DNA from: Polaromonas sp.
GTDB taxonomy: Bacteria; Pseudomonadota; Gammaproteobacteria; Burkholderiales; Burkholderiaceae_C
Length of the DNA stretch: 64,000 nucleotides
Direction of reading: 5' to 3'
Assembly: GCF_029945685.1 (NCBI RefSeq)
Contig: NZ_JAQSDA010000027.1
Location: forward strand, 1-64,000
Shown here: positions 1 through 64,000 of the stretch, piece after piece
Layout of the letters: the number at the start of each line of letters is the position of its first letter
Position numbering within the stretch: position 1 is the first letter of the stretch
Position numbers and translations under genes: made by a program
The notes under the pieces: model-generated
Databases searched by the model: none
What the model saw: only the letters and a program-made list of their open reading frames with translations
Told to the model about the DNA's origin: nothing

Positions 1-52
1 TCTCGACCTCAACCTTGGCAAGGTTGCGCTCTACCAACTGAGCTACTCCCGC
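1..52 (-). tRNA. tRNA-Gly (GCC), 3' part outside window
   Basis: On the minus strand the sequence starts with the acceptor half GCGGGAG at 52-46, followed by a D-arm (GCTCAGTTGGTAGAGC) and an anticodon arm with loop TTGCCAA, giving anticodon GCC for glycine. The window edge cuts the gene in the variable loop, so the T-arm and CCA end are missing. It lies about 70 bp downstream of the lon stop codon, on the same strand. Confidence 0.93.
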
Positions 53-120
53 GTTATCAGCCTCGAATTATAGCGTGATTTTTTGCGCTTTTCGAAGAAA
101 TCTGAAAAATTTCCAAAGAC

Positions 121-2550
121 TCAATGCTTGATGCTGCCCGCCACTTCACCAACCGGCGCGGCAGGTGCTGCTGCCGCCACGGCGGGCTCGTCGTCCGGCA
201 GGGGAACCGGCTGGCGCACCAGTGCGATCTGCAACACCTGGTCAATCCATTTGACAGGCACGATCTCCAGACCGTTCTTGACGTTCTCAGGAATCTCCTG
301 CAGGTCCTTCGCGTTCTCTTCGGGGATGATGACGGTCTTGATGCCGCCGCGCAAAGCCGCGAGCAGTTTTTCCTTCAGGCCGCCAATCGCGGTCACCTCG
401 CCGCGCAGCGTGATCTCGCCGGTCATCGCCACATCGCCGCGCACCGGAATGCCGGTGATCGCCGATACGAAGGCCGTGGTCATCGCCGCACCGGCGCTGG
501 GACCATCCTTGGGCGTAGCGCCGTCGGGAACGTGAATATGGATGTCACGCTTCTCGAACATTTCGTCCTTGATGCCCAACACCCGCGCCCGGCTGCGCAC
601 CACCGTGCGCGCGGCTTCCACGGATTCCTTCATCACGTCGCCGAGCGACCCCGTACGCGTGATCACGCCCTTGCCAGGCATCATCGCCGCCTCGATCGTC
701 AACAGGTCACCGCCGACTTCCGTCCATGCCAGCCCGACCACCTGACCGACCTGATTGAGCTCCCCGGCGCGGCCGTAGTCGAACTTGCGCACACCCAGGA
801 AATCGTTGAGGTTGCCGGCGGTTACCACGACCTTGGGCTCCATCTTCTTGAGCTGGATGCCCTTGACGACCTTGCGGCAGATCTTGGAAAGTTCGCGCTC
901 GAGCGAGCGCACACCGGCCTCACGCGTGTAATAACGCACGATGTCGCGAACCGCCTGCTCCTTGATCTCCAGCTCGTCCTCCTTGACGCCATTGTTCTTG
1001 AGCTGCTTGGGCAACAGGTAACGCATGGCAATGCTGGTCTTTTCGTCTTCGGTGTAGCCCGACAGCCGGATCACTTCCATACGGTCCAGCAGGGCCGGCG
1101 GGATGTTCATTGAGTTCGAGGTGGCCACGAACATCACGTCGCTGAGGTCGAAGTCGACCTCGACGTAATGGTCGCCGAAGGTGTGGTTCTGTTCGGGATC
1201 CAGCACCTCGAGCAACGCGCTGGAAGGGTCGCCGCGGAAATCGGTGCCGAGCTTGTCGATCTCGTCGAGCAGGAACAGCGGGTTGCGGGTGCCGGCCTTG
1301 GTCAGGCTTTGCAGCACTTTACCCGGCAACGCGCCGATGTAGGTGCGACGGTGCCCGCGGATCTCGGCCTCGTCACGCATGCCGCCCAGCGCCATGCGCA
1401 CGTACTTGCGCCCCGTGGCCTTGGCAATCGACTGGCCCAGTGAAGTCTTGCCAACGCCAGGAGGGCCGACCAGACAGAGGATAGGCGCCTTGAGTTTGTC
1501 GACGCGCTGCTGCACCGCGAGGTATTCAACAATGCGGTCCTTGACCTTCTCCAGGCCGTAGTGGTCTTCGTCCAGCACGGCCTCGGCATTGGCCAGGTCG
1601 TGCTTGATCTTGGTCTTTTTGCTCCAGGGCAAAGCAGTCAATACGTCAATGTAGGAGCGCACCACCGTGGCTTCGGCCGACATCGGCGACATCAGCTTGA
1701 GTTTTTTCAGCTCGCTCTCGGCCTTCTTGCGAGCTTCCTGCGGCATTTTGGCGGTCTTGATCTTTTTCTCGATCTCTTCGATGTCCGCGCCCTCTTCACC
1801 TTCGCCAAGTTCCTTCTGGATCGCCTTGACCTGCTCGTTCAGGTAGAAGTCGCGCTGGTTCTTCTCCATCTGGCGCTTGACGCGGCCGCGGATTTTTTTG
1901 TCCACATTGAGGATGTCGACTTCGCGTTCGAGCTGCTCGTAGAGGTTCTCGAGACGGGCCTTGACGTTGTCCAGATCGAGGATGACCTGCTTGGCGTCCA
2001 GCTTGAGCGGCAGGTGCGCAGCAATGGTGTCGGCCAGGCGGCCGGCGTCATCGATGCTGGAAATCGAGGTGAGAATTTCCGGCGGGATTTTCTTGTTCAG
2101 CTTGACGTAATGGTCGAACTGCTGCATCACGGCGCGGCGCAGCGCTTCCGTCTCGCTGGTCTTGTCGCCGGGCGTGAGCACGGCCGCCTCCACCGGCGTC
2201 ACATTGGCACTGAAGTGGGCCTCACCCTCTTCGATTTTGTTGACGACAGCGCGTTGCTGCCCTTCAACCAGCACCTTGACCGTGCCGTCCGGCAGCTTGA
2301 GCATCTGCAAGATCGTGGCCACACAACCGACGCCGAACATGTCCTCGACAGACGGCTCGTCCTTGGCGGCTGCTTTCTGGGCCACAAGCATGATGCGGCG
2401 CTCGGCCTCCATGGCCGATTCCAGGGCCTTGATGCTCTTGGGGCGGCCCACGAACAGCGGGATCACCATGTGGGGGAACACCACCACGTCACGCAGCGGC
2501 AGCAGCGGCAGGTCGATGGGGGTGGAAGGCAATGTGGTTTGTGCGGACAT
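121..2550 (-). CDS. lon: ATP-dependent Lon protease
   Basis: Cytosolic AAA+ serine protease that degrades damaged and regulatory proteins. At 809 aa it has the normal bacterial LonA length. An N-terminal LON substrate-recognition domain (about residues 12-205) and a coiled-coil stretch (about 205-290) precede the AAA+ module with Walker A GPPGVGKT near residue 362 and a Walker B LLDEIDK. The C-terminal protease domain carries DGPSAG with catalytic Ser685 and the paired Lys728 in GGLKEK. The start is supported by AAGGG about 8 nt upstream. A short Ala/Pro-rich tail ends the protein. A sigma-32-like promoter lies about 90 bp upstream, consistent with heat-shock control. It follows clpX on the same strand with a 175-bp gap. 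Confidence 0.98.
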
Positions 2551-2637
2551 ATCAACCCTTGAAGGTAGGCCTTTAACGAAAACCGTGGCGCCAGGGCGTC
2601 CGGGGATTTCCAGTATCGGTGAAAACAGTTATCTCGA

Positions 2638-2665
2638 AAGTGGGGAACAGCGGCCACATTTCAAG
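2638..2665 (-). promoter_or_regulatory. sigma-32-like heat-shock promoter for lon
   Basis: Minus-strand -35 CTTGAA (2665-2660), a 14-nt spacer and -10 CCCCACTT (2645-2638). This matches the RpoH consensus CTTGAAA/CCCCATNT with one -10 mismatch. Predicted transcription would start around 2630, leaving an 80-nt leader before the lon ATG. Confidence 0.7.
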
Positions 2666-2725
2666 CCTGCGGCCCATTTATGCCGCTGCAGGCACACCCG
2701 GGGCCTTCCCTGCCGGTGTGCGGTC

Positions 2726-3991
2726 TCAGGCCTGTTTGGCGGCTTCGCGGTACACCAGCAGCGGCGGCTTGTTTTCCTCAATCGTCGACTCGTCAACCAC
2801 CACTTTTTCAACATTGCTCGTATTGGGCAGGTCAAACATGGTGTCAATCAGGGACTGCTCCAGGATGGAGCGCAGGCCGCGTGCGCCGGTCTTGCGGGCC
2901 AGCGCCTTGCGGGCAATCGCCTTGAGCGCCGAGGGGCGAATTTCCAGATCGACCCCTTCCATGGACAGCAGCTTGCTGAACTGCTTGACGACGGCGTTCT
3001 TGGGTTCCGTCAGGATCTGCACCAGCGCGTCCTCGGTCAGTTCGGCCAGGGTCGCAACCACCGGCATGCGGCCCACCAGTTCGGGGATCAGGCCGAACTT
3101 GATCAGGTCTTCTGGCTCCACGTCCTTGAAGGCCTCGGTCAGGCTCCGGGCCTTCTTGCTCTTGACCGAAGCGCCGAACCCGATGCCGGACGACTCGGTG
3201 CGGTTTTCAATGACTTTTTCCAGCCCCGAAAATGCCCCGCCACAGATGAACAGGATGTTGGTGGTATCGACCTGCAGGAAGTCCTGGTTCGGGTGCTTGC
3301 GGCCGCCCTGCGGCGGCACCGAGGCCATGGTGCCCTCGATCAGCTTGAGCAGCGCCTGCTGCACACCCTCACCCGACACGTCGCGCGTGATCGAGGGGTT
3401 GTCGGACTTGCGCGAGATCTTGTCGATTTCGTCAATGTAGACAATGCCCTGCTGCGCGCGCTCGACTTCATAGTTGCAGCTCTGCAGCAGCTTCTGGATG
3501 ATGTTTTCGACGTCTTCACCGACGTAGCCGGCTTCGGTCAGCGTCGTGGCGTCGGCCATCACGAAAGGAACGTTGAGCGTACGCGCCAGGGTCTGGGCCA
3601 GCAGGGTCTTGCCGGAGCCGGTGGGGCCGATCAGCAGGATGTTGCTTTTCGTCAGCTCCACATCGTCTTTTTTGGCTTTTTCCTTGTGGCGCAGGCGTTT
3701 GTAATGGTTGTACACGGCGACGGCCAGCGTGCGCTTGGCAGGCTCCTGGCCGATGACGTAGCCGTCCAGTGTGGCCTTGATTTCCAGCGGCGTCGGCAGG
3801 TCGCCACGCGTTTCGCGCACGTCATCCCCGGCGGGCAACTCATCGCGGATGATTTCATTGCACAGGTCGATGCATTCATCACAGATGAAAACCGATGGCC
3901 CTGCAATCAGCTTCTTGACTTCGTGCTGGCTTTTGCCGCAGAAGGAGCAATACAGGGTTTTTTCGCTGGAAGAGCCTTTTTTATCGGCCAT
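2726..3991 (-). CDS. clpX: ATP-dependent Clp protease ATP-binding subunit ClpX
   Basis: Hexameric AAA+ unfoldase that feeds substrates to ClpP. The 421-aa length is typical. The N-terminal zinc-binding domain has four cysteines in the pattern CSFC...CDEC (about residues 15-45). Walker A is GPTGSGKT, Walker B is IVYIDEIDK, and the RKHPNQDF-type pore and IGF ClpP-docking regions follow ([11 protein letters not shown]). It lies downstream of clpP on the same strand, separated by 177 bp that contain an intrinsic terminator, so it is probably transcribed partly by read-through and partly from its own promoter. Confidence 0.98.
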
Positions 3992-4102
3992 GAATGTAAT
4001 GCCTTTGGGTGCCCGTGGGACGTGTTAGCTAATGATAACCAAATAAACCTGGCCCTACGCACGGCAAAACAGGCCTCAGCCGGCTCTCGGGGAGCGGCCA
4101 GT

Positions 4103-4135
4103 AAAAACGGCGTTCCCTGTTACAGAAACGCCGTT
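4103..4135 (-). terminator. Rho-independent terminator/attenuator between clpP and clpX
   Basis: Minus-strand hairpin with 9-bp arms AACGGCGTT (4135-4127) and AACGCCGTT (4114-4106) and a 12-nt loop, running directly into TTTTTAC. It lies 33 bp after the clpP stop and 110 bp before the clpX start, so it should reduce clpX expression relative to clpP. Confidence 0.75.
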
Positions 4136-4168
4136 GCTATGTTGCAACCAGGGGATGCGGACGCTGCT

Positions 4169-4789
4169 TCAGGGGCGTTTGGCAATTACCTGATCCACCA
4201 CACCATAAGTCTTGGCTTCCTCGGCAAACATGAAGTAGTCGCGCTCGGTGTCACGCTCGATTTTCTCGACGGTCTGCCCGGTGTTGGCGGCCAGGATGCG
4301 GTTGAGCTGCTCACGCGTCTTGAGGATGTCGCGGGCGTGGATCTCGATGTCGGTCGCCTGGCCTTGCGCGCCGCCCGAAGGCTGGTGAATCATCACGCGC
4401 GAGTTGGGCAGCGAGAAGCGCTTGCCTTTGGCACCAGCGGCCAGCAAAAAGGCGCCCATGCTGGCTGCCATGCCCACACACAGGGTGGAAACATCCGCCT
4501 TGATGAACTGCATGGTGTCGTAAATCGCCATGCCGGCAGTCACGGAACCGCCCGGGGAGTTGATGTAGAAGGAGATGTCCTTGTCCGGGTTTTCGCTTTC
4601 CAGGAACAACAACTGCGCCACCACCAGGTTGGCCGTCTGGTCGTTGACCGGGCCCACGAGGAAAATGACGCGCTCCTTCAGCAGTCGCGAATAGATGTCA
4701 TAGGACCGCTCGCCGCGGCCGGACTGCTCAATCACCATCGGCACCATGCCGAGGCCCTGGATGTCCTGTGCACTGCTGTAAATGTTCAT
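4169..4789 (-). CDS. clpP: ATP-dependent Clp protease proteolytic subunit ClpP
   Basis: Tetradecameric serine peptidase partnered by ClpX or ClpA. I chose the ATG at 4789 (protein MNIYSSAQ..., 206 aa) because TTGGAGAAAAC precedes it and the length fits the family. A longer reading to 4852 adds 21 non-conserved residues and would overlap the promoter. The catalytic Ser110 sits in GMAASMGAF and His135 in MIHQPSGG. The oxyanion-hole region SPGGSVTAG is intact. It lies between tig and clpX, the standard proteobacterial order. Confidence 0.97.
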
Positions 4790-4825
4790 GTTTTCTCCAA
4801 TTGTTGGGACTACTTTACCCAAAAT

Positions 4826-4853
4826 AAATGGGGCTTGAAGCCTCAGCCGCAAG
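4826..4853 (-). promoter_or_regulatory. sigma-32-like promoter for clpP
   Basis: Minus-strand -35 CTTGCG (4853-4848), a 14-nt spacer and -10 CCCCATTT (4833-4826). The spacing is identical to that of the lon promoter, and the -10 is a full match to CCCCATNT. The start would fall about 25-30 nt before the clpP ATG. Confidence 0.65.
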
Positions 4854-4904
4854 CCCCTGCATCAGAAATCAGCTTTGCGCCGGGCCCATGGCCCGCCACC
4901 GGCT

Positions 4905-6215
4905 TCAGTTCTGCGCCATCAACTCATCAAAAGGCACCGATTTCTCGACGATTTTGGCTTTGCCCAGCACAAAATTCGTGACATTGTTTTCAATCACGAC
5001 GGACTCGACCTCGGCCATGCGTTTTTCGTCGCTGAAGTACCAGCGCACCACGTCTTCCGGTTTTTCGTAGCTGGAAGCCAGTTCTTCGACGTGGGCCTTG
5101 ACCTGTTCGGTCTTGGGAAACAGGTCGTTGGTACGGGTCAGTTCGGCCACCACCAGACCCAGGCGCACACGCTTTTCGGCTTGCGGGCGGAAGATGTCGT
5201 CGGGAATCGGCGCCTTGTCGGCGTCCTTGATGCCGCGCTGCTTGAGGTCGGCGCGGGCGCCTTCAACCATGCGGTCCAGTTCCGACTGGACAATCGCCTG
5301 CGGCACGTCGAGTTCGGCGTGGGCCAGCAGCGCGTCCATGACGGCGTTTTTGTTGCGGGCCAGCAGGCGGAACTTGACCTCGCGCTCGAGGTTCTTGCGG
5401 ATGTCGGCGCGCAGGCCTTCGACGGTGGCTTCGGCGATGCCCAGGGACTTGGCCAGGGCTTCGTTGACTTCAGGCAGGTGGGCGGCTTCGATCTTCTTGA
5501 CCGTGACCATGAAGTCGGCCTGTTTGCCGGCGACATCCTTGCCATGGTAGTCGGCGGGGAAATTGAGCGGGAAGGTCTTGCTCTCGCCGCTTTTCATGCC
5601 GCGCACCGCGTCTTCGAATTCCTTGAGCATCTGGCCTTCGCCGACCAGGAACTGGAACGCTTCCGCCTTGCCGCCGGCAAACGGCTCGCCGTCGATCTTG
5701 CCTTCGAAGTCGATGGTGACGCGGTCGCCGTCCTGCGCAGGCGCGTCGATGGCGCGCTGGGCAAAGGTGCGGCGCTGCTTGCGCAGGATGTCCACCGTCT
5801 TGTCGATGGCTTCGTCCGTCACTTCGGCGGTGATTTTCTCCACTTCGGCGCTGGCCAGGTCGCCGATCTTGACTTCCGGGTAGACCTCGAAAATGGCGTC
5901 AAACGTCAGCTCGCCCTCGGGCGCGCCTTCCTTTTCGCTGATGCGCGGCTGGCCGGCCACGCGCAGCTTGGCTTCATTGGCGGCCACGGAAAAAGCCTCG
6001 CCGACCTTGTCGTTCATGACTTCGTAATGTACCGAGTAGCCATAACGCTGGGCGACCACGTTCATGGGCACCTTGCCGGGACGGAAACCGTCCATCTTGA
6101 CTGTGCGGGCCAGGCGTTTCAGGCGCGAGTCCACTTCGGACTGGATGGTGCCTACGGGCAGCGTCAAAGTGATCTTGCGCTCCAGCTTTTCGAGGGTTTC
6201 AACAGTCACGGCCAT
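4905..6215 (-). CDS. tig: Trigger factor, ribosome-associated chaperone and peptidyl-prolyl isomerase
   Basis: The 436-aa protein has the usual three parts. The N-terminal ribosome-binding domain contains the signature GFRPGKVPM (about residues 44-52). A central FKBP-type PPIase domain follows (about 160-245; DRVTIDFEGKIDGEPFAGG). The C-terminal chaperone arms are helical. AGGAG lies 6 nt upstream of the ATG. It is the first gene of the tig-clpP-clpX-lon cluster and lies just downstream of tRNA-Leu. Confidence 0.97.
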   Translation of the reverse strand: MAVTVETLEKLERKITLTLPVGTIQSEVDSRLKRLARTVKMDGFRPGKVPMNVVAQRYGYSVHYEVMNDKVGEAFSVAANEAKLRVAGQPRISEKEGAPEGELTFDAIFEVYPEVKIGDLASAEVEKITAEVTDEAIDKTVDILRKQRRTFAQRAIDAPAQDGDRVTIDFEGKIDGEPFAGGKAEAFQFLVGEGQMLKEFEDAVRGMKSGESKTFPLNFPADYHGKDVAGKQADFMVTVKKIEAAHLPEVNEALAKSLGIAEATVEGLRADIRKNLEREVKFRLLARNKNAVMDALLAHAELDVPQAIVQSELDRMVEGARADLKQRGIKDADKAPIPDDIFRPQAEKRVRLGLVVAELTRTNDLFPKTEQVKAHVEELASSYEKPEDVVRWYFSDEKRMAEVESVVIENNVTNFVLGKAKIVEKSVPFDELMAQN

Positions 6216-6304
6216 GATCTACTCCTAAATATCCGAAAAATGTGTAAAAGACAGCGGGGCGCACCGGTCAACCGGTGCGGCCCTCGTCCTGAAAGTCTCA
6301 ATCG

Positions 6305-6391
6305 TGGTGCGCGGGGCGGGACTCGAACCCGCACATCCTTGCGGACGTCAGGACCTAAACCTGGTGCGTCTACCAATTTCGCCACCCGCGC
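6305..6391 (-). tRNA. tRNA-Leu (TAG)
   Basis: Minus-strand 87-nt class II tRNA. Acceptor GCGCGGG pairs fully with CCCGCGC, the anticodon loop is TTTAGGT (anticodon TAG), there is a long variable arm, the T-arm contains GGTTCGAGTCC, and CCA is encoded at 6307-6305. The outermost anticodon-stem pair reads C-A. Confidence 0.95.
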
Positions 6392-6514
6392 GCCTGAAAT
6401 AAAAACGGGAATCCTCAGCTTTTCGGCTTGTGGACCCCCGCCTGAAATCGGTCAACTTTCTATTTTAGCCTGTATCGGCTGCCGCATCAGCGGTCAGCCA
6501 TCCCACAGGTGGGG

Positions 6515-9500
6515 TCAAGCCGGGACCGATGACTCCCGCTTCACACGGAACCATGCTGCGTACATCGCCGGCAAGGCCAGCAGCGTCAGCACCGTGGCAA
6601 CAATCAGGCCGCCCATGATGGCAACCGCCATCGGCCCCCAAAAGACGCTGCGCGACAGCGGGATCATGGCCAGCACGGCAGCGGCGGCCGTCAGCACGAT
6701 GGGGCGCAAACGCCGCACCGCCGACTCCACGATCGCATCCCAGGCGGGAACGCCGGCCGCCCGGTCCTGCTCGATCTGATCGATCAGGATCACCGAGTTG
6801 CGCTGGATCATGCCCATCAGCGCGATCACGCCCAGCAAAGCCACGAAGCCGAAAGGCCGGCCCAGCAGCAGCAGGGCCCCAGCCACGCCGGCAATGCCCA
6901 GCGGTCCGGTCAGGAAGACCAGCATCGCGCGGCTGAAGCTGTGCAGCTGCAGCATCAGCAAGGTGAAAGTCAGAAAAAGCATGACGGGAATGCCGGCTGC
7001 GATCGAGCTGGAGCCCTTGCTGCTCTCCTCGACAGCGCCGGCAACCTCGATGCGGTAGCCGCCCATGCCCGCTTGCCGCCACTTCGCCTCCAGCGCCTTC
7101 AGCCCGGGCAGGAGCTGGTTGGTCACCGTGGCGCCCTGCAAGCCTTCGACGATGTCGCTTTGCACCGTGATCGCATAGTCGCGGTTCTCGCGCCACATCA
7201 CGCCGGGCTCCCAGGTGAACACCGGTTTGGCGATCTGCGTGAGCGGAATCGATTTGCCTGACGCGGTCGGCAGGTAGGCATTGGCGATGTCGGTGATGGC
7301 ATTGCGTTCGTCCAGCGGCTGGCGAAGCACGATGTCGATCAGCTTGTCGCCCTCGCGGAACTGGCCCACGGTGCTGCCGGCCAGGATGGTTTTGGACGCC
7401 TGGGCGATCGACTGGCTGGTCACACCCAGGGCGCGTGCCTTGGACTGGTCCACCTCCAGGCGCAGGACCTTGACCGACTCGTTCCAGTTGTCGTTGGTGC
7501 CGCGCGTATTGGGGCTCTCGCGCAGCACCGCCTTGACCTCGTCGGCACGTTCGCGCAGCACCAGCGGATCCGCGCCAACCACGCGGAACTGCACCGGATA
7601 GGGCACGGGCGGGCCATTGGGAAGCAGCTTGATGCGGCCGCGCACCTCGGGGAATTCCTGGGCCAGCAAGGCCGGCAGCTTGATGCGCAGGGACTCGCGC
7701 ACCTTCAGGTCCTGCGGCAGCACGATGAATTGCGACACATTGGTCTGCGGGAAAACCTGGTCCAGCGGCAGGTAAAAACGCGGCACGCCCGAGCCGACCC
7801 AGGTACTGACCGAACGCACGCCGGCTTCCTGGAGCAGGCGCGCTTCCACGCGTTTGGTTGTCAGTTCATTGGCGGCAAACGAGGTGCCCTCGGGAAACCA
7901 GATGTCCACCATGATCTCGGGACGGCTGGAGTCCGGGAAGAACTGCTGCTGCACCTTGCCCATGCCGACAATGCCCAGTGCGAAAAACAGCACCGTCGCG
8001 CCAATCGTGATCCAGCGGTACTCGACACACCAGTTCACGGCCCGCCGGAAGCCGCGGTAAAACGGTGTGTCGAAATGCTCCTGGTGGCCTGCCTCGGCAC
8101 CGGCCGGCACAGGCTTGGCCTTGAGCAGCAAGGTTCCCAGATAAGGCACGAAATACACCGACACGATCCAGCTCAGCACCAGCGCGATCACCGTGACCGC
8201 GAAAATCGCATAGGTGTATTCGCCCACGGTGGATTTCGCCATGCCGATCGGCAAAAAGCCTACCGCCGTGATCAGCGTGCCGGTCAGCATCGGCATGGCG
8301 GTGATCTCGTACGCAAAGGTCGCGGCGCGCACCTTGTCGTAGCCCTCTTCCATCTTGCGCACCATCATTTCCACCGCAATGATGGCGTCGTCCACCAGCA
8401 GGCCCAACGCGATGATCAGCGAACCGAGCGAGATCTTGTGCAGCCCGATGCCGAAGTAGTTCATGGCCAGAAAGGTCACGGCCAGCACCAGCGGAATCGT
8501 GATGCCCACCACCAGGCCGGGCCGCATGTCGATGTAATACCGCTTCCACAGCGGGTGCTGCCCGGGCCGGCGGTGAAAACCCAGCGCGATGAAACTCACG
8601 GCCAGCACAATCACCACCGCCTCGATCAGCACCTTCACAAACTCATTGACCGAGGTCGCCACCGCCGTCGGCTGGTCCTGGATCTGCACCAGCTCGATGC
8701 CGGCGGGCAGACCGCCTGCAAGGCCGGCGGTGGTCGCCTTCAGCGCCTTGCCCAGCGCAATGATGTCGCCGCCCTTGCCCATGGAGACACCGAGCGCGAT
8801 GACTTCCCTGCCCTGGTGCCGCACCTTCACGGCAGGCGGGTCGACGTAGCCGCGCTTGACCTCGGCAATGTCGCCCAGGCGCAGCTGGCTGCCCGACGTG
8901 CCGCGTATCGGCATGGCGCGCAGCTGTTCGACCGCCTCGAACTGCCCGGCCACCCGCACCTGCACCACATCCAGCGGTGTCTGCACCGCGCCGGCCGATT
9001 CCACCGCGTTTTGCTGGCCCAGCTGGCTTAGCACCTGGCTGAAGTCCAGCCCGAGCTGGGCCAGGCGCTTTTGCGAGATCTCGATGTAGAGCTTTTCGTC
9101 CTGCACGCCGAACTGCTCGACCTTGGCCACATCGGGCACCCGCAGCAGTTTCTGGCGCACCTCGTCGGCAAAGGTCTTGAGCTCGGCATAACTGAAGCCA
9201 TCGGCCTGCAGCGCATAGATCACCCCATACACATCGCCGAAGTCGTCATTGAAAAACGGCCCCTGCACGCCGCCGGGCAGGGTGTAACGCATGTCGCCGA
9301 TTTTCTTGCGTACCGCGTACCAGACGCCGGCCACATCGGCGGCTTTCGACGAGTCCTTGATCTGGAAAATGATCTGCGACTCGCCAGGCTTGGAGTAGCT
9401 GCGGATCTTGTCGGCAAACGGCACTTCCTGCAGCGTGCGCTCGATCTTGTCCGTCACCTGCTCGGCCACCTGCTGCGCGGTGGCGCCCGGCCAGTAGGTG

Positions 9501-9670
9501 CGCACGACCATGGCGCGGAAGGTGAACGGCGGGTCTTCGTCCTGGCCGAGCTGGAAGTAGGCGGCAAAGCCGAGCAGCATCAGCACCACCATGAGGTAAC
9601 GCGTCAGCGCCGGATGGTCCAGCGCCCATTTGGACAGGTTGAAGCTGTCTTTTGGTTGTTCCTGGTTCAT
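6515..9670 (-). CDS. RND efflux permease (AcrB/MexB-type HAE family)
   Basis: Inner-membrane proton/drug antiporter of 1051 aa. Features are the first TM segment (about residues 20-40), a large periplasmic porter loop starting QDEDPPFTFRAMVV, the TM4 proton-relay motif GLLVDDAIIAVE with adjacent aspartates, a cytoplasmic break at about 480-540, a second periplasmic loop, and a C-terminal TM bundle (GVIALMGMIQRNSVILIDQ). It is most like the MexK/TriC-type branch judged by the N-terminal DEDPP motif; substrates cannot be read from sequence. Its ATG follows the adaptor stop by only 7 nt, so the two are co-transcribed. No outer-membrane channel gene is adjacent. Confidence 0.93.
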   Translation of the reverse strand: MNQEQPKDSFNLSKWALDHPALTRYLMVVLMLLGFAAYFQLGQDEDPPFTFRAMVVRTYWPGATAQQVAEQVTDKIERTLQEVPFADKIRSYSKPGESQIIFQIKDSSKAADVAGVWYAVRKKIGDMRYTLPGGVQGPFFNDDFGDVYGVIYALQADGFSYAELKTFADEVRQKLLRVPDVAKVEQFGVQDEKLYIEISQKRLAQLGLDFSQVLSQLGQQNAVESAGAVQTPLDVVQVRVAGQFEAVEQLRAMPIRGTSGSQLRLGDIAEVKRGYVDPPAVKVRHQGREVIALGVSMGKGGDIIALGKALKATTAGLAGGLPAGIELVQIQDQPTAVATSVNEFVKVLIEAVVIVLAVSFIALGFHRRPGQHPLWKRYYIDMRPGLVVGITIPLVLAVTFLAMNYFGIGLHKISLGSLIIALGLLVDDAIIAVEMMVRKMEEGYDKVRAATFAYEITAMPMLTGTLITAVGFLPIGMAKSTVGEYTYAIFAVTVIALVLSWIVSVYFVPYLGTLLLKAKPVPAGAEAGHQEHFDTPFYRGFRRAVNWCVEYRWITIGATVLFFALGIVGMGKVQQQFFPDSSRPEIMVDIWFPEGTSFAANELTTKRVEARLLQEAGVRSVSTWVGSGVPRFYLPLDQVFPQTNVSQFIVLPQDLKVRESLRIKLPALLAQEFPEVRGRIKLLPNGPPVPYPVQFRVVGADPLVLRERADEVKAVLRESPNTRGTNDNWNESVKVLRLEVDQSKARALGVTSQSIAQASKTILAGSTVGQFREGDKLIDIVLRQPLDERNAITDIANAYLPTASGKSIPLTQIAKPVFTWEPGVMWRENRDYAITVQSDIVEGLQGATVTNQLLPGLKALEAKWRQAGMGGYRIEVAGAVEESSKGSSSIAAGIPVMLFLTFTLLMLQLHSFSRAMLVFLTGPLGIAGVAGALLLLGRPFGFVALLGVIALMGMIQRNSVILIDQIEQDRAAGVPAWDAIVESAVRRLRPIVLTAAAAVLAMIPLSRSVFWGPMAVAIMGGLIVATVLTLLALPAMYAAWFRVKRESSVPA

Positions 9671-9677
9671 GCCGGCC

Positions 9678-10838
9678 TCACTTCGCGGGCGCTGCGGCGG
9701 GCGTGGCGGCGGCGGCAGATGCTACTGGATTGATAGCTGTCTGCGCATTCGGGGCAAGGGCTGCAGCCACTTTTGGCTGATAGATCGTGACCTTCTGCCC
9801 GGGCGACAGCACATGCACACCGGCGCTGACCACCAGCATGCCAGGTTGCAGGCCCGACGCCACCACCGCTTCGTTGCCGTCGGCCGTCGCGATCTGGATG
9901 GTCTGCGACTTCACCGTCATGCTGGCCTGGTCCAGCACCCAGACCGCCGTTGCCCGGCCTTCCTGGCGCAGGGCCGTGGTCGGCAGCTTGATCACCTGCA
10001 GACCCGCAGCACCCAGGCCCTGCGGCTGCACGTAAACCGTGGCGCCCAGCACCGGTGGGTCCTGGGTGGCCAGCACCACCTTCACCGGATAGGTTCGTGT
10101 GAGCGGATCGGCGCTGGCGCCCACTTCACGCACCTTGCCGTCCAGCCCGGCGTTCTGCGCCCAGACCCGCACCTTGACCGGCATGCCGACCTTGATGGCC
10201 GCCACCTTGTCTTCGGGCACGGAAAACACCACGTCGCGCGGGCCGTCGGCAGCAATGCGCAGCACCGGGGTGCCGGCAGAGACCACCTGGCCGACCTCGG
10301 CTTCCACGGCGGTGACCACCCCCGACACGTCGGCCACCAGCACGGCGTAACCGGCCTGGTTGCCCTGAACGGCCAGTTGCGACTGCGCCTGCTCAAGCTG
10401 GGCCTGCGCCGCCTTGAGCGTGGCCTCGCGGCGCTCGAGTTCAGCGCCGCTGATGAAGTTCTGGTCCCGCAGTTCCTTGTAGCGCTTGTAGTCGGCCGAG
10501 GCCAGGTCGCGCTGCGTGGCCGCCGCTGCGACCTGGGCGCGCGCCGCATCGGCTGCCAGCTTGTAGTCCTGCGGGTCCAGTTGGGCCAGCACCTGGCCGG
10601 CCTTCACACGCTGCCCGAGTTCGGCCTGCCGCCGGATGATTTTTCCGCCGACCCGAAAGCCCAGCCGCGACTCGGTCTGGGCCTTCACCTCGCCGGCAAA
10701 CTCGTAAGCACTCGCAAAGGAATCTGTCCCCACGGTCATGACCTTGACGGCACGCACCGGCTCCTCGAGCGGGGCTGGCTTGGAACAGGCGGCCAACAAC
10801 AAGGCGCTGCTGAGGACGGCAAAAACGGTTTTATTCAT
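9678..10838 (-). CDS. RND efflux periplasmic adaptor subunit (membrane fusion lipoprotein)
   Basis: 386-aa adaptor linking the RND permease to an outer-membrane channel. The N-terminus is a lipoprotein signal with lipobox LLAAC (cysteine near residue 18). The order is beta-barrel/lipoyl half (GEVKAQTESRLGFRVGGKI), a helical hairpin (about 80-160, QLEQAQSQL), the second lipoyl half and membrane-proximal domain. The last 40 residues are Ala/Pro-rich and lie on an R1 repeat copy (9721-9782), so the C-terminus appears partly repeat-derived. It is the first gene of the pump operon; an inverted repeat in the upstream region could be its operator. Confidence 0.92.
   Translation of the reverse strand: MNKTVFAVLSSALLLAACSKPAPLEEPVRAVKVMTVGTDSFASAYEFAGEVKAQTESRLGFRVGGKIIRRQAELGQRVKAGQVLAQLDPQDYKLAADAARAQVAAAATQRDLASADYKRYKELRDQNFISGAELERREATLKAAQAQLEQAQSQLAVQGNQAGYAVLVADVSGVVTAVEAEVGQVVSAGTPVLRIAADGPRDVVFSVPEDKVAAIKVGMPVKVRVWAQNAGLDGKVREVGASADPLTRTYPVKVVLATQDPPVLGATVYVQPQGLGAAGLQVIKLPTTALRQEGRATAVWVLDQASMTVKSQTIQIATADGNEAVVASGLQPGMLVVSAGVHVLSPGQKVTIYQPKVAAALAPNAQTAINPVASAAAATPAAAPAK
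9721..9782. repeat. R1 interspersed repeat, copy inside the pump adaptor gene
   Basis: Plus-strand orientation. The core TTGATAGCTG...TGCGC...GGCAAGGGCTG matches the R1 consensus (GCTATTnATTTGATAGCTG - TGCGCCCG - AAGGGCTGGAGGCC). It is read through in frame near the adaptor C-terminus. Confidence 0.8.
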
Positions 10839-10912
10839 GATGGCATTGAGGAAAAACGGTGGCTAAAAGGCCAGAAAGCAGGAAACAGGCAAGCCCGACA
10901 AACCCGTTAATG

Positions 10913-10926
10913 ACTGACCGGTTAGT
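10913..10926. promoter_or_regulatory. Candidate operator (inverted repeat) between efflux pump and hpnC
   Basis: ACTGACCGGTTAGT is a 14-bp inverted repeat with six of seven pairs matching, centred on CCGG. It lies 75 bp before the adaptor ATG and 45 bp before the hpnC ATG. The architecture is like that of TetR-family operators of RND pumps, but no TetR gene is in the neighbourhood, so the binding protein is unknown. Confidence 0.45.
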
Positions 10927-10970
10927 AATCTAGGGTAATTCCCAAGGCTTGTCAAGCGACAATCCAGCCC

Positions 10971-11831
10971 ATGACTTCCGGTCCCCATCCCGACCTTGCG
11001 CAGCCACTGGCGCCCCCTTCCAGCCACTACGAAAACTTCCCCGTGGCCTCGCTGCTGTGCCCGCCGCACCTGCGTCCGGCGGTGGCGGCGATCTACTGGT
11101 TCGCCCGCACGGCGGACGACATCGCCGACGAAGGCGACGCCCTGCCCGCCCAGCGGCTGGCCGACCTGGCAGCCTGCCGCGCGGACCTGTTCGCCGCGGC
11201 GCAGGGCCGGCCGGTCTCGGCGCGCTGGCCGGGCGTCTTCGCCGCCCTGGCGCCGGTGATCGCGCAGTTCCAGCTGCCGGTGGCCTTGCTGGACGACCTG
11301 CTCAGCGCCTTCGAGCAGGACGTCGTCAAGCAGCGTTATGCCAGCGAGGCCGAATTGCTCGATTACTGCCGCCGCTCGGCCAACCCGGTCGGCCGCCTGC
11401 TGCTGCATCTCTATGGCGTCAACGATGCGGCGTCCCTGGTGCAGAGCGACCACATCTGCACGGCCCTGCAACTGATCAACTTCTGGCAAGACCTCAGCGT
11501 GGACATTCCGCGCGGACGCATCTACCTGCCGCAGGACCTGTGGGCTGCGCACGGCGTCGATGAAGCGCAACTGCAGGCCCTGGACGTGAACCCGGCCACT
11601 ACGAAATTGATAGCTGCCTGCGTCCATTCGGCAAGGGCGCGCATGCTCAAAGGCCTGCCTCTGGCAAAGAAGGTGCCGGGGCGCGCGGGCTGGGAGTTGC
11701 GCCTGGTCGTACAAGGCGGCCTGCGCATCCTCGACAAGACGGAAGCCATCGGCTTTGCCACCTTACGCCAGCGCCCCAAGCTCACGCCCCGGGATGTGAC
11801 GCTGATGCTGTGGCGCGCGATCCGGATGTAA
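10971..11831 (+). CDS. hpnC: Squalene synthesis protein HpnC (hydroxysqualene synthase)
   Basis: 286-aa trans-isoprenyl diphosphate synthase-like protein. In the HpnCDE pathway HpnC converts presqualene diphosphate to hydroxysqualene. The two Mg-binding Asp-rich motifs are present: TADDIADE (about residue 48) and the second region LQLINFWQDLSVD (about 163-175), followed by RGRIYLP. Residues around 212-223 (TTKLIAACVHSA) are encoded by an R1 repeat copy, apparently tolerated in a loop. It is the first gene of hpnC-hpnD-hpnE, 51 bp before hpnD, and divergent from the RND pump. Confidence 0.93.
   Translation: MTSGPHPDLAQPLAPPSSHYENFPVASLLCPPHLRPAVAAIYWFARTADDIADEGDALPAQRLADLAACRADLFAAAQGRPVSARWPGVFAALAPVIAQFQLPVALLDDLLSAFEQDVVKQRYASEAELLDYCRRSANPVGRLLLHLYGVNDAASLVQSDHICTALQLINFWQDLSVDIPRGRIYLPQDLWAAHGVDEAQLQALDVNPATTKLIAACVHSARARMLKGLPLAKKVPGRAGWELRLVVQGGLRILDKTEAIGFATLRQRPKLTPRDVTLMLWRAIRM
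11606..11645. repeat. R1 interspersed repeat inside hpnC
   Basis: Plus orientation: ATTGATAGCTGCCTGCG followed by GGCAAGGGC matches the R1 core. It is wholly within the hpnC reading frame and does not interrupt it. Confidence 0.75.
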
Positions 11832-11882
11832 TCCCGACAGCGGCCGGCTTGCCACCGCTCCAAGCCTGCGACAATCCCGCCC

Positions 11883-12725
11883 ATGAACCCCGAGGAATAC
11901 GTCCAGCAGAAGGCCGCCGCGTCCGGCAGCAGTTTTTATTACGCCTTCCTGTTTCTGCCGCGGGAAAGGCGCGCGGCCATCACGGCCTTTTATGCCTTCT
12001 GCCGCGAGGTCGACGATGTGGTTGACGAGGTGATCGACCCCGGCGTGGCGCACACCAAGCTCGCCTGGTGGCAGGCCGAGGTGCTCAAGTCCTACGCCGG
12101 CTCGCCCACCCATCCGGTGATGAAGGCACTGATGCCGCTGGCCCCCACCTACCAGATCGAGGCGCGCCACCTGCAGGCGGTGATCGAGGGCTGCCAGATG
12201 GACCTCACGCAAAACCGCTTTCTTGATTTCCCCGGCCTGAAGACCTATTGCCACCTGGTCGCCGGCATCGTCGGCGAGGTGGCCGCGCGGATTTTCGGTC
12301 AGACGCAGCCGCAGACCACCGCGTACGCGCACAAGCTCGGGCTGGCCTTCCAGATGACCAACATCATCCGCGACGTCGGCGAAGATGCCTTGCGCGGCCG
12401 CATTTACCTGCCGGTCAACGAGTTGCAGCAGTTCGACGTGAAAGCGCACGAAATCCTCAAGCGCCAGTACTCGGACCGCTTCACCGCGCTGATGCAGTTC
12501 CAGACGCAGCGTGCGCTCGCCCTCTACGACGAGGCGCTGGCGCTGCTGCCCGAGGCCGACCGCCGCGCGCAAAAGCCCGGCCTGATGATGGCCAGCATCT
12601 ACCGCACCTTGCTGCGCGAGATCGAGGCCGACGGCTACCAGGTGCTGCACCAGCGGGTAAGCCTGACGCCGCTGCGCAAGTTCTGGCTGGCGTGGAAAAC
12701 ACAGGCTTTCGGCAAGGTTCAATGA
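11883..12725 (+). CDS. hpnD: Presqualene diphosphate synthase HpnD
   Basis: 280-aa trans-isoprenyl diphosphate synthase that condenses two farnesyl diphosphates to presqualene diphosphate. The Asp-rich motifs are REVDDVVDEV (about residue 43) and MTNIIRDVGEDALRGRIYLP (about 157-176). The start codon at 11883 follows a short gap after hpnC, and translation begins MNPEEYVQQKAAASGSSFYY, the family-typical N-terminus. It ends at the left edge of an R2 repeat copy that separates it from hpnE. Confidence 0.95.
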   Translation: MNPEEYVQQKAAASGSSFYYAFLFLPRERRAAITAFYAFCREVDDVVDEVIDPGVAHTKLAWWQAEVLKSYAGSPTHPVMKALMPLAPTYQIEARHLQAVIEGCQMDLTQNRFLDFPGLKTYCHLVAGIVGEVAARIFGQTQPQTTAYAHKLGLAFQMTNIIRDVGEDALRGRIYLPVNELQQFDVKAHEILKRQYSDRFTALMQFQTQRALALYDEALALLPEADRRAQKPGLMMASIYRTLLREIEADGYQVLHQRVSLTPLRKFWLAWKTQAFGKVQ

Positions 12726-12815
12726 GCCCCCACGCTTGTCGCTGCGCGTACTGCGCTGCCCCCCGATGGGGCGCTGCGCCTGCGGGCCGGCGGAGCCGGA
12801 CCCGCGGCCCCTGCT
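12722..12815. repeat. R2 interspersed repeat between hpnD and hpnE
   Basis: CCCCCACGCTT...TGCGCTGCCCCCCG...GGGGCG...GCGGGCCGGCGG is the reverse orientation of the element seen at 27869-27960 and 37790-37862 (GGGCCGCCCC...GCCCCCTCGGGGGGCAGCG...AAGCGGGGG). It begins at the hpnD stop codon and fills most of the hpnD-hpnE gap. An open frame through it gives a false N-terminal extension of HpnE. Confidence 0.7.
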
Positions 12816-12837
12816 GGTCAATACCGCGGGTTCCAGC

Positions 12838-14115
12838 GTGAGAGTTGCCGTCATCGGTGCCGGCTGGGCCGGCTGCGCGGCGGCGGTCGAGGCCACCCGA
12901 CTCGGCCAGCAGGTCACCGTGTTTGAAGCTGCCCGTATTCCCGGTGGGCGCGCGCGACGCGTCGACGGCCAGTGGCCCGACGGGTCGGCGCTGGCGCTGG
13001 ACAACGGCCAGCACATCCTGATCGGTGCCTACAGCGAAACGCTGCGCCTGATGGCCGACGTCGGTGCGTTTGCCGACACGGCCCTGCTGCGCCTGCCGCT
13101 GACCCTGCAATTCCCCGACGGCACGGGTCTGGCGTTCCCCCGGCTGCCCGCCCCGCTGGATGCACTGGCCGGCATTGTGCGAGCACGCGGCTGGACCTGG
13201 CGCGACAAACTCTCGTTGCTGCGCGCCGCCGTCGGCTGGCAGCTCTCGGGATTTCGCTGCGCGCCGGAGCTGTCTGTTGCGCAGCTGTGCCGCCAACTGA
13301 GCCCGACGGTGATGGCCACCCTGATTGAGCCGCTGTGTGTCTCGGCGCTGAACACGCCGGCCGACCGCGCCAGCGCCCAGGTGTATTTACGGGTGCTGCG
13401 CGATGCGCTGTTCGCCGAATCGGGCGGCTCCAACCTGTTGCTGCCGCGTGTGGACCTGAGTGCGCTGCTGCCCGACGCGGCACTGGCCTGGGTCGCGCAG
13501 CGTGGCGGCGAGGTCGGGCTCGGTCGCCGTGTGCAGGGACTGACGCGCCTGGCCGGAAGCTGGCAGGTCGATGGCGCCCTCTTTGACCGGGTGGTTCTCG
13601 CCTGTCCGCCGGCGGAAGCTGCGCGGCTGGTCGAAACAGCGGTCCTGCCCTGCCAGGCCTGGCTGGCGCACACCCGCGCATTGCAGTTTGAAGCGATCAC
13701 CACGGTGTATGCGTTTTCACCCGAAGCTCGCCTGGCGCAGCCCATGCTCACGCTGTGCGCGGGTCCACCCGACGGCGAGGCGCCGGCGCAGTTTGTGTTT
13801 GACCGCGGCCAGCTCGGCGGACCCGCCGGCCTGCTGGCCTTTGTGGTCAGCGCCAGCAGCGCCGACAAGGACGGACTGACCCGGCGCGTGCTGGCCCAGG
13901 GCGAGCGGCAACTCGGGCTGACGGCCCTGCAGGCCGTGCAGACGATTGTGGAAAAACGCGCAACCTTCGCCTGCCTGCCCGGTCTGCAGCGCCCCGCCGC
14001 GCAGGTGCTGCCGGGGCTGCTTGCCTGTGGCGACTACCTCGACGGGCCCTACCCCGCCACACTGGAAGGCGCCGTGCGCTCGGGTTTGCAGGCCGCCAGA
14101 ATTGCTATCAAATAA
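12838..14115 (+). CDS. hpnE: Squalene-forming FAD-dependent amine oxidase HpnE
   Basis: FAD enzyme that reduces hydroxysqualene to squalene. I chose GTG at 12838, giving VRVAVIGAGWAGCAAAVEA, which places the GxGxxG dinucleotide-binding motif at the N-terminus as in the family (425 aa). The frame is open 34 codons further upstream, but those residues are encoded by the R2 repeat. FAD contacts include GGRARR and the C-terminal GDYLDGPYPATLEGAVRSG. The last codons and the TAA stop come from an R1 copy that continues to the stop codon of the convergent GST gene. No squalene-hopene cyclase gene is nearby. Confidence 0.9.
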   Translation: MRVAVIGAGWAGCAAAVEATRLGQQVTVFEAARIPGGRARRVDGQWPDGSALALDNGQHILIGAYSETLRLMADVGAFADTALLRLPLTLQFPDGTGLAFPRLPAPLDALAGIVRARGWTWRDKLSLLRAAVGWQLSGFRCAPELSVAQLCRQLSPTVMATLIEPLCVSALNTPADRASAQVYLRVLRDALFAESGGSNLLLPRVDLSALLPDAALAWVAQRGGEVGLGRRVQGLTRLAGSWQVDGALFDRVVLACPPAEAARLVETAVLPCQAWLAHTRALQFEAITTVYAFSPEARLAQPMLTLCAGPPDGEAPAQFVFDRGQLGGPAGLLAFVVSASSADKDGLTRRVLAQGERQLGLTALQAVQTIVEKRATFACLPGLQRPAAQVLPGLLACGDYLDGPYPATLEGAVRSGLQAARIAIK

Positions 14116-14162
14116 ATAGCTGCTCCCGAAATACCGGCAAGGGCTGGAGCCCAATTTGTCTA
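14101..14162. repeat. R1 repeat between convergent hpnE and GST genes
   Basis: ATTGCTATCAAATAAATAGC starts the element and GGCAAGGGCTGGAGCCC is the second half. The element supplies the TAA stop of hpnE at its left end and the TAG stop of the GST gene (14162-14160) at its right end. Confidence 0.85.
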
Positions 14163-14807
14163 TAGATTCCGGCTGCTGTCCCGCCGCGCCAGCGCGCGCA
14201 CCTGTCGCTGCGCGGGCCGGTCCAGGCAACGCGAAAGCCAGGCGCTGAGCTGCGGACATTGCCCGTTCAGTTCGCCCGAACGCTGCACCCAGGCGAGCAC
14301 CGAAGCCACGCAGATGTCGGCCACGGTGAAGCGCTCGCCGGCCAGGAAATGGCGGTCCTGCAGTTGCTGATCGAGTACGCGCAGCGCTGGCAGCAGGCGC
14401 CGCTCGGCCTCCTGCGCCAGCTGCGGTTTGCGCCGCTCCTCGGGCATGGCCACGGTGTGCATCAAAAACGTCAGGGCATCTTTCTCGCATTCGGTCACGG
14501 CCCAGAAGCTCCAGCGCAGGATCTCGGCCTGTTCGGCGTGGTTCACCGCAGCAAGCGATGGGGCGCCGTCACCCTGGAAACGCCCGGCCAGGTAAAGCGC
14601 GCAGGCCATGGACTCCCAGACCAGCACGCCGTCATCGTCGATCACCGGGATATGCCCGTTGGGATTGAGTGCCAGAAACGCCGGCGTGCGGGTTGCGCCG
14701 CCCTGGTAAGGCTGGGCAATGTGTTCGTAGCTCAGGCCCAGTTCCTGCGCCACCCACAGCGGCCGCGATGCGCGCGAAGCCGCGATGCCGTAGATCTTCA
14801 GGGTCAT
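14160..14807 (-). CDS. Glutathione S-transferase family protein
   Basis: 215-aa cytosolic GST-like protein. The N-terminal thioredoxin fold (residues 1-80) has the glutathione-binding segment GHIPVIDDDGVLVWES, with a cis-Pro and the ES pair typical of the gamma-glutamyl site. The all-helical C-terminal domain contains FTVADICVASVL (the N-capping Asp box). [16 protein letters not shown] suggests Ser rather than Cys near the catalytic position. Its start overlaps the upstream HAD gene stop by 4 nt, so they are translationally coupled. Substrate unknown. Confidence 0.9.
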   Translation of the reverse strand: MTLKIYGIAASRASRPLWVAQELGLSYEHIAQPYQGGATRTPAFLALNPNGHIPVIDDDGVLVWESMACALYLAGRFQGDGAPSLAAVNHAEQAEILRWSFWAVTECEKDALTFLMHTVAMPEERRKPQLAQEAERRLLPALRVLDQQLQDRHFLAGERFTVADICVASVLAWVQRSGELNGQCPQLSAWLSRCLDRPAQRQVRALARRDSSRNL

Positions 14808-15535
14808 GGCTGCGTGTCAGCGACGCGAAACAGGTCACACAGCTCCGTCAGGCTGGTCACGGTTTCGTGCGGCACGGCCTCGTGCGTCCAGAGGTGGTCA
14901 GCGCGGTTCACCCATGCGGTCTGCATGCCGGCGTTCAGCGCCCCCAGCACATCCAGCGCAGCATCGTCACCTACATGCAGCACGTTGTGCGGCTGCACAT
15001 CCACGGCGCCTGCTGCGGCATGGAAGATCCGCGGGTCGGGTTTGCCCACGCCGAACGCCTGTGCGCTGATGGCGGCGCGAAAGTACGGCGAGAGACCGAT
15101 GCGCGCGATATCGGCATTGCCGTTGGACAGCGCAACCACCGGGTACCGCGCCGAAAGAAACTCCAGCGCGAGCATCGCGTCTTCGAACAGCGTCACGTCG
15201 TGGCGCGCGGCAAAAAAAACTTCAAAGGCTTCTTCCGCCAGCAGGGGGTTCTCCCGGGAGCGGTACAGGGCCAGGCGGATAGCCTCGCGCCGGATGGCGC
15301 TGAGGTTGTGCCTGAGCTCGGGGCGGGTCCGGACGATCTGCTCGCGGATATCGTGGCGCGCCGTGGGGTTGGCAAACAGGGCCGCGGTCATGGGCGCGTG
15401 GCGGCCCAGCCATTCGTCAAGTGCAGCTTCGGCTTTTTCTATCACCGGCCAGACCGGCCAGAGGGTGTCATCAAGGTCAAGGGTTATGGCTTTAATAATT
15501 GTCAGGTCAAGCATAGGTAAGGGAGAATAACCCAT
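14804..15535 (-). CDS. HAD-family hydrolase (phosphatase-like)
   Basis: Haloacid dehalogenase superfamily protein of 243 aa. Motif I is [10 protein letters not shown], motif II is VALSNGNAD, motif III Lys is in [11 protein letters not shown], and motif IV is [15 protein letters not shown]. The general fold resembles YjjG/Gph-like phosphatases; the substrate is unknown. I chose the ATG at 15535 because GGGAG lies 8 nt upstream. The ATG at 15514 ([10 protein letters not shown]) fits the family start but has no ribosome site. With the chosen start, its ATG and that of hemH share one CATG. The gene overlaps GST by 4 nt. Confidence 0.87.
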
Positions 15536-16637
15536 GTCTTTTTCTCCCGAACCCACCTTTGAGCACGGCCAGCCGCCCAGCGCGCCCAGCGGCACCGCCG
15601 TGTTGTACTGCAACCTCGGAACGCCCGACGCGCCCACCGCCGCAGCGCTGCGCCCCTACCTTGCGCAGTTCCTCAGCGATCACCGCGTGATCGAGATTCC
15701 GAAGGCCTTGTGGTGGTTCATCCTGCACGGCATCATCCTGCGCGTGCGACCCAAAAAATCGGCAGCCAAATACGCCAGCATCTGGACCGCGGAAGGCTCC
15801 CCGCTGAAGGTCTGGACGGCCAAACAGGCGACGCTGCTGCGCGGCTACCTGGGCGAGCGCGGACACCATGTGGAGGTGCGTTATGCCATGCGTTACGGCC
15901 AGCCTTCCGTGGCCGCGCAGCTGAACTCGCTCAAGGCCGAAGGTGTCACCCGCATCCTGGTGTTGCCCGCCTACCCGCAATACAGCGGCACCAGCACCGC
16001 CAGCGTGTTCGACGCGGTCTACAGCTGGGCCGCCAGAACACGCCGCATTCCCGAGCTGCGGTTTGTCAACCACTACCACGACCACCCGGGCTACATCGCG
16101 GCGCTGGCAGCGCGCGTGCGCGCGCACTGGGCCACCCATGGCCGCGCCGACAAGCTGGTCATGAGTTTTCACGGAGTGCCCGAGCGCACGCTGCATCTGG
16201 GCGATCCCTACCACTGCGAGTGCCACAAGACCGCCCGGCTGCTGGCCGAAGAACTGGGTCTTGCCAAAGATCAGTACCGCGTCACCTTCCAGTCACGCTT
16301 CGGCAAGGCCAAGTGGCTGGAGCCCTACACCGAGCCCACGCTGGTGGCGCTGGCCAGGGCCGGCGTCAAAAGCGTCGATGTGATGTGCCCGGGCTTCACC
16401 GGCGACTGCCTGGAGACCCTTGAGGAAATAGCGCAGGAGGCCAGGGAAGCTTTTGTGCATGCAGGCGGCAAGACCTTCAACTACATCGCCTGCCTCAACG
16501 ACAGCCCGGAATGGCTGGCCGCCCTGCGCGACATCGCCCTGCAGCATCTGTCGGGCTGGCCGACCCAGAGCTCACCCGATGTGCAGGCGCTGGCCGCGTC
16601 ACGGGCCGCAGCGCTGGCCCGCGGCGCCCGGCAATAA
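15534..16637 (+). CDS. hemH: Ferrochelatase
   Basis: Last step of heme synthesis: inserts Fe2+ into protoporphyrin IX. 367 aa. Conserved features are the catalytic His in [11 protein letters not shown] and the acidic metal-path segment [28 protein letters not shown] is also a family signature. AAGGGAGA lies 8 nt upstream of the ATG, inside the coding region of the divergent HAD gene. The gene ends 4 bp from the convergent TPR/glycosyltransferase gene. Confidence 0.97.
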
Positions 16638-16641
16638 GCCC

Positions 16642-19600
16642 TTATTGCAGACGCAGCGTCAACGCTGCCTGCACCGGCCCCAGCACACTGGCCCAATCCC
16701 CCGGGGCGGGCTGCCGGAACAGCCGTGCTGACGCGTACCACGGGCTGTCGCTGCGGTCGAGCAACCAGCGCCAGTCGGGGCTGAAGGGCAGCAGGATCCA
16801 GACCTCCTTGCCCAGGGCTCCCGCCAGGTGCGCCACGCTGGTATCGACAGTGATCACCAGGTCCATCAGTGCCACCACTGCGGCGGTGTCGCTGAAATCC
16901 TGGAGGGAGTCGCCCAGTAAGGTCAGCCCGGGCGTGTTGGCCAGCGCCGCCCGGTCGTCCGGACGCAGCTCTTTTTGCAGGCAGTAGCAGTCGGCCTGTC
17001 GGTGACTCTCCATCAATGCCTGGAAGTCTTGCAGCGCCAATGAGCGGTTGTGGTCGTTCTGGTGGCCTGTGCTGCCGCTCCACACCAGGCCGATGCGCTT
17101 GTTGCGGGTCGGACCCAGTCGCTCTTGCCAAGCCTGGCGTTTGTCCGGGTTGCTGTGCAGGTAGGGCTCGCCGCTGATGTTGCCCAGATCGACCTTGAAC
17201 GCCAGCGGCAGGCTCAGCAACGGGCAGTGGTAGTCAAAGTCGGGCAGGCGCTCGCCGCGGCCCAGCAGCAGGCTGACGCCTTCAAGGCCCTGGAGCAGGC
17301 TCTTGAGCGCCGGCTGCACTTCCAGCACCACGCGCGCGCCGAGCGCCGCCACCTCTTTGGCGTAGCGGCAGAACTGCAGGGTGTCGCCCAGGCCCTGCTC
17401 GGCGTGCAGAAGAATCGTCTTGTTCTGAAGTGCTTCTTTGCCCAGCAACAGGGGTTGGGGGAACTTGCGAAGCTGGTCCTTGTTGAGCTCTCGCTTCCAC
17501 CGCCATTCGTAGCTTTGCCAGCCTTGCGCAAAGTCACCCAGCATCAGCCGGCACAGCGCTTCGTTCCAGTGCGCTTCGGCGTTGTCCGGTTCAAGCTGCA
17601 GCGCGCGGGCACAACTCTCCAGCGCCTCGGCATGACGTTTCAGGTCTTGCAGAGCGGTACCCCGGTTGTTCAGCGCCTCGGCATAGGCCGGCCTGATCCT
17701 GAGCGCGCGGTCGTAGCTCTCAAGCGCTTCGCCGTTGCGATTCAAGGCCCGCAACGCATTGCCACGATGGCTGAGCGCTTCTGCAAAGTCGGGCCTGACC
17801 TGGAGGGCACGGTCACAACTCGCCAGCGCTTCCTCCGCTCGCTTCAGATCCAGCAAGGCATTGCCACGGTTGCACAGGGCCTGCGCATCGTCTGGCCGGA
17901 TCTCCAGCACACGATCAAAACTCTCCAGCGCTTGCGCCGGGCGTTTCAAGCTTCCCAGCACACTGCCCCGGTTGCCCAGTGCTTCCAGGTTGCCTGGATC
18001 GATATCCACCGCAAGGTCATAACTGGCCAGTGCCTCCTCAGCCCGTTGGAGTTCCCAAAGCGTGTTGCCACGGTTAACGAGTGCTTCTGCATAGTCCGGC
18101 TGGAGTTGGAGCGCCCGGTCATAGCTGGCCAGCGCTTCTTCAGGGCGCTTCAGGGCTCGCAATACATTGCCATAGTTGTTGAGCGCACCGGCATGTTGGG
18201 GGTGGATTTTCAGGGCCTGCTCAAACAGGACCCGTGCTGCGGCAGGGTTGTTCTTCTGCGCTTCAGTCATTCCCAGCAGCTGCAGCGCATCAAAGTGCGC
18301 CGGCTGCACCTGCAGGATCTGCTTGTACAGCGCTTCGGCCTGATCGAGCTGTCCTTGCTGGTGCAGGCTCACCGCCTGCGCCAATTGGGCGGCCAAGTCC
18401 TGGACCGTCTTCGCCGGCGGCTTTTGAGTGGGCGCAAGCGCGCGGCCGGGTTCGGGTTGGGGTTCGCGCGGCGACGCAGCCAGACGCAGCCTTAACGCCG
18501 CCTGTACCTGGCCCAGCACACTGGCCCAATCCCCCGGGGCGGGCTGCCGGAACAGCCGTGCTGACGCGTACCACGGGCTGTCGCTGCGGTCGAGCAACCA
18601 GCGCCAGTCGGGGCTGAAGGGCAGCAGGATCCAGACCTCCTTGCCCAGGGCTCCCGCCAGGTGCGCCACGCTGGTATCGACAGTGATCACCAGGTCCATC
18701 AGTGCCACCACTGCGGCGGTGTCGCTGAAATCCTGGAGGGAGTCGCCCAGTAAGGTCAGCCCGGGCGTGTTGGCCAGCGCCGCCCGGTCGTCCGGACGCA
18801 GCTCTTTTTGCAGGCAGTAGCAGTCGGCCTGTCGGTGACTCTCCATCAATGCCTGGAAGTCTTGCAGCGCCAATGAGCGGTTGTGGTCGTTCTGGTGGCC
18901 TGTGCTGCCGCTCCACACCAGGCCGATGCGCTTGTTGCGGGTCGGACCCAGTCGCTCTTGCCAAGCCTGGCGTTTGTCCGGGTTGCTGTGCAGGTAGGGC
19001 TCGCCGCTGATGTTGCCCAGATCGACCTTGAACGCCAGCGGCAGGCTCAGCAACGGGCAGTGGTAGTCAAAGTCGGGCAGGCGCTCGCCGCGGCCCAGCA
19101 GCAGGCTGACGCCTTCAAGGCCCTGGAGCAGGCTCTTGAGCGCCGGCTGCACTTCCAGCACCACGCGCGCGCCGAGCGCCGCCACCTCTTTGGCGTAGCG
19201 GCAGAACTGCAGGGTGTCGCCCAGGCCCTGCTCGGCGTGCAGAAGAATCGTCTTGTTCGCCAGCGACTCCTGGCCCAGCCAAAGGGGCTGGCGGAAGTTT
19301 CTGGGCGCCGACGGCGCGGGCTCTTTTTTCCAGCGCCATTCGTACTTTTCCCAGCCCCCTGCAAAGTCGCCCAGCAGCAGCCGGCACAGCGCTTCGTTCA
19401 AATGAACTTCGGCATGGTCGGGCTGGACCTGCAGCGCTCGGCTAAAACTCTCCAGCGCCTCGGCATGACGATTGAGGTCCTGCAGGGCTGCGCCCCGGTT
19501 GTTCAGTGCCTGGGCAAACGCCGGCTTGAGCCTGAGCGCGCGGTCGTAACTGTCCAGCGCTTCGACATGCCGGTTCAAGGCCCGCAAGGCGGCACCGCGG

Positions 19601-20106
19601 TTGCTCAGCGCTTCCGCATGGTCCGGCTTGATCCGCAACGCGTGGTCGTAACTCTCCAGCGCCTGCACCGGACGCCCCAGCGCCCGCAAGGCATTGCCCC
19701 GGTTGCTCAGTGCCTCGGCGTAGTCAGGCCGCACCCGCAAGGCGCGCTCACAGCTGTCCAATGCTTCCTGCGCCCGCTTCAGGCTCAGCAAGGCGGACCC
19801 GCGGTTGCTGAGTACGCTGGCGTCCTCAGGATGGATCTTCAGAGCCAGCTCAAACAGGACGATGGCTTCAGCCGAATGGTTTCGTTGCACGGCCACCGTG
19901 CCCAGCAGTTGCAGCGCATCAAAGTGCCGGGGCTGCACCTGCAGGATTTCCTTGTACAGCACCTCCGCCTGATCGAGCTGTCCCTGCTGGTGCAGGTCCA
20001 GGGCCGTTTGCAGCTTGAGGCCGAGGGCCTGCCCCGCCTCGCCCGCCGGATCCATGGGCGCAAGCGCAGGCCTGGCCTGCGGTAAGGGAGCTCTGCCGTG
20101 TTTCAT
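16642..20106 (-). CDS. Tandem TPR - glycosyltransferase (GT9/heptosyltransferase-like) protein
   Basis: A 1154-aa protein built as TPR-GT-TPR-GT. TPR block 1 (about residues 30-270) has roughly seven 34-residue units with motifs such as YAEALSNRGNALRALGR. Domain GT1 spans about 280-532. TPR block 2 (about 560-880) has about ten units. GT2 spans about 894-1143. Each GT has HAEQGLGDTLQFCRYA, RIGLVWSGS and DLVITVDTSVAHLAGALG, resembling ADP-heptose:LPS heptosyltransferase-like domains often fused to TPRs in betaproteobacteria. The two GT domains are identical because the DNA is perfectly duplicated over 747 bp. No signal peptide is visible, so it is probably cytosolic. Target (protein or glycan) unknown. 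Confidence 0.85.
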   Translation of the reverse strand: MKHGRAPLPQARPALAPMDPAGEAGQALGLKLQTALDLHQQGQLDQAEVLYKEILQVQPRHFDALQLLGTVAVQRNHSAEAIVLFELALKIHPEDASVLSNRGSALLSLKRAQEALDSCERALRVRPDYAEALSNRGNALRALGRPVQALESYDHALRIKPDHAEALSNRGAALRALNRHVEALDSYDRALRLKPAFAQALNNRGAALQDLNRHAEALESFSRALQVQPDHAEVHLNEALCRLLLGDFAGGWEKYEWRWKKEPAPSAPRNFRQPLWLGQESLANKTILLHAEQGLGDTLQFCRYAKEVAALGARVVLEVQPALKSLLQGLEGVSLLLGRGERLPDFDYHCPLLSLPLAFKVDLGNISGEPYLHSNPDKRQAWQERLGPTRNKRIGLVWSGSTGHQNDHNRSLALQDFQALMESHRQADCYCLQKELRPDDRAALANTPGLTLLGDSLQDFSDTAAVVALMDLVITVDTSVAHLAGALGKEVWILLPFSPDWRWLLDRSDSPWYASARLFRQPAPGDWASVLGQVQAALRLRLAASPREPQPEPGRALAPTQKPPAKTVQDLAAQLAQAVSLHQQGQLDQAEALYKQILQVQPAHFDALQLLGMTEAQKNNPAAARVLFEQALKIHPQHAGALNNYGNVLRALKRPEEALASYDRALQLQPDYAEALVNRGNTLWELQRAEEALASYDLAVDIDPGNLEALGNRGSVLGSLKRPAQALESFDRVLEIRPDDAQALCNRGNALLDLKRAEEALASCDRALQVRPDFAEALSHRGNALRALNRNGEALESYDRALRIRPAYAEALNNRGTALQDLKRHAEALESCARALQLEPDNAEAHWNEALCRLMLGDFAQGWQSYEWRWKRELNKDQLRKFPQPLLLGKEALQNKTILLHAEQGLGDTLQFCRYAKEVAALGARVVLEVQPALKSLLQGLEGVSLLLGRGERLPDFDYHCPLLSLPLAFKVDLGNISGEPYLHSNPDKRQAWQERLGPTRNKRIGLVWSGSTGHQNDHNRSLALQDFQALMESHRQADCYCLQKELRPDDRAALANTPGLTLLGDSLQDFSDTAAVVALMDLVITVDTSVAHLAGALGKEVWILLPFSPDWRWLLDRSDSPWYASARLFRQPAPGDWASVLGPVQAALTLRLQ
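16679..17425. repeat. 747-bp perfect direct repeat, copy A (GT2 domain)
   Basis: Every base appears identical to 18512-19258 (offset 1833), ending abruptly at both sides: CCCAGCACACTGG on the left and CTTGTTC on the right. It encodes the second glycosyltransferase domain. Confidence 0.95.
18512..19258. repeat. 747-bp perfect direct repeat, copy B (GT1 domain)
   Basis: Partner of 16679-17425. Flanking TPR-coding DNA is related but clearly diverged, so identity stops at sharp borders. This suggests recent gene conversion rather than simple ancient duplication. Confidence 0.95.
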
Positions 20107-20197
20107 TCACCCGGATTTTAGGTCCGGCCCGATCTGCGCGCGCCGGCCCCGTGCGAGACACCCGGCACCAACACCTGATTGGACGCTCCGGAGGGAC

Positions 20198-20980
20198 TTA
20201 ACGCCGGGTGATCACCACGGAGCCACCAGCGCCGCCGGCGTCGTTGTTCTGGCCGCGCAGGACATTGGAACTGCCGATGGTCACAGTGAACGCGTCGGGG
20301 TCGTAGTTGCCCGACCCTTGCAGGTAGACAGGATTGCCGCCCTTGATCGTGACGGTGTTTCCGCGAACTGTGATCAGCGTGTTCTGCTGAACTTTCTTGG
20401 ACTGGCCCTGGTTGTTGGTGTAAGCCAGAACCATCACGCCTCGGTAGACCCCGTTGCCGGATGTCTCATTGACTCGCAAGGTTCCTCTGTAGGGGAACCC
20501 GGCCGATCCGGCATAGTCCACCTCCCAGTCACCCTGCATCTGGAATTCCGCGCTGGCGGTGTTGTTGTTCCTGGACCCGGCATCCTGGTCGGAAGAGGCC
20601 TTCGTGGCGTCACAGCCCCATGAACGGACCTTGCAGCTCGAGCCGCCCTTGGCCCGGCATTCCGACAAGGCGCGCTGCTGGACGATGGAGCTTGTCGCAC
20701 CGGTTCCCCAACCGTAGGCATTGGAGCCCTTGGCCTGATCGGCCGCGTAGGCGCCGCATTCAGCGCGAAAGCGCAGCACCACGGCGCAGTCTGAACCACA
20801 CTCCCGCATCGCACGCTGCTCGGCCTGCTCGGTCGTCGGGTGGTTGAAGGAAAAGCCGTATTTTTCACCCTGCAGGCTGTCAATGGCCAGCGCCCCCGCG
20901 GCGATGGCCTGCCCCCCGACAAACGAAAGCAGCAAGGCAAAAACGAGTCTGGCTGCGACAGCCTTCATTCCAGAAATCAT
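20198..20980 (-). CDS. Secreted DUF4189 domain protein
   Basis: 260 aa with an N-terminal signal peptide (hydrophobic ARLVFALLLSFVGGQAIAAGA, cleavage near residue 28). Residues about 30-125 match the DUF4189 pattern: GFSFNHPTTEQAEQRAMREC, paired cysteines (CGSDC, CRAKGGSSC) and AYGWGTG. The C-terminal half (about 150-260) is a beta-rich region with no recognised family, containing GDWEVDYAG...GTLRVNETSGNGVYRG. It is probably periplasmic or secreted and disulfide-bonded; function unknown. AGGGA precedes the ATG. The gene stands alone, divergent from proQ. Confidence 0.8.
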   Translation of the reverse strand: MISGMKAVAARLVFALLLSFVGGQAIAAGALAIDSLQGEKYGFSFNHPTTEQAEQRAMRECGSDCAVVLRFRAECGAYAADQAKGSNAYGWGTGATSSIVQQRALSECRAKGGSSCKVRSWGCDATKASSDQDAGSRNNNTASAEFQMQGDWEVDYAGSAGFPYRGTLRVNETSGNGVYRGVMVLAYTNNQGQSKKVQQNTLITVRGNTVTIKGGNPVYLQGSGNYDPDAFTVTIGSSNVLRGQNNDAGGAGGSVVITRR

Positions 20981-21196
20981 GGTGGTTCCCTGTCAGAAAT
21001 AGGTTGGACACAACGCGCAAGAAGATCCGGGATGCGCGGCACGCTTGGCATGAGGAAAGCCCTTCCTCCATGGCAGTCAAATTATGAATGCCCGAAGTTG
21101 CCACAAACCGGTAACCGACAGCATTTCAGATCCCATGAACATGGGGTTTACACTGCGGCCGGCCCATTTGGTTGACAATCACGGGTTGCCCCAAAG

Positions 21197-21901
21197 ATGA
21201 CCCCCATGACCATGACCCCTTCAGAAACAAGTGCAGTCCCCGTCGAATCCGCTCCGGCGGACGAAATCACGCCGACCTGCCAGCCCTCCGGCGCGCCGGC
21301 GGGCGAGCCCGCCACCGCAGCAGGTCGGTCGCGTTCGGCGCAAGCGGTGCTCGAAAAACTGTTCGAGCTTTACCCGCACCTCTTCGGCGCCCATTTCCTG
21401 CCGCTCAAGCTCGGTATTTTTCAGGAGCTGCTGGCCGCGCACCCCGACCACTTCCAGCGCGACAGCCTGAAGGCGGCGCTGGGCATCCATACACGCTCCA
21501 CCCGTTACCTGCAATGCGTCACCGCTGGCAACAAACGCCACGACCTGCAGGGAAATGCGGGTGACGACGTGGCGCCCGAACATGTCTACCTGTCACTGCT
21601 TGAACTGTTCCGCCGCCGCCAGGCCCGCGCCCGCGAGGACCTGCGGCCCAAGTTCCGTGCGCAGTTGATGGCAGCTTTCGAGGCCAGTGGCCTGACTCGC
21701 CAGGACTACCAGGCCCGGGTCCAGACCAATGACCTGGAAGCCACTGCCCTGCTCGAGGAAGCCTTTGCCGAGCGCGACCAGAAGCTGGCCAAACGCGAAG
21801 CACTGCGTCGCACCTTTGAAAACAGTGGCAAGACCGCCGAGGAATTTGCCGACATGTACGGCCTCGACAAGCGCGAGCTCTTCGCGGCCATCGAGGCCTG
21901 A
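21197..21901 (+). CDS. ProQ/FinO-family RNA chaperone
   Basis: 234 aa. A low-complexity N-terminal stretch (1-45) is followed by the FinO/ProQ RNA-binding domain (about 50-140): LEKLFELYPHLFGAHFLPLKLGIFQELLA, then LKAALGIHTRSTRYL and a basic helix. A second helical region (about 150-234) ends ADMYGLDKRELFAAIEA. Proteins of this family bind structured RNA 3' ends and mediate sRNA regulation. Three in-frame ATGs (21197, 21206, 21212) make the start uncertain. It is followed after 2 nt by a small gene. Confidence 0.88.
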   Translation: MTPMTMTPSETSAVPVESAPADEITPTCQPSGAPAGEPATAAGRSRSAQAVLEKLFELYPHLFGAHFLPLKLGIFQELLAAHPDHFQRDSLKAALGIHTRSTRYLQCVTAGNKRHDLQGNAGDDVAPEHVYLSLLELFRRRQARAREDLRPKFRAQLMAAFEASGLTRQDYQARVQTNDLEATALLEEAFAERDQKLAKREALRRTFENSGKTAEEFADMYGLDKRELFAAIEA

Positions 21902-21903
21902 CC

Positions 21904-22191
21904 ATGGCCGACGGCCGGGCACGTCCGGACATTCCCGGACAAGCGAAGGTGAAGGCCTTGCCAGCCTTGACGCTCAGCAGGGTCAATGACGGCGTTTACT
22001 GCGTGCTGGCCGGTCCGGACCTCCATGTGGGCAACCTCAAGCTGATTGGCGGACAATGGAAGTTCAAGGCCATCGGTTACGGCGCCCAGGGTGAAGTTTT
22101 TCCGGGCGGCGGCCCCCTGACCGACCGGCACAACACCGCCTTCGCAGCGCCCGACGAGGCCGTGATCACCGCCGTTCTGGCCCCGCCCTGA
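21904..22191 (+). CDS. Small hypothetical protein coupled to proQ
   Basis: 95 aa. The start ATG follows the proQ stop by 2 nt, which indicates translational coupling. The body looks folded and beta-rich (TLSRVNDGVYCVLAGPDLHV, LIGGQWKFKAIGYG), with no signal peptide or TM segment. I do not recognise the family. Coupling to a ProQ-like RNA chaperone hints at a related role, but that is inference. Confidence 0.65.
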   Translation: MADGRARPDIPGQAKVKALPALTLSRVNDGVYCVLAGPDLHVGNLKLIGGQWKFKAIGYGAQGEVFPGGGPLTDRHNTAFAAPDEAVITAVLAPP

Positions 22192-22254
22192 ATTCATGTC
22201 CAATAGGGGAATGGACCGCCCCTCCGACATAAGCCAGCAGGCCTTGCAGCAGCC

Positions 22255-23985
22255 ATGAGCACAGAAGCAGCACCGGGCTTCAATGTCCGCCTGTGGCGAC
22301 GCTTTGTGGCGATCGCCCGGCCCTACTGGCTCTCGGATGAACGCTGGCGTTCCCGGGGTCTGCTGGCTCTGCTGATTCTGCTGCTGCTGGCGCAGACGGC
22401 CGTCAGCGTGCTGTTCAACCACGAGACCGGCGAGTTCACCTCCGCCCTGGCCGCGGGGGACACCGAACGCTTCTGGGCCTCGATCTGGCGCTACACGGCC
22501 ATCCTCGTCGCGGCGGTTCCGCTCTACGGCCTGTACTACTTCGTGCGCGACACCCTGAGCCTGCGCTGGCGCCGGTGGCTGACGCACCGCTTCCTGGCGC
22601 GCTATTTTCATCAGCGCGCCTACTACCGGCTCAACGCCGTCGCCGGCATCGACAACCCCGACCAGCGTATTGCCGAGGACATCAACACCTTCACCCAGCA
22701 GTCGCTGTACTTCTCGATGATCGTGCTGGGCGCCTTCATCCAGCTGATCGCCTTTTCCGGTGTGTTGTGGTCCATTTCCCAGGGGCTGGTTTACTTCCTG
22801 ATCGGCTATGCCGTGTTCAGCACCTGGTTCACCGGCTCGGTGTTCGGCAAGCGGCTGATCGGCCTGAATTTCCGCCAGCTGCAGCGCGAGGCAGACTTCC
22901 GTTTCAGTCTGGTGCGGGTGCGCGAACATGCGGAGCCGATCGCCTTCTACGACGGGGAAGCGCGCGAGATCTCGGCGCTGCAGCGCATCTTCCAGGCGGC
23001 TTATGCCAACTTCCAGCAGGTGATTCGCTGGCAGTTCAAGCTCAACCTCTTCCAGTTCGCCCACAGCTTTCTGACGGTGGTGCTGCCCACCGTGATCATT
23101 GCCGGCGATGTGCTCTCCGGAAAACTGGAGGTCGGGCGCGCGATCCAGGCCGCCGGCGCCTTCGCCGCGATCCTGAGCGCACTCACGGTGATCGTCGAAC
23201 ACTTCGAGGGCCTGAGCCGCTTTTCCGCCGGGGTGGACCGGCTGCATGCCTTCTCGCAGGCGCTGGATGCCCAGGCCAACCAGCCCGACGGGCCCAATGA
23301 TGACGCCTCGCAGCAGATCCGCACCACACCTGGCTTTGAGCTGGCCCTGGACCGCCTGACGGTGCTCACGCCGAACCGGGAGCACCTGCTGGTTCAGGGG
23401 CTCACGCTGGCTGTTCCCCCGGGTGAAGGGCTGCTGATCGTCGGCGCTAGCGGCGCAGGCAAAAGCTCGCTGCTGCGGGTGATGGCCGGCTTGTGGAACA
23501 CGGGCTCGGGCGAGGTGGTGCGCCCGGCCGGGCCGGACATGTTGTTCCTGCCCCAGCAGCCCTACCTGCCGCTGGGCGATCTGCGCTGCCAGCTGACCTA
23601 CCCGCAGACCGATCGCGAAGTCTCGGACGAAGAGCTGCTGTCATGGCTGAACCGGGTGAACCTGCCGACGCTGGCAGAACGTTTCGGCGGGCTGGAGGCC
23701 GAGCTGGACTGGGCCAAGGTGCTTTCCGTTGGCGAGCAACAGCGGCTGGCCTTCGCCCGCGCCCTGCTCGCCAAGCCGCGCTACTTGCTGCTCGACGAGG
23801 CCACCAGCGCGCTGGACGCGAGCAACGAGGAGCGCCTGTACGGCCAGCTCGCCGGCCTGGCCATCACCCCCATCAGCGTCAGCCACCGCCAGGCGCTGCT
23901 CAAGCACCACCATCAGGTGCTGGAGCTGCCCGGTGACGGCAGCTGGACGCTGCATGCGGCAGCCACCTACCACTGGGCCCCATAA
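22255..23985 (+). CDS. ABC transporter, permease/ATPase fusion of the YddA/SbmA type
   Basis: 576 aa. The N-terminal ABC-transporter membrane domain (about residues 1-300) has about six TM segments and the signatures GIDNPDQRIAEDINTF and FREQ-like REHAEPIAFYDGE, typical of ABC_membrane_2 (SbmA/BacA, YddA, and peroxisomal ABCD-like proteins). The C-terminal ATPase has Walker A GASGAGKSS, signature LSVGEQQRLAFARAL and Walker B YLLLDEATSALD. It is likely an inner-membrane homodimer. Family members move vitamin B12, peptides or long-chain acyl compounds; the substrate here cannot be told. Confidence 0.9.
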   Translation: MSTEAAPGFNVRLWRRFVAIARPYWLSDERWRSRGLLALLILLLLAQTAVSVLFNHETGEFTSALAAGDTERFWASIWRYTAILVAAVPLYGLYYFVRDTLSLRWRRWLTHRFLARYFHQRAYYRLNAVAGIDNPDQRIAEDINTFTQQSLYFSMIVLGAFIQLIAFSGVLWSISQGLVYFLIGYAVFSTWFTGSVFGKRLIGLNFRQLQREADFRFSLVRVREHAEPIAFYDGEAREISALQRIFQAAYANFQQVIRWQFKLNLFQFAHSFLTVVLPTVIIAGDVLSGKLEVGRAIQAAGAFAAILSALTVIVEHFEGLSRFSAGVDRLHAFSQALDAQANQPDGPNDDASQQIRTTPGFELALDRLTVLTPNREHLLVQGLTLAVPPGEGLLIVGASGAGKSSLLRVMAGLWNTGSGEVVRPAGPDMLFLPQQPYLPLGDLRCQLTYPQTDREVSDEELLSWLNRVNLPTLAERFGGLEAELDWAKVLSVGEQQRLAFARALLAKPRYLLLDEATSALDASNEERLYGQLAGLAITPISVSHRQALLKHHHQVLELPGDGSWTLHAAATYHWAP

Positions 23986-24017
23986 GATGGCGGCCCTTGA
24001 TTGATCAGGAGAACAAT

Positions 24018-24449
24018 GTGCCGTTGGTCTGGACCCACCACATCGACAAGGTCGACTGGAACGAACTCTCCGCCCTTTACCTCGCGGCGCCGCTGGGGAA
24101 CAAGAAGCCGGCCGACCTGAAAACTGTCTTCACGAACAGCATGTTCCGGTGCTTCGTCTATGGGGACGGCAAACTGGTGGGCGTTGGCCGGGCGCTCGCC
24201 GATGGCGTGGACTGTGCCTACATCTGCGACGTTGCGGTGATGCCCAGCCACCAGGGAACCGGCCTGGGCCAGCAGATCGTCGGCAAACTCGTGGACCTGT
24301 CCCGTGGCCACCGGAAAATCATTCTCTACGCGGTTCCCGGCAAAGAAGGCTTCTACCGAAAACTGGGTTTCAGGCGCATGCGCACGGCCATGGCGATTTT
24401 TGAAAACCAGGCCTTGGCCATGGAGCGCGGCTATCTCGATGAAAAGTGA
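24018..24449 (+). CDS. GNAT-family N-acetyltransferase
   Basis: 143 aa from the GTG at 24018, which is preceded by AGGAG with 6-nt spacing. A TTG at 23997 in frame is upstream of that site and less likely. The acetyl-CoA-binding motif appears as ICDVAVMPSHQGTGLGQQIV (V/I-x-x-x-x-Q/R-G-x-G/A). The C-terminal beta-strand ILYAVPGKEGFYRKLGF is characteristic. Substrate unknown. It starts 32 bp after the ABC transporter stop on the same strand. Confidence 0.88.
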   Translation: MPLVWTHHIDKVDWNELSALYLAAPLGNKKPADLKTVFTNSMFRCFVYGDGKLVGVGRALADGVDCAYICDVAVMPSHQGTGLGQQIVGKLVDLSRGHRKIILYAVPGKEGFYRKLGFRRMRTAMAIFENQALAMERGYLDEK

Positions 24450-24483
24450 TCCGAGCCAGCTCGTTGGCGCCGGGATGATGCAT

Positions 24484-24541
24484 AAAATCGGCCTCCAGCC
24501 CTTTGCCCACGAGCGCTGCCAGCTATTAAATCAATAGCAAA
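24484..24541. repeat. R1 repeat between convergent GNAT and hydrolase genes
   Basis: Minus orientation. The reverse complement reads TTTGCTATTGATTTAATAGC followed by TGGCAGCGCTC and AAAGGGCTGGAGGCCGATTT, close to the R1 consensus along its whole length. Its end abuts the TGA of the hydrolase gene (24544-24542). Confidence 0.88.
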
Positions 24542-25408
24542 TCAGCCCGCCGCGTCGATGAATGCCGCCACCCGATCCAGCTGATCGGGCACGTTGAGCG
24601 CCGGCGCATGGCCGCAGCCGGCCACTTCCACCACCTGCAGCCGGCCTGCGGCGCCCGGGCCGCGGGTCTGCATCTCGGTGGTGGTCTCGCGCAGCACGAG
24701 GTCGGACTCGGCGCCGCGCAGGCACAACACGGGAATCTCGAGCGCGTCGTAATGCTCCCAGATCAGGTAGTCGTCCGGGTGGTGGGTGAACTGCTGCACC
24801 ATGGCCGGGTCGTAGTGGGGTGTCAGGCGGCCGTCGGGCAGGCGGCGCGCCGAGGTTTCCGCCATGCGGCGCCACTGGGCGTCGCTCAGCCAGCCATAAG
24901 GCTTGTAGACCTGCCGGAAGAAGGCCTCGAGCGCCAGCATGGTGTCAAAGGCGGGCGGGTTGCCTGCATAGGATCTGATCCGCGCGACCGCCGGGTCGGC
25001 AATCTGCGGCGCCGTGTCGTTGAGCACCAGACTCTGGATGCGGCCTTTCATGGCCGGTTCGAACAGGCCGGAGGCGCAGACCGTGCCGATGGCGCCGCCC
25101 ATGGACGTGCCGACCCAATGCGCCCTGTCGATGTGCAGTTGCTCAAAGAGGTCTGTCGCAATACGCGCGTAGAACGCCAGCTGGTATTCCGCTTTCGGTT
25201 CGGGGCTCCACTGGCTCAGGCCGCGTCCGATGGTGTCGGGGCAGATCACGCGGTAGCGGCCGCTGAGGTGCGCCGCCAGTTCGTCCATGTCGCGTCCGGT
25301 ACGGGCCAGCCCGTGCCAGGCAATGACGGTGGCACTGTGCTGGCGGCCCCATTCGGTGTAATGGATCTCGCGCCCGGCGCAGGTCAAATACTCAGACGTG
25401 AATTGCAT
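24542..25408 (-). CDS. Alpha/beta hydrolase
   Basis: 288 aa from the ATG at 25408 (MQFTSEYLTCAGREIHYTEW). A longer frame to 25468 has no conserved residues. The nucleophile elbow is GTSMGG (Ser about 115). The oxyanion HG motif is AWHGLARTGRDMDEL, and the catalytic His is in VAGCGHAPALN near the C-terminus with an acid in ESDLV. Substrate unknown. The stop is at the border of an R1 repeat. Confidence 0.85.
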   Translation of the reverse strand: MQFTSEYLTCAGREIHYTEWGRQHSATVIAWHGLARTGRDMDELAAHLSGRYRVICPDTIGRGLSQWSPEPKAEYQLAFYARIATDLFEQLHIDRAHWVGTSMGGAIGTVCASGLFEPAMKGRIQSLVLNDTAPQIADPAVARIRSYAGNPPAFDTMLALEAFFRQVYKPYGWLSDAQWRRMAETSARRLPDGRLTPHYDPAMVQQFTHHPDDYLIWEHYDALEIPVLCLRGAESDLVLRETTTEMQTRGPGAAGRLQVVEVAGCGHAPALNVPDQLDRVAAFIDAAG

Positions 25409-25476
25409 GAAGCGGACTCTCTCGTTGATGGATCTTGTCCAGATACACGACAGTGAATCGGACCGCACTCACCCTG

Positions 25477-25500
25477 GCCCCCTGGGAAGGGGGCCGGCGG
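25477..25500. terminator. GC-rich hairpin downstream of the ABC binding-protein gene
   Basis: GGCCCCCTGGGAAGGGGGCC forms a 7-8 bp stem with a tiny loop, lying 80-100 bp after the stop of the upstream (minus-strand) operon. There is no U-tract, so a role as terminator or processing stop is only possible. Confidence 0.35.
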
Positions 25501-25576
25501 GGGCTTGGGCGTTCTGACTGTCATGAATCTGGAAACGCTCAGTAATCTTTTCTTCTCCAGGCCCGCGCCGCAGCGG

Positions 25577-26728
25577 CTACTTCAGCAGCTTGCCGGTGCT
25601 GCCGATCACGGTCACTTCCACATAACGTGAGCCGATGCGGTTGGCGGGTGAGTAGTTGACGACGACGCCACCGGTGTCGAAGCTGTTCATGGACTCCAGC
25701 GCCTTGACCACCCTGGCCCGCGTCGGATTGGCGCCGGCGCGCCGCAGGGCTTCCACCAGCACCTTGGCTCCCACAAACTCTTCAAAGCTCGTGTAGTTGA
25801 CGACTTCACCGGGCGCGTATTTTTTCAGCAACGCATGGTATTCGCGCACCACCGGCGTGTTCGGCATGAAGGGGTAAGGCACCACCTGGCTGATGCCCAG
25901 TCCGTGCGCGTTTTTCAGGCCGGCCAGCTTGACCAGTTCGGCCGGGTCCACCACCGAGATGTTGTAGAGCTGCGCACCGCCGCCCGTCTCGCGGTAGAGC
26001 TTGACAAAGGCCGCCGTGGACTTGTTGACCGAAATCATGATGATGGCCTGCGCGTCCGAGGCCTTGATCTTTTTGACCGCTTCTTCGACCTTGTCGGTGT
26101 TGCGCTCATAACCAGCCGCCACGGCCAGCTTCAGCTTGCGTTTGGCCAGCGCGTTCTCGACGCCCAGCAGACCGGCTTTGCCGAAGCCGTCGTCCTGGTA
26201 CATCACCGCGATGCGGCTCATGCCCAGCGTCGTTACCTGCTGCACCATGTGCTCCGTCTCGTCAGCGTAGCCGGCGCGCACATGAAAGATCCACGGGTTG
26301 AAAGGGTTGCGCAGCGACTCGCCGCCGGTGTACGGGGCCACCAGCGCAGCGCCGCCGACATCGAGCACGCCGTCCATCAGCAGCTGCGTCACGTTGGCCG
26401 TGCCGGCAAAACCGAACAGCGCCACCACCTCGGGTTTGGCCAGCATCTCGCGCGTCAGGCGCACGGTCTCGGCCACCTTGTAGCCGTCGTCCACCACCTC
26501 GTGACGGATTTTTGCACCGTGCACCCCACCCTGCGCATTGATGTGGTCAAAATAGATCTTGCCGCCCACCACCATCTGGTGGCCGGTGCTGGCCAGCACC
26601 CCCGACAGCGGGGCCACCTGGCCAATGACCAGATCAGCCGCGTGCGCCACCCCGACCACCCCGCCCAGCCCGCAAAGGGCCAGCACGGCCAAGGTCTGTC
26701 GGCCCCATGTCTTCAAGGTTGTCCTCAT
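25577..26728 (-). CDS. Branched-chain amino acid-type ABC transporter substrate-binding protein (LivJ/K-like)
   Basis: 383-aa periplasmic binding protein of the Peripla_BP_6 family. AGGAGA precedes the ATG at 26728; the longer reading to 26842 runs into the previous gene. The signal peptide ends near AHAADL. The mature N-terminus DLVIGQVAPLSGVLASTGHQM is typical of amide/amino acid binders. It is the last gene of the Liv operon, 28 nt after the livM-like permease, and is the second binding protein of the operon. Confidence 0.9.
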   Translation of the reverse strand: MRTTLKTWGRQTLAVLALCGLGGVVGVAHAADLVIGQVAPLSGVLASTGHQMVVGGKIYFDHINAQGGVHGAKIRHEVVDDGYKVAETVRLTREMLAKPEVVALFGFAGTANVTQLLMDGVLDVGGAALVAPYTGGESLRNPFNPWIFHVRAGYADETEHMVQQVTTLGMSRIAVMYQDDGFGKAGLLGVENALAKRKLKLAVAAGYERNTDKVEEAVKKIKASDAQAIIMISVNKSTAAFVKLYRETGGGAQLYNISVVDPAELVKLAGLKNAHGLGISQVVPYPFMPNTPVVREYHALLKKYAPGEVVNYTSFEEFVGAKVLVEALRRAGANPTRARVVKALESMNSFDTGGVVVNYSPANRIGSRYVEVTVIGSTGKLLK

Positions 26729-26756
26729 GATTTGTCTCCTGCTTGTGGCCTGGCAT

Positions 26757-27839
26757 TCAGGTCCGGGGGGTTGCTCCCTGACTGCGCACGGCCCTGAGCC
26801 GCCCCACAACGCCGGTGGGAAAGTAATAAACCGATAGAACAAACAGGACGCCGAGCCAGAGCAGCCAGCGGTCGGGCGACAGCAGGGCGGCCAGCCACGG
26901 CAGGCCGCCTGCGGCTTCGCTGCCCAGGCGCAGCAGGTCCTGCAGGTAGCTCTGCGCCACCAGGAACAGCGCCGCGCCTATGGCTGCGCCGTAAATCGTG
27001 CCCATGCCGCCGATCACGACAATCAGCAGCACGTCGATCATGATTTCGAAGGACAACGAGGTGTCCGGTCCGTTGTAGCGCAGCCAGAGTGCCAGCATGG
27101 CGCCGGCGACGGTGGCAAACAGCGCCGACAGCACGCTGGACGTGGTGCGGTAGAGCACCACGCGGTAACCGATGGCTTCGGCACGGAACTCGTTTTCGCG
27201 GATGGCCTGCAGCACGCGGCCGAAAGGCGAGTTGACGATGCGCAGCAGGCCCAGCAGTGACACCAGGGTGATCACGAACAGCAGGTAGTAACACAGCAGG
27301 CGGCCGTCGATGGACACGCCCAGGATAGGCTGATCGAAAAACTCCATGCTGGGCGACAGCAGCTCGGGCACCTTGAAGCTCAGCCCGTCCTCGCCGCCGG
27401 TGAACTCCGACAGCTGCGAGGCCAGGGTCTGGAAAGCCGAGGCGACCGCCAGCGTGATCATCGCAAAGAAGATGGCCTTGACGCGCAGCGAGAACAGGCC
27501 CACTGCCAGCGCCAGCATAAAAGACAGCGCCAGCGACGACAGCAGCCCGACCGCCAGCGCCTCCCAGGTCGCGCCCAGACGGGTGCTCGCAATCGCGATG
27601 CCATAGGCGCCGATGCCGAAAAACATGGTGTGTGCAAAACTGACGATGCCGGTGTAACCCAGCAGCAGGTCAAAGCTGGCCACCAGCACGATGAACACCA
27701 GCACCTTGGCAGCGACGCTGAGGGCCTTGACGCCGGGAAAGATGAAGGGCGCAAAGGCCAGGGCCAGCAGCAGACCGACCAGAATCACGGCCAGCACGCG
27801 GCTGCGCGGGAAGTCGTTGGAGAGAAGTCTTTTCAGCAT
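26757..27839 (-). CDS. Branched-chain amino acid-type ABC permease (LivM-like)
   Basis: 360-aa polytopic inner-membrane permease with about nine hydrophobic segments, and family signatures LLGYTGIVSFAHTMFFGIGAYG and the cytoplasmic EAA-like loop RVLQAIRENEFRAEAIGY followed by IGGMGTIYGAAIGA. I chose MLKRLLSNDF at 27839. The frame stays open to 27935, but that part is encoded by an R2 repeat. It works with the LivH-like permease and the LivF/LivG ATPases. Confidence 0.9.
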   Translation of the reverse strand: MLKRLLSNDFPRSRVLAVILVGLLLALAFAPFIFPGVKALSVAAKVLVFIVLVASFDLLLGYTGIVSFAHTMFFGIGAYGIAIASTRLGATWEALAVGLLSSLALSFMLALAVGLFSLRVKAIFFAMITLAVASAFQTLASQLSEFTGGEDGLSFKVPELLSPSMEFFDQPILGVSIDGRLLCYYLLFVITLVSLLGLLRIVNSPFGRVLQAIRENEFRAEAIGYRVVLYRTTSSVLSALFATVAGAMLALWLRYNGPDTSLSFEIMIDVLLIVVIGGMGTIYGAAIGAALFLVAQSYLQDLLRLGSEAAGGLPWLAALLSPDRWLLWLGVLFVLSVYYFPTGVVGRLRAVRSQGATPRT

Positions 27840-27868
27840 GATGAAATCCAGATAGACGGCCGCAGCGC

Positions 27869-27960
27869 CGGGCCGCCCCAGGCAAGCACAGCCCCCTCTT
27901 CCGGTGAAAAGGGCCGCGTAACGGCGGAGGCACACGAAGTGAAAAGCGTGGGGGCCATAG
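27869..27960. repeat. R2 interspersed repeat between livH and livM homologues
   Basis: GCCGGGCCGCCCCAGGCAAG...GCCCCCTCTTCCGG...GGCACACGAAGTGAAAAGCG matches the element at 37790-37862 at both ends; the middle part differs. It fills nearly the whole 127-bp gap between the two permease genes. Confidence 0.8.
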
Positions 27961-27966
27961 TCGTCC

Positions 27967-28947
27967 TCAGCGATTCGTCACGGGGTAAATGCCCTGGGGG
28001 CGCCACAGCAGAATGGCGGCCATCAACGCGATGTTGGAAAACAGCGCCACCTTGGGCGCCAGAAAACCGGTGTAGTTGGCCATCAGGCCGACCAGCAGGG
28101 CACCGATCAGCGCTCCGCCGGTGGAGCCCAGCCCGCCGATGATGATGACGATGAAAATCAGCACATTGACCTGGGCTCCCATCTGCGGGGTCACGCTCTG
28201 CTGGTACAGGCCCCACATCACGCCGCCCAGCCCTGCCAGCGCGCTGCCGACCACAAACACGCCGACAAACAGGCGTTTGATGCGGTAGCCCAGCGATTCG
28301 ACCATCTCGCGGTCCTGCACGCCCGCGCGGATCAACAGGCCAACCTTGGTCCGTACCAGCGTCCAGGCCAGGACGCCGAACACCACCAGGCCCACGGTCA
28401 CGGCGATGAGGCGGTATTTTTCGATCGCCGCGTCACCGAAGAGAAGCGAGCCGCGCATGCCTTCGGGCATGGGCAGGGCAATCTGCGCCGGCCCCCAGAT
28501 CACCTTGATCAGTTCTTCGCCGATGATCATGCCGCCCATGGTGATCAGGATCTGCTTGAGGTGCTGACCGTACACCGGACGCACGATAAAACGCTCAAAC
28601 ACCAGACCGACGGCACCGGCGACCCCCATGGCGACCAGCATGGCCGGCAGCACGGCCAGCATGTTGCGCAACATCGACTCGCTTTGCGTGTAGTCACTCA
28701 TGGCGCCGAGCACGCTGGTGGCCACAAACGCACCGAGCGCAATGAACACACCGTGTCCGAAATTGAGCACGTCCATCAGGCCGAACACCAGCGTCAGGCC
28801 CGAGGCGATGATGAAGATGATCATGCCCATGGCCAGGCCGGCGACCGTCAAGGTCAGCCAGGTGGAGCCGGAGCCGATGAAGGGAAAAATCCCCAACGCC
28901 AGAAGCGGCACGAGCGCCAGAGGCTTCCAGTCGAAATCTGTTTTCAT
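27967..28947 (-). CDS. Branched-chain amino acid-type ABC permease (LivH-like)
   Basis: 326-aa polytopic permease. The LivH signature GLTLVFGLMDVLNFGHGVFIALGAF lies near residue 50-75 and the coupling loop RAGVQDREMVESLGYRIKR near 205-225, followed by VIIIGGLGSTGGALIGALLVG. Its ATG overlaps the stop of the LivF-like gene by 4 nt. N-terminal residues MKTDFDWKPLALVPL include a short cytoplasmic extension before TM1. Confidence 0.92.
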   Translation of the reverse strand: MKTDFDWKPLALVPLLALGIFPFIGSGSTWLTLTVAGLAMGMIIFIIASGLTLVFGLMDVLNFGHGVFIALGAFVATSVLGAMSDYTQSESMLRNMLAVLPAMLVAMGVAGAVGLVFERFIVRPVYGQHLKQILITMGGMIIGEELIKVIWGPAQIALPMPEGMRGSLLFGDAAIEKYRLIAVTVGLVVFGVLAWTLVRTKVGLLIRAGVQDREMVESLGYRIKRLFVGVFVVGSALAGLGGVMWGLYQQSVTPQMGAQVNVLIFIVIIIGGLGSTGGALIGALLVGLMANYTGFLAPKVALFSNIALMAAILLWRPQGIYPVTNR

Positions 28948-29669
28948 AAGGCAAGCCCCAAAAGCGATTGCTGCAAGGCCGTGTCTTCAGCCAGCTCGGC
29001 CATGGACCCGGCATGAACCACCACACCGTTGTCCATCACGGCGACGGTGTCGCCCAGGCGTTTGGCAAAGTTGATGTTCTGCTCGACCAGCAGGATGGTG
29101 ACGCCGCTGGCCTTGAGCTGCGCAAACGCGTCGATCATGTTGTTGATGATGGCCGGCGCCAGGCCTTTGCTGGGTTCATCGACGATCAGCAGTTCACGCG
29201 GCTCGACGATGGCTCGCGCCACCGCCAGCATCTGCTTTTGCCCGCCCGACAACTTGCCGGCCGGATGGTTCCAGAACTTCTCCACCGCCGGAAACAGCGA
29301 GAAGATCCACTTCAGCCGCTCTGCATCCATCTGGCTGGCCCGCCTGGCACTGCGCGCGGCCAGCAGCATGTTTTCCTTGACGGTCAGGTCCGAGAAAATG
29401 CCCATGCTTTCGGGCACGTAGGCAATATTGAGTTCAGCGATCTGCGGCGTCGTCAGCCGCGTGATGTCACGACCGCCAAAAGTCACTTTTCCCTGCGAGG
29501 CTTGCCACAAGCCCATGATGGTGCGCAGCGTGGTGGTCTTGCCGGCGCCGTTACGGCCCAGCAACATGGTGAGTTGGCCCTTGGGTATGGCCAGGTCCAC
29601 CCCGTGCAGGATGTGGTACGCGCCGATATGGGTGTGCACGCCTTCCAGAGTGAGCAAGTGGTCGCTCAT
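28944..29669 (-). CDS. ABC transporter ATP-binding protein (LivF-like)
   Basis: 241-aa ATPase. Walker A is GRNGAGKTT, signature KLSGGQKQMLAVARA, Walker B LLIVDEPSKGLAP, H-loop LLVEQN. It overlaps both neighbours by 4 nt (ATGA junctions), so livG-livF-livH are translationally coupled. Confidence 0.93.
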   Translation of the reverse strand: MSDHLLTLEGVHTHIGAYHILHGVDLAIPKGQLTMLLGRNGAGKTTTLRTIMGLWQASQGKVTFGGRDITRLTTPQIAELNIAYVPESMGIFSDLTVKENMLLAARSARRASQMDAERLKWIFSLFPAVEKFWNHPAGKLSGGQKQMLAVARAIVEPRELLIVDEPSKGLAPAIINNMIDAFAQLKASGVTILLVEQNINFAKRLGDTVAVMDNGVVVHAGSMAELAEDTALQQSLLGLAL

Positions 29670-30442
29670 ACGCCCTCCCCTGCAACTTCGGGAGCTACAC
29701 CCAGATAGGCTTCCTGCACAATCGGCGACGCTATCACCTCGGCCGGCTCGCCATCGGCGACCAGCGAGCCGTTGTGCAGCACGATGATGCGGTCGGCCAA
29801 TTCACGCACGACGTCCATCTTGTGCTCCACCAGCAAAATTGTTTTGGTCTTGTCCTGCTTCAACTGGCGAATCAGGTTCAGGATCACCGGTGCCTCGTCG
29901 GTGCTCATGCCGGCCGTCGGTTCGTCGAACATGAAGACCTGCGACTCCAGCGCCATCAGCAGCGCGACTTCCAGCTTGCGCTGATCGCCGTGCGGCAGGC
30001 TGGCCACCGGCATCTGCGCCTTGCTTTCCATGGCCACGGCCTCGAGAATTTCTTCAGCCCGATTGACCAGCGCCTTGTGGTCGCTCCAGATGCTCCACAA
30101 ATTCAGGCCGTGCCGGTGCGCGCCATGCCGCGTGGCCTGAACCGCCAGGCGCACGTTTTCCAGTACCGTGAGGTTGGGAAACAGATTGGTCAGCTGGAAG
30201 GCCCGGCCCAGACCGGCATGGGTGCGCGCAGAGACGCCCATCCCTGAGAGTTCCTCGCCATTGAGCGTGACTGTGCCGCTGCTGGCCTTCAGCTGACCGG
30301 AGATCAGGTTGAAGTACGTCGTTTTGCCGGCGCCATTAGGGCCAACGATGGCCGTCAGCGTGCCAGGCGCAAATGTGCAGCTGACAGCATTGACCGCCAC
30401 GTGGCCACCAAAGCGGATCGTGAGTTCGTGGGTTTGAAGCAT
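29666..30442 (-). CDS. ABC transporter ATP-binding protein (LivG-like)
   Basis: 258-aa ATPase from the ATG at 30442 (MLQTHELTIRFGGHVAVNAV). Walker A is GPNGAGKTT and the signature is SLPHGDQRKLEVALLM, with the divergent C-loop usual in LivG. Walker B is VFMFDEPTAGMS and the H-loop LLVEHKMD. The frame extends upstream to 30520 through non-coding DNA without a ribosome site. Confidence 0.92.
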   Translation of the reverse strand: MLQTHELTIRFGGHVAVNAVSCTFAPGTLTAIVGPNGAGKTTYFNLISGQLKASSGTVTLNGEELSGMGVSARTHAGLGRAFQLTNLFPNLTVLENVRLAVQATRHGAHRHGLNLWSIWSDHKALVNRAEEILEAVAMESKAQMPVASLPHGDQRKLEVALLMALESQVFMFDEPTAGMSTDEAPVILNLIRQLKQDKTKTILLVEHKMDVVRELADRIIVLHNGSLVADGEPAEVIASPIVQEAYLGVAPEVAGEGV

Positions 30443-30514
30443 TTCTATTCCCGTTGAATCGGGGATCAGGGATCGGCATAGCGAAGCGGCAGGAGGCCCG
30501 AAGCCTCCCCCGTC

Positions 30515-30605
30515 TGTCATCCCGGAGCAGATCCGGGAACCGTGTCAACACACAGCAGTCGCCCGGTCAGCGCGGCATGGATTGCGGGTCAGGCCCGCAA
30601 TGACA
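30515..30605. repeat. R3 palindromic intergenic element, copy 1
   Basis: Begins TGTCATCCCGGAGCAGATCC and ends GCGGGTCAGGCCCGCAATGACA, with inverted termini TGTCAT/ATGACA and two internal hairpins (CCCGGA/TCCGGG and GCGGG/CCCGC). It lies between the first binding protein and livG. Confidence 0.8.
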
Positions 30606-30614
30606 GTGCGGAAA

Positions 30615-31808
30615 TTACCGTTTATTGGTAATGGGAATATTCATCTCTTCCGCCTTGATCTCGCGGACCAGTTCGGGCACGCCCCAGGCGAATGCCGGGT
30701 CGGCCTTGATGCGGAAATGGAACATGCTCTGCATGGCCTGGTGATCTTCCTTGCGGAAGGTCATCTTGCCCTTGGGCGTGTCAAAACTCATGCCTTCCAT
30801 GGTGGAGATCAGCTTGTTGGTGTTGGTGTCGCCGCCGGTTTTGGTGAGCGCAGTCACAACCGCCATGGCTGCCGAGAAACCGCCCGCCGTAAAAAAGTCA
30901 GGCGGCGCCTTGAACTGTTTGTAGTGCTGGGCCACCAGCGCGTCATTCACCGGGTTCTTGGGGATGCCGAAGTAGTAGTACAGCGCGCCCTCCATGCCCG
31001 GGAAGCTCTTGTAGGCCACCATGGCGGGCAGGATGTTGCCGCCTGTGGCGAGCTTGATGCCGTAGCGCTTTTCAAGATCCAGGTCAGCGATCTTCGGAAA
31101 GGGTGTGGGGCTTCCCGACCAGCCCACCGACAGATATTTCTTGCCCGGCTGATCCTTGAGCTTGTCCACAATGCGCTGCAGGCCGGCGGTGAAGTCGGTG
31201 GTACCCACCGGCAGGTACTCTTCGTGAACGATCTTGGCGTTCTTCATGAAGGACTTGGCGGCCTTCACACCATCGCGGCCGAAGGCGTTGTCGTTGGCCA
31301 GAATGGCGACCACACTGCCCGGCTGGTCCAGCGCCACGGCGTTGGCGGCGGCATCCTGGCTGGAGTTGCGGCCGGTGCGGAAGATGTACTTGTTCCACTT
31401 GTCGCCGGTGATGCTGTCGGCCACGGCAGGCTCGACCAGCAGGATCTTCTTGTATTCCTCGGCCACTGGCAGCATGGCCAGCGCCACGGGCGAGGCCGTC
31501 GGTCCCACGGCGATGTCGACCTTTTCATCGGCATAGGCGGCGGCCAGCGCTGCCTTGCCCACGTCGGGCTTGCCCTGGTCGTCCTTTTCGATCACGACGA
31601 GCTTCTTGCCCGCCACCATCATGGTGCCGCCCGTGGCGTAATCCAGCCCCATGTAAAAGCCGACGATGGTCTGCTTGGCGTAGGCCTCCAGCGGGCCTGT
31701 CTTGCTGGCAATGATGGCGATCTTGACTTCTTTGGACTGACTCAGGGCCAGCGGGGAAACAAAAGCGGTGGCGATGGCGGCAAGCGCGATCAGGTTGCGA
31801 CGATGCAT
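30615..31808 (-). CDS. ABC transporter substrate-binding protein, first gene of Liv-type operon
   Basis: 397-aa periplasmic Peripla_BP_6 protein. CAGGAGA precedes the ATG at 31808, and a further-upstream start at 31847 would lie inside the sigma-54-like promoter. The signal peptide is MHRRNLIALAAIATAFVSPLALSQS. The mature part starts EVKIAIIASKTGPLEAYAKQ and contains DIAVGPTASPVALAMLP and ILANDNAFGRDG. Distinct from the binding protein at the other end of the operon, so the transporter may serve two ligand sets. Confidence 0.9.
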   Translation of the reverse strand: MHRRNLIALAAIATAFVSPLALSQSKEVKIAIIASKTGPLEAYAKQTIVGFYMGLDYATGGTMMVAGKKLVVIEKDDQGKPDVGKAALAAAYADEKVDIAVGPTASPVALAMLPVAEEYKKILLVEPAVADSITGDKWNKYIFRTGRNSSQDAAANAVALDQPGSVVAILANDNAFGRDGVKAAKSFMKNAKIVHEEYLPVGTTDFTAGLQRIVDKLKDQPGKKYLSVGWSGSPTPFPKIADLDLEKRYGIKLATGGNILPAMVAYKSFPGMEGALYYYFGIPKNPVNDALVAQHYKQFKAPPDFFTAGGFSAAMAVVTALTKTGGDTNTNKLISTMEGMSFDTPKGKMTFRKEDHQAMQSMFHFRIKADPAFAWGVPELVREIKAEEMNIPITNKR

Positions 31809-31842
31809 GGATGTCTCCTGTTGTTGGGCGATGCACCATGAT

Positions 31843-31858
31843 TGCACATGTCGTGCCA
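31843..31858 (-). promoter_or_regulatory. Sigma-54-type -24/-12 promoter of the Liv-type operon
   Basis: Minus-strand TGGCACGACATGTGCA. The -24 element TGGCACG is a perfect consensus and the -12 element GTGCA differs from TTGCA at one base; the GG-to-GC spacing is exact. It is 35 bp upstream of the binding-protein ATG, on the same strand, with a sigma-54 activator gene just upstream. Confidence 0.75.
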
Positions 31859-31953
31859 GAAAAAGACCATTGATCTATATGGGTTTTTTCCGCAATTCGT
31901 CTAGTTTGTCTTATTTTAAGTCATTAATATTGACTGATTATCATACATATGTA

Positions 31954-33453
<1,500 letters not shown>

Positions 33454-33534
33454 GCGCAGATGGTAGCGCGGGTAGCGCGGCGCTTGCGCCAGCAGCGCCG
33501 GCCAGGTGCATCACACACCGACCGGCGTGTAGCC

Positions 33535-33600
33535 TGCTATTTTTTTGATAGCTGCTTGCGCCCGCGGATAAAGGGCTGAGCACCTATTTATATATATGCC
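33535..33600. repeat. R1 interspersed repeat between tctA and the PAS regulator
   Basis: Plus orientation: TTTTTTTGATAGCTGCTTGC, then GCCCGCGG and AAAGGGCTGAGCACC. It lies after the tctA stop and before the regulator on the same strand. Confidence 0.88.
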
Positions 33601-33606
33601 TCGGCC

Positions 33607-35109
33607 TCAGGCCGCGAGCCGACGTGCCGACCAGCGTCTGGCCAGGCGCGGCAGGATCAGCACCGCCAGCACCACCACGATCAGGATCACCGACATGGGC
33701 CGCTGCAGAAACACCATCGCACTGCCCTCGCCGATCGACATGGCATTGCGCAGCTGCGCTTCGGCCAGCGGGCCCAGGATCATGCCCACCACCACGGGCG
33801 CGGTCGGAAAATCGAAGCGCCGCATCACCACCCCGAGCACACCAATGCCATAAAGCAGGAACAGGTCAAACGCACTTTGCCGCATGCCGTAGACGCCCAC
33901 CGTGGCAAAAATCAGGATGCCGGCGTACAGGTAAGGTTTGGGAATCTTCAGCAGTTTGACCCACAGTCCCACCAGCGGCAGGTTCAGCACCAGCAGCATC
34001 ACATTGCCGATGTAGAGCGACGCAATCAGCGCCCACACCAGGGCCGACGACGAGGTGAACAGTTGCGGCCCCGGCTGGATGCCGTAATTCTGGAAGGCCC
34101 CGAGCAAAATCGCCGTGGTGTTGGAGGTCGGAATGCCCAGCGTCAGCAGCGGGATCATGGCCGCGGTGACCGTGGCGTTGTTGGCGGCCTCGGGCCCGGC
34201 CACCCCTTCAATGGCGCCGGCCGTGCCGAACTCGGCCTGGTCGCTGCCCTTGGCCAGCTTTTTCTCGGCGGCATAACTGAGGAAGGTCGGGATCTCGGTA
34301 CCACCGGCAGGAATGCAGCCGAACGGTGCGCCAATCGCCGTGCCGCGCAGCCAGGCCGGCCAGGAACGGCGCCAGTCCCGGCCTGTCATGTGGACCCGGC
34401 TCATCTTGTTCTGCGACTCGGCCACCCGGCCCTCGTAAAGCACGGCGTACATGGCTTCAGCCACCGCGAACAGGCCGACCGCCACCAGCACGATCTCGAC
34501 GCCGTCCAGAAGCTCGGGCACACCAGCGGTGTAGCGCGCCTGGCCGGAAATCTGGTCCAGCCCGACCAGGCCCGCTGCGAGTCCGACAAACAGGGCTGTC
34601 AGGCCGCGCACCGTGCTTTTGCCGAGCACCGCACTGACGGTGGTGAAGGCCAGCAGCATCAGCATGAAATATTCGGGCGGGCCGAGCTTGACGGCCAGTT
34701 CCGCCACGACGGGCGCAAACAGGGTGACCATCACCGTGGCAATCGTGCCGGCCACAAACGAGCCGATGGCCGCCGTGGCCAGCGCCGCACCGGCGCGACC
34801 GCTCTTGGCCATGCGGTTGCCTTCCATCGCCGTGACCATGCTGGCCGTTTCCCCTGGCGTGTTCAAGAGGATGGAGGTGGTGGAGCCGCCGTACATGGCG
34901 CCGTAATAAATGCCGGCAAAAAAGATCATGGAGGCCGTGGCCTCGACCTTGGCGGTGATGGGCAGCAGCATGGCCACCGCCACAGCGGGCCCGATGCCGG
35001 GCAACACGCCGATGGCCGTACCCAGCGCACAGCCGACAAAACACCACAGCAGGTTGACCGGTGTGGCCGCCGTGGCGAAACCCTGCAACAGTTGATTGAA
35101 GATGTCCAT
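33607..35109 (-). CDS. tctA: Tripartite tricarboxylate transporter permease TctA
   Basis: 500-aa large membrane subunit (about 11-12 TM helices) from the ATG at 35109 ([14 protein letters not shown]). The TctA signatures [19 protein letters not shown] and [16 protein letters not shown] are intact, and a second related half contains PGCIPAGG-like [21 protein letters not shown]. It works with the small subunit TctB and the periplasmic TctC. The substrate is probably a di- or tricarboxylate but cannot be told from sequence. Confidence 0.93.
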
Positions 35110-35123
35110 AAAACCTGGAAGTG

Positions 35124-35303
35124 TCAGTTGAACGCGCCCGAGTGGGCCGTCATGGGGTGGGCTGGGTAGGCGAGAGGGCGCGGCAGGCAAACGCCTGCAA
35201 GGACGAGCAACGCCCCCAGGCCGCGCCAGGGCGGTTCAATCGGGTGTGAAGCGTTGCCGCGCAAAGCAATGCGGCTGGAAAAATCAGGAAAGGGGGCATT
35301 CAT
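35124..35303 (-). CDS. Possible small membrane protein between tctB and tctA
   Basis: 59-aa open frame starting [16 protein letters not shown], with AAAGGA 6 nt before the ATG and one hydrophobic segment ([13 protein letters not shown]). It fills the unusually long 238-bp gap between tctB and tctA. No recognised family. It may be a real small protein or chance coding. Confidence 0.3.
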
Positions 35304-35347
35304 AGGCATCCTTTTGCACCACGAGCGGTCAACTGCCATTTCCAGGT

Positions 35348-35869
35348 TCACAGCCAGCCGGTCGAGGTGAGGCCCGGCAGGTTGATCGCCAGGAATTTCG
35401 TGAAGGTCCAGAACACCGGTGCGGAAATCGCGAGGCCGATCAGCACGTCCTTGAGCCAGGCCACCGGGCGCCGGTCGGCCCGGCCTTCCGCACCGCGCAG
35501 CCCCTGCACGGCCAGCACAAAACACAGGGTGCAGCTGAAGATGAAGCCGATGGTGGTGATCAGCGCCGCATTGGCCAGCAGGCCTGCCGACACCCAGGCA
35601 AAACCCGGCCAGTGGCCGTGAACCGCATCCGTGGGTTCCTCCAGGAAGCGAAAGCCGCCGGTGCGGGCCTCGCGCACGATGAAGACACCGCAAACGAGCA
35701 GCGCCAGCGAGATCAGCCACGGCAGGAAGTTGGGGCCGACGCCGCCATAACCGGCCGCCGAAGGAATGCTGATCGCACCGGCCGCCAGCCCGAGGCCGAG
35801 CAGCACCACGCCGGCACCGACCAGGGTCTGCAAACGGATTTGCGTGGGAGAAGGGTTTTCTTGTGTCAT
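35348..35869 (-). CDS. tctB: Tripartite tricarboxylate transporter small membrane subunit TctB
   Basis: 173-aa protein with four hydrophobic segments, the normal TctB layout. The ATG at 35869 (MTQENPSPTQIRLQ) has GAGAC upstream. The longer frame to 35983 passes through R3 repeat DNA (IPDQVRDD is the repeat's usual translation). Conserved GYGGVGPNFLPWLI near residue 45. Confidence 0.88.
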   Translation of the reverse strand: MTQENPSPTQIRLQTLVGAGVVLLGLGLAAGAISIPSAAGYGGVGPNFLPWLISLALLVCGVFIVREARTGGFRFLEEPTDAVHGHWPGFAWVSAGLLANAALITTIGFIFSCTLCFVLAVQGLRGAEGRADRRPVAWLKDVLIGLAISAPVFWTFTKFLAINLPGLTSTGWL

Positions 35870-35892
35870 GAGTTGTCTCGCTTGAGGCGGAC

Positions 35893-35982
35893 TGTCATCC
35901 CGGACTTGATCCGGGATCCATGCTGCATCGACCGCAGCCTTGCGTGTGCGAACAGGGATGGCGGCACAAGGCCGCCATGACA
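35893..35982. repeat. R3 palindromic intergenic element, copy 2
   Basis: Starts TGTCATCCCGGACTTGATCC and ends GGCGGCACAAGGCCGCCATGACA, with the same inverted termini as copy 1 at 30515-30605. It is located between tctC and tctB. Confidence 0.85.
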
Positions 35983-36010
35983 AACCAAAAAGGCCGGTAG
36001 ACCAGTTGTT

Positions 36011-36970
36011 TTAGACCATGCCCGACTTGACCATGGTGGCACGCAGGCTGGCCATGTCGTCATCGACAAACTTGTCGAAGGCGGCGCCGGTCAGCACGGC
36101 GGGTGTCCAGTTGTTTTTCTCGGAGGCTTCCATCCAGCTCTTGGACTTGACTGCCTTGAGAATCATCTCGGTCAGCGCCTGACGCTCGGCAGCCGAGATT
36201 CCGGGTGCGCCGTAAACGCCGCGCCAGTTTCCGATCACCACATTGATGCCCTGCTCCTTGAGCGTGGGCACGTTGACGCCCTTGAGGCGGGTGTCGGAGG
36301 TGACAGCCAGCGCCTTCATTTTTCCGGTGTTGATGTATTCCGCAAATTCGCTGTAGCCGCTGCCGCCCACGGTGACGTTGCCGCCCAGGATGGCCGCCGT
36401 GGCTTCACCGCCGCCCCGGAAAGCCACGTAGTTGATCTTCGAAGGGTCCACGCCGACTTCGCGTGCGATCATGGCCGCAGCGATGTGCTCGGTGGAGCCG
36501 CGCGAACCGCCGCCCCACTTGACGCTGCCGGGGTCTTTCTTGAGCTGGGCCACCACGTCGGCCATGGTCTTGAACGGCGAGTTGGCGGGCAGCACAAACA
36601 CGTTGTACTCGCTGGTCAGGCGCGCTACCGGCGTGACCTGCGACAGGCTGACCGGCGGCTTGCCGGTGATCAGGCCACCGAGCATGACGGCACCCATGAC
36701 CATCAGGGCATTGGGGTCGCCCTTGCTGCCGTTGATGAACTGGGCCAGGCCCAGGGCACCCGCAGCGCCGCCCTTGTTGTCATAACTGACGGTGGACGCC
36801 GCGCCCGAGTCCGTCAGGGCCTTGCCCAGGGCCCGGCCGGTGGTGTCCCAGCCGCCGCCGGGGTTGGCCGGAATCATCATCTTCACATTGGAAGCAGCCA
36901 GAGCCGACAGGGGGAAAGCCCCGGTAGCGGCCAGTGCGGCCAGGGATTTCAAAAAGGTATCGCGACGCAT
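36011..36970 (-). CDS. tctC: Tripartite tricarboxylate transporter substrate-binding protein (Bug family, TctC)
   Basis: 319-aa periplasmic binding protein. AAGGAGA precedes the ATG. The signal peptide MRRDTFLKSLAALAATGAF is RR-containing but not a canonical Tat motif (an extra residue before FLK). Bug-family landmarks are MMIPANPGGGWDTTGRALG, the ligand loop NKGGAAGALGL, and VKWGGGSRGSTEH. It is transcribed away from tctDE. Confidence 0.92.
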   Translation of the reverse strand: MRRDTFLKSLAALAATGAFPLSALAASNVKMMIPANPGGGWDTTGRALGKALTDSGAASTVSYDNKGGAAGALGLAQFINGSKGDPNALMVMGAVMLGGLITGKPPVSLSQVTPVARLTSEYNVFVLPANSPFKTMADVVAQLKKDPGSVKWGGGSRGSTEHIAAAMIAREVGVDPSKINYVAFRGGGEATAAILGGNVTVGGSGYSEFAEYINTGKMKALAVTSDTRLKGVNVPTLKEQGINVVIGNWRGVYGAPGISAAERQALTEMILKAVKSKSWMEASEKNNWTPAVLTGAAFDKFVDDDMASLRATMVKSGMV

Positions 36971-37080
36971 GCATGTCTCCTTGTGGTGTTGGTCAGCAAC
37001 CGATGATGCGCCTCCTGTCTGTCAAACTGCTGTCCGAAAACCCTAGGGAAAGTGCTAATGTCCTGCCCATGCTGACCACC

Positions 37081-37764
37081 ATGAAATTGCTGCTGATCGA
37101 GGACGACCCGTCCATGCAGGCGGCGCTGCAGCGCGCCCTGGGCCGGCGCGGCATGGAGGTGCTGGGCTGCACCGACGGCCGCAAGGCGCTGGCGCTATGG
37201 ACAGCCACCCAGCCCGACGTGGTGGTGCTGGACCTGAGCCTGCCCGGGCTGGACGGGCTGCAGGTGCTGGAGCAGGCGCGCCGCCAGGGACTGGCCACGC
37301 CGGTGCTGATCCTGACGGCACGCGGCACGGTGGGTGACCGCATCATCGGCCTGAACACCGGCGCAGACGATTACCTGCCCAAACCCTTTGACCTGGACGA
37401 GCTTGAGGCGCGGCTGCGCGCACTGAGCCGGCGGCGCACAACAGCGGGCAGTGAGCCGGGGGCCGGCGACCATCTGGTAGGCCAGCTTCGATACGAAAAG
37501 GACAGCGGCGCGATTTACCACCGCGACCAGATCCTCGAACTGACGCCGCGCGAGCTGGCCCTGCTGCAGGCCCTGATCGTCAAGCCCGGCCAGGCGGTGT
37601 CCAAGGAAAAACTGTTCGAGCTGGTGTTTCCCGGCGAGGCCGATGTGCAGTACGAAGCCGTGGAGGTGGTGGTGTACCGCCTGCGCAGAAAGATCGCGCA
37701 CACCGGCGTGACCCTGGTCACCTTGCGCGGACTCGGCTATTTGCTGAAAGTCGACGCGCCATGA
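37081..37764 (+). CDS. tctD: Response regulator of the OmpR/TctD type
   Basis: 227 aa from ATG 37081 (MKLLLIEDDPSMQ); an in-frame ATG at 37069 is an alternative, and neither has a good ribosome site. The receiver domain has acidic EDD, phosphoacceptor Asp in VVVLDLSLPGLDGL, and Lys in YLPKPFDLDEL. The winged-helix output domain starts about residue 130 (LELTPRELALLQALI). Probable activator of the divergent tctCBA operon in response to substrate sensed by TctE. Confidence 0.93.
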   Translation: MKLLLIEDDPSMQAALQRALGRRGMEVLGCTDGRKALALWTATQPDVVVLDLSLPGLDGLQVLEQARRQGLATPVLILTARGTVGDRIIGLNTGADDYLPKPFDLDELEARLRALSRRRTTAGSEPGAGDHLVGQLRYEKDSGAIYHRDQILELTPRELALLQALIVKPGQAVSKEKLFELVFPGEADVQYEAVEVVVYRLRRKIAHTGVTLVTLRGLGYLLKVDAP

Positions 37765-39263
37765 AAGGCATGAAGGACGACGTGCGCAGCGCCGGGCCGC
37801 CCCAAGCAAGCACCGCCCCCTCGGGGGGCAGCGTGTTACACGAAGTGAAAAGCGGGGGAGCCATCTCGCTCAGGCGTTACCTTCTGCTGGGCATCCTGCT
37901 GCCGGTCGGCCTGCTGGTCACGCTCAACACCGCCACCCTGTACCGCCAGACGCTGGGCGCCGTCAACACCGCCTATGACCGCACGCTGCTGGCCTCGGCC
38001 AAATCCATTGGCGAGCAGCTGGACGTGAGCGGCTACGACGGGCAGTCCGAACTGCGCGTGACCGTGCCCTACGCGGCGCTGGAAGCCTTTGAGGCCGACA
38101 ACCAGAGCCGGCTTTTTTACCGGGTGTCCAGCCTCAATGGTGAAATGGTGTCGGGTTACGCCCAACTGCCTTTCTGGCGCGGTCGCATTCCGGCCAAACC
38201 GCCCTATTCGGCGCTGGTCGATTTTTACGACGATGTCTACGTGGACGACGCCGTGCGGGTGGCTGTGCTGCTGCAGCCGGTGGCCAGCTCGAACGGACGC
38301 GGCATGGCCGTCATCCAGGTGGCCGAAACACTGGAGTTGCGCACCACGCTGGCGCGCAAGATCCTCTTCGACACCCTGTGGCGCCAGGCGCTGCTGCTGG
38401 CCGTGATCGCCCTGGTGGCCGTGGTGGTGGTGCAGCGCGCCACGCGCCCGGTGCGCCGTCTCAGCGCCGAGCTGCAGGCGCGCCCCGAGGGCGACCTGAC
38501 GGCCATTGCAGCACCGGACGCGCCGCGTGAGCTGCTGCCGCTGGTGGACGCCACCAATGAGGTCATGGGCCGGCTGCAGCACCTGCTGGACAACCAGAAA
38601 CGTTTTGTGCGCGACGCGGCGCACCAGCTGCGCACGCCGCTGGCGGTGTTGAAGGTGCAGGTTCAGTCGGCGCTACGCGGCGACATGGACGCCCAGGCGG
38701 CGCTGGCCGAGATCAACCAGACCGTGGACCGCGCCACGCTGCTGGCCAACCAGATGCTGGCACTGGCCAAGGTCGAGCAGCTGCGCCAGCAGGCGGACCT
38801 GGGGCCGGTGGACATGGACACCATCGTGCGCGCGGTCGCGCTGGACCTGGCGCCGCTGATTGCCGAGAAGGACCTGGAATTCGACATCGAAACCACGGCG
38901 GCCAGCGTCAATGCGCATGAATGGATGCTGGGCGAACTCTGTCGCAACCTGCTGCACAACGCGATCAAGCACAGCCAGCGCGGCGGCTTGCTGTCGGTGC
39001 GGCTCGTCACCGACGCACGCTACCTGGCCCTGACCGTCAGCGACAGCGGGCCCGGCATTTCCGGCGAGCTGGCAGCCCGCCTGTACCAGCCCTTTTCGGC
39101 CGGCAATGTGCGCCACGGCTCGGGCCTGGGGCTGGCAATCTGCCGCGAGATCACGCAGGCGCTGGGCGGCAGCATCACGCTGGAAAACCGCGAGGACCAT
39201 GGGCGTATTGCCGGCCTGGACGCCACCGTGCGCCTGCCGCTGGTACACAATGACGGGCAATGA
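37761..39263 (+). CDS. tctE: Sensor histidine kinase TctE
   Basis: 500-aa membrane kinase overlapping tctD by 4 nt (ATGA). Two TM segments (about residues 38-58 and 210-230) flank a periplasmic sensor of about 150 residues. HAMP-like region, then H-box RDAAHQLRTPLAVLKVQ, N-box LCRNLLHNAIKHS, and G-boxes DSGPGI, GSGLGLAIC. Residues about 10-34 are encoded by an R2 repeat inserted in frame right after the start, adding an unusual cytoplasmic N-terminal extension before TM1. Confidence 0.92.
   Translation: MKGMKDDVRSAGPPQASTAPSGGSVLHEVKSGGAISLRRYLLLGILLPVGLLVTLNTATLYRQTLGAVNTAYDRTLLASAKSIGEQLDVSGYDGQSELRVTVPYAALEAFEADNQSRLFYRVSSLNGEMVSGYAQLPFWRGRIPAKPPYSALVDFYDDVYVDDAVRVAVLLQPVASSNGRGMAVIQVAETLELRTTLARKILFDTLWRQALLLAVIALVAVVVVQRATRPVRRLSAELQARPEGDLTAIAAPDAPRELLPLVDATNEVMGRLQHLLDNQKRFVRDAAHQLRTPLAVLKVQVQSALRGDMDAQAALAEINQTVDRATLLANQMLALAKVEQLRQQADLGPVDMDTIVRAVALDLAPLIAEKDLEFDIETTAASVNAHEWMLGELCRNLLHNAIKHSQRGGLLSVRLVTDARYLALTVSDSGPGISGELAARLYQPFSAGNVRHGSGLGLAICREITQALGGSITLENREDHGRIAGLDATVRLPLVHNDGQ
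37790..37862. repeat. R2 interspersed repeat inside tctE
   Basis: GCCGGGCCGCCCCAAGCAAG, then CCCCCTCGGGGGGCAGCG, then CACGAAGTGAAAAGCGGGGG. The frame is kept, giving residues such as AGPPQASTAPSGGSV in the kinase. Confidence 0.88.
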
Positions 39264-39311
39264 AGCACAGGTTTTCCCTTCCCCGGCATGGCGGTGCGCG
39301 CGAGGTCAGGC

Positions 39312-39719
39312 ATGCGTCTTGACAAGTGGCTCTGGGCCGCGCGTTTCTACAAGACCCGCTCGCTGGCGAGCGACGAAATCGGCAAGAACCGTGTGCGGGT
39401 CAACGGCCAGGACGCCAAGCCGGCGCGCGAAGTGAAAGCCGGCGACACGGTGGCGATGCGGCAGGGCCCGGTCACGCGCACCGTGCTGGTCCGGGGCCTG
39501 AGCCAGCAGCGCGGGCCGGCGCCGGTGGCGCAGCAGCTCTATGAAGAAACGCCTGACAGCATCAGGCTGCGGGAAGCGGCGGCCGAGCAGCGCCGCCTGA
39601 CCGCCGAGCCGGCCGGCAGCCTGGAGCAAGGGCGCCCCACCAAACGCGACCGGCGTTCGTTGGACAAGGCCCAGAACAAGGCCTGGGGTGACCGCTGGAG
39701 CGCCTCGGTCGACTCCTGA
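39312..39719 (+). CDS. hslR: Heat-shock protein Hsp15, S4 RNA-binding domain
   Basis: 135 aa from ATG 39312 (MRLDKWLWAARFYKTRSLA), the family-typical N-terminus and S4 domain. Hsp15 binds 50S subunits carrying stalled nascent chains. The basic C-terminal tail (RPTKRDRRSLDKAQNKAWGD) is usual. It ends where an R1 repeat begins and is convergent with the TRAP permease gene. It lies 48 bp after tctE. Confidence 0.93.
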   Translation: MRLDKWLWAARFYKTRSLASDEIGKNRVRVNGQDAKPAREVKAGDTVAMRQGPVTRTVLVRGLSQQRGPAPVAQQLYEETPDSIRLREAAAEQRRLTAEPAGSLEQGRPTKRDRRSLDKAQNKAWGDRWSASVDS

Positions 39720-39782
39720 AATGCTCCTTTTTTGATAGCTGTTTGCGCCTGCCCCACAAGGGCAGGAAGCCATTTTTTCCTA
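39720..39782. repeat. R1 repeat filling the gap between hslR and the TRAP permease
   Basis: Plus orientation: TTTTTTGATAGCTGTTTGCG ... CACAAGGGCAGGAAGCC ... TTTTTTCCTATAAA. It starts immediately after the hslR stop, and its last bases provide the TAG stop of the convergent TRAP gene (39782-39780). The whole 60-bp intergenic space is the repeat. Confidence 0.88.
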
Positions 39783-42389
39783 TAAAGAAGAGGCTGCGGC
39801 GGGCGGCGGCACCGGGCCCCGGCCACGTTGCATGCGCCTGCCCTGGGACCACCAGACCAGCAGCGCCAGCAGCAGCGCGGGCAGGTAAAACCAGTGCGGC
39901 GTCGCCCTGTCGGTCGGCACCTTGATGGCGGTCACGTCCCAGCCCTGCTCCACCCCGGCCTTGGCGGCACGCGAACCGAACTTGGCCTGGCCGATCTGAA
40001 GCGTCTCGCCCAGCGGAACCAGTTGCAGGCCAGCGTCAGCCAGGCGCTTGCGGCCTTCCGGACCCTTGTCGCCGAGCTGCACGGCCACGGTCTTGACGAT
40101 CTCCCGGCCTTCCAGTGTGGTGCCGCGGGTGACCATCACCACCCGGCCATCGCTCTCCACATTGCGCGCAATCTCGAACACCTCGGTCGGTTTGGCGTCG
40201 CGGTATTCGGGTGCGATCTGGTCCATGAAAAAGTCCGGTCGGAACAACAGGATCACGGCCATCAGCAGCATCGCGCTTTCCCACAGCCGGCTCTTGATAC
40301 GAAACCAGTTCATGGTGACGGCTGCAAACAGCAGCGTGGCCAGGATGCTCGCGGTCACGATGCAGAAAAAGGAGAAAGCCCCGCCGACATCAATCAGCAG
40401 CAATTGCGGATTGAAGATCCAGATGAAGGGCAGAATCACCGTGCGCAACGCATAGATGGACCCCTGGATGCCGGTCTCTATGGCGTCCTCCCCCGAGATG
40501 GCGGCCGCCGCAAAGGTGGCCAGCCCCACCGGCGGCGTGATGTCTCCCATGATGCCGTAATAAAAGACGAACAGGTGCACCGCGATCAGCGGAATCACCA
40601 GCCCCGACTGCGCGCCGAGGTCCACCACCACCGGCGCCATCAGCGTGGCCACCAGCACGTAGTTAGCCGTGGTCGGCACGCCCAGGCCCAGCACGAGGCA
40701 GGAAAACGCAATGAACAGCAGCATCACGATCACGTTGCCCTGCGAAACAAACTCGACAAATTCCGTCATGCGCAGGCCCAGGCCCGTCAGCGTGATGCCA
40801 CCGACGATGATGCCGGCGGTCGCCGTCGCCACGCCGATGCCGATCATGTTGCGCGAGCCGTCGTGAAAGCCGTCGACCACCGAGCGCCAGCCCTCGTGCC
40901 AGGCGTCCGGCGTGTGGGTGCGGCGCAAGGCGTCGATGATCGGCCGCTGCGACATCATCAGCACGACGAGGATGGTCACCGCCCAGAAAGCCGCCAGCGC
41001 CGGCGACATCTCCTCGACCATCAGGCACCAGATCAGCGTGCCAATCGGAATGAGGAAGTGCAGGCCGGCACGCACGGTGGGCCAGGTGTCCAGCGCCTTC
41101 GGGTGGTCGATGTCGATGTCCTGCGCCAGGTCGGGGCTGCGCGCCGCCTGGTGCAGGCACACGCCGTACAGCGCCATGACCGCCAGCACGATGACATAGG
41201 GTGCGGCGCCGCCCAGCATGGCCTTCATGCCTTCGAACAGGTAATAAAGTGAGCCGATCACGATGATGCTGCCCGAGATGCCCAGGGCATTGCGCAGCAC
41301 GCGGTCGCGCAGTGGCTTGGGTTCACGCCGGATGATGGGCTGCATGCCCATTTTCAGCGCTTCCAGGTGCACGATGTAGAACAGGCCCAGGTAAGAAAGA
41401 ATGGCCGGCAGGAAGGCGTGGCGCACGATGTCGGTGTAGGGAATGCCGACGTACTCCACCATCAGGAAGGCGGCCGCCCCCATGACAGGCGGCATGATCT
41501 GGCCGTCCACCGAGGACATGGTCTCGATGGCGCCGGCCTTGACCCCGCCGTAGCCGGATTTTTTCATCAGTGGAATGGTGAAAATCCCCCCCGAAACCAC
41601 GTTGGACACCGACGAACCCGAGATCATGCCGTTGAGCGCCGACGACACCACCGCGACCTTGGCCGGCCCGCCGCGCAAATGGCCCAGCGCCGCAAAACTC
41701 ACCTGCATCATGTAGTTGCCGCCACCCGCGCGGTCCAGCAAGGCACCGAACAGCACATACACAAAAATGGTGCCGGCCGACACGCCCAGCGCAATGCCGT
41801 ACACCCCCTCGGTGGTCAGCCACATGTGCGACACCAACCGGTTCAGCGAGGCGCCGCGGTGAGACAGGACGTCGGGCAGCCAGGGGCCGAGCATGCTGTA
41901 AGCCACGAAGATCACGGCCAGCGCCGCCATGGGCCAGCCGACCGCACGGCGCGTGGCCTCCAGCAGCAGCAGCATGCCGGCGCTGGCCACCACCACGTCC
42001 ATCGTTGTCGGCTGGCCGGGACGGGTGGCGATCTGTGCATAAAACAGCATGATGTAGGCGCCCGCAAACGCGGCCAGCAAGGCCAGCACCCAGTCCAGCG
42101 CCGGCACGTGGTCGCGCGGTGAACTGCGCAGGGCGGGCCATGCCAGAAAAGCGAGGAACAGCGCGAAGCCCAGGTGGATGGCGCGCGCCTCGGTGTCATT
42201 GAGGATGCCAAAGCCCAGCGCAAACGGCAAGGGCGAGGCATACCAGTACTGAAACAGCGCCCAGACGAGCGCCACGGAAAAAATGATGCCGGCGGCAAGA
42301 CCCGTTGGCTTGCGCCCGCCGGTATCCACCTCGGCGACGAGTTGCTGCAGCGCTTCAGGCGCTTTTTCGATATCGGTTGCCATGGTCAT
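39780..42389 (-). CDS. TRAP transporter fused permease (4TM-12TM) with C-terminal DUF3394
   Basis: 869-aa inner-membrane protein combining the small DctQ-like and large DctM-like subunits. The DctM part has GMISGSSVSNVVSGGIFTIP and a second related motif LVLGLGVPTTANYVLVATL. The last 170 residues (about 690-869) form a DUF3394-type soluble domain ending in a TM segment (FYLPALLLALLVWW). ATGs at 42389 and 42383 are both possible. It pairs with the TAXI binding protein upstream. A hairpin with U-tract lies in the 117-bp gap between them. Confidence 0.92.
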   Translation of the reverse strand: MTMATDIEKAPEALQQLVAEVDTGGRKPTGLAAGIIFSVALVWALFQYWYASPLPFALGFGILNDTEARAIHLGFALFLAFLAWPALRSSPRDHVPALDWVLALLAAFAGAYIMLFYAQIATRPGQPTTMDVVVASAGMLLLLEATRRAVGWPMAALAVIFVAYSMLGPWLPDVLSHRGASLNRLVSHMWLTTEGVYGIALGVSAGTIFVYVLFGALLDRAGGGNYMMQVSFAALGHLRGGPAKVAVVSSALNGMISGSSVSNVVSGGIFTIPLMKKSGYGGVKAGAIETMSSVDGQIMPPVMGAAAFLMVEYVGIPYTDIVRHAFLPAILSYLGLFYIVHLEALKMGMQPIIRREPKPLRDRVLRNALGISGSIIVIGSLYYLFEGMKAMLGGAAPYVIVLAVMALYGVCLHQAARSPDLAQDIDIDHPKALDTWPTVRAGLHFLIPIGTLIWCLMVEEMSPALAAFWAVTILVVLMMSQRPIIDALRRTHTPDAWHEGWRSVVDGFHDGSRNMIGIGVATATAGIIVGGITLTGLGLRMTEFVEFVSQGNVIVMLLFIAFSCLVLGLGVPTTANYVLVATLMAPVVVDLGAQSGLVIPLIAVHLFVFYYGIMGDITPPVGLATFAAAAISGEDAIETGIQGSIYALRTVILPFIWIFNPQLLLIDVGGAFSFFCIVTASILATLLFAAVTMNWFRIKSRLWESAMLLMAVILLFRPDFFMDQIAPEYRDAKPTEVFEIARNVESDGRVVMVTRGTTLEGREIVKTVAVQLGDKGPEGRKRLADAGLQLVPLGETLQIGQAKFGSRAAKAGVEQGWDVTAIKVPTDRATPHWFYLPALLLALLVWWSQGRRMQRGRGPVPPPAAASSL

Positions 42390-42423
42390 CTTTCAGGAAC
42401 GGGAAGCCACATGCACGGGCATT

Positions 42424-42454
42424 AAAAAAGGGCGAGGTCCGCTCCGCCCTTTTT
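42424..42454 (-). terminator. Intrinsic terminator/attenuator between TAXI protein and TRAP permease
   Basis: Inverted repeat AAAAAGGGCG / CGCCCTTTTT with a 10-nt loop. On the minus strand the stem is followed by TTTTTTAAT. It should end a fraction of transcripts after the binding protein gene, giving more binding protein than permease. Confidence 0.75.
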
Positions 42455-42460
42455 GGGTTG

Positions 42461-42486
42461 GCCAGCCGCACCCGGGTGCGGCTGGC
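42461..42486. repeat. 26-bp perfect palindrome after the TAXI binding protein gene
   Basis: GCCAGCCGCACCC followed directly by its exact reverse complement: 13-bp arms and no spacer. It lies 20 bp after the stop codon and just before the terminator hairpin. A stem-loop here may protect the upstream mRNA. Confidence 0.8.
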
Positions 42487-42506
42487 AGCTGGCGTGCTGC
42501 GCCGGA

Positions 42507-43493
42507 TTACTTGATCCAGCCCTTTTCCTTGTAGTAGCGCGCAGCGCCCTCATGCAGCGGCGCGCTCAGGCCGTCCTTGACCATGTTCTGCGGATTCAGG
42601 TTGGCCAGGGCCGGGTGCAGCTTCTTGAACTCGTCAAAGTTCTCGAACAGGGCCTTGGTGACCTGGTACACCGTCTCGGGCGAAGTCTTGGCCGACGTCA
42701 CCACCGTGGCCAGCACGCCATAGGTGGCGGTGGGCAGCGGGTTGTTCGGGTACAGCCCGCCGGGAATCGTGACCTTGGCGTAATAAGGCTTGTCCGCCAC
42801 CAGCTTGTCGATCACCGGACCGGTCAGGGACACCAGCTTGGCGCCGCAGGTCGTGGTGGGGTCCTGGATGTTGGCCGACGGGTGGCCGACGCCGTAGAAG
42901 AAGCCGTCGATCTTGCCGTCGCACAGGGCCGGGCCGTGTTCGTCGGCTTTCAGTTCGGACGCCAGCGAAAAGTCGCCGAGCTTCCATCCCATCGCCGCGA
43001 GCAGCTCTTCCATGGACGAACGCGTGCCGGAGCCAGGGTTGCCGACGTTGAAACGCTTGCCCTTGAAGTCCTCGAACTTCGTGATGTTGGCTTCCTTGCG
43101 GGCCACCACCGTGAAAGGCTCCGGGTGCACCGCGAACACGGCGCGCAGGTCGCTGTAGGCGCCATCCTTGTACTGGTTCAACCCCTTGACGGCGTTGTAC
43201 TGAACGTCCGACTGGGTGAAGCCGAAGTCGAGCTCGCCGGCCTTGATGGTGTTGACGTTGAACACCGAGCCGCCGGTGGACTCGACCGAGCAGCGGATGC
43301 CGTGTTTGGCGCGGTCTTTGTTGACCAGGCGGCAAATAGCGCCGCCGGCGGCGTAATACACGCCGGTCACCCCACCGGTACCGATGGTCACGAACTTCTG
43401 CTGCGCGACAGCCGGCGCAGACATCAGGGCGGCGGCCATGGCCACAGCGGCACTCGCGGTACTCAGTACATTCAACGCAAACTTCTTGCTCAT
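42507..43493 (-). CDS. TAXI-family TRAP transporter solute-binding protein
   Basis: 328-aa periplasmic protein. The signal peptide is [20 protein letters not shown]..., cleaved near AVAQQ. The mature start [25 protein letters not shown] and [19 protein letters not shown] are TAXI signatures; [17 protein letters not shown] lies in the ligand-binding half. It follows the aminotransferase gene by 31 nt. Confidence 0.93.
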
Positions 43494-43524
43494 GTCAGTT
43501 TCTCCAGGTTGTAAAACTTGTTGT

Positions 43525-44865
43525 TCAAACCGCGGCTATCGCGGCATCCATGGCCGAACCAAGGCGCTCCACCACCATCGTCAGCTCGGCTTCGCTGCTG
43601 ATGAACGGTGGCGCCAGCAGGACATGGTCACCATAACGACCATCGACGGTGCCGCCCATCGGGTAAACCATCAAGCCGCGCGCCATCGCCTCCTTCTTGA
43701 TGCGTGCATGCACTTTGCGTGCCGGATCAAACGGGGTCTTTTTCGCGCGGTCCTGCACCAGCTCGATGCCCCAGAACAAACCGCGGCCCCGGATGTCCCC
43801 GACATGAGGATGTTCGGCCCAGCTGCCCTGCATCAGCGTCTGCAGAAATGCGCCCCGCGCGCGCACCTGGGCGATGAGCTGGTCGCGCTCGAACACCTGC
43901 TGCACGGCCAGCGCCGCCGCACAGGCCACCGCATGGCCCAGGTAGGTGTGGCCATGCTGGAAAAAACCGGTGCCTGCGCGCATCGCATCGACAATTTTTC
44001 CCTGCGCCAGCACCGCGCCAATCGGCTGGTAGCCGCCGCCCAGACCCTTGGCCACGGCCAGCAGGTCGGGCGACACTCCCTCCTGCTCGCAGGCATGCAG
44101 GGTGCCGGTGCGGCCCATGCCGCACATCACTTCGTCGAGGATCAGGAGCACGCCGTACCGGTCGCAGACTTCGCGCACCGCCTTGAAATAACCCGGCACC
44201 GGCGCCAGCACGCCGGCGGTCGCGCCGCCCACGGTTTCGGCAATGAACGCGATCACGCGGTCAGCGCCTTTTTCAAGAATGGCGTCCTCCAGTTCCTGCG
44301 CCAGACGCCGGCCATACTGCTGCGGCGTCTCGCCAGTCTGCTGCTCGCGGTAGGGATAACACGGCGACACATGGGTGGCCGGCATCAGGATGGGTGCGAA
44401 CGGTTCGCGCCGCCACTGGTTGCCGCCTATGGCCAGTGCCCCAAGCGTGTTGCCGTGGTAACTCTGCCTGCGCGCGATGAAATGGGTGCGTTGCGGCTGG
44501 CCGGTCTCGACGAAATACTGGCGCGCCATCTTCAGCGTGGCCTCCATCGCCTCGGAGCCGCCGCTGACAAAATACACATGGCTCATGCCCTGCGGCGCCG
44601 TCCTGATCAGCTGCGCGGCCAGTGTCTCGGCAACTTCGGTGGTGAAAAAGCTGGTGTGGGCATACGCCAGCTTGTCGATCTGCGCATGCATGGCGGCCAG
44701 CACGTCGGGATGCCCGTGGCCCAGGCAGGACACCGCCGCCCCGCCCGAGGCGTCGATATAACTCTTGCCATCGGCATCGGTCAGGTACACCCCCCGGCCG
44801 CTGACGGCTACCGGCGGCGTGTGCTGCAGCTGGCGGTGAAAGACATGGGTGGAGGCTGCAGGCAT
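43525..44865 (-). CDS. Class III PLP-dependent aminotransferase
   Basis: 446-aa omega-amino acid transaminase-type enzyme. PLP contacts are [31 protein letters not shown] and the Schiff-base Lys in [18 protein letters not shown] (about residue 270); phosphate-binding Thr in GHTYLGH. Substrate not readable; the operon suggests an amino compound taken up by the TRAP system. It follows the RpiR gene by 5 nt. Confidence 0.92.
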
Positions 44866-44870
44866 GGGGC

Positions 44871-45779
44871 TTATTTCCTGGATGAAGAAGAAGTCAGGGG
44901 CCGGCCGGTGACGGCCTTGTCGGCGCGCGGGTCCCAGTACGCACCCTCGCTGTCCAGACGGTCCTGGCGAGTTTGCAGGTGGGCCAGCACCTTGCGCCCG
45001 CCGCGCACTGCGACGGCGGCAGCCAGTGCCTCGGTCAATGCCAGGGCGCCGACCATGGAATGAAAATACGAGGGGCTGTCGGTCCGGAACAGCAGTGTCT
45101 GGGTGGCCGAGCGGGCGATCGGCGAAAGGGCACTGTCCGTCAGGGCCAGCACGTCGGCGCCCTGCGCCCGCGCCTGCACCACGGCGTCCACCGTCTGGCG
45201 CGTGTACGCGGCGGAAGAAGTCACCACCAGCAGATCACCCGCGCCCATGTCGCCGATCTGGTCCATCAGCGTGCCGCCCTGGCCCTGCACCAGCACGCCG
45301 TTGGACGCCAGCAGGCCATAGGTGTAGTGAAGGTGCAGCGCCAGGCCATGGCTGGCGCGCAGGCCGAGAAAAAAAACGCGCCGCGCCTTGAGCATGGCAT
45401 CGGCCGCGGCTTCCAGCTGCGCGGCCTGGTTCAACCCGCTGACGGACGCGGCGTTCGCATGCTGGGTTTCATTGAGCAGCGCCAGCCAGTCCTTGTCATG
45501 CCGCGCACTGGCCTGCAGCACCTCGGCCCGCCCGGCGTAACCGGTCCGCGCTGAAAAAGACTCCTGGCACAGATGCTTGATCGCCTCAAAACCCTGGAAG
45601 CCCAGCGCCTGCGACAGGCGGCTCAGGGTCGCCGGTGCCAGAGCGGCCCGGCGCGCGCATTCACGCATGGAATGCAGCGCCACCTCGCGCGGATGCGCCT
45701 CTATCCAGCGCGCCGCACGGAGCAGCTCCGGGCTCAGACCCTCAAGCGGGAGCCTGGCAAACAGTGAAGATGTCGACAT
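44871..45779 (-). CDS. MurR/RpiR-family transcriptional regulator
   Basis: 302 aa. The N-terminal RpiR HTH domain (about residues 10-85; ARRAALAPATLSRLSQALGFQGFEAIKHL) and the C-terminal SIS domain (about 130-260; RRVFFLGLRASHGLALHLHY) are intact. SIS domains of this family bind phosphosugars or amino compounds. It is the first gene of the aminotransferase/TRAP operon. Its start codon lies inside a long inverted repeat, so self-regulation is likely. A Ser-rich tail (TSSSSRK) ends it. Confidence 0.92.
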   Translation of the reverse strand: MSTSSLFARLPLEGLSPELLRAARWIEAHPREVALHSMRECARRAALAPATLSRLSQALGFQGFEAIKHLCQESFSARTGYAGRAEVLQASARHDKDWLALLNETQHANAASVSGLNQAAQLEAAADAMLKARRVFFLGLRASHGLALHLHYTYGLLASNGVLVQGQGGTLMDQIGDMGAGDLLVVTSSAAYTRQTVDAVVQARAQGADVLALTDSALSPIARSATQTLLFRTDSPSYFHSMVGALALTEALAAAVAVRGGRKVLAHLQTRQDRLDSEGAYWDPRADKAVTGRPLTSSSSRK

Positions 45780-45826
45780 GAAACATTTGTATCAATAATT
45801 CGAAAAATATAGCACAAGTGTTTCAT
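45778..45826. promoter_or_regulatory. Probable RpiR-type operator overlapping the regulator start
   Basis: ATGAAACATTTGT (45778-45790) and ACAAGTGTTTCAT (45814-45826) are inverted arms with one mismatch and a 23-bp AT-rich spacer. The left arm covers the ATG of the RpiR gene; the spacer includes TATAGC/AATAATT-like promoter sequence. Position suggests autorepression of the four-gene operon. Confidence 0.65.
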
Positions 45827-45861
45827 ACAGCAAACCAGGCGCGCGCGACGCCTGAAGGTCT

Positions 45862-46185
45862 TCAACCGCAGCGCACCCGTCGAATCACGCCGGCAGCGTC
45901 CAGCTCGAGGTTGAGTCGCTGCGCATTGAACTCCATGGTGACCGCCTGGTTGGGACGCAGCACCCGCGCCATGTAGGAGCCGGAGCGCTGGCGCGCTTCC
46001 TCGACCACACTCGCGCCCGGCGCCTTGCCGACGGCGAACCGGGCACCGTCCGCATTGCAGGCGGTCCCGGGCGGCGGTGGTGGCATGGGACTGGTGCCCG
46101 TCGTAGGTGCGCCAGGTGCGGCACAGCCAGCCAGAACGACAAGACATGCCAGCGTGGTGCTGATCAGGGGGGTCTTCAACAACAT
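45862..46185 (-). CDS. I78-family peptidase inhibitor-like lipoprotein
   Basis: 107 aa from ATG 46185 preceded by GGAG. The lipobox is VVLAGC (Cys near residue 21), followed by a Pro-rich linker. The C-terminal domain has CNADGARFAVGKAPGASV, RVLRPNQAVTMEFNAQRLNLELD and the final VRRVRCG pattern, which fits the Inhibitor_I78 family. It is likely a small outer-membrane or periplasmic lipoprotein acting on serine peptidases; the target is unknown. Confidence 0.72.
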   Translation of the reverse strand: MLLKTPLISTTLACLVVLAGCAAPGAPTTGTSPMPPPPPGTACNADGARFAVGKAPGASVVEEARQRSGSYMARVLRPNQAVTMEFNAQRLNLELDAAGVIRRVRCG

Positions 46186-46293
46186 GAGGTCTCCGGGAAG
46201 TAAAGCGCCACCATAACGTCGGCGCCCCGGCGGCGCCCGCATTTTTACGACTGGTTGCGACACGGCGCGCCGCGCCCCCTGCAGCAGGACAAA

Positions 46294-46319
46294 AAAAAGC
46301 CACCTTGCGGTGGCTTTTT
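46294..46319. terminator. Bidirectional terminator downstream of tRNA-Ser
   Basis: AAAAAGCCACC TTGC GGTGGCTTTTT: an 11-bp stem with 4-nt loop and A/T runs on both sides. It starts 3 bp after the tRNA-Ser CCA end on the minus strand. Confidence 0.88.
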
Positions 46320-46322
46320 GTC

Positions 46323-46415
46323 TGGCGGAAACGGAGGGATTCGAACCCTCGATGAGGCTCTACACCCCATACTCCCTTAGCAGGGGAGCACCTTCGGCCA
46401 CTCGGTCACGTTTCC
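46323..46415 (-). tRNA. tRNA-Ser (GCT)
   Basis: Minus-strand 93-nt class II tRNA. The acceptor starts GGAAACG and pairs with CGTTTCC, the anticodon stem-loop CTCCCCTGCTAAGGGAG gives anticodon GCT, there is a long variable arm, the T-loop is GGTTCGAATCC, and CCA is encoded. Confidence 0.96.
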
Positions 46416-46467
46416 TGAATTCTGTCTGAGCCCGGATTATCTCACGACTTGGGCCGCTGTCCAGCGA

Positions 46468-47742
46468 TCAGGGGCTGGCGGCGGGCTGGTCCAGGTCAAA
46501 AGCCTTGTGCAAGGCGCGCACGGCGAGCTCCATGTACTTCTCGTCGATCACCACCGAGGTCTTGATCTCGCTGGTGGAGATCATCTGGATGTTGATGCCC
46601 TCTTCGCTCAGGCAGCGGAACATCTTGCTCGCAATGCCGACGTGGCTGCGCATGCCGATGCCGACGATGCTGACCTTGCAGATCTTGGCGTCGCCGGTGA
46701 TCTCCTGCGCACCCAGCTTGGGCAGGACCTCGGCCTTGAGCAGGTCAACGGCGCGCGCGTAGTCATTGCGGTGCACCGTGAAGCTGAAATCGGTTTTGCC
46801 GTCCTTGCTGATGTTCTGGATGATCACATCGACTTCGATGTTGGCGTCGGCCACGGCACCGAGGATCTGGTAGGCAATGCCCGGGGTGTCGGGCACGCCG
46901 AGAATGGAGATTTTGGCTTCGTCGCGGTTGAACGCGATGCCCGATACGATGGCTTGTTCCATTTTTTCGTCTTCCTCAAAACTGATCAGGGTGCCGGACT
47001 TGGCCTCTTCGTCGATGTCGATGTCCCAGGGCGTGAAGCTCGAAAGCACGCGCAGGGGCACCTTGTACTTGCCCGCAAACTCGACCGAGCGGATCTGCAG
47101 CACCTTGGAGCCCATGGACGCCATCTCGAGCATCTCTTCAAAACTCACGGTCTGCAGGCGGCGCGCCTCGGGCACCACACGCGGGTCGGTGGTGTACACC
47201 CCATCCACGTCGGTGTAGATCAGGCACTCGTGCGCCTTCATGGCCGCGGCCACGGCCACGGCCGAGGTGTCCGAGCCGCCACGGCCCAGCGTGGTGATGT
47301 TGCCGGCGTCGTCCACGCCCTGAAAGCCGGTGATGATGACCACCTTGCCGGCATCCAGGTCGGCGCGCACCCGCTTGTCGTCGATCGATTCGATGCGGGC
47401 TTTGGTGTAGGCGCTGTTGGTGCGGATAGGCATCTGCCAGCCGGCGTAACTGACGGCGTCCATGCCTTCGGCCTGCAGCGCAATCGCCAGCAGCGCACTG
47501 GAGGCCTGCTCGCCGGTGGCGGCCAGGGCGTCGAGTTCGCGGTGGTAGGCGTCGCTGGCCTTGCCGGGCGCCAGTTCCTTGGCCAGTCCCAGCAGGCGGT
47601 TGGTTTCACCGCTCATGGCGCTGGGCACCACCACCATCTGGTGGCCGGCTCGGGCCCACTTGGCCACGCGTTTGGCGACATTGCGGATGCGCTCGGTCGA
47701 GCCCATCGAGGTGCCGCCGTATTTATGAACGATCAATGCCAT
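46468..47742 (-). CDS. lysC: Aspartate kinase
   Basis: First step of Lys/Thr/Met biosynthesis. The 424-aa protein has the N-terminal kinase signature [11 protein letters not shown], catalytic region [24 protein letters not shown], and two C-terminal ACT domains (about residues 265-420; [18 protein letters not shown] and [19 protein letters not shown]). It is the last gene of the minus-strand cysS-lysC block, upstream of tRNA-Ser. Confidence 0.97.
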
Positions 47743-47924
47743 TGCAGGGTGTCAATCAGGAGTTGGTTGCGAACATTGCTCGTGGCAGCCTCCCGTGTCA
47801 CCCCCCCACAGAAGGCCGGGACCGCCAGCAAAGCCTTCAATTATACCTAGGACAACTACCTAGACGACACGCCAAAGCGGGTTGTGACAAGGCTCACGTG
47901 CGCCGGCCCCCGGCGGTGCGCCGC
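47743..47924. other. Gap between lysC and tilS
   Basis: 182 bp with no recognisable gene. It contains a short direct repeat (ACCTAGGAC / ACCTAGACG at about 47847-47868) and a GC-rich stretch near the tilS end. I see no terminator or riboswitch structure. Confidence 0.4.
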
Positions 47925-48869
47925 TCAGGCGGCGAAATGCAAACAGTCCCCGGCCCGCGTCACATGGCCCGACGCGATCTTCAGATGAATCTGGTGGCCC
48001 CGCGTGGTGCAGGCCGCCACCTGGGAGAGCAGCTGTCCGAGCTGCGCTGCGCTGGGCGTGGCCTGGTGGTCCTCGCGCAGCCAGTGGCGCAGTGCATTGG
48101 CCTGCCGCGCCAGCGACAAGCCCTGCAATGACCTGATCACGGGCGGCCTGCCCAGCGCGGCGAGATCTTCACGCGCCACCTCGACCAGCAGGGACTGCGC
48201 CTGGGCGGCATGCTGGGCGCTGCGCGCAAAGGTTTCGCGAAACTGCGGAAAGGTCTCGGCCAGTGCCGGCAGGAGGCGCGCGCGGATGCGGTTACGGGTG
48301 AAGCGCTCGTCGGTGTTGGTGGGGTCTTCAATGAAAACAGCCCCCCTTTGCGCCAGCCAGGCGCGGATCGCAGGGCCTGGAACCTGCAGCAAGGGCCGGT
48401 AGTACATCAGCCCGTCGCGCTGCCAGCTCGCGGGCATGGCGCTCAGACCGGGCAGGCCCGCGCCGCGGCTGAGTGCCAGCAGCATCGTCTCGACCTGGTC
48501 GTCTGCATGTTGCGCAAGCGCTATGCTTTTAATAGCTGGTTGCGCCCGCTCCTCAAGGGCCAGAGCACGAAAAGCCTCATAACGTGCCTTGCGGGCAGCG
48601 TCTTCCGGGCTGTCGCCCGGCGCATGACCGGCCATGACGCGACTCACGCGCAAAGGCACCTGCAGGTGCGCACACACAGCCTCACAATGGCGGGCGAAAT
48701 CATCGGCAGCAGCCTGCAGTCCGTGGTGCACATGCACCGCCCTCACCTGCCCCGGCCACTTCTCGGTGCAAGCCAGCAGTAGGGCCGTGGAATCGGCGCC
48801 GCCGCTGTAAGCAACGGCCAGAGGAAGTTGCGGGGAAAAGACGCGCAGGGCGTCGTCAACGGTGGCCAT
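47925..48869 (-). CDS. tilS: tRNA(Ile)-lysidine synthetase
   Basis: Converts C34 of tRNA-Ile(CAU) to lysidine. The 314-aa protein has the PP-loop VAYSGGADSTALLLAC at the N-terminus and HADDQVETMLLALSRG. It lacks much of the longer C-terminal domain of E. coli TilS, as in many betaproteobacteria. Residues about 102-118 (ALEERAQPAIKSIALAQ) just before HADDQ are encoded by an R1 repeat. It follows accA. Confidence 0.94.
   Translation of the reverse strand: MATVDDALRVFSPQLPLAVAYSGGADSTALLLACTEKWPGQVRAVHVHHGLQAAADDFARHCEAVCAHLQVPLRVSRVMAGHAPGDSPEDAARKARYEAFRALALEERAQPAIKSIALAQHADDQVETMLLALSRGAGLPGLSAMPASWQRDGLMYYRPLLQVPGPAIRAWLAQRGAVFIEDPTNTDERFTRNRIRARLLPALAETFPQFRETFARSAQHAAQAQSLLVEVAREDLAALGRPPVIRSLQGLSLARQANALRHWLREDHQATPSAAQLGQLLSQVAACTTRGHQIHLKIASGHVTRAGDCLHFAA
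48510..48570. repeat. R1 interspersed repeat inside tilS
   Basis: Plus orientation: GCTATGCTTTTAATAGCTGG, TTGCGCCCGC, TCAAGGGCCAGAGC. It is in frame, immediately before the codons of the conserved HADDQ motif. Confidence 0.88.
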
Positions 48870-48901
48870 GCGACCTCAGCCACCGCTGGACGGGTGGCGG
48901 C

Positions 48902-49879
48902 CTATTTCGCGTCAGCCTTGGTGTCGGTGTAGCGGCCATAACTTTGCAGGCGCTCGTAGCGGCGGTCCAGCAGCTCCTTGACCTTGAGGTCGCTGACCTG
49001 GCGGAAGGCGTCGTTGAGGGCGCGCTTGAGGAAGGCCGCCATCTGCTTGTGGTCTCGGTGCGCGCCGCCCACCGGCTCGTTGACGATCTTGTCGATCACG
49101 CCAAGCGCCTTCAGGCGATGCGCGGTGATGCCCAGGGCCTCGGCGGCTTCCTCGGCCTTGTCCGATGTTTTCCAGAGGATGGAGGCGCAGCCTTCCGGGC
49201 TGATGACCGAGTAGATCGAATACTGCAGCATCACGACCTGGTCGGCCACGGAGATCGCCAGAGCGCCGCCGGAGCCCCCTTCGCCGATGATGGTGGTGAT
49301 GATGGGCACCTCGAGCTGCGCCATTTCGAAAATGTTGCGGCCGATGGCTTCGGACTGGCCGCGCTCCTCAGCGTCGATGCCGGGGTAGGCGCCCGGGGTG
49401 TCGACAAAGGTGAACACCGGCAGCTTGAATTTTTCGGCGGTTTTCATCAGGCGCAGGGCCTTGCGGTAACCCTCGGGCTTGCTCATGCCGAAGTTGCGCA
49501 GGCCGCGTTCTTTCGTGTCACGCCCCTTCTGGTGGCCCAGCACCATGCAGGCGGTGCCGTTGAAACGCGCCAGGCCGCCGACGATGCTCAGGTCGTCGGA
49601 AAAATGCCGGTCACCATGCAGTTCGACAAAGTCGGTGAACAGCTCGTTGACGTAGTCGAGCGTGTAGGGGCGCTCGGGGTGGCGCGCGATCTTGGTGATC
49701 TGCCAGGGCGTCAGGTCGCTGTAGATGTCCTTGGTGAGCTGCTGGCTTTTCTTGGCGAGCTGGTCGATTTCTTCGGAGATGTCCACCGCGGACTCGGTCT
49801 GCACGTAGCGCAGCTCTTCAATTTTTCCTTCGAGCTCCGCAATCGGCTGCTCGAAATCGAGAAAGGTCTTTTTGGCCAT
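48902..49879 (-). CDS. accA: Acetyl-CoA carboxylase carboxyltransferase subunit alpha
   Basis: 325 aa, the usual length. It forms the carboxyltransferase with AccD and makes malonyl-CoA. Landmarks are [18 protein letters not shown] at the N-terminus, [18 protein letters not shown], the crotonase-fold active site [20 protein letters not shown] and [11 protein letters not shown], and [15 protein letters not shown] precedes the ATG. Confidence 0.98.
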
Positions 49880-49907
49880 GGTCTGCTCCTCAGGCTTGCT
49901 TCTTCAT

Positions 49908-50606
49908 TCAGGACTTCTCGGCACCCAGCACCGGCAAGGGGTCCAGCGAGCGCCAAATATACCAAGTTGCGACACTGCAAAACGGCGCCCAGGCGGCGGC
50001 CACTTCGCGTGCGTCGCTGCGGCTGACCGATTCACCGGAAAAATAATTCTGGCTGATGCCGTTGATCAGGCCCACGTCGTCAAGCGGCAGCACATTGGGC
50101 CGGCGCAGGTAGAAGATCAAAAACATTTCGGCGGTCCAGCGGCCAATGCCGCGAATCGCGACCAGTTCGGCAATGATGGCTTCGTCTTCCATCGCCTCCC
50201 AGTCCTTGACGTGCACCGTACCGGCGTCGAAGTGAATCGCCAGATCAACCAGGTACTCGACCTTGCGCGCGCTCAGGCCGGCAGCGCGCATGTCGTCCAC
50301 CTTGAGCTTGAGCACGTGGCCGGGGGTCATTTTTTTCGGCAACGCGTCAAAACGGTGCCAGACCGTCTGCGCCGCCTTCACGGAGATCTGCTGACCCACG
50401 ATACTGCGTGCCAGCGTGCTGAAGGCATCCCCGCGGGACTGCAGGCAGGCGTCGCCGAACCGGGGGATCAGGCGTTTCATGACCCGGTCCTTCTTGACCA
50501 GGTGTTTGCAGGCCTCCGCCCAGTAGCTCGGCACGATGGTCAGCGCCGGCTCCGCGACCTCGGCCAGTTCGGTGCTGGCCGGGCCGCTTTTTACTATCTT
50601 TTTCAT
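49908..50606 (-). CDS. DNA-3-methyladenine glycosylase II (HhH-GPD, AlkA-like)
   Basis: Base-excision repair glycosylase of 232 aa. The helix-hairpin-helix is VAIRGIGRWTAEMFLIF, followed by the catalytic Asp in LPLDDVGL (about residue 186). VGQQISVKAAQTVW is also conserved. The first codons (MKKIVKSG) lie in an R1 repeat and have no clear ribosome site, so the true start may differ slightly. It lies between cysS and accA, a common betaproteobacterial order. Confidence 0.9.
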   Translation of the reverse strand: MKKIVKSGPASTELAEVAEPALTIVPSYWAEACKHLVKKDRVMKRLIPRFGDACLQSRGDAFSTLARSIVGQQISVKAAQTVWHRFDALPKKMTPGHVLKLKVDDMRAAGLSARKVEYLVDLAIHFDAGTVHVKDWEAMEDEAIIAELVAIRGIGRWTAEMFLIFYLRRPNVLPLDDVGLINGISQNYFSGESVSRSDAREVAAAWAPFCSVATWYIWRSLDPLPVLGAEKS

Positions 50607-50655
50607 AGCTGGTTGCGCCCGTCCGTCATGGGCTGAAGACCTTTTTTTATTGAAA
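50585..50655. repeat. R1 interspersed repeat between cysS and the glycosylase gene
   Basis: Plus orientation: TACTATCTTTTTCATAGCTG, GTTGCGCCCG, CATGGGCTGAAGACC, TTTTTTTATTG. It covers the start codon region of the glycosylase and reaches to within 7 bp of the cysS stop. Confidence 0.88.
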
Positions 50656-50661
50656 CCTTCG

Positions 50662-52038
50662 TCACGAACGGACCTCCCAGGTGGTGCCGGCCGGCGCGTC
50701 TTTCAGCACAATGCCGCGTGCCAGCAGGTCCTGGCGGATGCGGTCGGCTTCAGCAAAGTTCTTGCCAGCCTTGGCGGCGGCGCGCTGCTCGATCAGGCTC
50801 TGGATGGCGGCCTCGTCCAGGCCTGCGCCGGCCTGCAGGAAGGCGGCCGGATCGTTTTGCAGCAGGCCGAGGCAGGCGCCCAGTGCCTTGAGCAGCCCCG
50901 CGAGTTCGGGTGACCGGGTCCTGTTGACCTCGCCGGCCAGATCGAACAGCACGGCCATCGCTTCGGGCGTACCGAAGTCATCGTCCATCGCCGCCTTGAA
51001 ACGGGCGGCAAACGGTTGCACCCAGTCGATCACCACCGTGGCCGGCTGGACCAGATGCAGCGCGGTGTACAGGCGCTTCAATGCATTGCGCGCATCGTCC
51101 AGATGCGCGTCGCTGTAGTTGAGCGCGCTGCGGTAGTGCGAACGCACGATGAAAAAGCGCACGGTTTCCGGGTCGTACTGCGCCAGCACCTCACGGATGG
51201 TGAAAAAGTTGCCCAGGCTTTTGGACATCTTCTCGTTGTCCACCCGCACGAAGCCGTTGTGCACCCAGAACTTCGCCAGCGGCTTGCCGTTGGCACCTTC
51301 GCTCTGCGCGATCTCGTTTTCGTGGTGCGGAAACTGCAGGTCGGCACCGCCCCCATGGATGTCGAAGGTCTCGCCCAGGGTCTGGCAGCTCATGGCCGAA
51401 CACTCGATGTGCCAGCCGGGCCGGCCCTTGCCGTAAGGGCTGTCCCACTGGGCATCGTCGGGCTCGGTCGGCTTGGCCGATTTCCACAGGACAAAATCGA
51501 GCGGGTCTTCCTTGCCGTCCAGCACGGCAACACGCTCGCCCGCCCTCAGCTCGTCGAGCGACTTGCCCGAAAGCTTGCCGTAGCCGGGGAATTTGCGCAC
51601 GGCGTAGTTCACATCGCCGTTGTCCGAGCGGTAGGCCAGGCCTCTTTGCTCCAGCGTGCCTATCATGCCCAGCATCTGCGGCACGTAGTCGGTGGCGCGC
51701 GGCTCCAGCGTGGGCGGCTCGATGCCGAGCGCACCGATGTCCTGGTGCATCGCCGTGATCATCTCGTCGGTCAGCGCACGGATGGTGATTCCCCGTTCGA
51801 CAGAACGCTTGATGATCTTGTCGTCGATGTCGGTGATGTTGCGCACATAGGTGACCTGGTAGCCGCTGACCCTGAGCCAGCGCTGGACCACGTCAAAGGC
51901 CATCATCATTCGGGCATGGCCGATGTGGCACAGGTCGTAAATCGTCATGCCGCACACATACATGCGCACATGGCCGGGAACCAGGGGCGAAAAATCCTCT
52001 ACGGCACGCGTCAACGTGTTGTAAATGCGAAGGCTCAT
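50662..52038 (-). CDS. cysS: Cysteinyl-tRNA synthetase
   Basis: Class I aminoacyl-tRNA synthetase of 458 aa. HIGH-type signature CHIGHARMM with the zinc ligand in [11 protein letters not shown]; other zinc ligands in [12 protein letters not shown] and [15 protein letters not shown] motif [17 protein letters not shown]-type anticodon domain at the C-terminus. First gene of the cysS-lysC block, divergent from the TPR gene. Confidence 0.98.
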
Positions 52039-52240
52039 GAAAAGTCTGGGTGTTCAGTCTGGCTGGAACCGCCGGAACCGGGAAGGTGCGCTGGAGCGGG
52101 GGCGGGTCATCGGGTGCATCGGCAAAGGGAAAAACGGCTCCGAAAGGTCTGTCGACGGGATGCGAATGATGATTTTTCGCAGGAGCTTAAACTATACCCC
52201 TCAGATACAATCTCCCAGTATATCCAGCCAGGAAGAGCCC

Positions 52241-52333
52241 ATGCAGCACACCCTGCACAGCCGGCTGCTTCGGTTTTCTGTTTCATACCAGCCACACCAT
52301 GCGTTCCAGAGGAAATATGTCCAAGTCAGCTAA
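52241..52333 (+). CDS. Possible 30-aa leader peptide upstream of the TPR gene
   Basis: Open frame MQHTLHSRLLRFSV... of 30 codons preceded by AGGAAGA at 7-nt spacing. Its stop codon overlaps the start of the following gene by 17 nt, which would couple translation. There is no amino-acid run to suggest classical attenuation. It may be chance. Confidence 0.3.
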   Translation: MQHTLHSRLLRFSVSYQPHHAFQRKYVQVS

Positions 52334-53399
52334 TCTTTCAAACCAGGCGCTACCGACTGCCCTGCGCTTGCTGGCTCTGGTTGCGGCCCTGTGTGTGCCG
52401 CCCGCTCATGCCGACGACTACTCCGAGGTGAACACCCTCGTGCGCGCCGGACAATTGACGGAAGCCATGGCCAAGGCCGACAAGTACCTCGCCGGCAAAC
52501 CGCGCGACCCGCAGATGCGCTTCATCAAGGGCGTGATCCAGACCGAAGCCGGCAAGCCGAACGACGCGATCACCACGTTCACCAAGATCACGCAGGACTA
52601 CCCGGAACTGCCCGAGCCCTACAACAACCTGGCCGTGCTGTACGCCGGCCAGAACCAGTTCGACAAGGCCCGGGCCGCCCTGGAAATGGCGATCCGCACC
52701 AACCCGAGCTATGCCACCGCGCACGAGAACCTCGGCGACGTGTATGCCAAGCTGGCCAGCCAGGCCTACAGCAAGGCGCTGCAGCTCGACGGCGGCAACA
52801 GTGCCGTGCCGCCCAAGCTGGCGCTGATCCGCACCCTGTTCACGCCGGAAGCCAAGGCCCAGAAGCCTGCTGCTGCGACACCGGCCACCCCCGCCGTGAC
52901 GGCCCAGGCCCCTGCCGCGCCGGCCAAACCGGCCGCAGCAACACCAGCAGCGCCGGCAGCGCCTGCCGTGCCGACACCCGCGCCCGCAGCACCCGCACCT
53001 GTCGCCCCCGCCGCGCCGGCGGCATCGCCCGCACCAGCGGCGGCCACACCGGTCAGCGCCGCCGAAAAGGAAGTTGAGGCTGCCGTCAGGGCCTGGGCCA
53101 GCGCCTGGGCCAGCAAGGACATGACGGCCTATCTGGCCGCCTACGGCAAGGACTTTGACACCCCCGGCAACCAGTCGCGCAAGGCCTGGGAAGAAGAGCG
53201 GCGCAGCCGCATCGTCGGCAAATCAAAGATCAGCGTGAAAATCAACAACCTGGCGGTCGACGTCAAGGGCAGCAAGGCCACGGCCAGGTTCCGCCAGGAT
53301 TACAGCGCTGATGCGCTGAACATCTCCAGCCGCAAGACACTGGACATGGCGAGGGCCGGCGAGCGCTGGCTCATCGTCAGGGAATCCACCGGCGGTTGA
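52317..53399 (+). CDS. TPR protein with Ala/Pro linker and C-terminal NTF2-like (Cds6-type) domain
   Basis: 360 aa from ATG 52317, which AGAGGAAAT precedes. It has a signal peptide (LALVAALCVPPAHADD), TPR repeats (about 35-165; EPYNNLAVLYAGQNQFDKAR), an 85-residue Ala/Pro linker, and a C-terminal NTF2-like domain (about 250-360; VRAWASAWASKDMTAYLAAYGKDF, DYSADALNISSRKTL). The same C-terminal fold ends the next gene, an L,D-transpeptidase, suggesting a joint role in the periplasm, perhaps peptidoglycan or outer-membrane attachment. Confidence 0.8.
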   Translation: MSKSANLSNQALPTALRLLALVAALCVPPAHADDYSEVNTLVRAGQLTEAMAKADKYLAGKPRDPQMRFIKGVIQTEAGKPNDAITTFTKITQDYPELPEPYNNLAVLYAGQNQFDKARAALEMAIRTNPSYATAHENLGDVYAKLASQAYSKALQLDGGNSAVPPKLALIRTLFTPEAKAQKPAAATPATPAVTAQAPAAPAKPAAATPAAPAAPAVPTPAPAAPAPVAPAAPAASPAPAAATPVSAAEKEVEAAVRAWASAWASKDMTAYLAAYGKDFDTPGNQSRKAWEEERRSRIVGKSKISVKINNLAVDVKGSKATARFRQDYSADALNISSRKTLDMARAGERWLIVRESTGG

Positions 53400-53475
53400 T
53401 GGCCGCCAGTTGCACACGCCCCCTCCGGCTCCTGCCTGACATTTTCCACGGCCACTGACCCCCACCCATCCCCCC

Positions 53476-54768
53476 ATGCAACGGGCATCCGCCACCCTCC
53501 TCGTCACGGCACTGTCGGTGATGTGCGGTCCCGCCCTCGCCCAGAGCGTGGACAAGAGAAAGTCCCACGCTACCACCGCTGCCTCCTCCCCCGGAAAGGG
53601 AGCAGCCCATCAACGCAGCGCAGCGCCACCCCCGACAGCCGCGCGGCCGGTGGTCAGGGACGGCGAAGCCGAAGCCCGCCTGATCGAGATCTACAAACTC
53701 GCTGGCCAGGCCCGGGGGCGCGAGGCACTGGTCAAGGCCGAGCGCCTGGTCAATGACCATCCCAACTTCCAGCTCGCCCAGCTGGTTTATGGCGACCTGC
53801 TGGCCGCCCGCTCCCGTCCGTTGCGCACGCTGGGCGACGTGTCCGACGGCACCGCCAAAGCCGGTGCCAGCACGCTGGCCGAGCTGCGCCAGGAATCCCT
53901 GATGCGGCTGAAGGCGCTGCGTGAGCGACCGGCGCCGGGCACCATTCCTTCGCAGTTCCTGGCGCTGTCGCCGCGCAACAAACATGCCATCGCGGTGGAC
54001 GCCTCGCGGGCCCGGCTCTACCTGTTTGAAAACTCCACCACCGGTCTCAAGCTGGTGAGCGACTATTACATCTCGGTGGGGAAATCCGGCATCGAAAAAT
54101 CGGTCGAGGGTGATTCGCGCACCCCGCTGGGCGTCTATTTCGTCACCAGCAACCTGGACCCGAAGTCCCTGAAAGACTTCTACGGCTCGGGCGCCCTGCC
54201 CATCAACTACCCCAATGCACTGGACCTCAAGCGCGGCAAGACCGGCGGCGGCATCTGGCTGCACGGCACACCGCCGACCCAGTTCTCGCGCGCGCCGCTG
54301 GCCAGCGACGGCTGTGTGGTGCTGGCCAATCCGGATCTGGAACGCATCATCCGTACCGTGGAGGTACGCACCACACCGGTGGTGATTGCGCAAAGCCTCA
54401 CCTGGGTGGCGCCGCACAGCATCAAGGCCGACAGCAAGGCTTTTGAAGAGGCGCTGAACAGCTGGCACCAGGCCAAATCGGCCGGTGACCTGGCCACCCT
54501 GGCCAGTCTGTACAGCAGCGACTTCAGCAGTTACGGCAAGACCCGCGACGACTGGACGGCCCAGCTGCGTAGCGAGGCCGACAGAAGGCGCGGCCGCGCC
54601 GTGCAGCTCAAGGACGTGTCTTACCTGCGCTGGACGGACAGCACCGACACCATGGTGGTAACCTTTGGCGAGGTGCTCAGCGGCTCGCGCACCGGCCCGG
54701 TGCGGCGCCAGTACTGGATGCGCCAGGGCAAGCAGTGGAAAATATTCTTTGAAGGAGTGATTGGATGA
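53476..54768 (+). CDS. L,D-transpeptidase (YkuD family) with C-terminal NTF2-like domain
   Basis: 430-aa exported protein (signal MQRASATLLVTALSVMCGPALAQ). The YkuD catalytic domain (about residues 170-310) has DSRTPLGVYFVTSNLD, GIWLHGTPPTQFSRAPLASDGCVVL with catalytic His and Cys. The C-terminal domain (about 320-430) is NTF2/Cds6-like (EALNSWHQAKSAGDLATLASLYSSDFSS), as in the preceding gene. Predicted to form or modify peptidoglycan cross-links. Its stop overlaps ppiA by 4 nt. Confidence 0.9.
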   Translation: MQRASATLLVTALSVMCGPALAQSVDKRKSHATTAASSPGKGAAHQRSAAPPPTAARPVVRDGEAEARLIEIYKLAGQARGREALVKAERLVNDHPNFQLAQLVYGDLLAARSRPLRTLGDVSDGTAKAGASTLAELRQESLMRLKALRERPAPGTIPSQFLALSPRNKHAIAVDASRARLYLFENSTTGLKLVSDYYISVGKSGIEKSVEGDSRTPLGVYFVTSNLDPKSLKDFYGSGALPINYPNALDLKRGKTGGGIWLHGTPPTQFSRAPLASDGCVVLANPDLERIIRTVEVRTTPVVIAQSLTWVAPHSIKADSKAFEEALNSWHQAKSAGDLATLASLYSSDFSSYGKTRDDWTAQLRSEADRRRGRAVQLKDVSYLRWTDSTDTMVVTFGEVLSGSRTGPVRRQYWMRQGKQWKIFFEGVIG

Positions 54769-55373
54769 CATCGAGCATGAGGTCCCCCAGCCGGCGCGCC
54801 TGCCTGGCGATCGCAACACTGGCGCTGGTGGCCGGCCAGGCCTGGGCGCAAGGCGCGGCCACCGCCCCCAAGGTGAAGTTTGCGACCAGCGCCGGCGATT
54901 TTGTCGTCGAGGTTTATCCCGACAAGGCGCCGAAAACGGTCGCCAATTTCCTTCAGTACGTGCGGGACAAGCACTATGACGGCACGGTGTTTCACCGCGT
55001 GATCGACAACTTCATGGTCCAGGGCGGCGGCTTCGATGCCAGCTACGCGCAAAAACCCACCCGGCCGCCGGTGGCGCATGAAGGGCGCGAAGCGCTGGCC
55101 AAAGGCGGCGACAAAAACGTGGTCGGCACGCTGGCCATGGCGCGCACCAATGACCCGGACTCGGCGTCGTCACAGTTTTTCATCAACGTCAGGGACAACG
55201 ACTTCCTGAACCCGAGCGCGCAGTCCCCGGGCTACACCGTGTTCGGCAAGGTGGTCAGCGGCATGGACGTGGTCGGCAGGATCAAGGCCACGCCCACCGG
55301 CCCGGGCGGCCCCTTCCCCAGCGACGTTCCCAGAACACCCATCCTCATCAACTCCGCAACCCTCGTCAAATAA
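54765..55373 (+). CDS. ppiA: Periplasmic peptidyl-prolyl cis-trans isomerase (cyclophilin)
   Basis: 202 aa with signal peptide (RACLAIATLALVAGQAWAQG). Cyclophilin core: [16 protein letters not shown] carries the catalytic Arg and Phe/Gln; [17 protein letters not shown] follows. It overlaps the L,D-transpeptidase gene (ATGA) and precedes a cytosolic cyclophilin by 6 nt. Confidence 0.93.
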   Translation: MTSSMRSPSRRACLAIATLALVAGQAWAQGAATAPKVKFATSAGDFVVEVYPDKAPKTVANFLQYVRDKHYDGTVFHRVIDNFMVQGGGFDASYAQKPTRPPVAHEGREALAKGGDKNVVGTLAMARTNDPDSASSQFFINVRDNDFLNPSAQSPGYTVFGKVVSGMDVVGRIKATPTGPGGPFPSDVPRTPILINSATLVK

Positions 55374-55379
55374 ACCCTC

Positions 55380-55889
55380 ATGAGCAACCCACAAGTCGAA
55401 CTCCACATTGCCGGCCACGGCGTCATCACCCTTGAACTCGACCAGGACAAGGCACCCAAATCGGTGGCCAACTTCCTCAGCTACGTGAGCAAGGGCCACT
55501 ACAACAACACGGTGTTCCACCGCGTGATCCCGGGCTTCATGGTCCAGGGCGGCGGTTTTGAAGTCGGCATGAAACAAAAGCCGACCGACGGCGAGATCGA
55601 AAACGAAGCCAACAACGGCCTGAAAAACGACCACTACACCGTGGCCATGGCGCGCACCAATGCACCGCACTCCGCGAGCTCGCAGTTTTTCATCAACGTG
55701 TCCGACAACGCCTTTCTGAACCACACCGCGCCCAACGCCTCGGGCTGGGGTTATGCGGTGTTCGGCAAGGTGGTGGGCGGCACCGATGTGGTCGACAAGA
55801 TCGCCGCCGTCAAGACCGGCCGCAAGGGCTTTCACGACGACGTGCCGCAAACCGACGTGGTGATTGAAAAAGCCGTCCTGCTGGCCTGA
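55380..55889 (+). CDS. ppiB: Cytosolic peptidyl-prolyl cis-trans isomerase (cyclophilin)
   Basis: 169 aa, no signal peptide. Cyclophilin core [40 protein letters not shown] and [20 protein letters not shown], the PpiB pattern. It is tandem with the periplasmic paralogue, an arrangement common in betaproteobacteria. Confidence 0.95.
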
Positions 55890-55924
55890 TCTCCGTCTGG
55901 ACTGGGCCTGTTCAAGTTCAGCCC

Positions 55925-56734
55925 GTGAAAATCCCGTCGACCGTCCCCCATATTGCGGAGCTCCATGCGCCGCATTCCTGGCGCACGGTCGATTTCATTT
56001 CCGACCTGCACCTGCAGGCGGGGGATACCGCCACGTTTGCCGCCTGGCGCCGCTACATGGAAAGCACACCGGCCGACGCGGTGTTCATTCTGGGCGACCT
56101 GTTTGAAGTCTGGGTCGGTGACGACGCTGTGGGCACGACAGTGGGGGCGGGCGACACAACAGGGGCGCAAGGCAGCTTCGAAGACCGCTGCGCCGATCTG
56201 CTCGGCCAGACGGCGAGCCGGCTGGCGCTGTTTTTCATGCACGGCAACCGCGACTTCCTGGTCGGCCCGCGTCTCATGGCGCTGTGTCACGCCACCTTGC
56301 TGGCCGACCCGACCGTGCTGGGCTTCAACCACCAGCGCTGGCTGCTCTCGCACGGCGACGCATTGTGCCTGGGCGATGTGGACTACCTGCAATTTCGCCG
56401 CGAGGTGCGCAGCCCCGACTGGCAACGCAGCTTTCTGGCCAGGCCGCTGGCCGAGCGGCAGGCCATCGCGCGCGGCCTGCGCGAGCAAAGCGAGGCGCGC
56501 AAGCAGTCCGGCGCCCCTTATGCCGACGTGGACTGCAGCGCGGCCCGCGAGCAACTCAAAGCCGCCAGCGCGCAGATCCTGATTCACGGCCACACCCACC
56601 GGCCGGCAGTGCACGACCTCGGTCACGGCTACTCCCGTGTGGTGCTCAGCGACTGGGACGCCGCCGCGGCCGTGCCGCGCGCGGAAGTGCTGCGCCTGAC
56701 GGCCACCGGCCTGCGCCGCATCCCGTTGTTGTAG
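55925..56734 (+). CDS. lpxH: UDP-2,3-diacylglucosamine diphosphatase
   Basis: Lipid A pathway hydrolase of 269 aa with a GTG start. Calcineurin-like motifs: DFISDLHLQAGD, FILGDLFEVWVGDD, MHGNRDF, LLSHGDALC and the final LIHGHTHRP. A 30-residue insertion-like loop with GTTVGAGDTTGAQGS follows the GDLFE motif. In the envelope cluster after ppiB. Confidence 0.95.
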   Translation: MKIPSTVPHIAELHAPHSWRTVDFISDLHLQAGDTATFAAWRRYMESTPADAVFILGDLFEVWVGDDAVGTTVGAGDTTGAQGSFEDRCADLLGQTASRLALFFMHGNRDFLVGPRLMALCHATLLADPTVLGFNHQRWLLSHGDALCLGDVDYLQFRREVRSPDWQRSFLARPLAERQAIARGLREQSEARKQSGAPYADVDCSAAREQLKAASAQILIHGHTHRPAVHDLGHGYSRVVLSDWDAAAAVPRAEVLRLTATGLRRIPLL

Positions 56735-56743
56735 GCGGGCGCC

Positions 56744-57526
56744 ATGCTGAACTGGTTGCGCCAGCTGCTCGGACGCACGCCACGTGCCGACACCATTCCC
56801 GACGCCCTGTGGCAGGCAACGCTGGCCGCCCACCCTTTTTTGATGGAACGTCCGGAGGCGGAGCGTCTGCAGTTGCGCCGCCTGGTGGCCGAGTTTCTGG
56901 TCCACAAGGAATTTACCGGTGCGCACGGCCTGGCGGTCACCGACGAGATGGCGGTGGCCATTGCCGCGCAGGCCTGCCTGCCGGTGCTGCACCTGGGCCT
57001 GGACTGGTACAGCGACTTTGTCGGCATCGTGGTTCATCCCGGGCAGATGATCGCGCGCCGCGAAAGGCAGGACGCCAGTGGCGTCGTGCATCAGTACCGC
57101 GAGGTGCTTTCCGGCGAAGCCATGGAGCGCGGCCCGGTCACGCTGAGCTGGCAGGACGTGGCCTCGGCCGGCGCGCTGGCCGGCCATGGTTACAACGTCG
57201 TGATCCACGAGTTCGTCCACAAGATCGACATGAAGGACGGCGCCGCCGATGGTTGCCCGCCCCTGCCCTCGCGTGCCGCGCACAAGGCCTGGCACGCGGT
57301 GATGCAGCCGGCTTATGACACTTTTCGTGAGCAGGTCACCATGGCCGAACGTTTCGGCGGCGAGCCGCCCTGGCTGGATGCCTATGGCGCGACGGCACCG
57401 GCAGAATTTTTTGCGGTCAGTTGTGAAGCCTACTTCGTGAACCGCGAGCGCTTCACGCAGGACTTTGCGGCATTGACTGCGCTGTTTGACCAGTTCTTCA
57501 AGGTCAATCGGCCTGCAGCCCTTTAA
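56744..57526 (+). CDS. mtfA: MtfA-type zinc-dependent peptidase (M90)
   Basis: 260 aa. The zinc site is VVIHEFVHKIDMKDG (HExxH, about residue 155), with FLVHKEF and a downstream EFFAVSCEAYF acid. MtfA binds Mlc in E. coli; a role here is unknown. Its last codons and TAA stop (VNRPAAL) fall in an R1 repeat copy. Confidence 0.92.
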   Translation: MLNWLRQLLGRTPRADTIPDALWQATLAAHPFLMERPEAERLQLRRLVAEFLVHKEFTGAHGLAVTDEMAVAIAAQACLPVLHLGLDWYSDFVGIVVHPGQMIARRERQDASGVVHQYREVLSGEAMERGPVTLSWQDVASAGALAGHGYNVVIHEFVHKIDMKDGAADGCPPLPSRAAHKAWHAVMQPAYDTFREQVTMAERFGGEPPWLDAYGATAPAEFFAVSCEAYFVNRERFTQDFAALTALFDQFFKVNRPAAL

Positions 57527-57564
57527 GGACGGTCGCAGTTAGCTACTGAATCAATAGCAAATTG
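57505..57564. repeat. R1 repeat at the 3' end of mtfA
   Basis: Minus orientation; the reverse complement reads TTTGCTATTGATTCAGTAGC, TAACTGCGACCG, AAAGGGCTGCAGGCCGATT. It supplies the mtfA stop codon. Confidence 0.85.
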
Positions 57565-57625
57565 TTCCCGCGCCAGAGCCGGCCCGGCCAGCCCCACGCG
57601 CCGCAGGGGCCAGACCCTTCCAGCA

Positions 57626-57658
57626 CTTGATCAGCGCTTGATCAGCGCTTGATCAACG
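57626..57658. repeat. Three tandem 11-bp units at the DUF349 gene stop codon
   Basis: CTTGATCAGCG three times, the last with one change. On the minus strand, the 11-bp period shifts frame at each unit, so the TGA stop at 57644-57642 lies in the array and may be repeat-made. Confidence 0.85.
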
Positions 57659-60467
57659 CCTTCAGCACATTCTGCAGGCGCCGCACATGCGCCGCGTCAT
57701 AGGGCGCGGCCAGCACCTTGGCAGCGTCCTCACCCCAGGTTTGCGCCGGCGCCGGATCGTTGCGTTTGGTCAGCAACACCAGTTGCAGCATGCGGCGCGC
57801 GCTGAGGTGTTCGGCCGGGGTCGGCAGCTCGGCGGCGATTTCCAGGCGCAGCAGGGTTTCTGCTGCATCCCCTTTGGGGGCGGACGACAGGGCCTTCATC
57901 CACGCGCTGCGTGTGGCCGGCGTCACCAGCTTGCCCAGGGCCTGCGTATCCGGCAGTAGCGTCGGGTCGCGTTTTTCCCAAGCCGTCAGCAGGTGCGTGA
58001 GCACCTCGCCGTGCGCCTGCTCGGACAGTTTGCGCAAGGCCTGCTGCGCATGCTCAAAAGCTTCGCGCTGCGCGCGGAAGGCGGCGTCGCCCAGTCGCGG
58101 GCCGCGCTCTTCATAGGCCGGCCGGTCGCTGAAACGGCTTTCGCGCTCGGGGCGGTAGGGTTCGAACTTGTTGTCGGCGGGCCGGTTGCCGCGGCCGTCG
58201 GGCTTGCCGCCACCGGGGCGCGCGTCCTTGCGGTCGCCGAACTTGCCGCCGCGGCCTGCAGGCGCCGCCTCGGCCCTGCGCATGCCCGGGCGGTCATCGC
58301 CGCGCATGGCCACCACCGGTTTGGCGGGCTTAGGGGCTGGAGCAGGCGGCGTGGCAGCGGCTGGCGGCTGGTCGCCCTCCTCTGCCGCAGGTTTTGCTGC
58401 TTCTGCTTCTGCTTCTGCGTCCGCGGTCACAGCGTCATCCGCTATGCTTTCAGGAGCTGCTGGCGCAGGTGTATCAAGGGCTTGCGCCTGATTTGGATCA
58501 ACATCTGGCGCGGCGGCGGCTTCGGGAGCGGCGGCGGGGGCAACAGGTGCCGCCGGCTTGAACTGCCCGCGCAGACCGGCTTCCAGGTCGGCCATCGCGG
58601 TACGGATTTTCTGCACGTCGCCCGTCGCATTGGCCGCGTCCAGGGCTTTGGACAGCTCGAGCACCAGACGGTCATGTTCGCCCAGGGCCGACGCGGCTTT
58701 TTCACGCTCGGCGGTCTTGCGCTGGAAGGCGTCGTCGATCGGCTTGCGGAACGCATCCCACAGTTTTTGCTCCTGCTTGCGCTCGACAGGCACGGCCTGC
58801 GCCTCGTGCTGCCAGCGTTGCTGCAAGGCCTTGACCGCGTCAATACGCAGTTGCGGTTCGGCGCCCAGCACCTGGGCTTCCTCGATCATGGCTTTGCGGT
58901 GCGCCAGGCTCTCGGCGCGTGCCGCTTTGAGCGGCGCATCGGCGGCGTCCATCGCGGCCTTCCACTGCGGCTGGATTTCGGCAAAGGCTTTTTCGCCGAG
59001 GTGGCCGGCAGCCGTCCACTTCTCGACAAAACCGTTGAGGCTGCGAATCTGGAACTTCCAGTCGGTGTTGCCCTTGTTGGCCTCGGCCCAGGCCTGCACC
59101 TCGTCGATCAGCGCGCGGCGCTCGGCCTTGACGGCTTCGCTTTGCTCCTTGACCTTCTCGAGCCAGACCTCGACCACCTTGTGCGCTTCGTTGCAGGCGT
59201 CGTCAAACCGCTTCCACAGCGCGTGGTTGGGGATGCCGCCCTGGTCACTGGTTTTCCAGAGTTCGCGCATGGCGCGCAGCGCCTCCTGCTGCTTGCGCCC
59301 GCCCAGGGGCTTGGCCACCAAGGCTTCGGCCTTGGCCACCAGTTCCTCGCGGATCTGGTCGGCACGCCAGCGCTGCCAGCCTTCGAGTTCGCCGGCCGCC
59401 GTCAATGCGGCATGGGCAGCGGCTTCGAGCGCGCTGTCGATGTTGCGGATGTTCTCCTTCAGCGCCTGGCGCAGCTCGGCCGCCACCTTGGGCGTGGACT
59501 TGCCATGGCCTTCGGTGACTTCATGCTCGAGCTTGGCCAGCGCGGCCTGCACGATGGCCGCTGATTTTTCACGCATGTCCTTGAGCACGGCGGGATCGAT
59601 CTTGACCTTGGGCGCACGCGCGGGCTGCTCGCCGGCAGCGGCATCGCCGCCCCGCGGCGTGCCGCGCGCGCTGCGCAGCTCATCGGCCCAGACAGGGACT
59701 GCCGGCAGCGGCGCTGCGGCGTCTTCGGCGGCCGCAACGGCCAGCGACAACGCGCCCTGAAAGGCTTCCCACACCGCCAGCAGCTGGCCGCGCGAGGCGT
59801 CGAGCAGCGGCGGGAACTTGGCGTCCACGCTGGGCCAGTTCGCGTCCTGCGCGAGTTCGTCGGCCTGGGCCTGCCAGTGCGTCACGTCGGCGCGCAGGGC
59901 TTCCCATACACCTTGTGCGTCGCGCCAGGGTTTGGTCGACAGCACTTCAATGCGCTGGGCAATCAGCACGGCGGCTTCGCGCTGCACCTGGGTGCGGTGC
60001 TGCAGGTCTTCAATCGTCTTGACGCGTTCTGCCAGCTGGGCTTTCAGGCCGGCCAGCGGCTCGCGCGACAACGGTGCGCCGGCCTTGGCGGCATCACGCT
60101 GCCAGGCCAGCGCGTCGGCCATGTTGAGCTTTTTCAGGGCCAGCAGGGCATTGCCCTTTTCAGCCCACTCGGCGGCCGCGGTCTCCTGGCTTTTCAGGCG
60201 CTTGGCTTCGTCGAGCTTTTCCTTGAGCGGCTTGGCCGCGCCCTTGTCACGGTTGGCCAGATCCTTGTAGACCTCGGCCATCTGCTCGGCCGTGGGTCCG
60301 GTGGCGAGCCACTCGCGAATGCGCGTGGTGCGTTCGCCCGAGGTGGGTGCGGAGAAAGCCCCGCCCGTCAGGCCGTCGAGCGGATGGTTGTCGGCGCTCT
60401 TGGTGGAAGGCGTTTTCACGGCGGGGGTTTCGGGCTTGGCAGATTTGGACATGGGGAAACGCAGCAT
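57642..60467 (-). CDS. DUF349 domain-containing protein
   Basis: 941 aa from ATG 60467 (MLRFPMSKSAKPETP); 60452 is an alternative and a frame open to 60623 lacks conserved residues. It is almost fully helical, with several DUF349-like repeats (about residues 300-620; e.g. LWKRFDDACNEAHKVVEVW, QWKAAMDAADAPL, KLWDAFRKPIDDAFQRK), then an Ala/Pro/Glu linker and a Gly/Arg-rich stretch (about 740-800). The linker includes R1-derived residues (DPNQAQALDTPAPAA). Function unknown; cytosolic, perhaps nucleic-acid binding given the Arg/Gly region. Confidence 0.82.
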   Translation of the reverse strand: MLRFPMSKSAKPETPAVKTPSTKSADNHPLDGLTGGAFSAPTSGERTTRIREWLATGPTAEQMAEVYKDLANRDKGAAKPLKEKLDEAKRLKSQETAAAEWAEKGNALLALKKLNMADALAWQRDAAKAGAPLSREPLAGLKAQLAERVKTIEDLQHRTQVQREAAVLIAQRIEVLSTKPWRDAQGVWEALRADVTHWQAQADELAQDANWPSVDAKFPPLLDASRGQLLAVWEAFQGALSLAVAAAEDAAAPLPAVPVWADELRSARGTPRGGDAAAGEQPARAPKVKIDPAVLKDMREKSAAIVQAALAKLEHEVTEGHGKSTPKVAAELRQALKENIRNIDSALEAAAHAALTAAGELEGWQRWRADQIREELVAKAEALVAKPLGGRKQQEALRAMRELWKTSDQGGIPNHALWKRFDDACNEAHKVVEVWLEKVKEQSEAVKAERRALIDEVQAWAEANKGNTDWKFQIRSLNGFVEKWTAAGHLGEKAFAEIQPQWKAAMDAADAPLKAARAESLAHRKAMIEEAQVLGAEPQLRIDAVKALQQRWQHEAQAVPVERKQEQKLWDAFRKPIDDAFQRKTAEREKAASALGEHDRLVLELSKALDAANATGDVQKIRTAMADLEAGLRGQFKPAAPVAPAAAPEAAAAPDVDPNQAQALDTPAPAAPESIADDAVTADAEAEAEAAKPAAEEGDQPPAAATPPAPAPKPAKPVVAMRGDDRPGMRRAEAAPAGRGGKFGDRKDARPGGGKPDGRGNRPADNKFEPYRPERESRFSDRPAYEERGPRLGDAAFRAQREAFEHAQQALRKLSEQAHGEVLTHLLTAWEKRDPTLLPDTQALGKLVTPATRSAWMKALSSAPKGDAAETLLRLEIAAELPTPAEHLSARRMLQLVLLTKRNDPAPAQTWGEDAAKVLAAPYDAAHVRRLQNVLKALIKR
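58436..58500. repeat. R1 interspersed repeat inside the DUF349 gene
   Basis: Plus orientation: GCTATGCTTTCAGGAGCTGC, TGGCGCAGG, TCAAGGGCTTGCGCC. A diverged copy in frame in the low-complexity linker. Confidence 0.65.
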
Positions 60468-60677
60468 ATGGATAAGTAGGACCGGCGAAGCGGGGATCTT
60501 CAGGGAGCAGGACATTGCAGGTCTGCCCCTGGGGCGCTGCCACCGGTTGGCGTCAACAGGCACAGGGCGGGACCGGCGTAAAAAAGAGGAGCCGCTGGGC
60601 AAATGCCCGCGACCCCGACCCAAGCTTCAGAAATAAAGCAATGCAGCTATTTTCGCTGTTTTTAGGGCATCGCCAAA

Positions 60678-61560
60678 TTAAGTTCGGCGCGCGGTGTCCA
60701 TTTGGCGTCTGAAGGAACACTTTTGGGCGCGCGCAGAAAGATCCTTGCGGGAGAAACACCCCCCGGCGGCCAGGTAGTCCCTGACCACCACGGCGCGTTG
60801 CACGGCCAGCTCGCGCATGGTGTTGTCGTCCACCGCGATGTCGGACATCAGGAGTTTTTCCATCCCGGCAACCGGCAGATCTTTGGCCAGGCCCATCAGA
60901 TTGCGCGGTTTGGCCATGTCGGCGCGCTGGTAGACCTGCTTGAGCAGCGCGGGGTATTCCGCCGGGCTCACAGCGAGAATGTCTGCGGTGCTGCCGCCTT
61001 CCCGCACGAGGGCACGGTGCTTTTCGGCCTGCACCATCGCGCCCAGTTGCCCGCGCCGCAAGCCGTCACACTCGGCCTCCAGGCTGCTGGTGCCGTCCAC
61101 GGTCAGTTGCAGCGCCGGCCGGTCGGCCAGCGCCTTGCCCACCTTGTCCGGCCCTGGCCCAGATCGGTGAGCGCCATCGCCAGGACATCGACCTCGATGG
61201 CATCGGCCACTGGCGCAAGGCGCAGCAGCGATTGCATTTCTGCATCTATATAGAGACGCGCAATTTTTATCTGGGGCGCCCCTGGGGAAAGCAGGGTACG
61301 CTCGGGTTCCTCCGCGGGCAGCCTCGGGGCGCTGGCTTTGGCGATGGCGAGGTCACCCAGGGTCAGTTCCAGCGACCAAGGCCGGAAATCGACTGCGCCC
61401 AACGTGAGCTGCCGCCCCAGCTTTTCAGAACCCGCTTTTTTTCAAGCTGCCACTTCAGCAGCACCGGCACCAGGGCATAGGCCAGCGCCCAGAGCAATCA
61501 CAGACTGCCCACAGCCCAGGCAACGCGGTGAGCCCATCGGGGGGAACGCAGCACGCCCGC
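60678..61560 (-). pseudogene. Decayed DUF748/AsmA-like protein gene
   Basis: Remnant read in several frames on the minus strand. The N-terminal part (61560-61440) encodes the TM segment ALAYALVPVLLKWQLEKK, with a TGA stop upstream. A run of seven A residues (61442-61436) shifts frame into SEKLGRQLTLGAVDF and LYIDAEMQSLLRLAPVADAI (to about 61140). A deletion and frameshift then join ALADRPALQLTVDG and the family C-terminus (to 60678). The DUF748 middle part, several hundred residues, is missing. Clearly non-functional. Confidence 0.7.
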
Positions 61561-62424
61561 TGCGGTGCCGGACAAGGACTTGAAGAGACCGGAGAGTCAG
61601 GAGGGGTGGCGTTTCAGTTCATGGCCGGGCATAGGCCTTGAGTCTTGAACGCGCGCTGAAAAAGGTCAATGGGTGATGGGGCAAAAAAGGCCCGGCACCA
61701 ATTAAAAACCCCGGGCAGCAAGGCCGACCGGGGTTGACGGCGGGCGTGATGCTCATGCCGTCTGGTTTCGCAAAGAAGAGAAGTTCGTCTTCAGTGCGAT
61801 GAAAGCAAGTGATTGCTCTCGGTTTGTCCGGGATTGGTTACCCGGCAATGCTTGAGGTACTCAAGCACCTGCAGGTTAAACCTCCGTCGCCCCGGGCGCA
61901 AGTCGAAATTTGTAATCAAAAATCTGCACGTGATTGGCATTTTCTGGGGCAGTTACATCTTGGAGCCTTTGTCCTACATGCGCATGAGGTGCTCGCCGCA
62001 TCCCCTCCAGAAATCGTCTGCCGGAATGCTCCGGCACTTTCTCGGGAAAATGTTGCAAGCACTTGAGTTAAAAGCCAATACTGTAAAAATATCCAGCCTT
62101 TTTCTGGCGATCGAGCCCTGTTTTCACTGCCTAGAGCGAAACCCCAAAAATCCGCTCGAATGGCAGAAATAGGGGGTCTTGAGGCCTTATTTCTACTTTT
62201 AATGCTTTAATACACATATCAAATTAACTTTATATTATTGACAAGTTATTAAGCGTACTCTTAGAATCCGCCGTACCACCCAAAACTACGGGACAACCCG
62301 AATCCGCTGCCGAACCCGGCAAAGTCAGACAAGGGGTCAACACCCCCAAGGCAAGGCCTTGGTTTGATGGCGACCCAATCAAAGCGTACGGCTCAGAAAG
62401 TCGATGCGCATAGAAAGGAGTGCT
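61561..62424. other. Gene-poor region between the DUF748 remnant and the transglycosylase
   Basis: About 860 bp with no gene I can support. It contains a candidate hairpin CCCCGG/CCGGGG (about 61708-61735) with an AAAAA run, then 61800-62230 with lower-GC sequence. Open frames of 60-119 codons occur on both strands with no ribosome site or family resemblance. This may be a remnant of a lost insertion. Confidence 0.5.
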
Positions 62425-63303
62425 ATGACAGCGCCAGGACAATCCAACCCCGCATCGGTGATGCGAACACTTCAGAAAAACGTGGGCAACAGTCTGGCAA
62501 ACATTGCAGACGACATCGCCCAGGGCTTTTTTGAAATCACCCACAACAGCTTCGCACTCGTCGGCCTGGCCGTCGTGTTTGCCGTGATCACGCTGACCGC
62601 CCGGCCCGACTTGCGTCAGGCCGGCGAATCCCGGCTGATGACCTGGCTGCAGGAGCGCCAGGAAGCCGCCATCGGCTTCACCGAGCCTGACGCGATCGAG
62701 CGTGCCACGGCTGCCAACCCCCGGGACCTGCCCAAGCAGCAGGCCGCAGTGGCCTTCTGGCTGAGTCGCAAGTACGGCGTGGCGCCTGAACCGCTGAGCG
62801 TGCTGGTGGCAGAAGCCTTTGAGATCGGCCAGAAAGCCAAGCTCGACCCCACCCTGATCCTCGCGATCATGGCGATTGAATCGGGCTTCAACCCGTTCGC
62901 CCAGAGCCCGGTCGGCGCCCAGGGCCTGATGCAGGTGATGACCAAGATCCACCACGACAAGTACGAAAACTTCGGCGGGAAACTCGCCGCTTTCGACCCG
63001 GTCACCAACCTGCGGGTAGGGGTGAAGGTCCTGCAGGAATGCATTGCCCGCGCCGGTTCGGTGGAAGCCGGCCTGAAGTTCTATGTGGGCGCAGCCAATC
63101 TGGAAAGCGATGGCGGTTATGCTGGCAAGGTGATGGCCGAACACGCCCGCCTGCTGGCTGTCGTCAGTGGCCGGGCGCCCTCTTACATGCCGCCCCTGCG
63201 CCCGCCTCTGGCCATTCCGGCATCGCTGCCTGCCAACACAGACGCCGACGAGCTGCCCGGCAGCAAGGCCGGCGACAAAGTCGCCAGTCTCGCGAACTCC
63301 TGA
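62425..63303 (+). CDS. Lytic transglycosylase (SLT family)
   Basis: 292 aa from ATG 62425 with AAAGGAGTG upstream. There is a membrane anchor at about residues 40-60 (SFALVGLAVVFAVITL) rather than a cleaved signal. The SLT catalytic domain has the Glu in ILAIMAIESGFNPFAQSPVGAQGLMQVM (about residue 155). It cleaves peptidoglycan with 1,6-anhydro product. The C-terminal tail is Pro/Ala-rich. It lies upstream of glyA. Confidence 0.9.
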   Translation: MTAPGQSNPASVMRTLQKNVGNSLANIADDIAQGFFEITHNSFALVGLAVVFAVITLTARPDLRQAGESRLMTWLQERQEAAIGFTEPDAIERATAANPRDLPKQQAAVAFWLSRKYGVAPEPLSVLVAEAFEIGQKAKLDPTLILAIMAIESGFNPFAQSPVGAQGLMQVMTKIHHDKYENFGGKLAAFDPVTNLRVGVKVLQECIARAGSVEAGLKFYVGAANLESDGGYAGKVMAEHARLLAVVSGRAPSYMPPLRPPLAIPASLPANTDADELPGSKAGDKVASLANS

Positions 63304-63351
63304 GCAGACCCGGCCTTTGGCCGGCCGGTCGCCAGCCAGGCGCCGGGTCCG

Positions 63352-63357
63352 TTACAC
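63352..63357 (+). promoter_or_regulatory. Candidate -10 element for the glyA leader
   Basis: TACACT lies 7-12 bp before the start of the riboswitch. No clear -35 can be named. Confidence 0.35.
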
Positions 63358-63363
63358 TAGGGG

Positions 63364-63487
63364 TGTGCGCGACTGGCGATAGGCAGCCCCTGCTTTGCAG
63401 GGCGACTGCTGACGTGGGATACCACTGGGAAGCGCACCGCTGGGCTCAAGCCATGACCACAGCGTTCAGCCGTTCGCCTGGGCAGCC
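63364..63487 (+). ncRNA. ZTP (pfl) riboswitch upstream of glyA
   Basis: The leader has the pfl-motif signatures in order: GACTGGCG (63371), GTGGGATACCACTGGGAAGC (63413) and the 3' pseudoknot strand CGCCTGGGCA (about 63475-63484). ZTP riboswitches sense the folate-stress nucleotides ZMP/ZTP and commonly sit before glyA, as here. No U-run follows, so it probably acts on translation. Confidence 0.82.
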
Positions 63488-63534
63488 CTTGTTTCATTCA
63501 TCCAATGACAGGGACCATGTCTTGAAGGACTGCC

Positions 63535-64000
63535 ATGTACGACCGTACCATTCTTGTGGAACAAACCGACCCGGAGCTGTGGGCCGCCATCGTTGCTGAA
63601 AACGCGCGCCAGGAACACCACATCGAGCTGATCGCCAGCGAAAACTACGCCTCGCCCGCCGTCATGGCCGCGCAGGGCTCCCAGCTCACCAACAAATACG
63701 CCGAAGGTTACCCCGGCCGCCGCTACTACGGTGGCTGCGAACATGTGGACGTGGCCGAACAGCTGGCCATCGACCGCATCAAGCAGATCTTTGGAGCGGA
63801 AGCGGCCAACGTGCAGCCACACTGCGGCGCCTCGGCCAACGAAGCCGTGTTCCTGGCCTTTCTCAAGCCTGGTGACACCATCATGGGCATGAGCCTGGCC
63901 GAGGGCGGCCATCTCACGCACGGCATGGCGCTGAACATGAGCGGCAAGTGGTTCAACGTCGTCAGCTACGGCCTGAACGACAAGGAAGAGATTGACTACG
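63535..64000 (+). CDS. glyA: Serine hydroxymethyltransferase, N-terminal part
   Basis: The window ends after 155 codons. [19 protein letters not shown] is followed by [18 protein letters not shown] and the SHMT motifs [19 protein letters not shown] and [19 protein letters not shown]. It interconverts serine and glycine, supplying one-carbon units. GAAGGAC precedes the ATG by 4 nt. ZTP riboswitch control fits its role in one-carbon metabolism. Confidence 0.97.

What the first reader, a model, noticed from the sequence alone, without database searches (positions are those of the whole stretch)
9721..58500. R1: an interspersed ~60-bp repeat found at least ten times in 64 kb
Copies at 9721, 11606, 14101, 24484, 33535, 39720, 48510, 50585, 57505 and 58436 share GCTATT-N-ATAGCTG, TGCGCCCG and AAGGGCTGGAGGCC. 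Occurrence in both orientations and at diverged ages points to a past or ongoing mobile or amplified element. I know of no name for it, so it may be poorly described.
Basis: seen in the sequence. Interest (0 to 1): 0.75.

Follow-up and report, generated by a model that had tools for sequence, protein, structure and literature searches.

The report
Dispersed 68-bp DNA motif in Comamonadaceae
The ten repeats are real copies of a 68-base DNA motif scattered by the hundred through chromosomes of one bacterial family; it looks like a mark kept in place rather than a jumping element, and what reads it is unknown.

Summary
A profile trained on 30 copies outside the window finds exactly the ten listed places. 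The motif spans 68 bp, has 272 exact cores in this 4.74-Mb genome, and is abundant in some Comamonadaceae genomes (30 or more cores in 21 of 120).

Ongoing mobility is not supported. Copies within a genome are about 0.55 identical on average and only slightly more alike than independent draws from the column profile. In aligned stretches, 11 of 12 copies are also detected in the nearest species compared, about 91% identical. Against motif-free homologues, coding copies change length by 0 to 51 bp, not 68. Informative columns evolve slower than uninformative ones at the same sites. One A/T tract is TTT or AAA, rarely mixed. Six stretches (300 kb) of three megaplasmids have none.

I read it as a duplex-DNA recognition motif maintained in place: an uptake-sequence-like signal or a chromosome-protein site. 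Two fragments are in print as 'potential novel motifs' (PMC5217627). A fossil REP/MITE-like origin stays open: some intergenic sites differ by 56-104 bp between carriers and non-carriers.

The parts
9717..9784 (+). R1 copy; inside the 3' part of ORF 9678-10838 (-), HlyD-type adaptor by Pfam
   Evidence: (44.7 bits, bounds projected from the model)
11594..11661 (+). R1 copy; inside ORF 10971-11831 (+), squalene/phytoene synthase family by Pfam; weakest of the ten
   Evidence: (27.5 bits)
14100..14167 (+). R1 copy; covers the stop of ORF 12736-14115 (+) in the mechanical ORF list
   Evidence: (40.7 bits)
24475..24542 (-). R1 copy; starts at the stop codon of ORF 24542-25468 (-), alpha/beta hydrolase family
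   Evidence: (58.3 bits)
33532..33599 (+). R1 copy; between ORFs 31954-33453 (-) and 33607-35190 (-)
   Evidence: (43.7 bits)
39719..39786 (+). R1 copy; fills the gap between convergent ORFs 39288-39719 (+) and 39780-42389 (-)
   Evidence: (58.7 bits, bounds projected)
48516..48583 (+). R1 copy; inside tilS, ORF 47925-48869 (-); four codons longer than the six motif-free congeners in the alignment
   Evidence: (44.5 bits)
50589..50656 (+). R1 copy; covers the start codon of ORF 49908-50606 (-), HhH-GPD family
   Evidence: (53.4 bits)
57495..57562 (-). R1 copy; covers the stop of ORF 56744-57526 (+), M90 peptidase, facing ORF 57642-60623 (-)
   Evidence: (30.1 bits)
58437..58504 (+). R1 copy; inside ORF 57642-60623 (-), DUF349 protein, low-complexity part; weak in G004 (11.7 bits)
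   Evidence: (28.9 bits)

Best explanation
R1 is a 68-bp duplex-DNA recognition motif of Comamonadaceae chromosomes that is maintained in place: existing sequence is drawn toward the motif and then kept, instead of a unit being inserted. Supported by comparison: slower change of informative columns at orthologous sites, almost no copy genealogy, little length change at coding sites, an A/T tract that may be TTT or AAA, absence from plasmid stretches. Inferred: a DNA-reading factor exists. The mechanism I think most likely is that of a DNA uptake sequence: a receptor prefers DNA carrying the motif, and homologous recombination spreads better matches. A chromosome-architecture protein is nearly as likely. 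About 0.5 for 'maintained in place, read as duplex DNA'; about half of that for the uptake version.
For: At 11 G000-G004 sites informative columns agree in 263/285, uninformative in 203/275, flanks in 1040/1208; the contrast holds within A/T and within G/C bases and the true register ranks 1 of 161 offsets. 57 copies found by their left half alone show right-half columns from 0.93 down to background. Nearest-neighbour identity 0.687 against 0.666 for shuffled columns in G000. LeuRS: the match grades from none to 40 bits in 24 sequences of congeners while the linker varies by at most 18 bp, and the ends lie on the codons AM and FDKE. TilS +12, +36, +51 bp against motif-free congeners. Columns 39-41 TTT or AAA 66, mixed A/T 7 in G000; same direction in 6 of 6 sets, background share 0.45-0.52. 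Orientation 52 same, 59 opposite in co-directional gaps. 0 copies in 300 kb of plasmids.
Against: Nearest-neighbour identity exceeds shuffles in 5 of 5 sets. Intergenic carriers are 56-68 bp longer than G013 and G007 at one site and 100-104 bp longer than G013 at another, as an insertion would be. With G485 (4 sites) informative columns do not exceed flanks: 93/104 against 400/439. The tract at -4..-2 is near background in G000 (33 homopolymer, 26 mixed). 68 bp is longer than any uptake sequence I recall, and density is about one per 5.6 kb. Competence genes were not tested.
Confidence: 0.5

Rival explanations
1. Fossil REP/MITE-like mobile family: an ancient amplification, perhaps by a Y1 (RAYT-type) transposase acting on hairpins, now inactive; survivors were trimmed and partly co-opted.
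For: Counts from 0 to 187 within one genus. Intergenic length differences of 56-104 bp at two sites. Inverted pairs of cores at fixed spacing in G111, and close pairs in G471 and G444. Y1 gene in 20 of 21 motif-rich against 69 of 99 other family genomes. One of 15 Y1 loci has a copy nearby (L187, 18.3 bits).
Against: No young burst; 11 of 12 copies shared with G004; no motif seen near the Y1 gene of G000; G401 has 105 cores and no listed Y1 match; column-specific constraint after speciation; small length change at coding sites.
Confidence: 0.3
2. Chromosome-architecture or supercoiling site: bound by a nucleoid protein or gyrase, as proposed for BIME/REP elements (recalled), favoured between converging genes.
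For: Per gap 59/241 convergent, 111/732 co-directional, 27/238 divergent in five genomes (p 0.003); in G000:C7 21 convergent and 4 divergent. Published fragments show the same bias. TTT/AAA tract. Chromosomal copies only, as far as sampled.
Against: No convergent excess in G427 (4/68 gaps against 9/66 divergent). No replichore polarity in G111. Within one genus some near-complete genomes have 0-3 cores, odd for a general nucleoid factor.
Confidence: 0.22
3. RNA-level element: terminator or mRNA 3'-end structure.
For: Often touches stop codons. Two possible hairpins, the second kept with different letters in different genera. Mean folding z -1.0 to -1.5 in three of four sets. Covariation z 7.1 for columns 12-15/26-23 in mixed contigs, 4.2 and 3.7 for second-hairpin stems in G334 and G000.
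Against: Folding z -0.2 in G000; unrelated stems score as high within genomes (z 3.9 in G000, 5.0 in G334) and G427 shows none above 1.7; orientation random to transcription; 96 of 296 copies inside ORFs, 41 sense and 55 antisense; no Rfam family at gathering score on a copy in the window.
Confidence: 0.08

Closest known systems
Spaced motif pairs GCTTAT(N)5AAGCG (Acidovorax ebreus) and ATAGCT(N)22CAAAAG (Polaromonas naphthalenivorans), 'potential novel motifs' in PMC5217627
   Same: Both lie in register inside R1 (columns 12-27 and 0-33; my reading). 114 copies with 44 convergent and 4 divergent; 125 copies with 34 convergent (section 13 read).
   Different: Reported as two unrelated short pairs; no joint family, boundaries, conservation or mechanism. 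Supplements not read.
DNA uptake sequences (USS of Pasteurellaceae, DUS of Neisseriaceae; recalled)
   Same: In-place motif inside and between genes, both orientations, A/T tracts, lineage dialects, inverted pairs.
   Different: R1 is far longer and sparser; no uptake data; competence genes not tested.
REP/BIME/REPIN with RAYT (Nunvar 2010 PMC2817692, passages by search only; details recalled)
   Same: Hundreds of copies, hairpins, gene ends, inverted pairs in some genomes.
   Different: No close copies, no gene-linked copies at the G000 Y1 gene, 68 bp, column-specific constraint. The six Comamonadaceae-type names searched do not occur in PMC3733652.
Bordetella/Betaproteobacteria BRE (PMC3110155)
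   Same: Short repeat reported also in Comamonadaceae, some copies inside genes.
   Different: About 90 bp, G+C 63.7-78.9%, often tandem (section 14 read); R1 consensus about 40% G+C, 68 bp. BRE letters not seen, so not aligned.

Membership tests
REP/REPIN-RAYT | RAYT gene flanked by the repeat | tested here: not met
   L052: no hit in 3.3 kb; 1 of 15 Y1 loci has a copy at 18.3 bits
REP/REPIN-RAYT | Repeat abundance requires a RAYT gene | tested here: inconclusive
   20 of 21 motif-rich and 69 of 99 other genomes have a Y1 match
REP/REPIN-RAYT | Inverted pairs at fixed spacing | tested here: inconclusive
   66-bp pairs in G111, close pairs in G471 and G444; not seen in the window
MITE / insertion element | Fixed-length insertion with occupied and empty sites | tested here: inconclusive
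   Coding sites 0-51 bp; one intergenic site 56-68 bp, another 100-104 bp, others scatter from -227 to +240
MITE / insertion element | Target-site duplication | not tested
   No clean recent empty site was found to read one from
MITE / insertion element | Groups of near-identical copies | tested here: not met
   Share of copies with a neighbour at 0.9 or more: 0.00 in seven of nine sets, 0.05 in G318 and G334
DNA uptake sequence | Spread in place without insertion | tested here: inconclusive
   Coding sites support it, some intergenic sites do not
DNA uptake sequence | Preferential uptake of DNA carrying it | not testable with these tools
   Needs an uptake assay
DNA uptake sequence | Scarce in foreign DNA | tested here: met
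   0 copies in 300 kb of three plasmids; phage result not decisive
BRE | About 90 bp, G+C 63.7-78.9%, tandem runs | tested here: not met
   R1 68 bp, consensus about 40% G+C, dispersed; BRE values

The most novel reading that the evidence does not exclude
R1 is the DNA uptake (self-recognition) sequence of a further bacterial family, far longer than the known ones, with genus dialects, spreading through chromosomes by biased uptake and recombination instead of transposition.
Probability: 0.22. Interest if true: 0.87.

Novelty: new variant of a known kind. Interest (0 to 1): 0.62.

Why it matters
A motif of this length kept at hundreds of places per chromosome, partly inside conserved proteins, implies an unidentified DNA-reading factor in a large environmental family. 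If it is an uptake signal it marks who exchanges DNA with whom; if an architecture site, it maps the chromosome. It also shows that a high-copy dispersed repeat need not be a transposon: length-sparing copies and column-specific constraint are simple tests.

Tried and rejected
Replichore polarity: G111 (100 listed positions of 127) has no split better than shuffles (imbalance 24; 63% of 300 shuffles as large). All-plus runs printed for one-contig genomes look like a listing effect: one search shows minus hits between them in G111. In G000:C7 orientations do cluster (15 runs, 27.8 expected, z -3.7); unexplained, no clear match to GC skew.

RAYT as mover: unlinked in G000 and with a counter-example. 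RNA function: see rivals. Hunt for a genome with young copies: G334, G384, G422 and G427 stretches were fetched; no burst in G334, G384 or G427; in G422 six cores were seen and no identity statistic was computed. Phages: 90 viral stretches match the pattern, 48 reach 20 bits; hosts unknown, nothing concluded. Plasmid similarity search with a window stretch gave ordinary gene matches only. Length comparison for the squalene-synthase ORF failed: the only true homologue in hand also carries a weak motif. A second ORF in G384 and G435 (family not tested) keeps its length, but G437 retains a degenerate motif there.

Literature: searches (10 of 10; open-access library) found no description of the whole element. 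PMC5217627: passages and section 13. PMC3110155: abstract, passages, section 14. PMC2817692: passages only. PMC3733652: term search without hits. Others: listings only.

Caveats: copies were first gathered with the core pattern, so columns 0-6 and 10-13 are biased; the half-model test covers the right half well (n=57) and the left poorly (n=9). G318 and G427 stretches were chosen around copies. Gene calls are my own simple ORF picks. In one search some targets score 0 though aligned (33532 in G004 scores 31.7), so its 'absent' count is too high. Site 39720 dropped out because its flanks did not pair. One search counts pairs in both directions; searches use one. One search used the first 100 of 181 contig copies; the first 60 of each set (42 in G318). 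Motif density on the chromosomes of the three plasmid hosts was not measured here; 300 of about 971 kb of plasmid was scanned.

Full report
Check of the observation. The core ATAGCTGNNNGCGC occurs 272 times in the genome, the reversed pattern 3 times.

Anatomy. In four copy sets (G000 87, mixed contigs 181, G318 42, G334 61) information runs from about column -16 to +51 around ATAGCTG and falls to background outside. Order: TTGCTAT, A/T tract, ATAGCTG, three variable bases, GCGC, a variable stretch, a complementary G/C block, GAGGCC, a second A/T tract, AAA. Two hairpins are possible. The second has dialects: GCGCTT...AAGCGC in Acidovorax-like copies, GCGCCC...GGGC in Polaromonas-like copies and here. 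G111 holds inverted cores exactly 66 bp apart; G471 and G444 hold cores 25 bp apart.

Distribution. In 300 genomes of the order, counts above 30 occur in 4 genomes, all in the window's family (G000, G111, G222, G312); outside the family the highest is 16. In 120 family genomes 21 have 30 or more cores. In one genus of 41 genomes counts run from 0 to 187, with 3 cores in two genomes called 100% complete.

No sign of ongoing movement. Mean pairwise identity of copies is 0.51-0.56 in nine sets; copies with a neighbour at 0.9 or more are 0.05 in G318 and G334 and 0.00 elsewhere. In G000 the nearest neighbour averages 0.687 against 0.666 with columns shuffled; the excess is small but present in 5 of 5 sets. 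In stretches aligned with G004 (about 91% identity) G000 has 12 copies: 11 are detected in G004 at 24.5-60.2 bits, and 58436 aligns at 11.7 bits; G004 has no extra copy inside those stretches. With G485 it is 4 of 4.

Coding copies do not look like plain insertions. In TilS the motif-bearing forms are 4 codons (G000, G004, G010), 12 (G012) and 17 (G015) longer than six motif-free congeners. In LeuRS the match grades from none to 40 bits over 24 sequences, the linker differs by at most 18 bp, and the motif's ends lie on the conserved codons AM and FDKE. A response-regulator linker in G017 has the length of the motif-free G000, G004 and G014 forms. Against solved structures LeuRS gains about 2 and acetoacetyl-CoA ligase at most 5 codons in the stretch (counted by eye). 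Between genes the picture differs. At 50589 five carriers are 56-68 bp longer than G013 and G007; at another site two carriers are 100-104 bp longer than G013. Further sites scatter from -227 to +240 bp. Insertion or deletion therefore does occur between genes.

Constraint. At 11 G000-G004 sites, columns informative in other genomes are identical in 263/285, uninformative ones in 203/275 (p 4e-9), flanks in 1040/1208 (p 0.004); informative exceed uninformative at 10 of 11 sites, not in TilS. The contrast holds within A/T and within G/C bases, and the true register ranks first of 161 offsets. With G485 (4 sites) informative exceed uninformative (93/104, 70/100) but not flanks (400/439). In 57 copies found by their left half only, right-half columns range from 0.93 to background, which uniform decay of one master would not give.

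Duplex reading. Columns 39-41 are TTT or AAA / mixed A/T: G000 66/7, contigs 134/16, G318 27/6, G334 40/4, G384 18/1, G427 34/3; the background share of AAA/TTT among A/T triplets is 0.45-0.52. A or T type here is independent of the type at -4..-2 in 6 of 6 sets (Fisher p 0.24 or more), so it does not mark subfamilies. The tract at -4..-2 itself is near background in G000 (33/26). Orientation is 52 same, 59 opposite in co-directional gaps; 41 sense, 55 antisense inside ORFs. These fit a protein reading duplex DNA better than an RNA. Covariation of the second hairpin is the main point on the other side: strong across genera, modest and not unique within genomes.

Place. Of 296 copies in five genomes 197 are intergenic, 96 inside ORFs, 3 unassigned; per gap convergent 59/241, co-directional 111/732, divergent 27/238 (p 0.003). 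The bias is strong in G000 and absent in G427. Six 50-kb stretches of three Comamonadaceae megaplasmids hold 0 copies at 18 bits or more, against 69 in 384 kb of G000.

Known work. PMC5217627 (section 13) lists GCTTAT(N)5AAGCG in Acidovorax ebreus (114 copies) and ATAGCT(N)22CAAAAG in Polaromonas naphthalenivorans (125 copies) as potential novel motifs; both fit R1's register. Fragments are therefore in print; my ten searches found no account of the whole. BRE (PMC3110155) differs in length, G+C and arrangement.

Verdict. Supported by comparison: a real, constrained 68-bp motif of many Comamonadaceae, without recent copying and with length-sparing coding copies. Inferred: a DNA-reading factor and spread in place. 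Open: uptake signal, architecture site, or co-opted fossil of an old mobile family.

Noticed in passing
L233:2287-2415 (G384): A different stretch of about 120 bp recurs many times at 81-90% identity in G384 and its congeners, apparently another dispersed repeat family.
   Followed up: no
window 63359-63490 (+): ZMP/ZTP riboswitch aptamer by Rfam, 52.9 bits.
   Followed up: no
G000:C7 (L053-L068): R1 orientations come in runs (15 runs, 27.8 expected, z -3.7), without explanation; G111 shows 58 runs in 100 copies.
   Followed up: partly
L226 (G334), about 18098-18596: Four R1 copies at steps of about 165 bp, a local tandem duplication.
   Followed up: no
L201-L210 (G111): Inverted R1 cores 66 bp apart enclosing an inner dyad TTCAGAT...ATCTGAA, a longer palindromic form.
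   Followed up: partly
G334: Most cores of all genomes counted (610) and 20 Y1_Tnp matches, many of IS200-like length; whether the two are linked was not tested.
   Followed up: no
G000:C7, about 58.9-85.7 kb: A 27-kb stretch without any R1 copy in a contig with about one per 5.5 kb.
   Followed up: no
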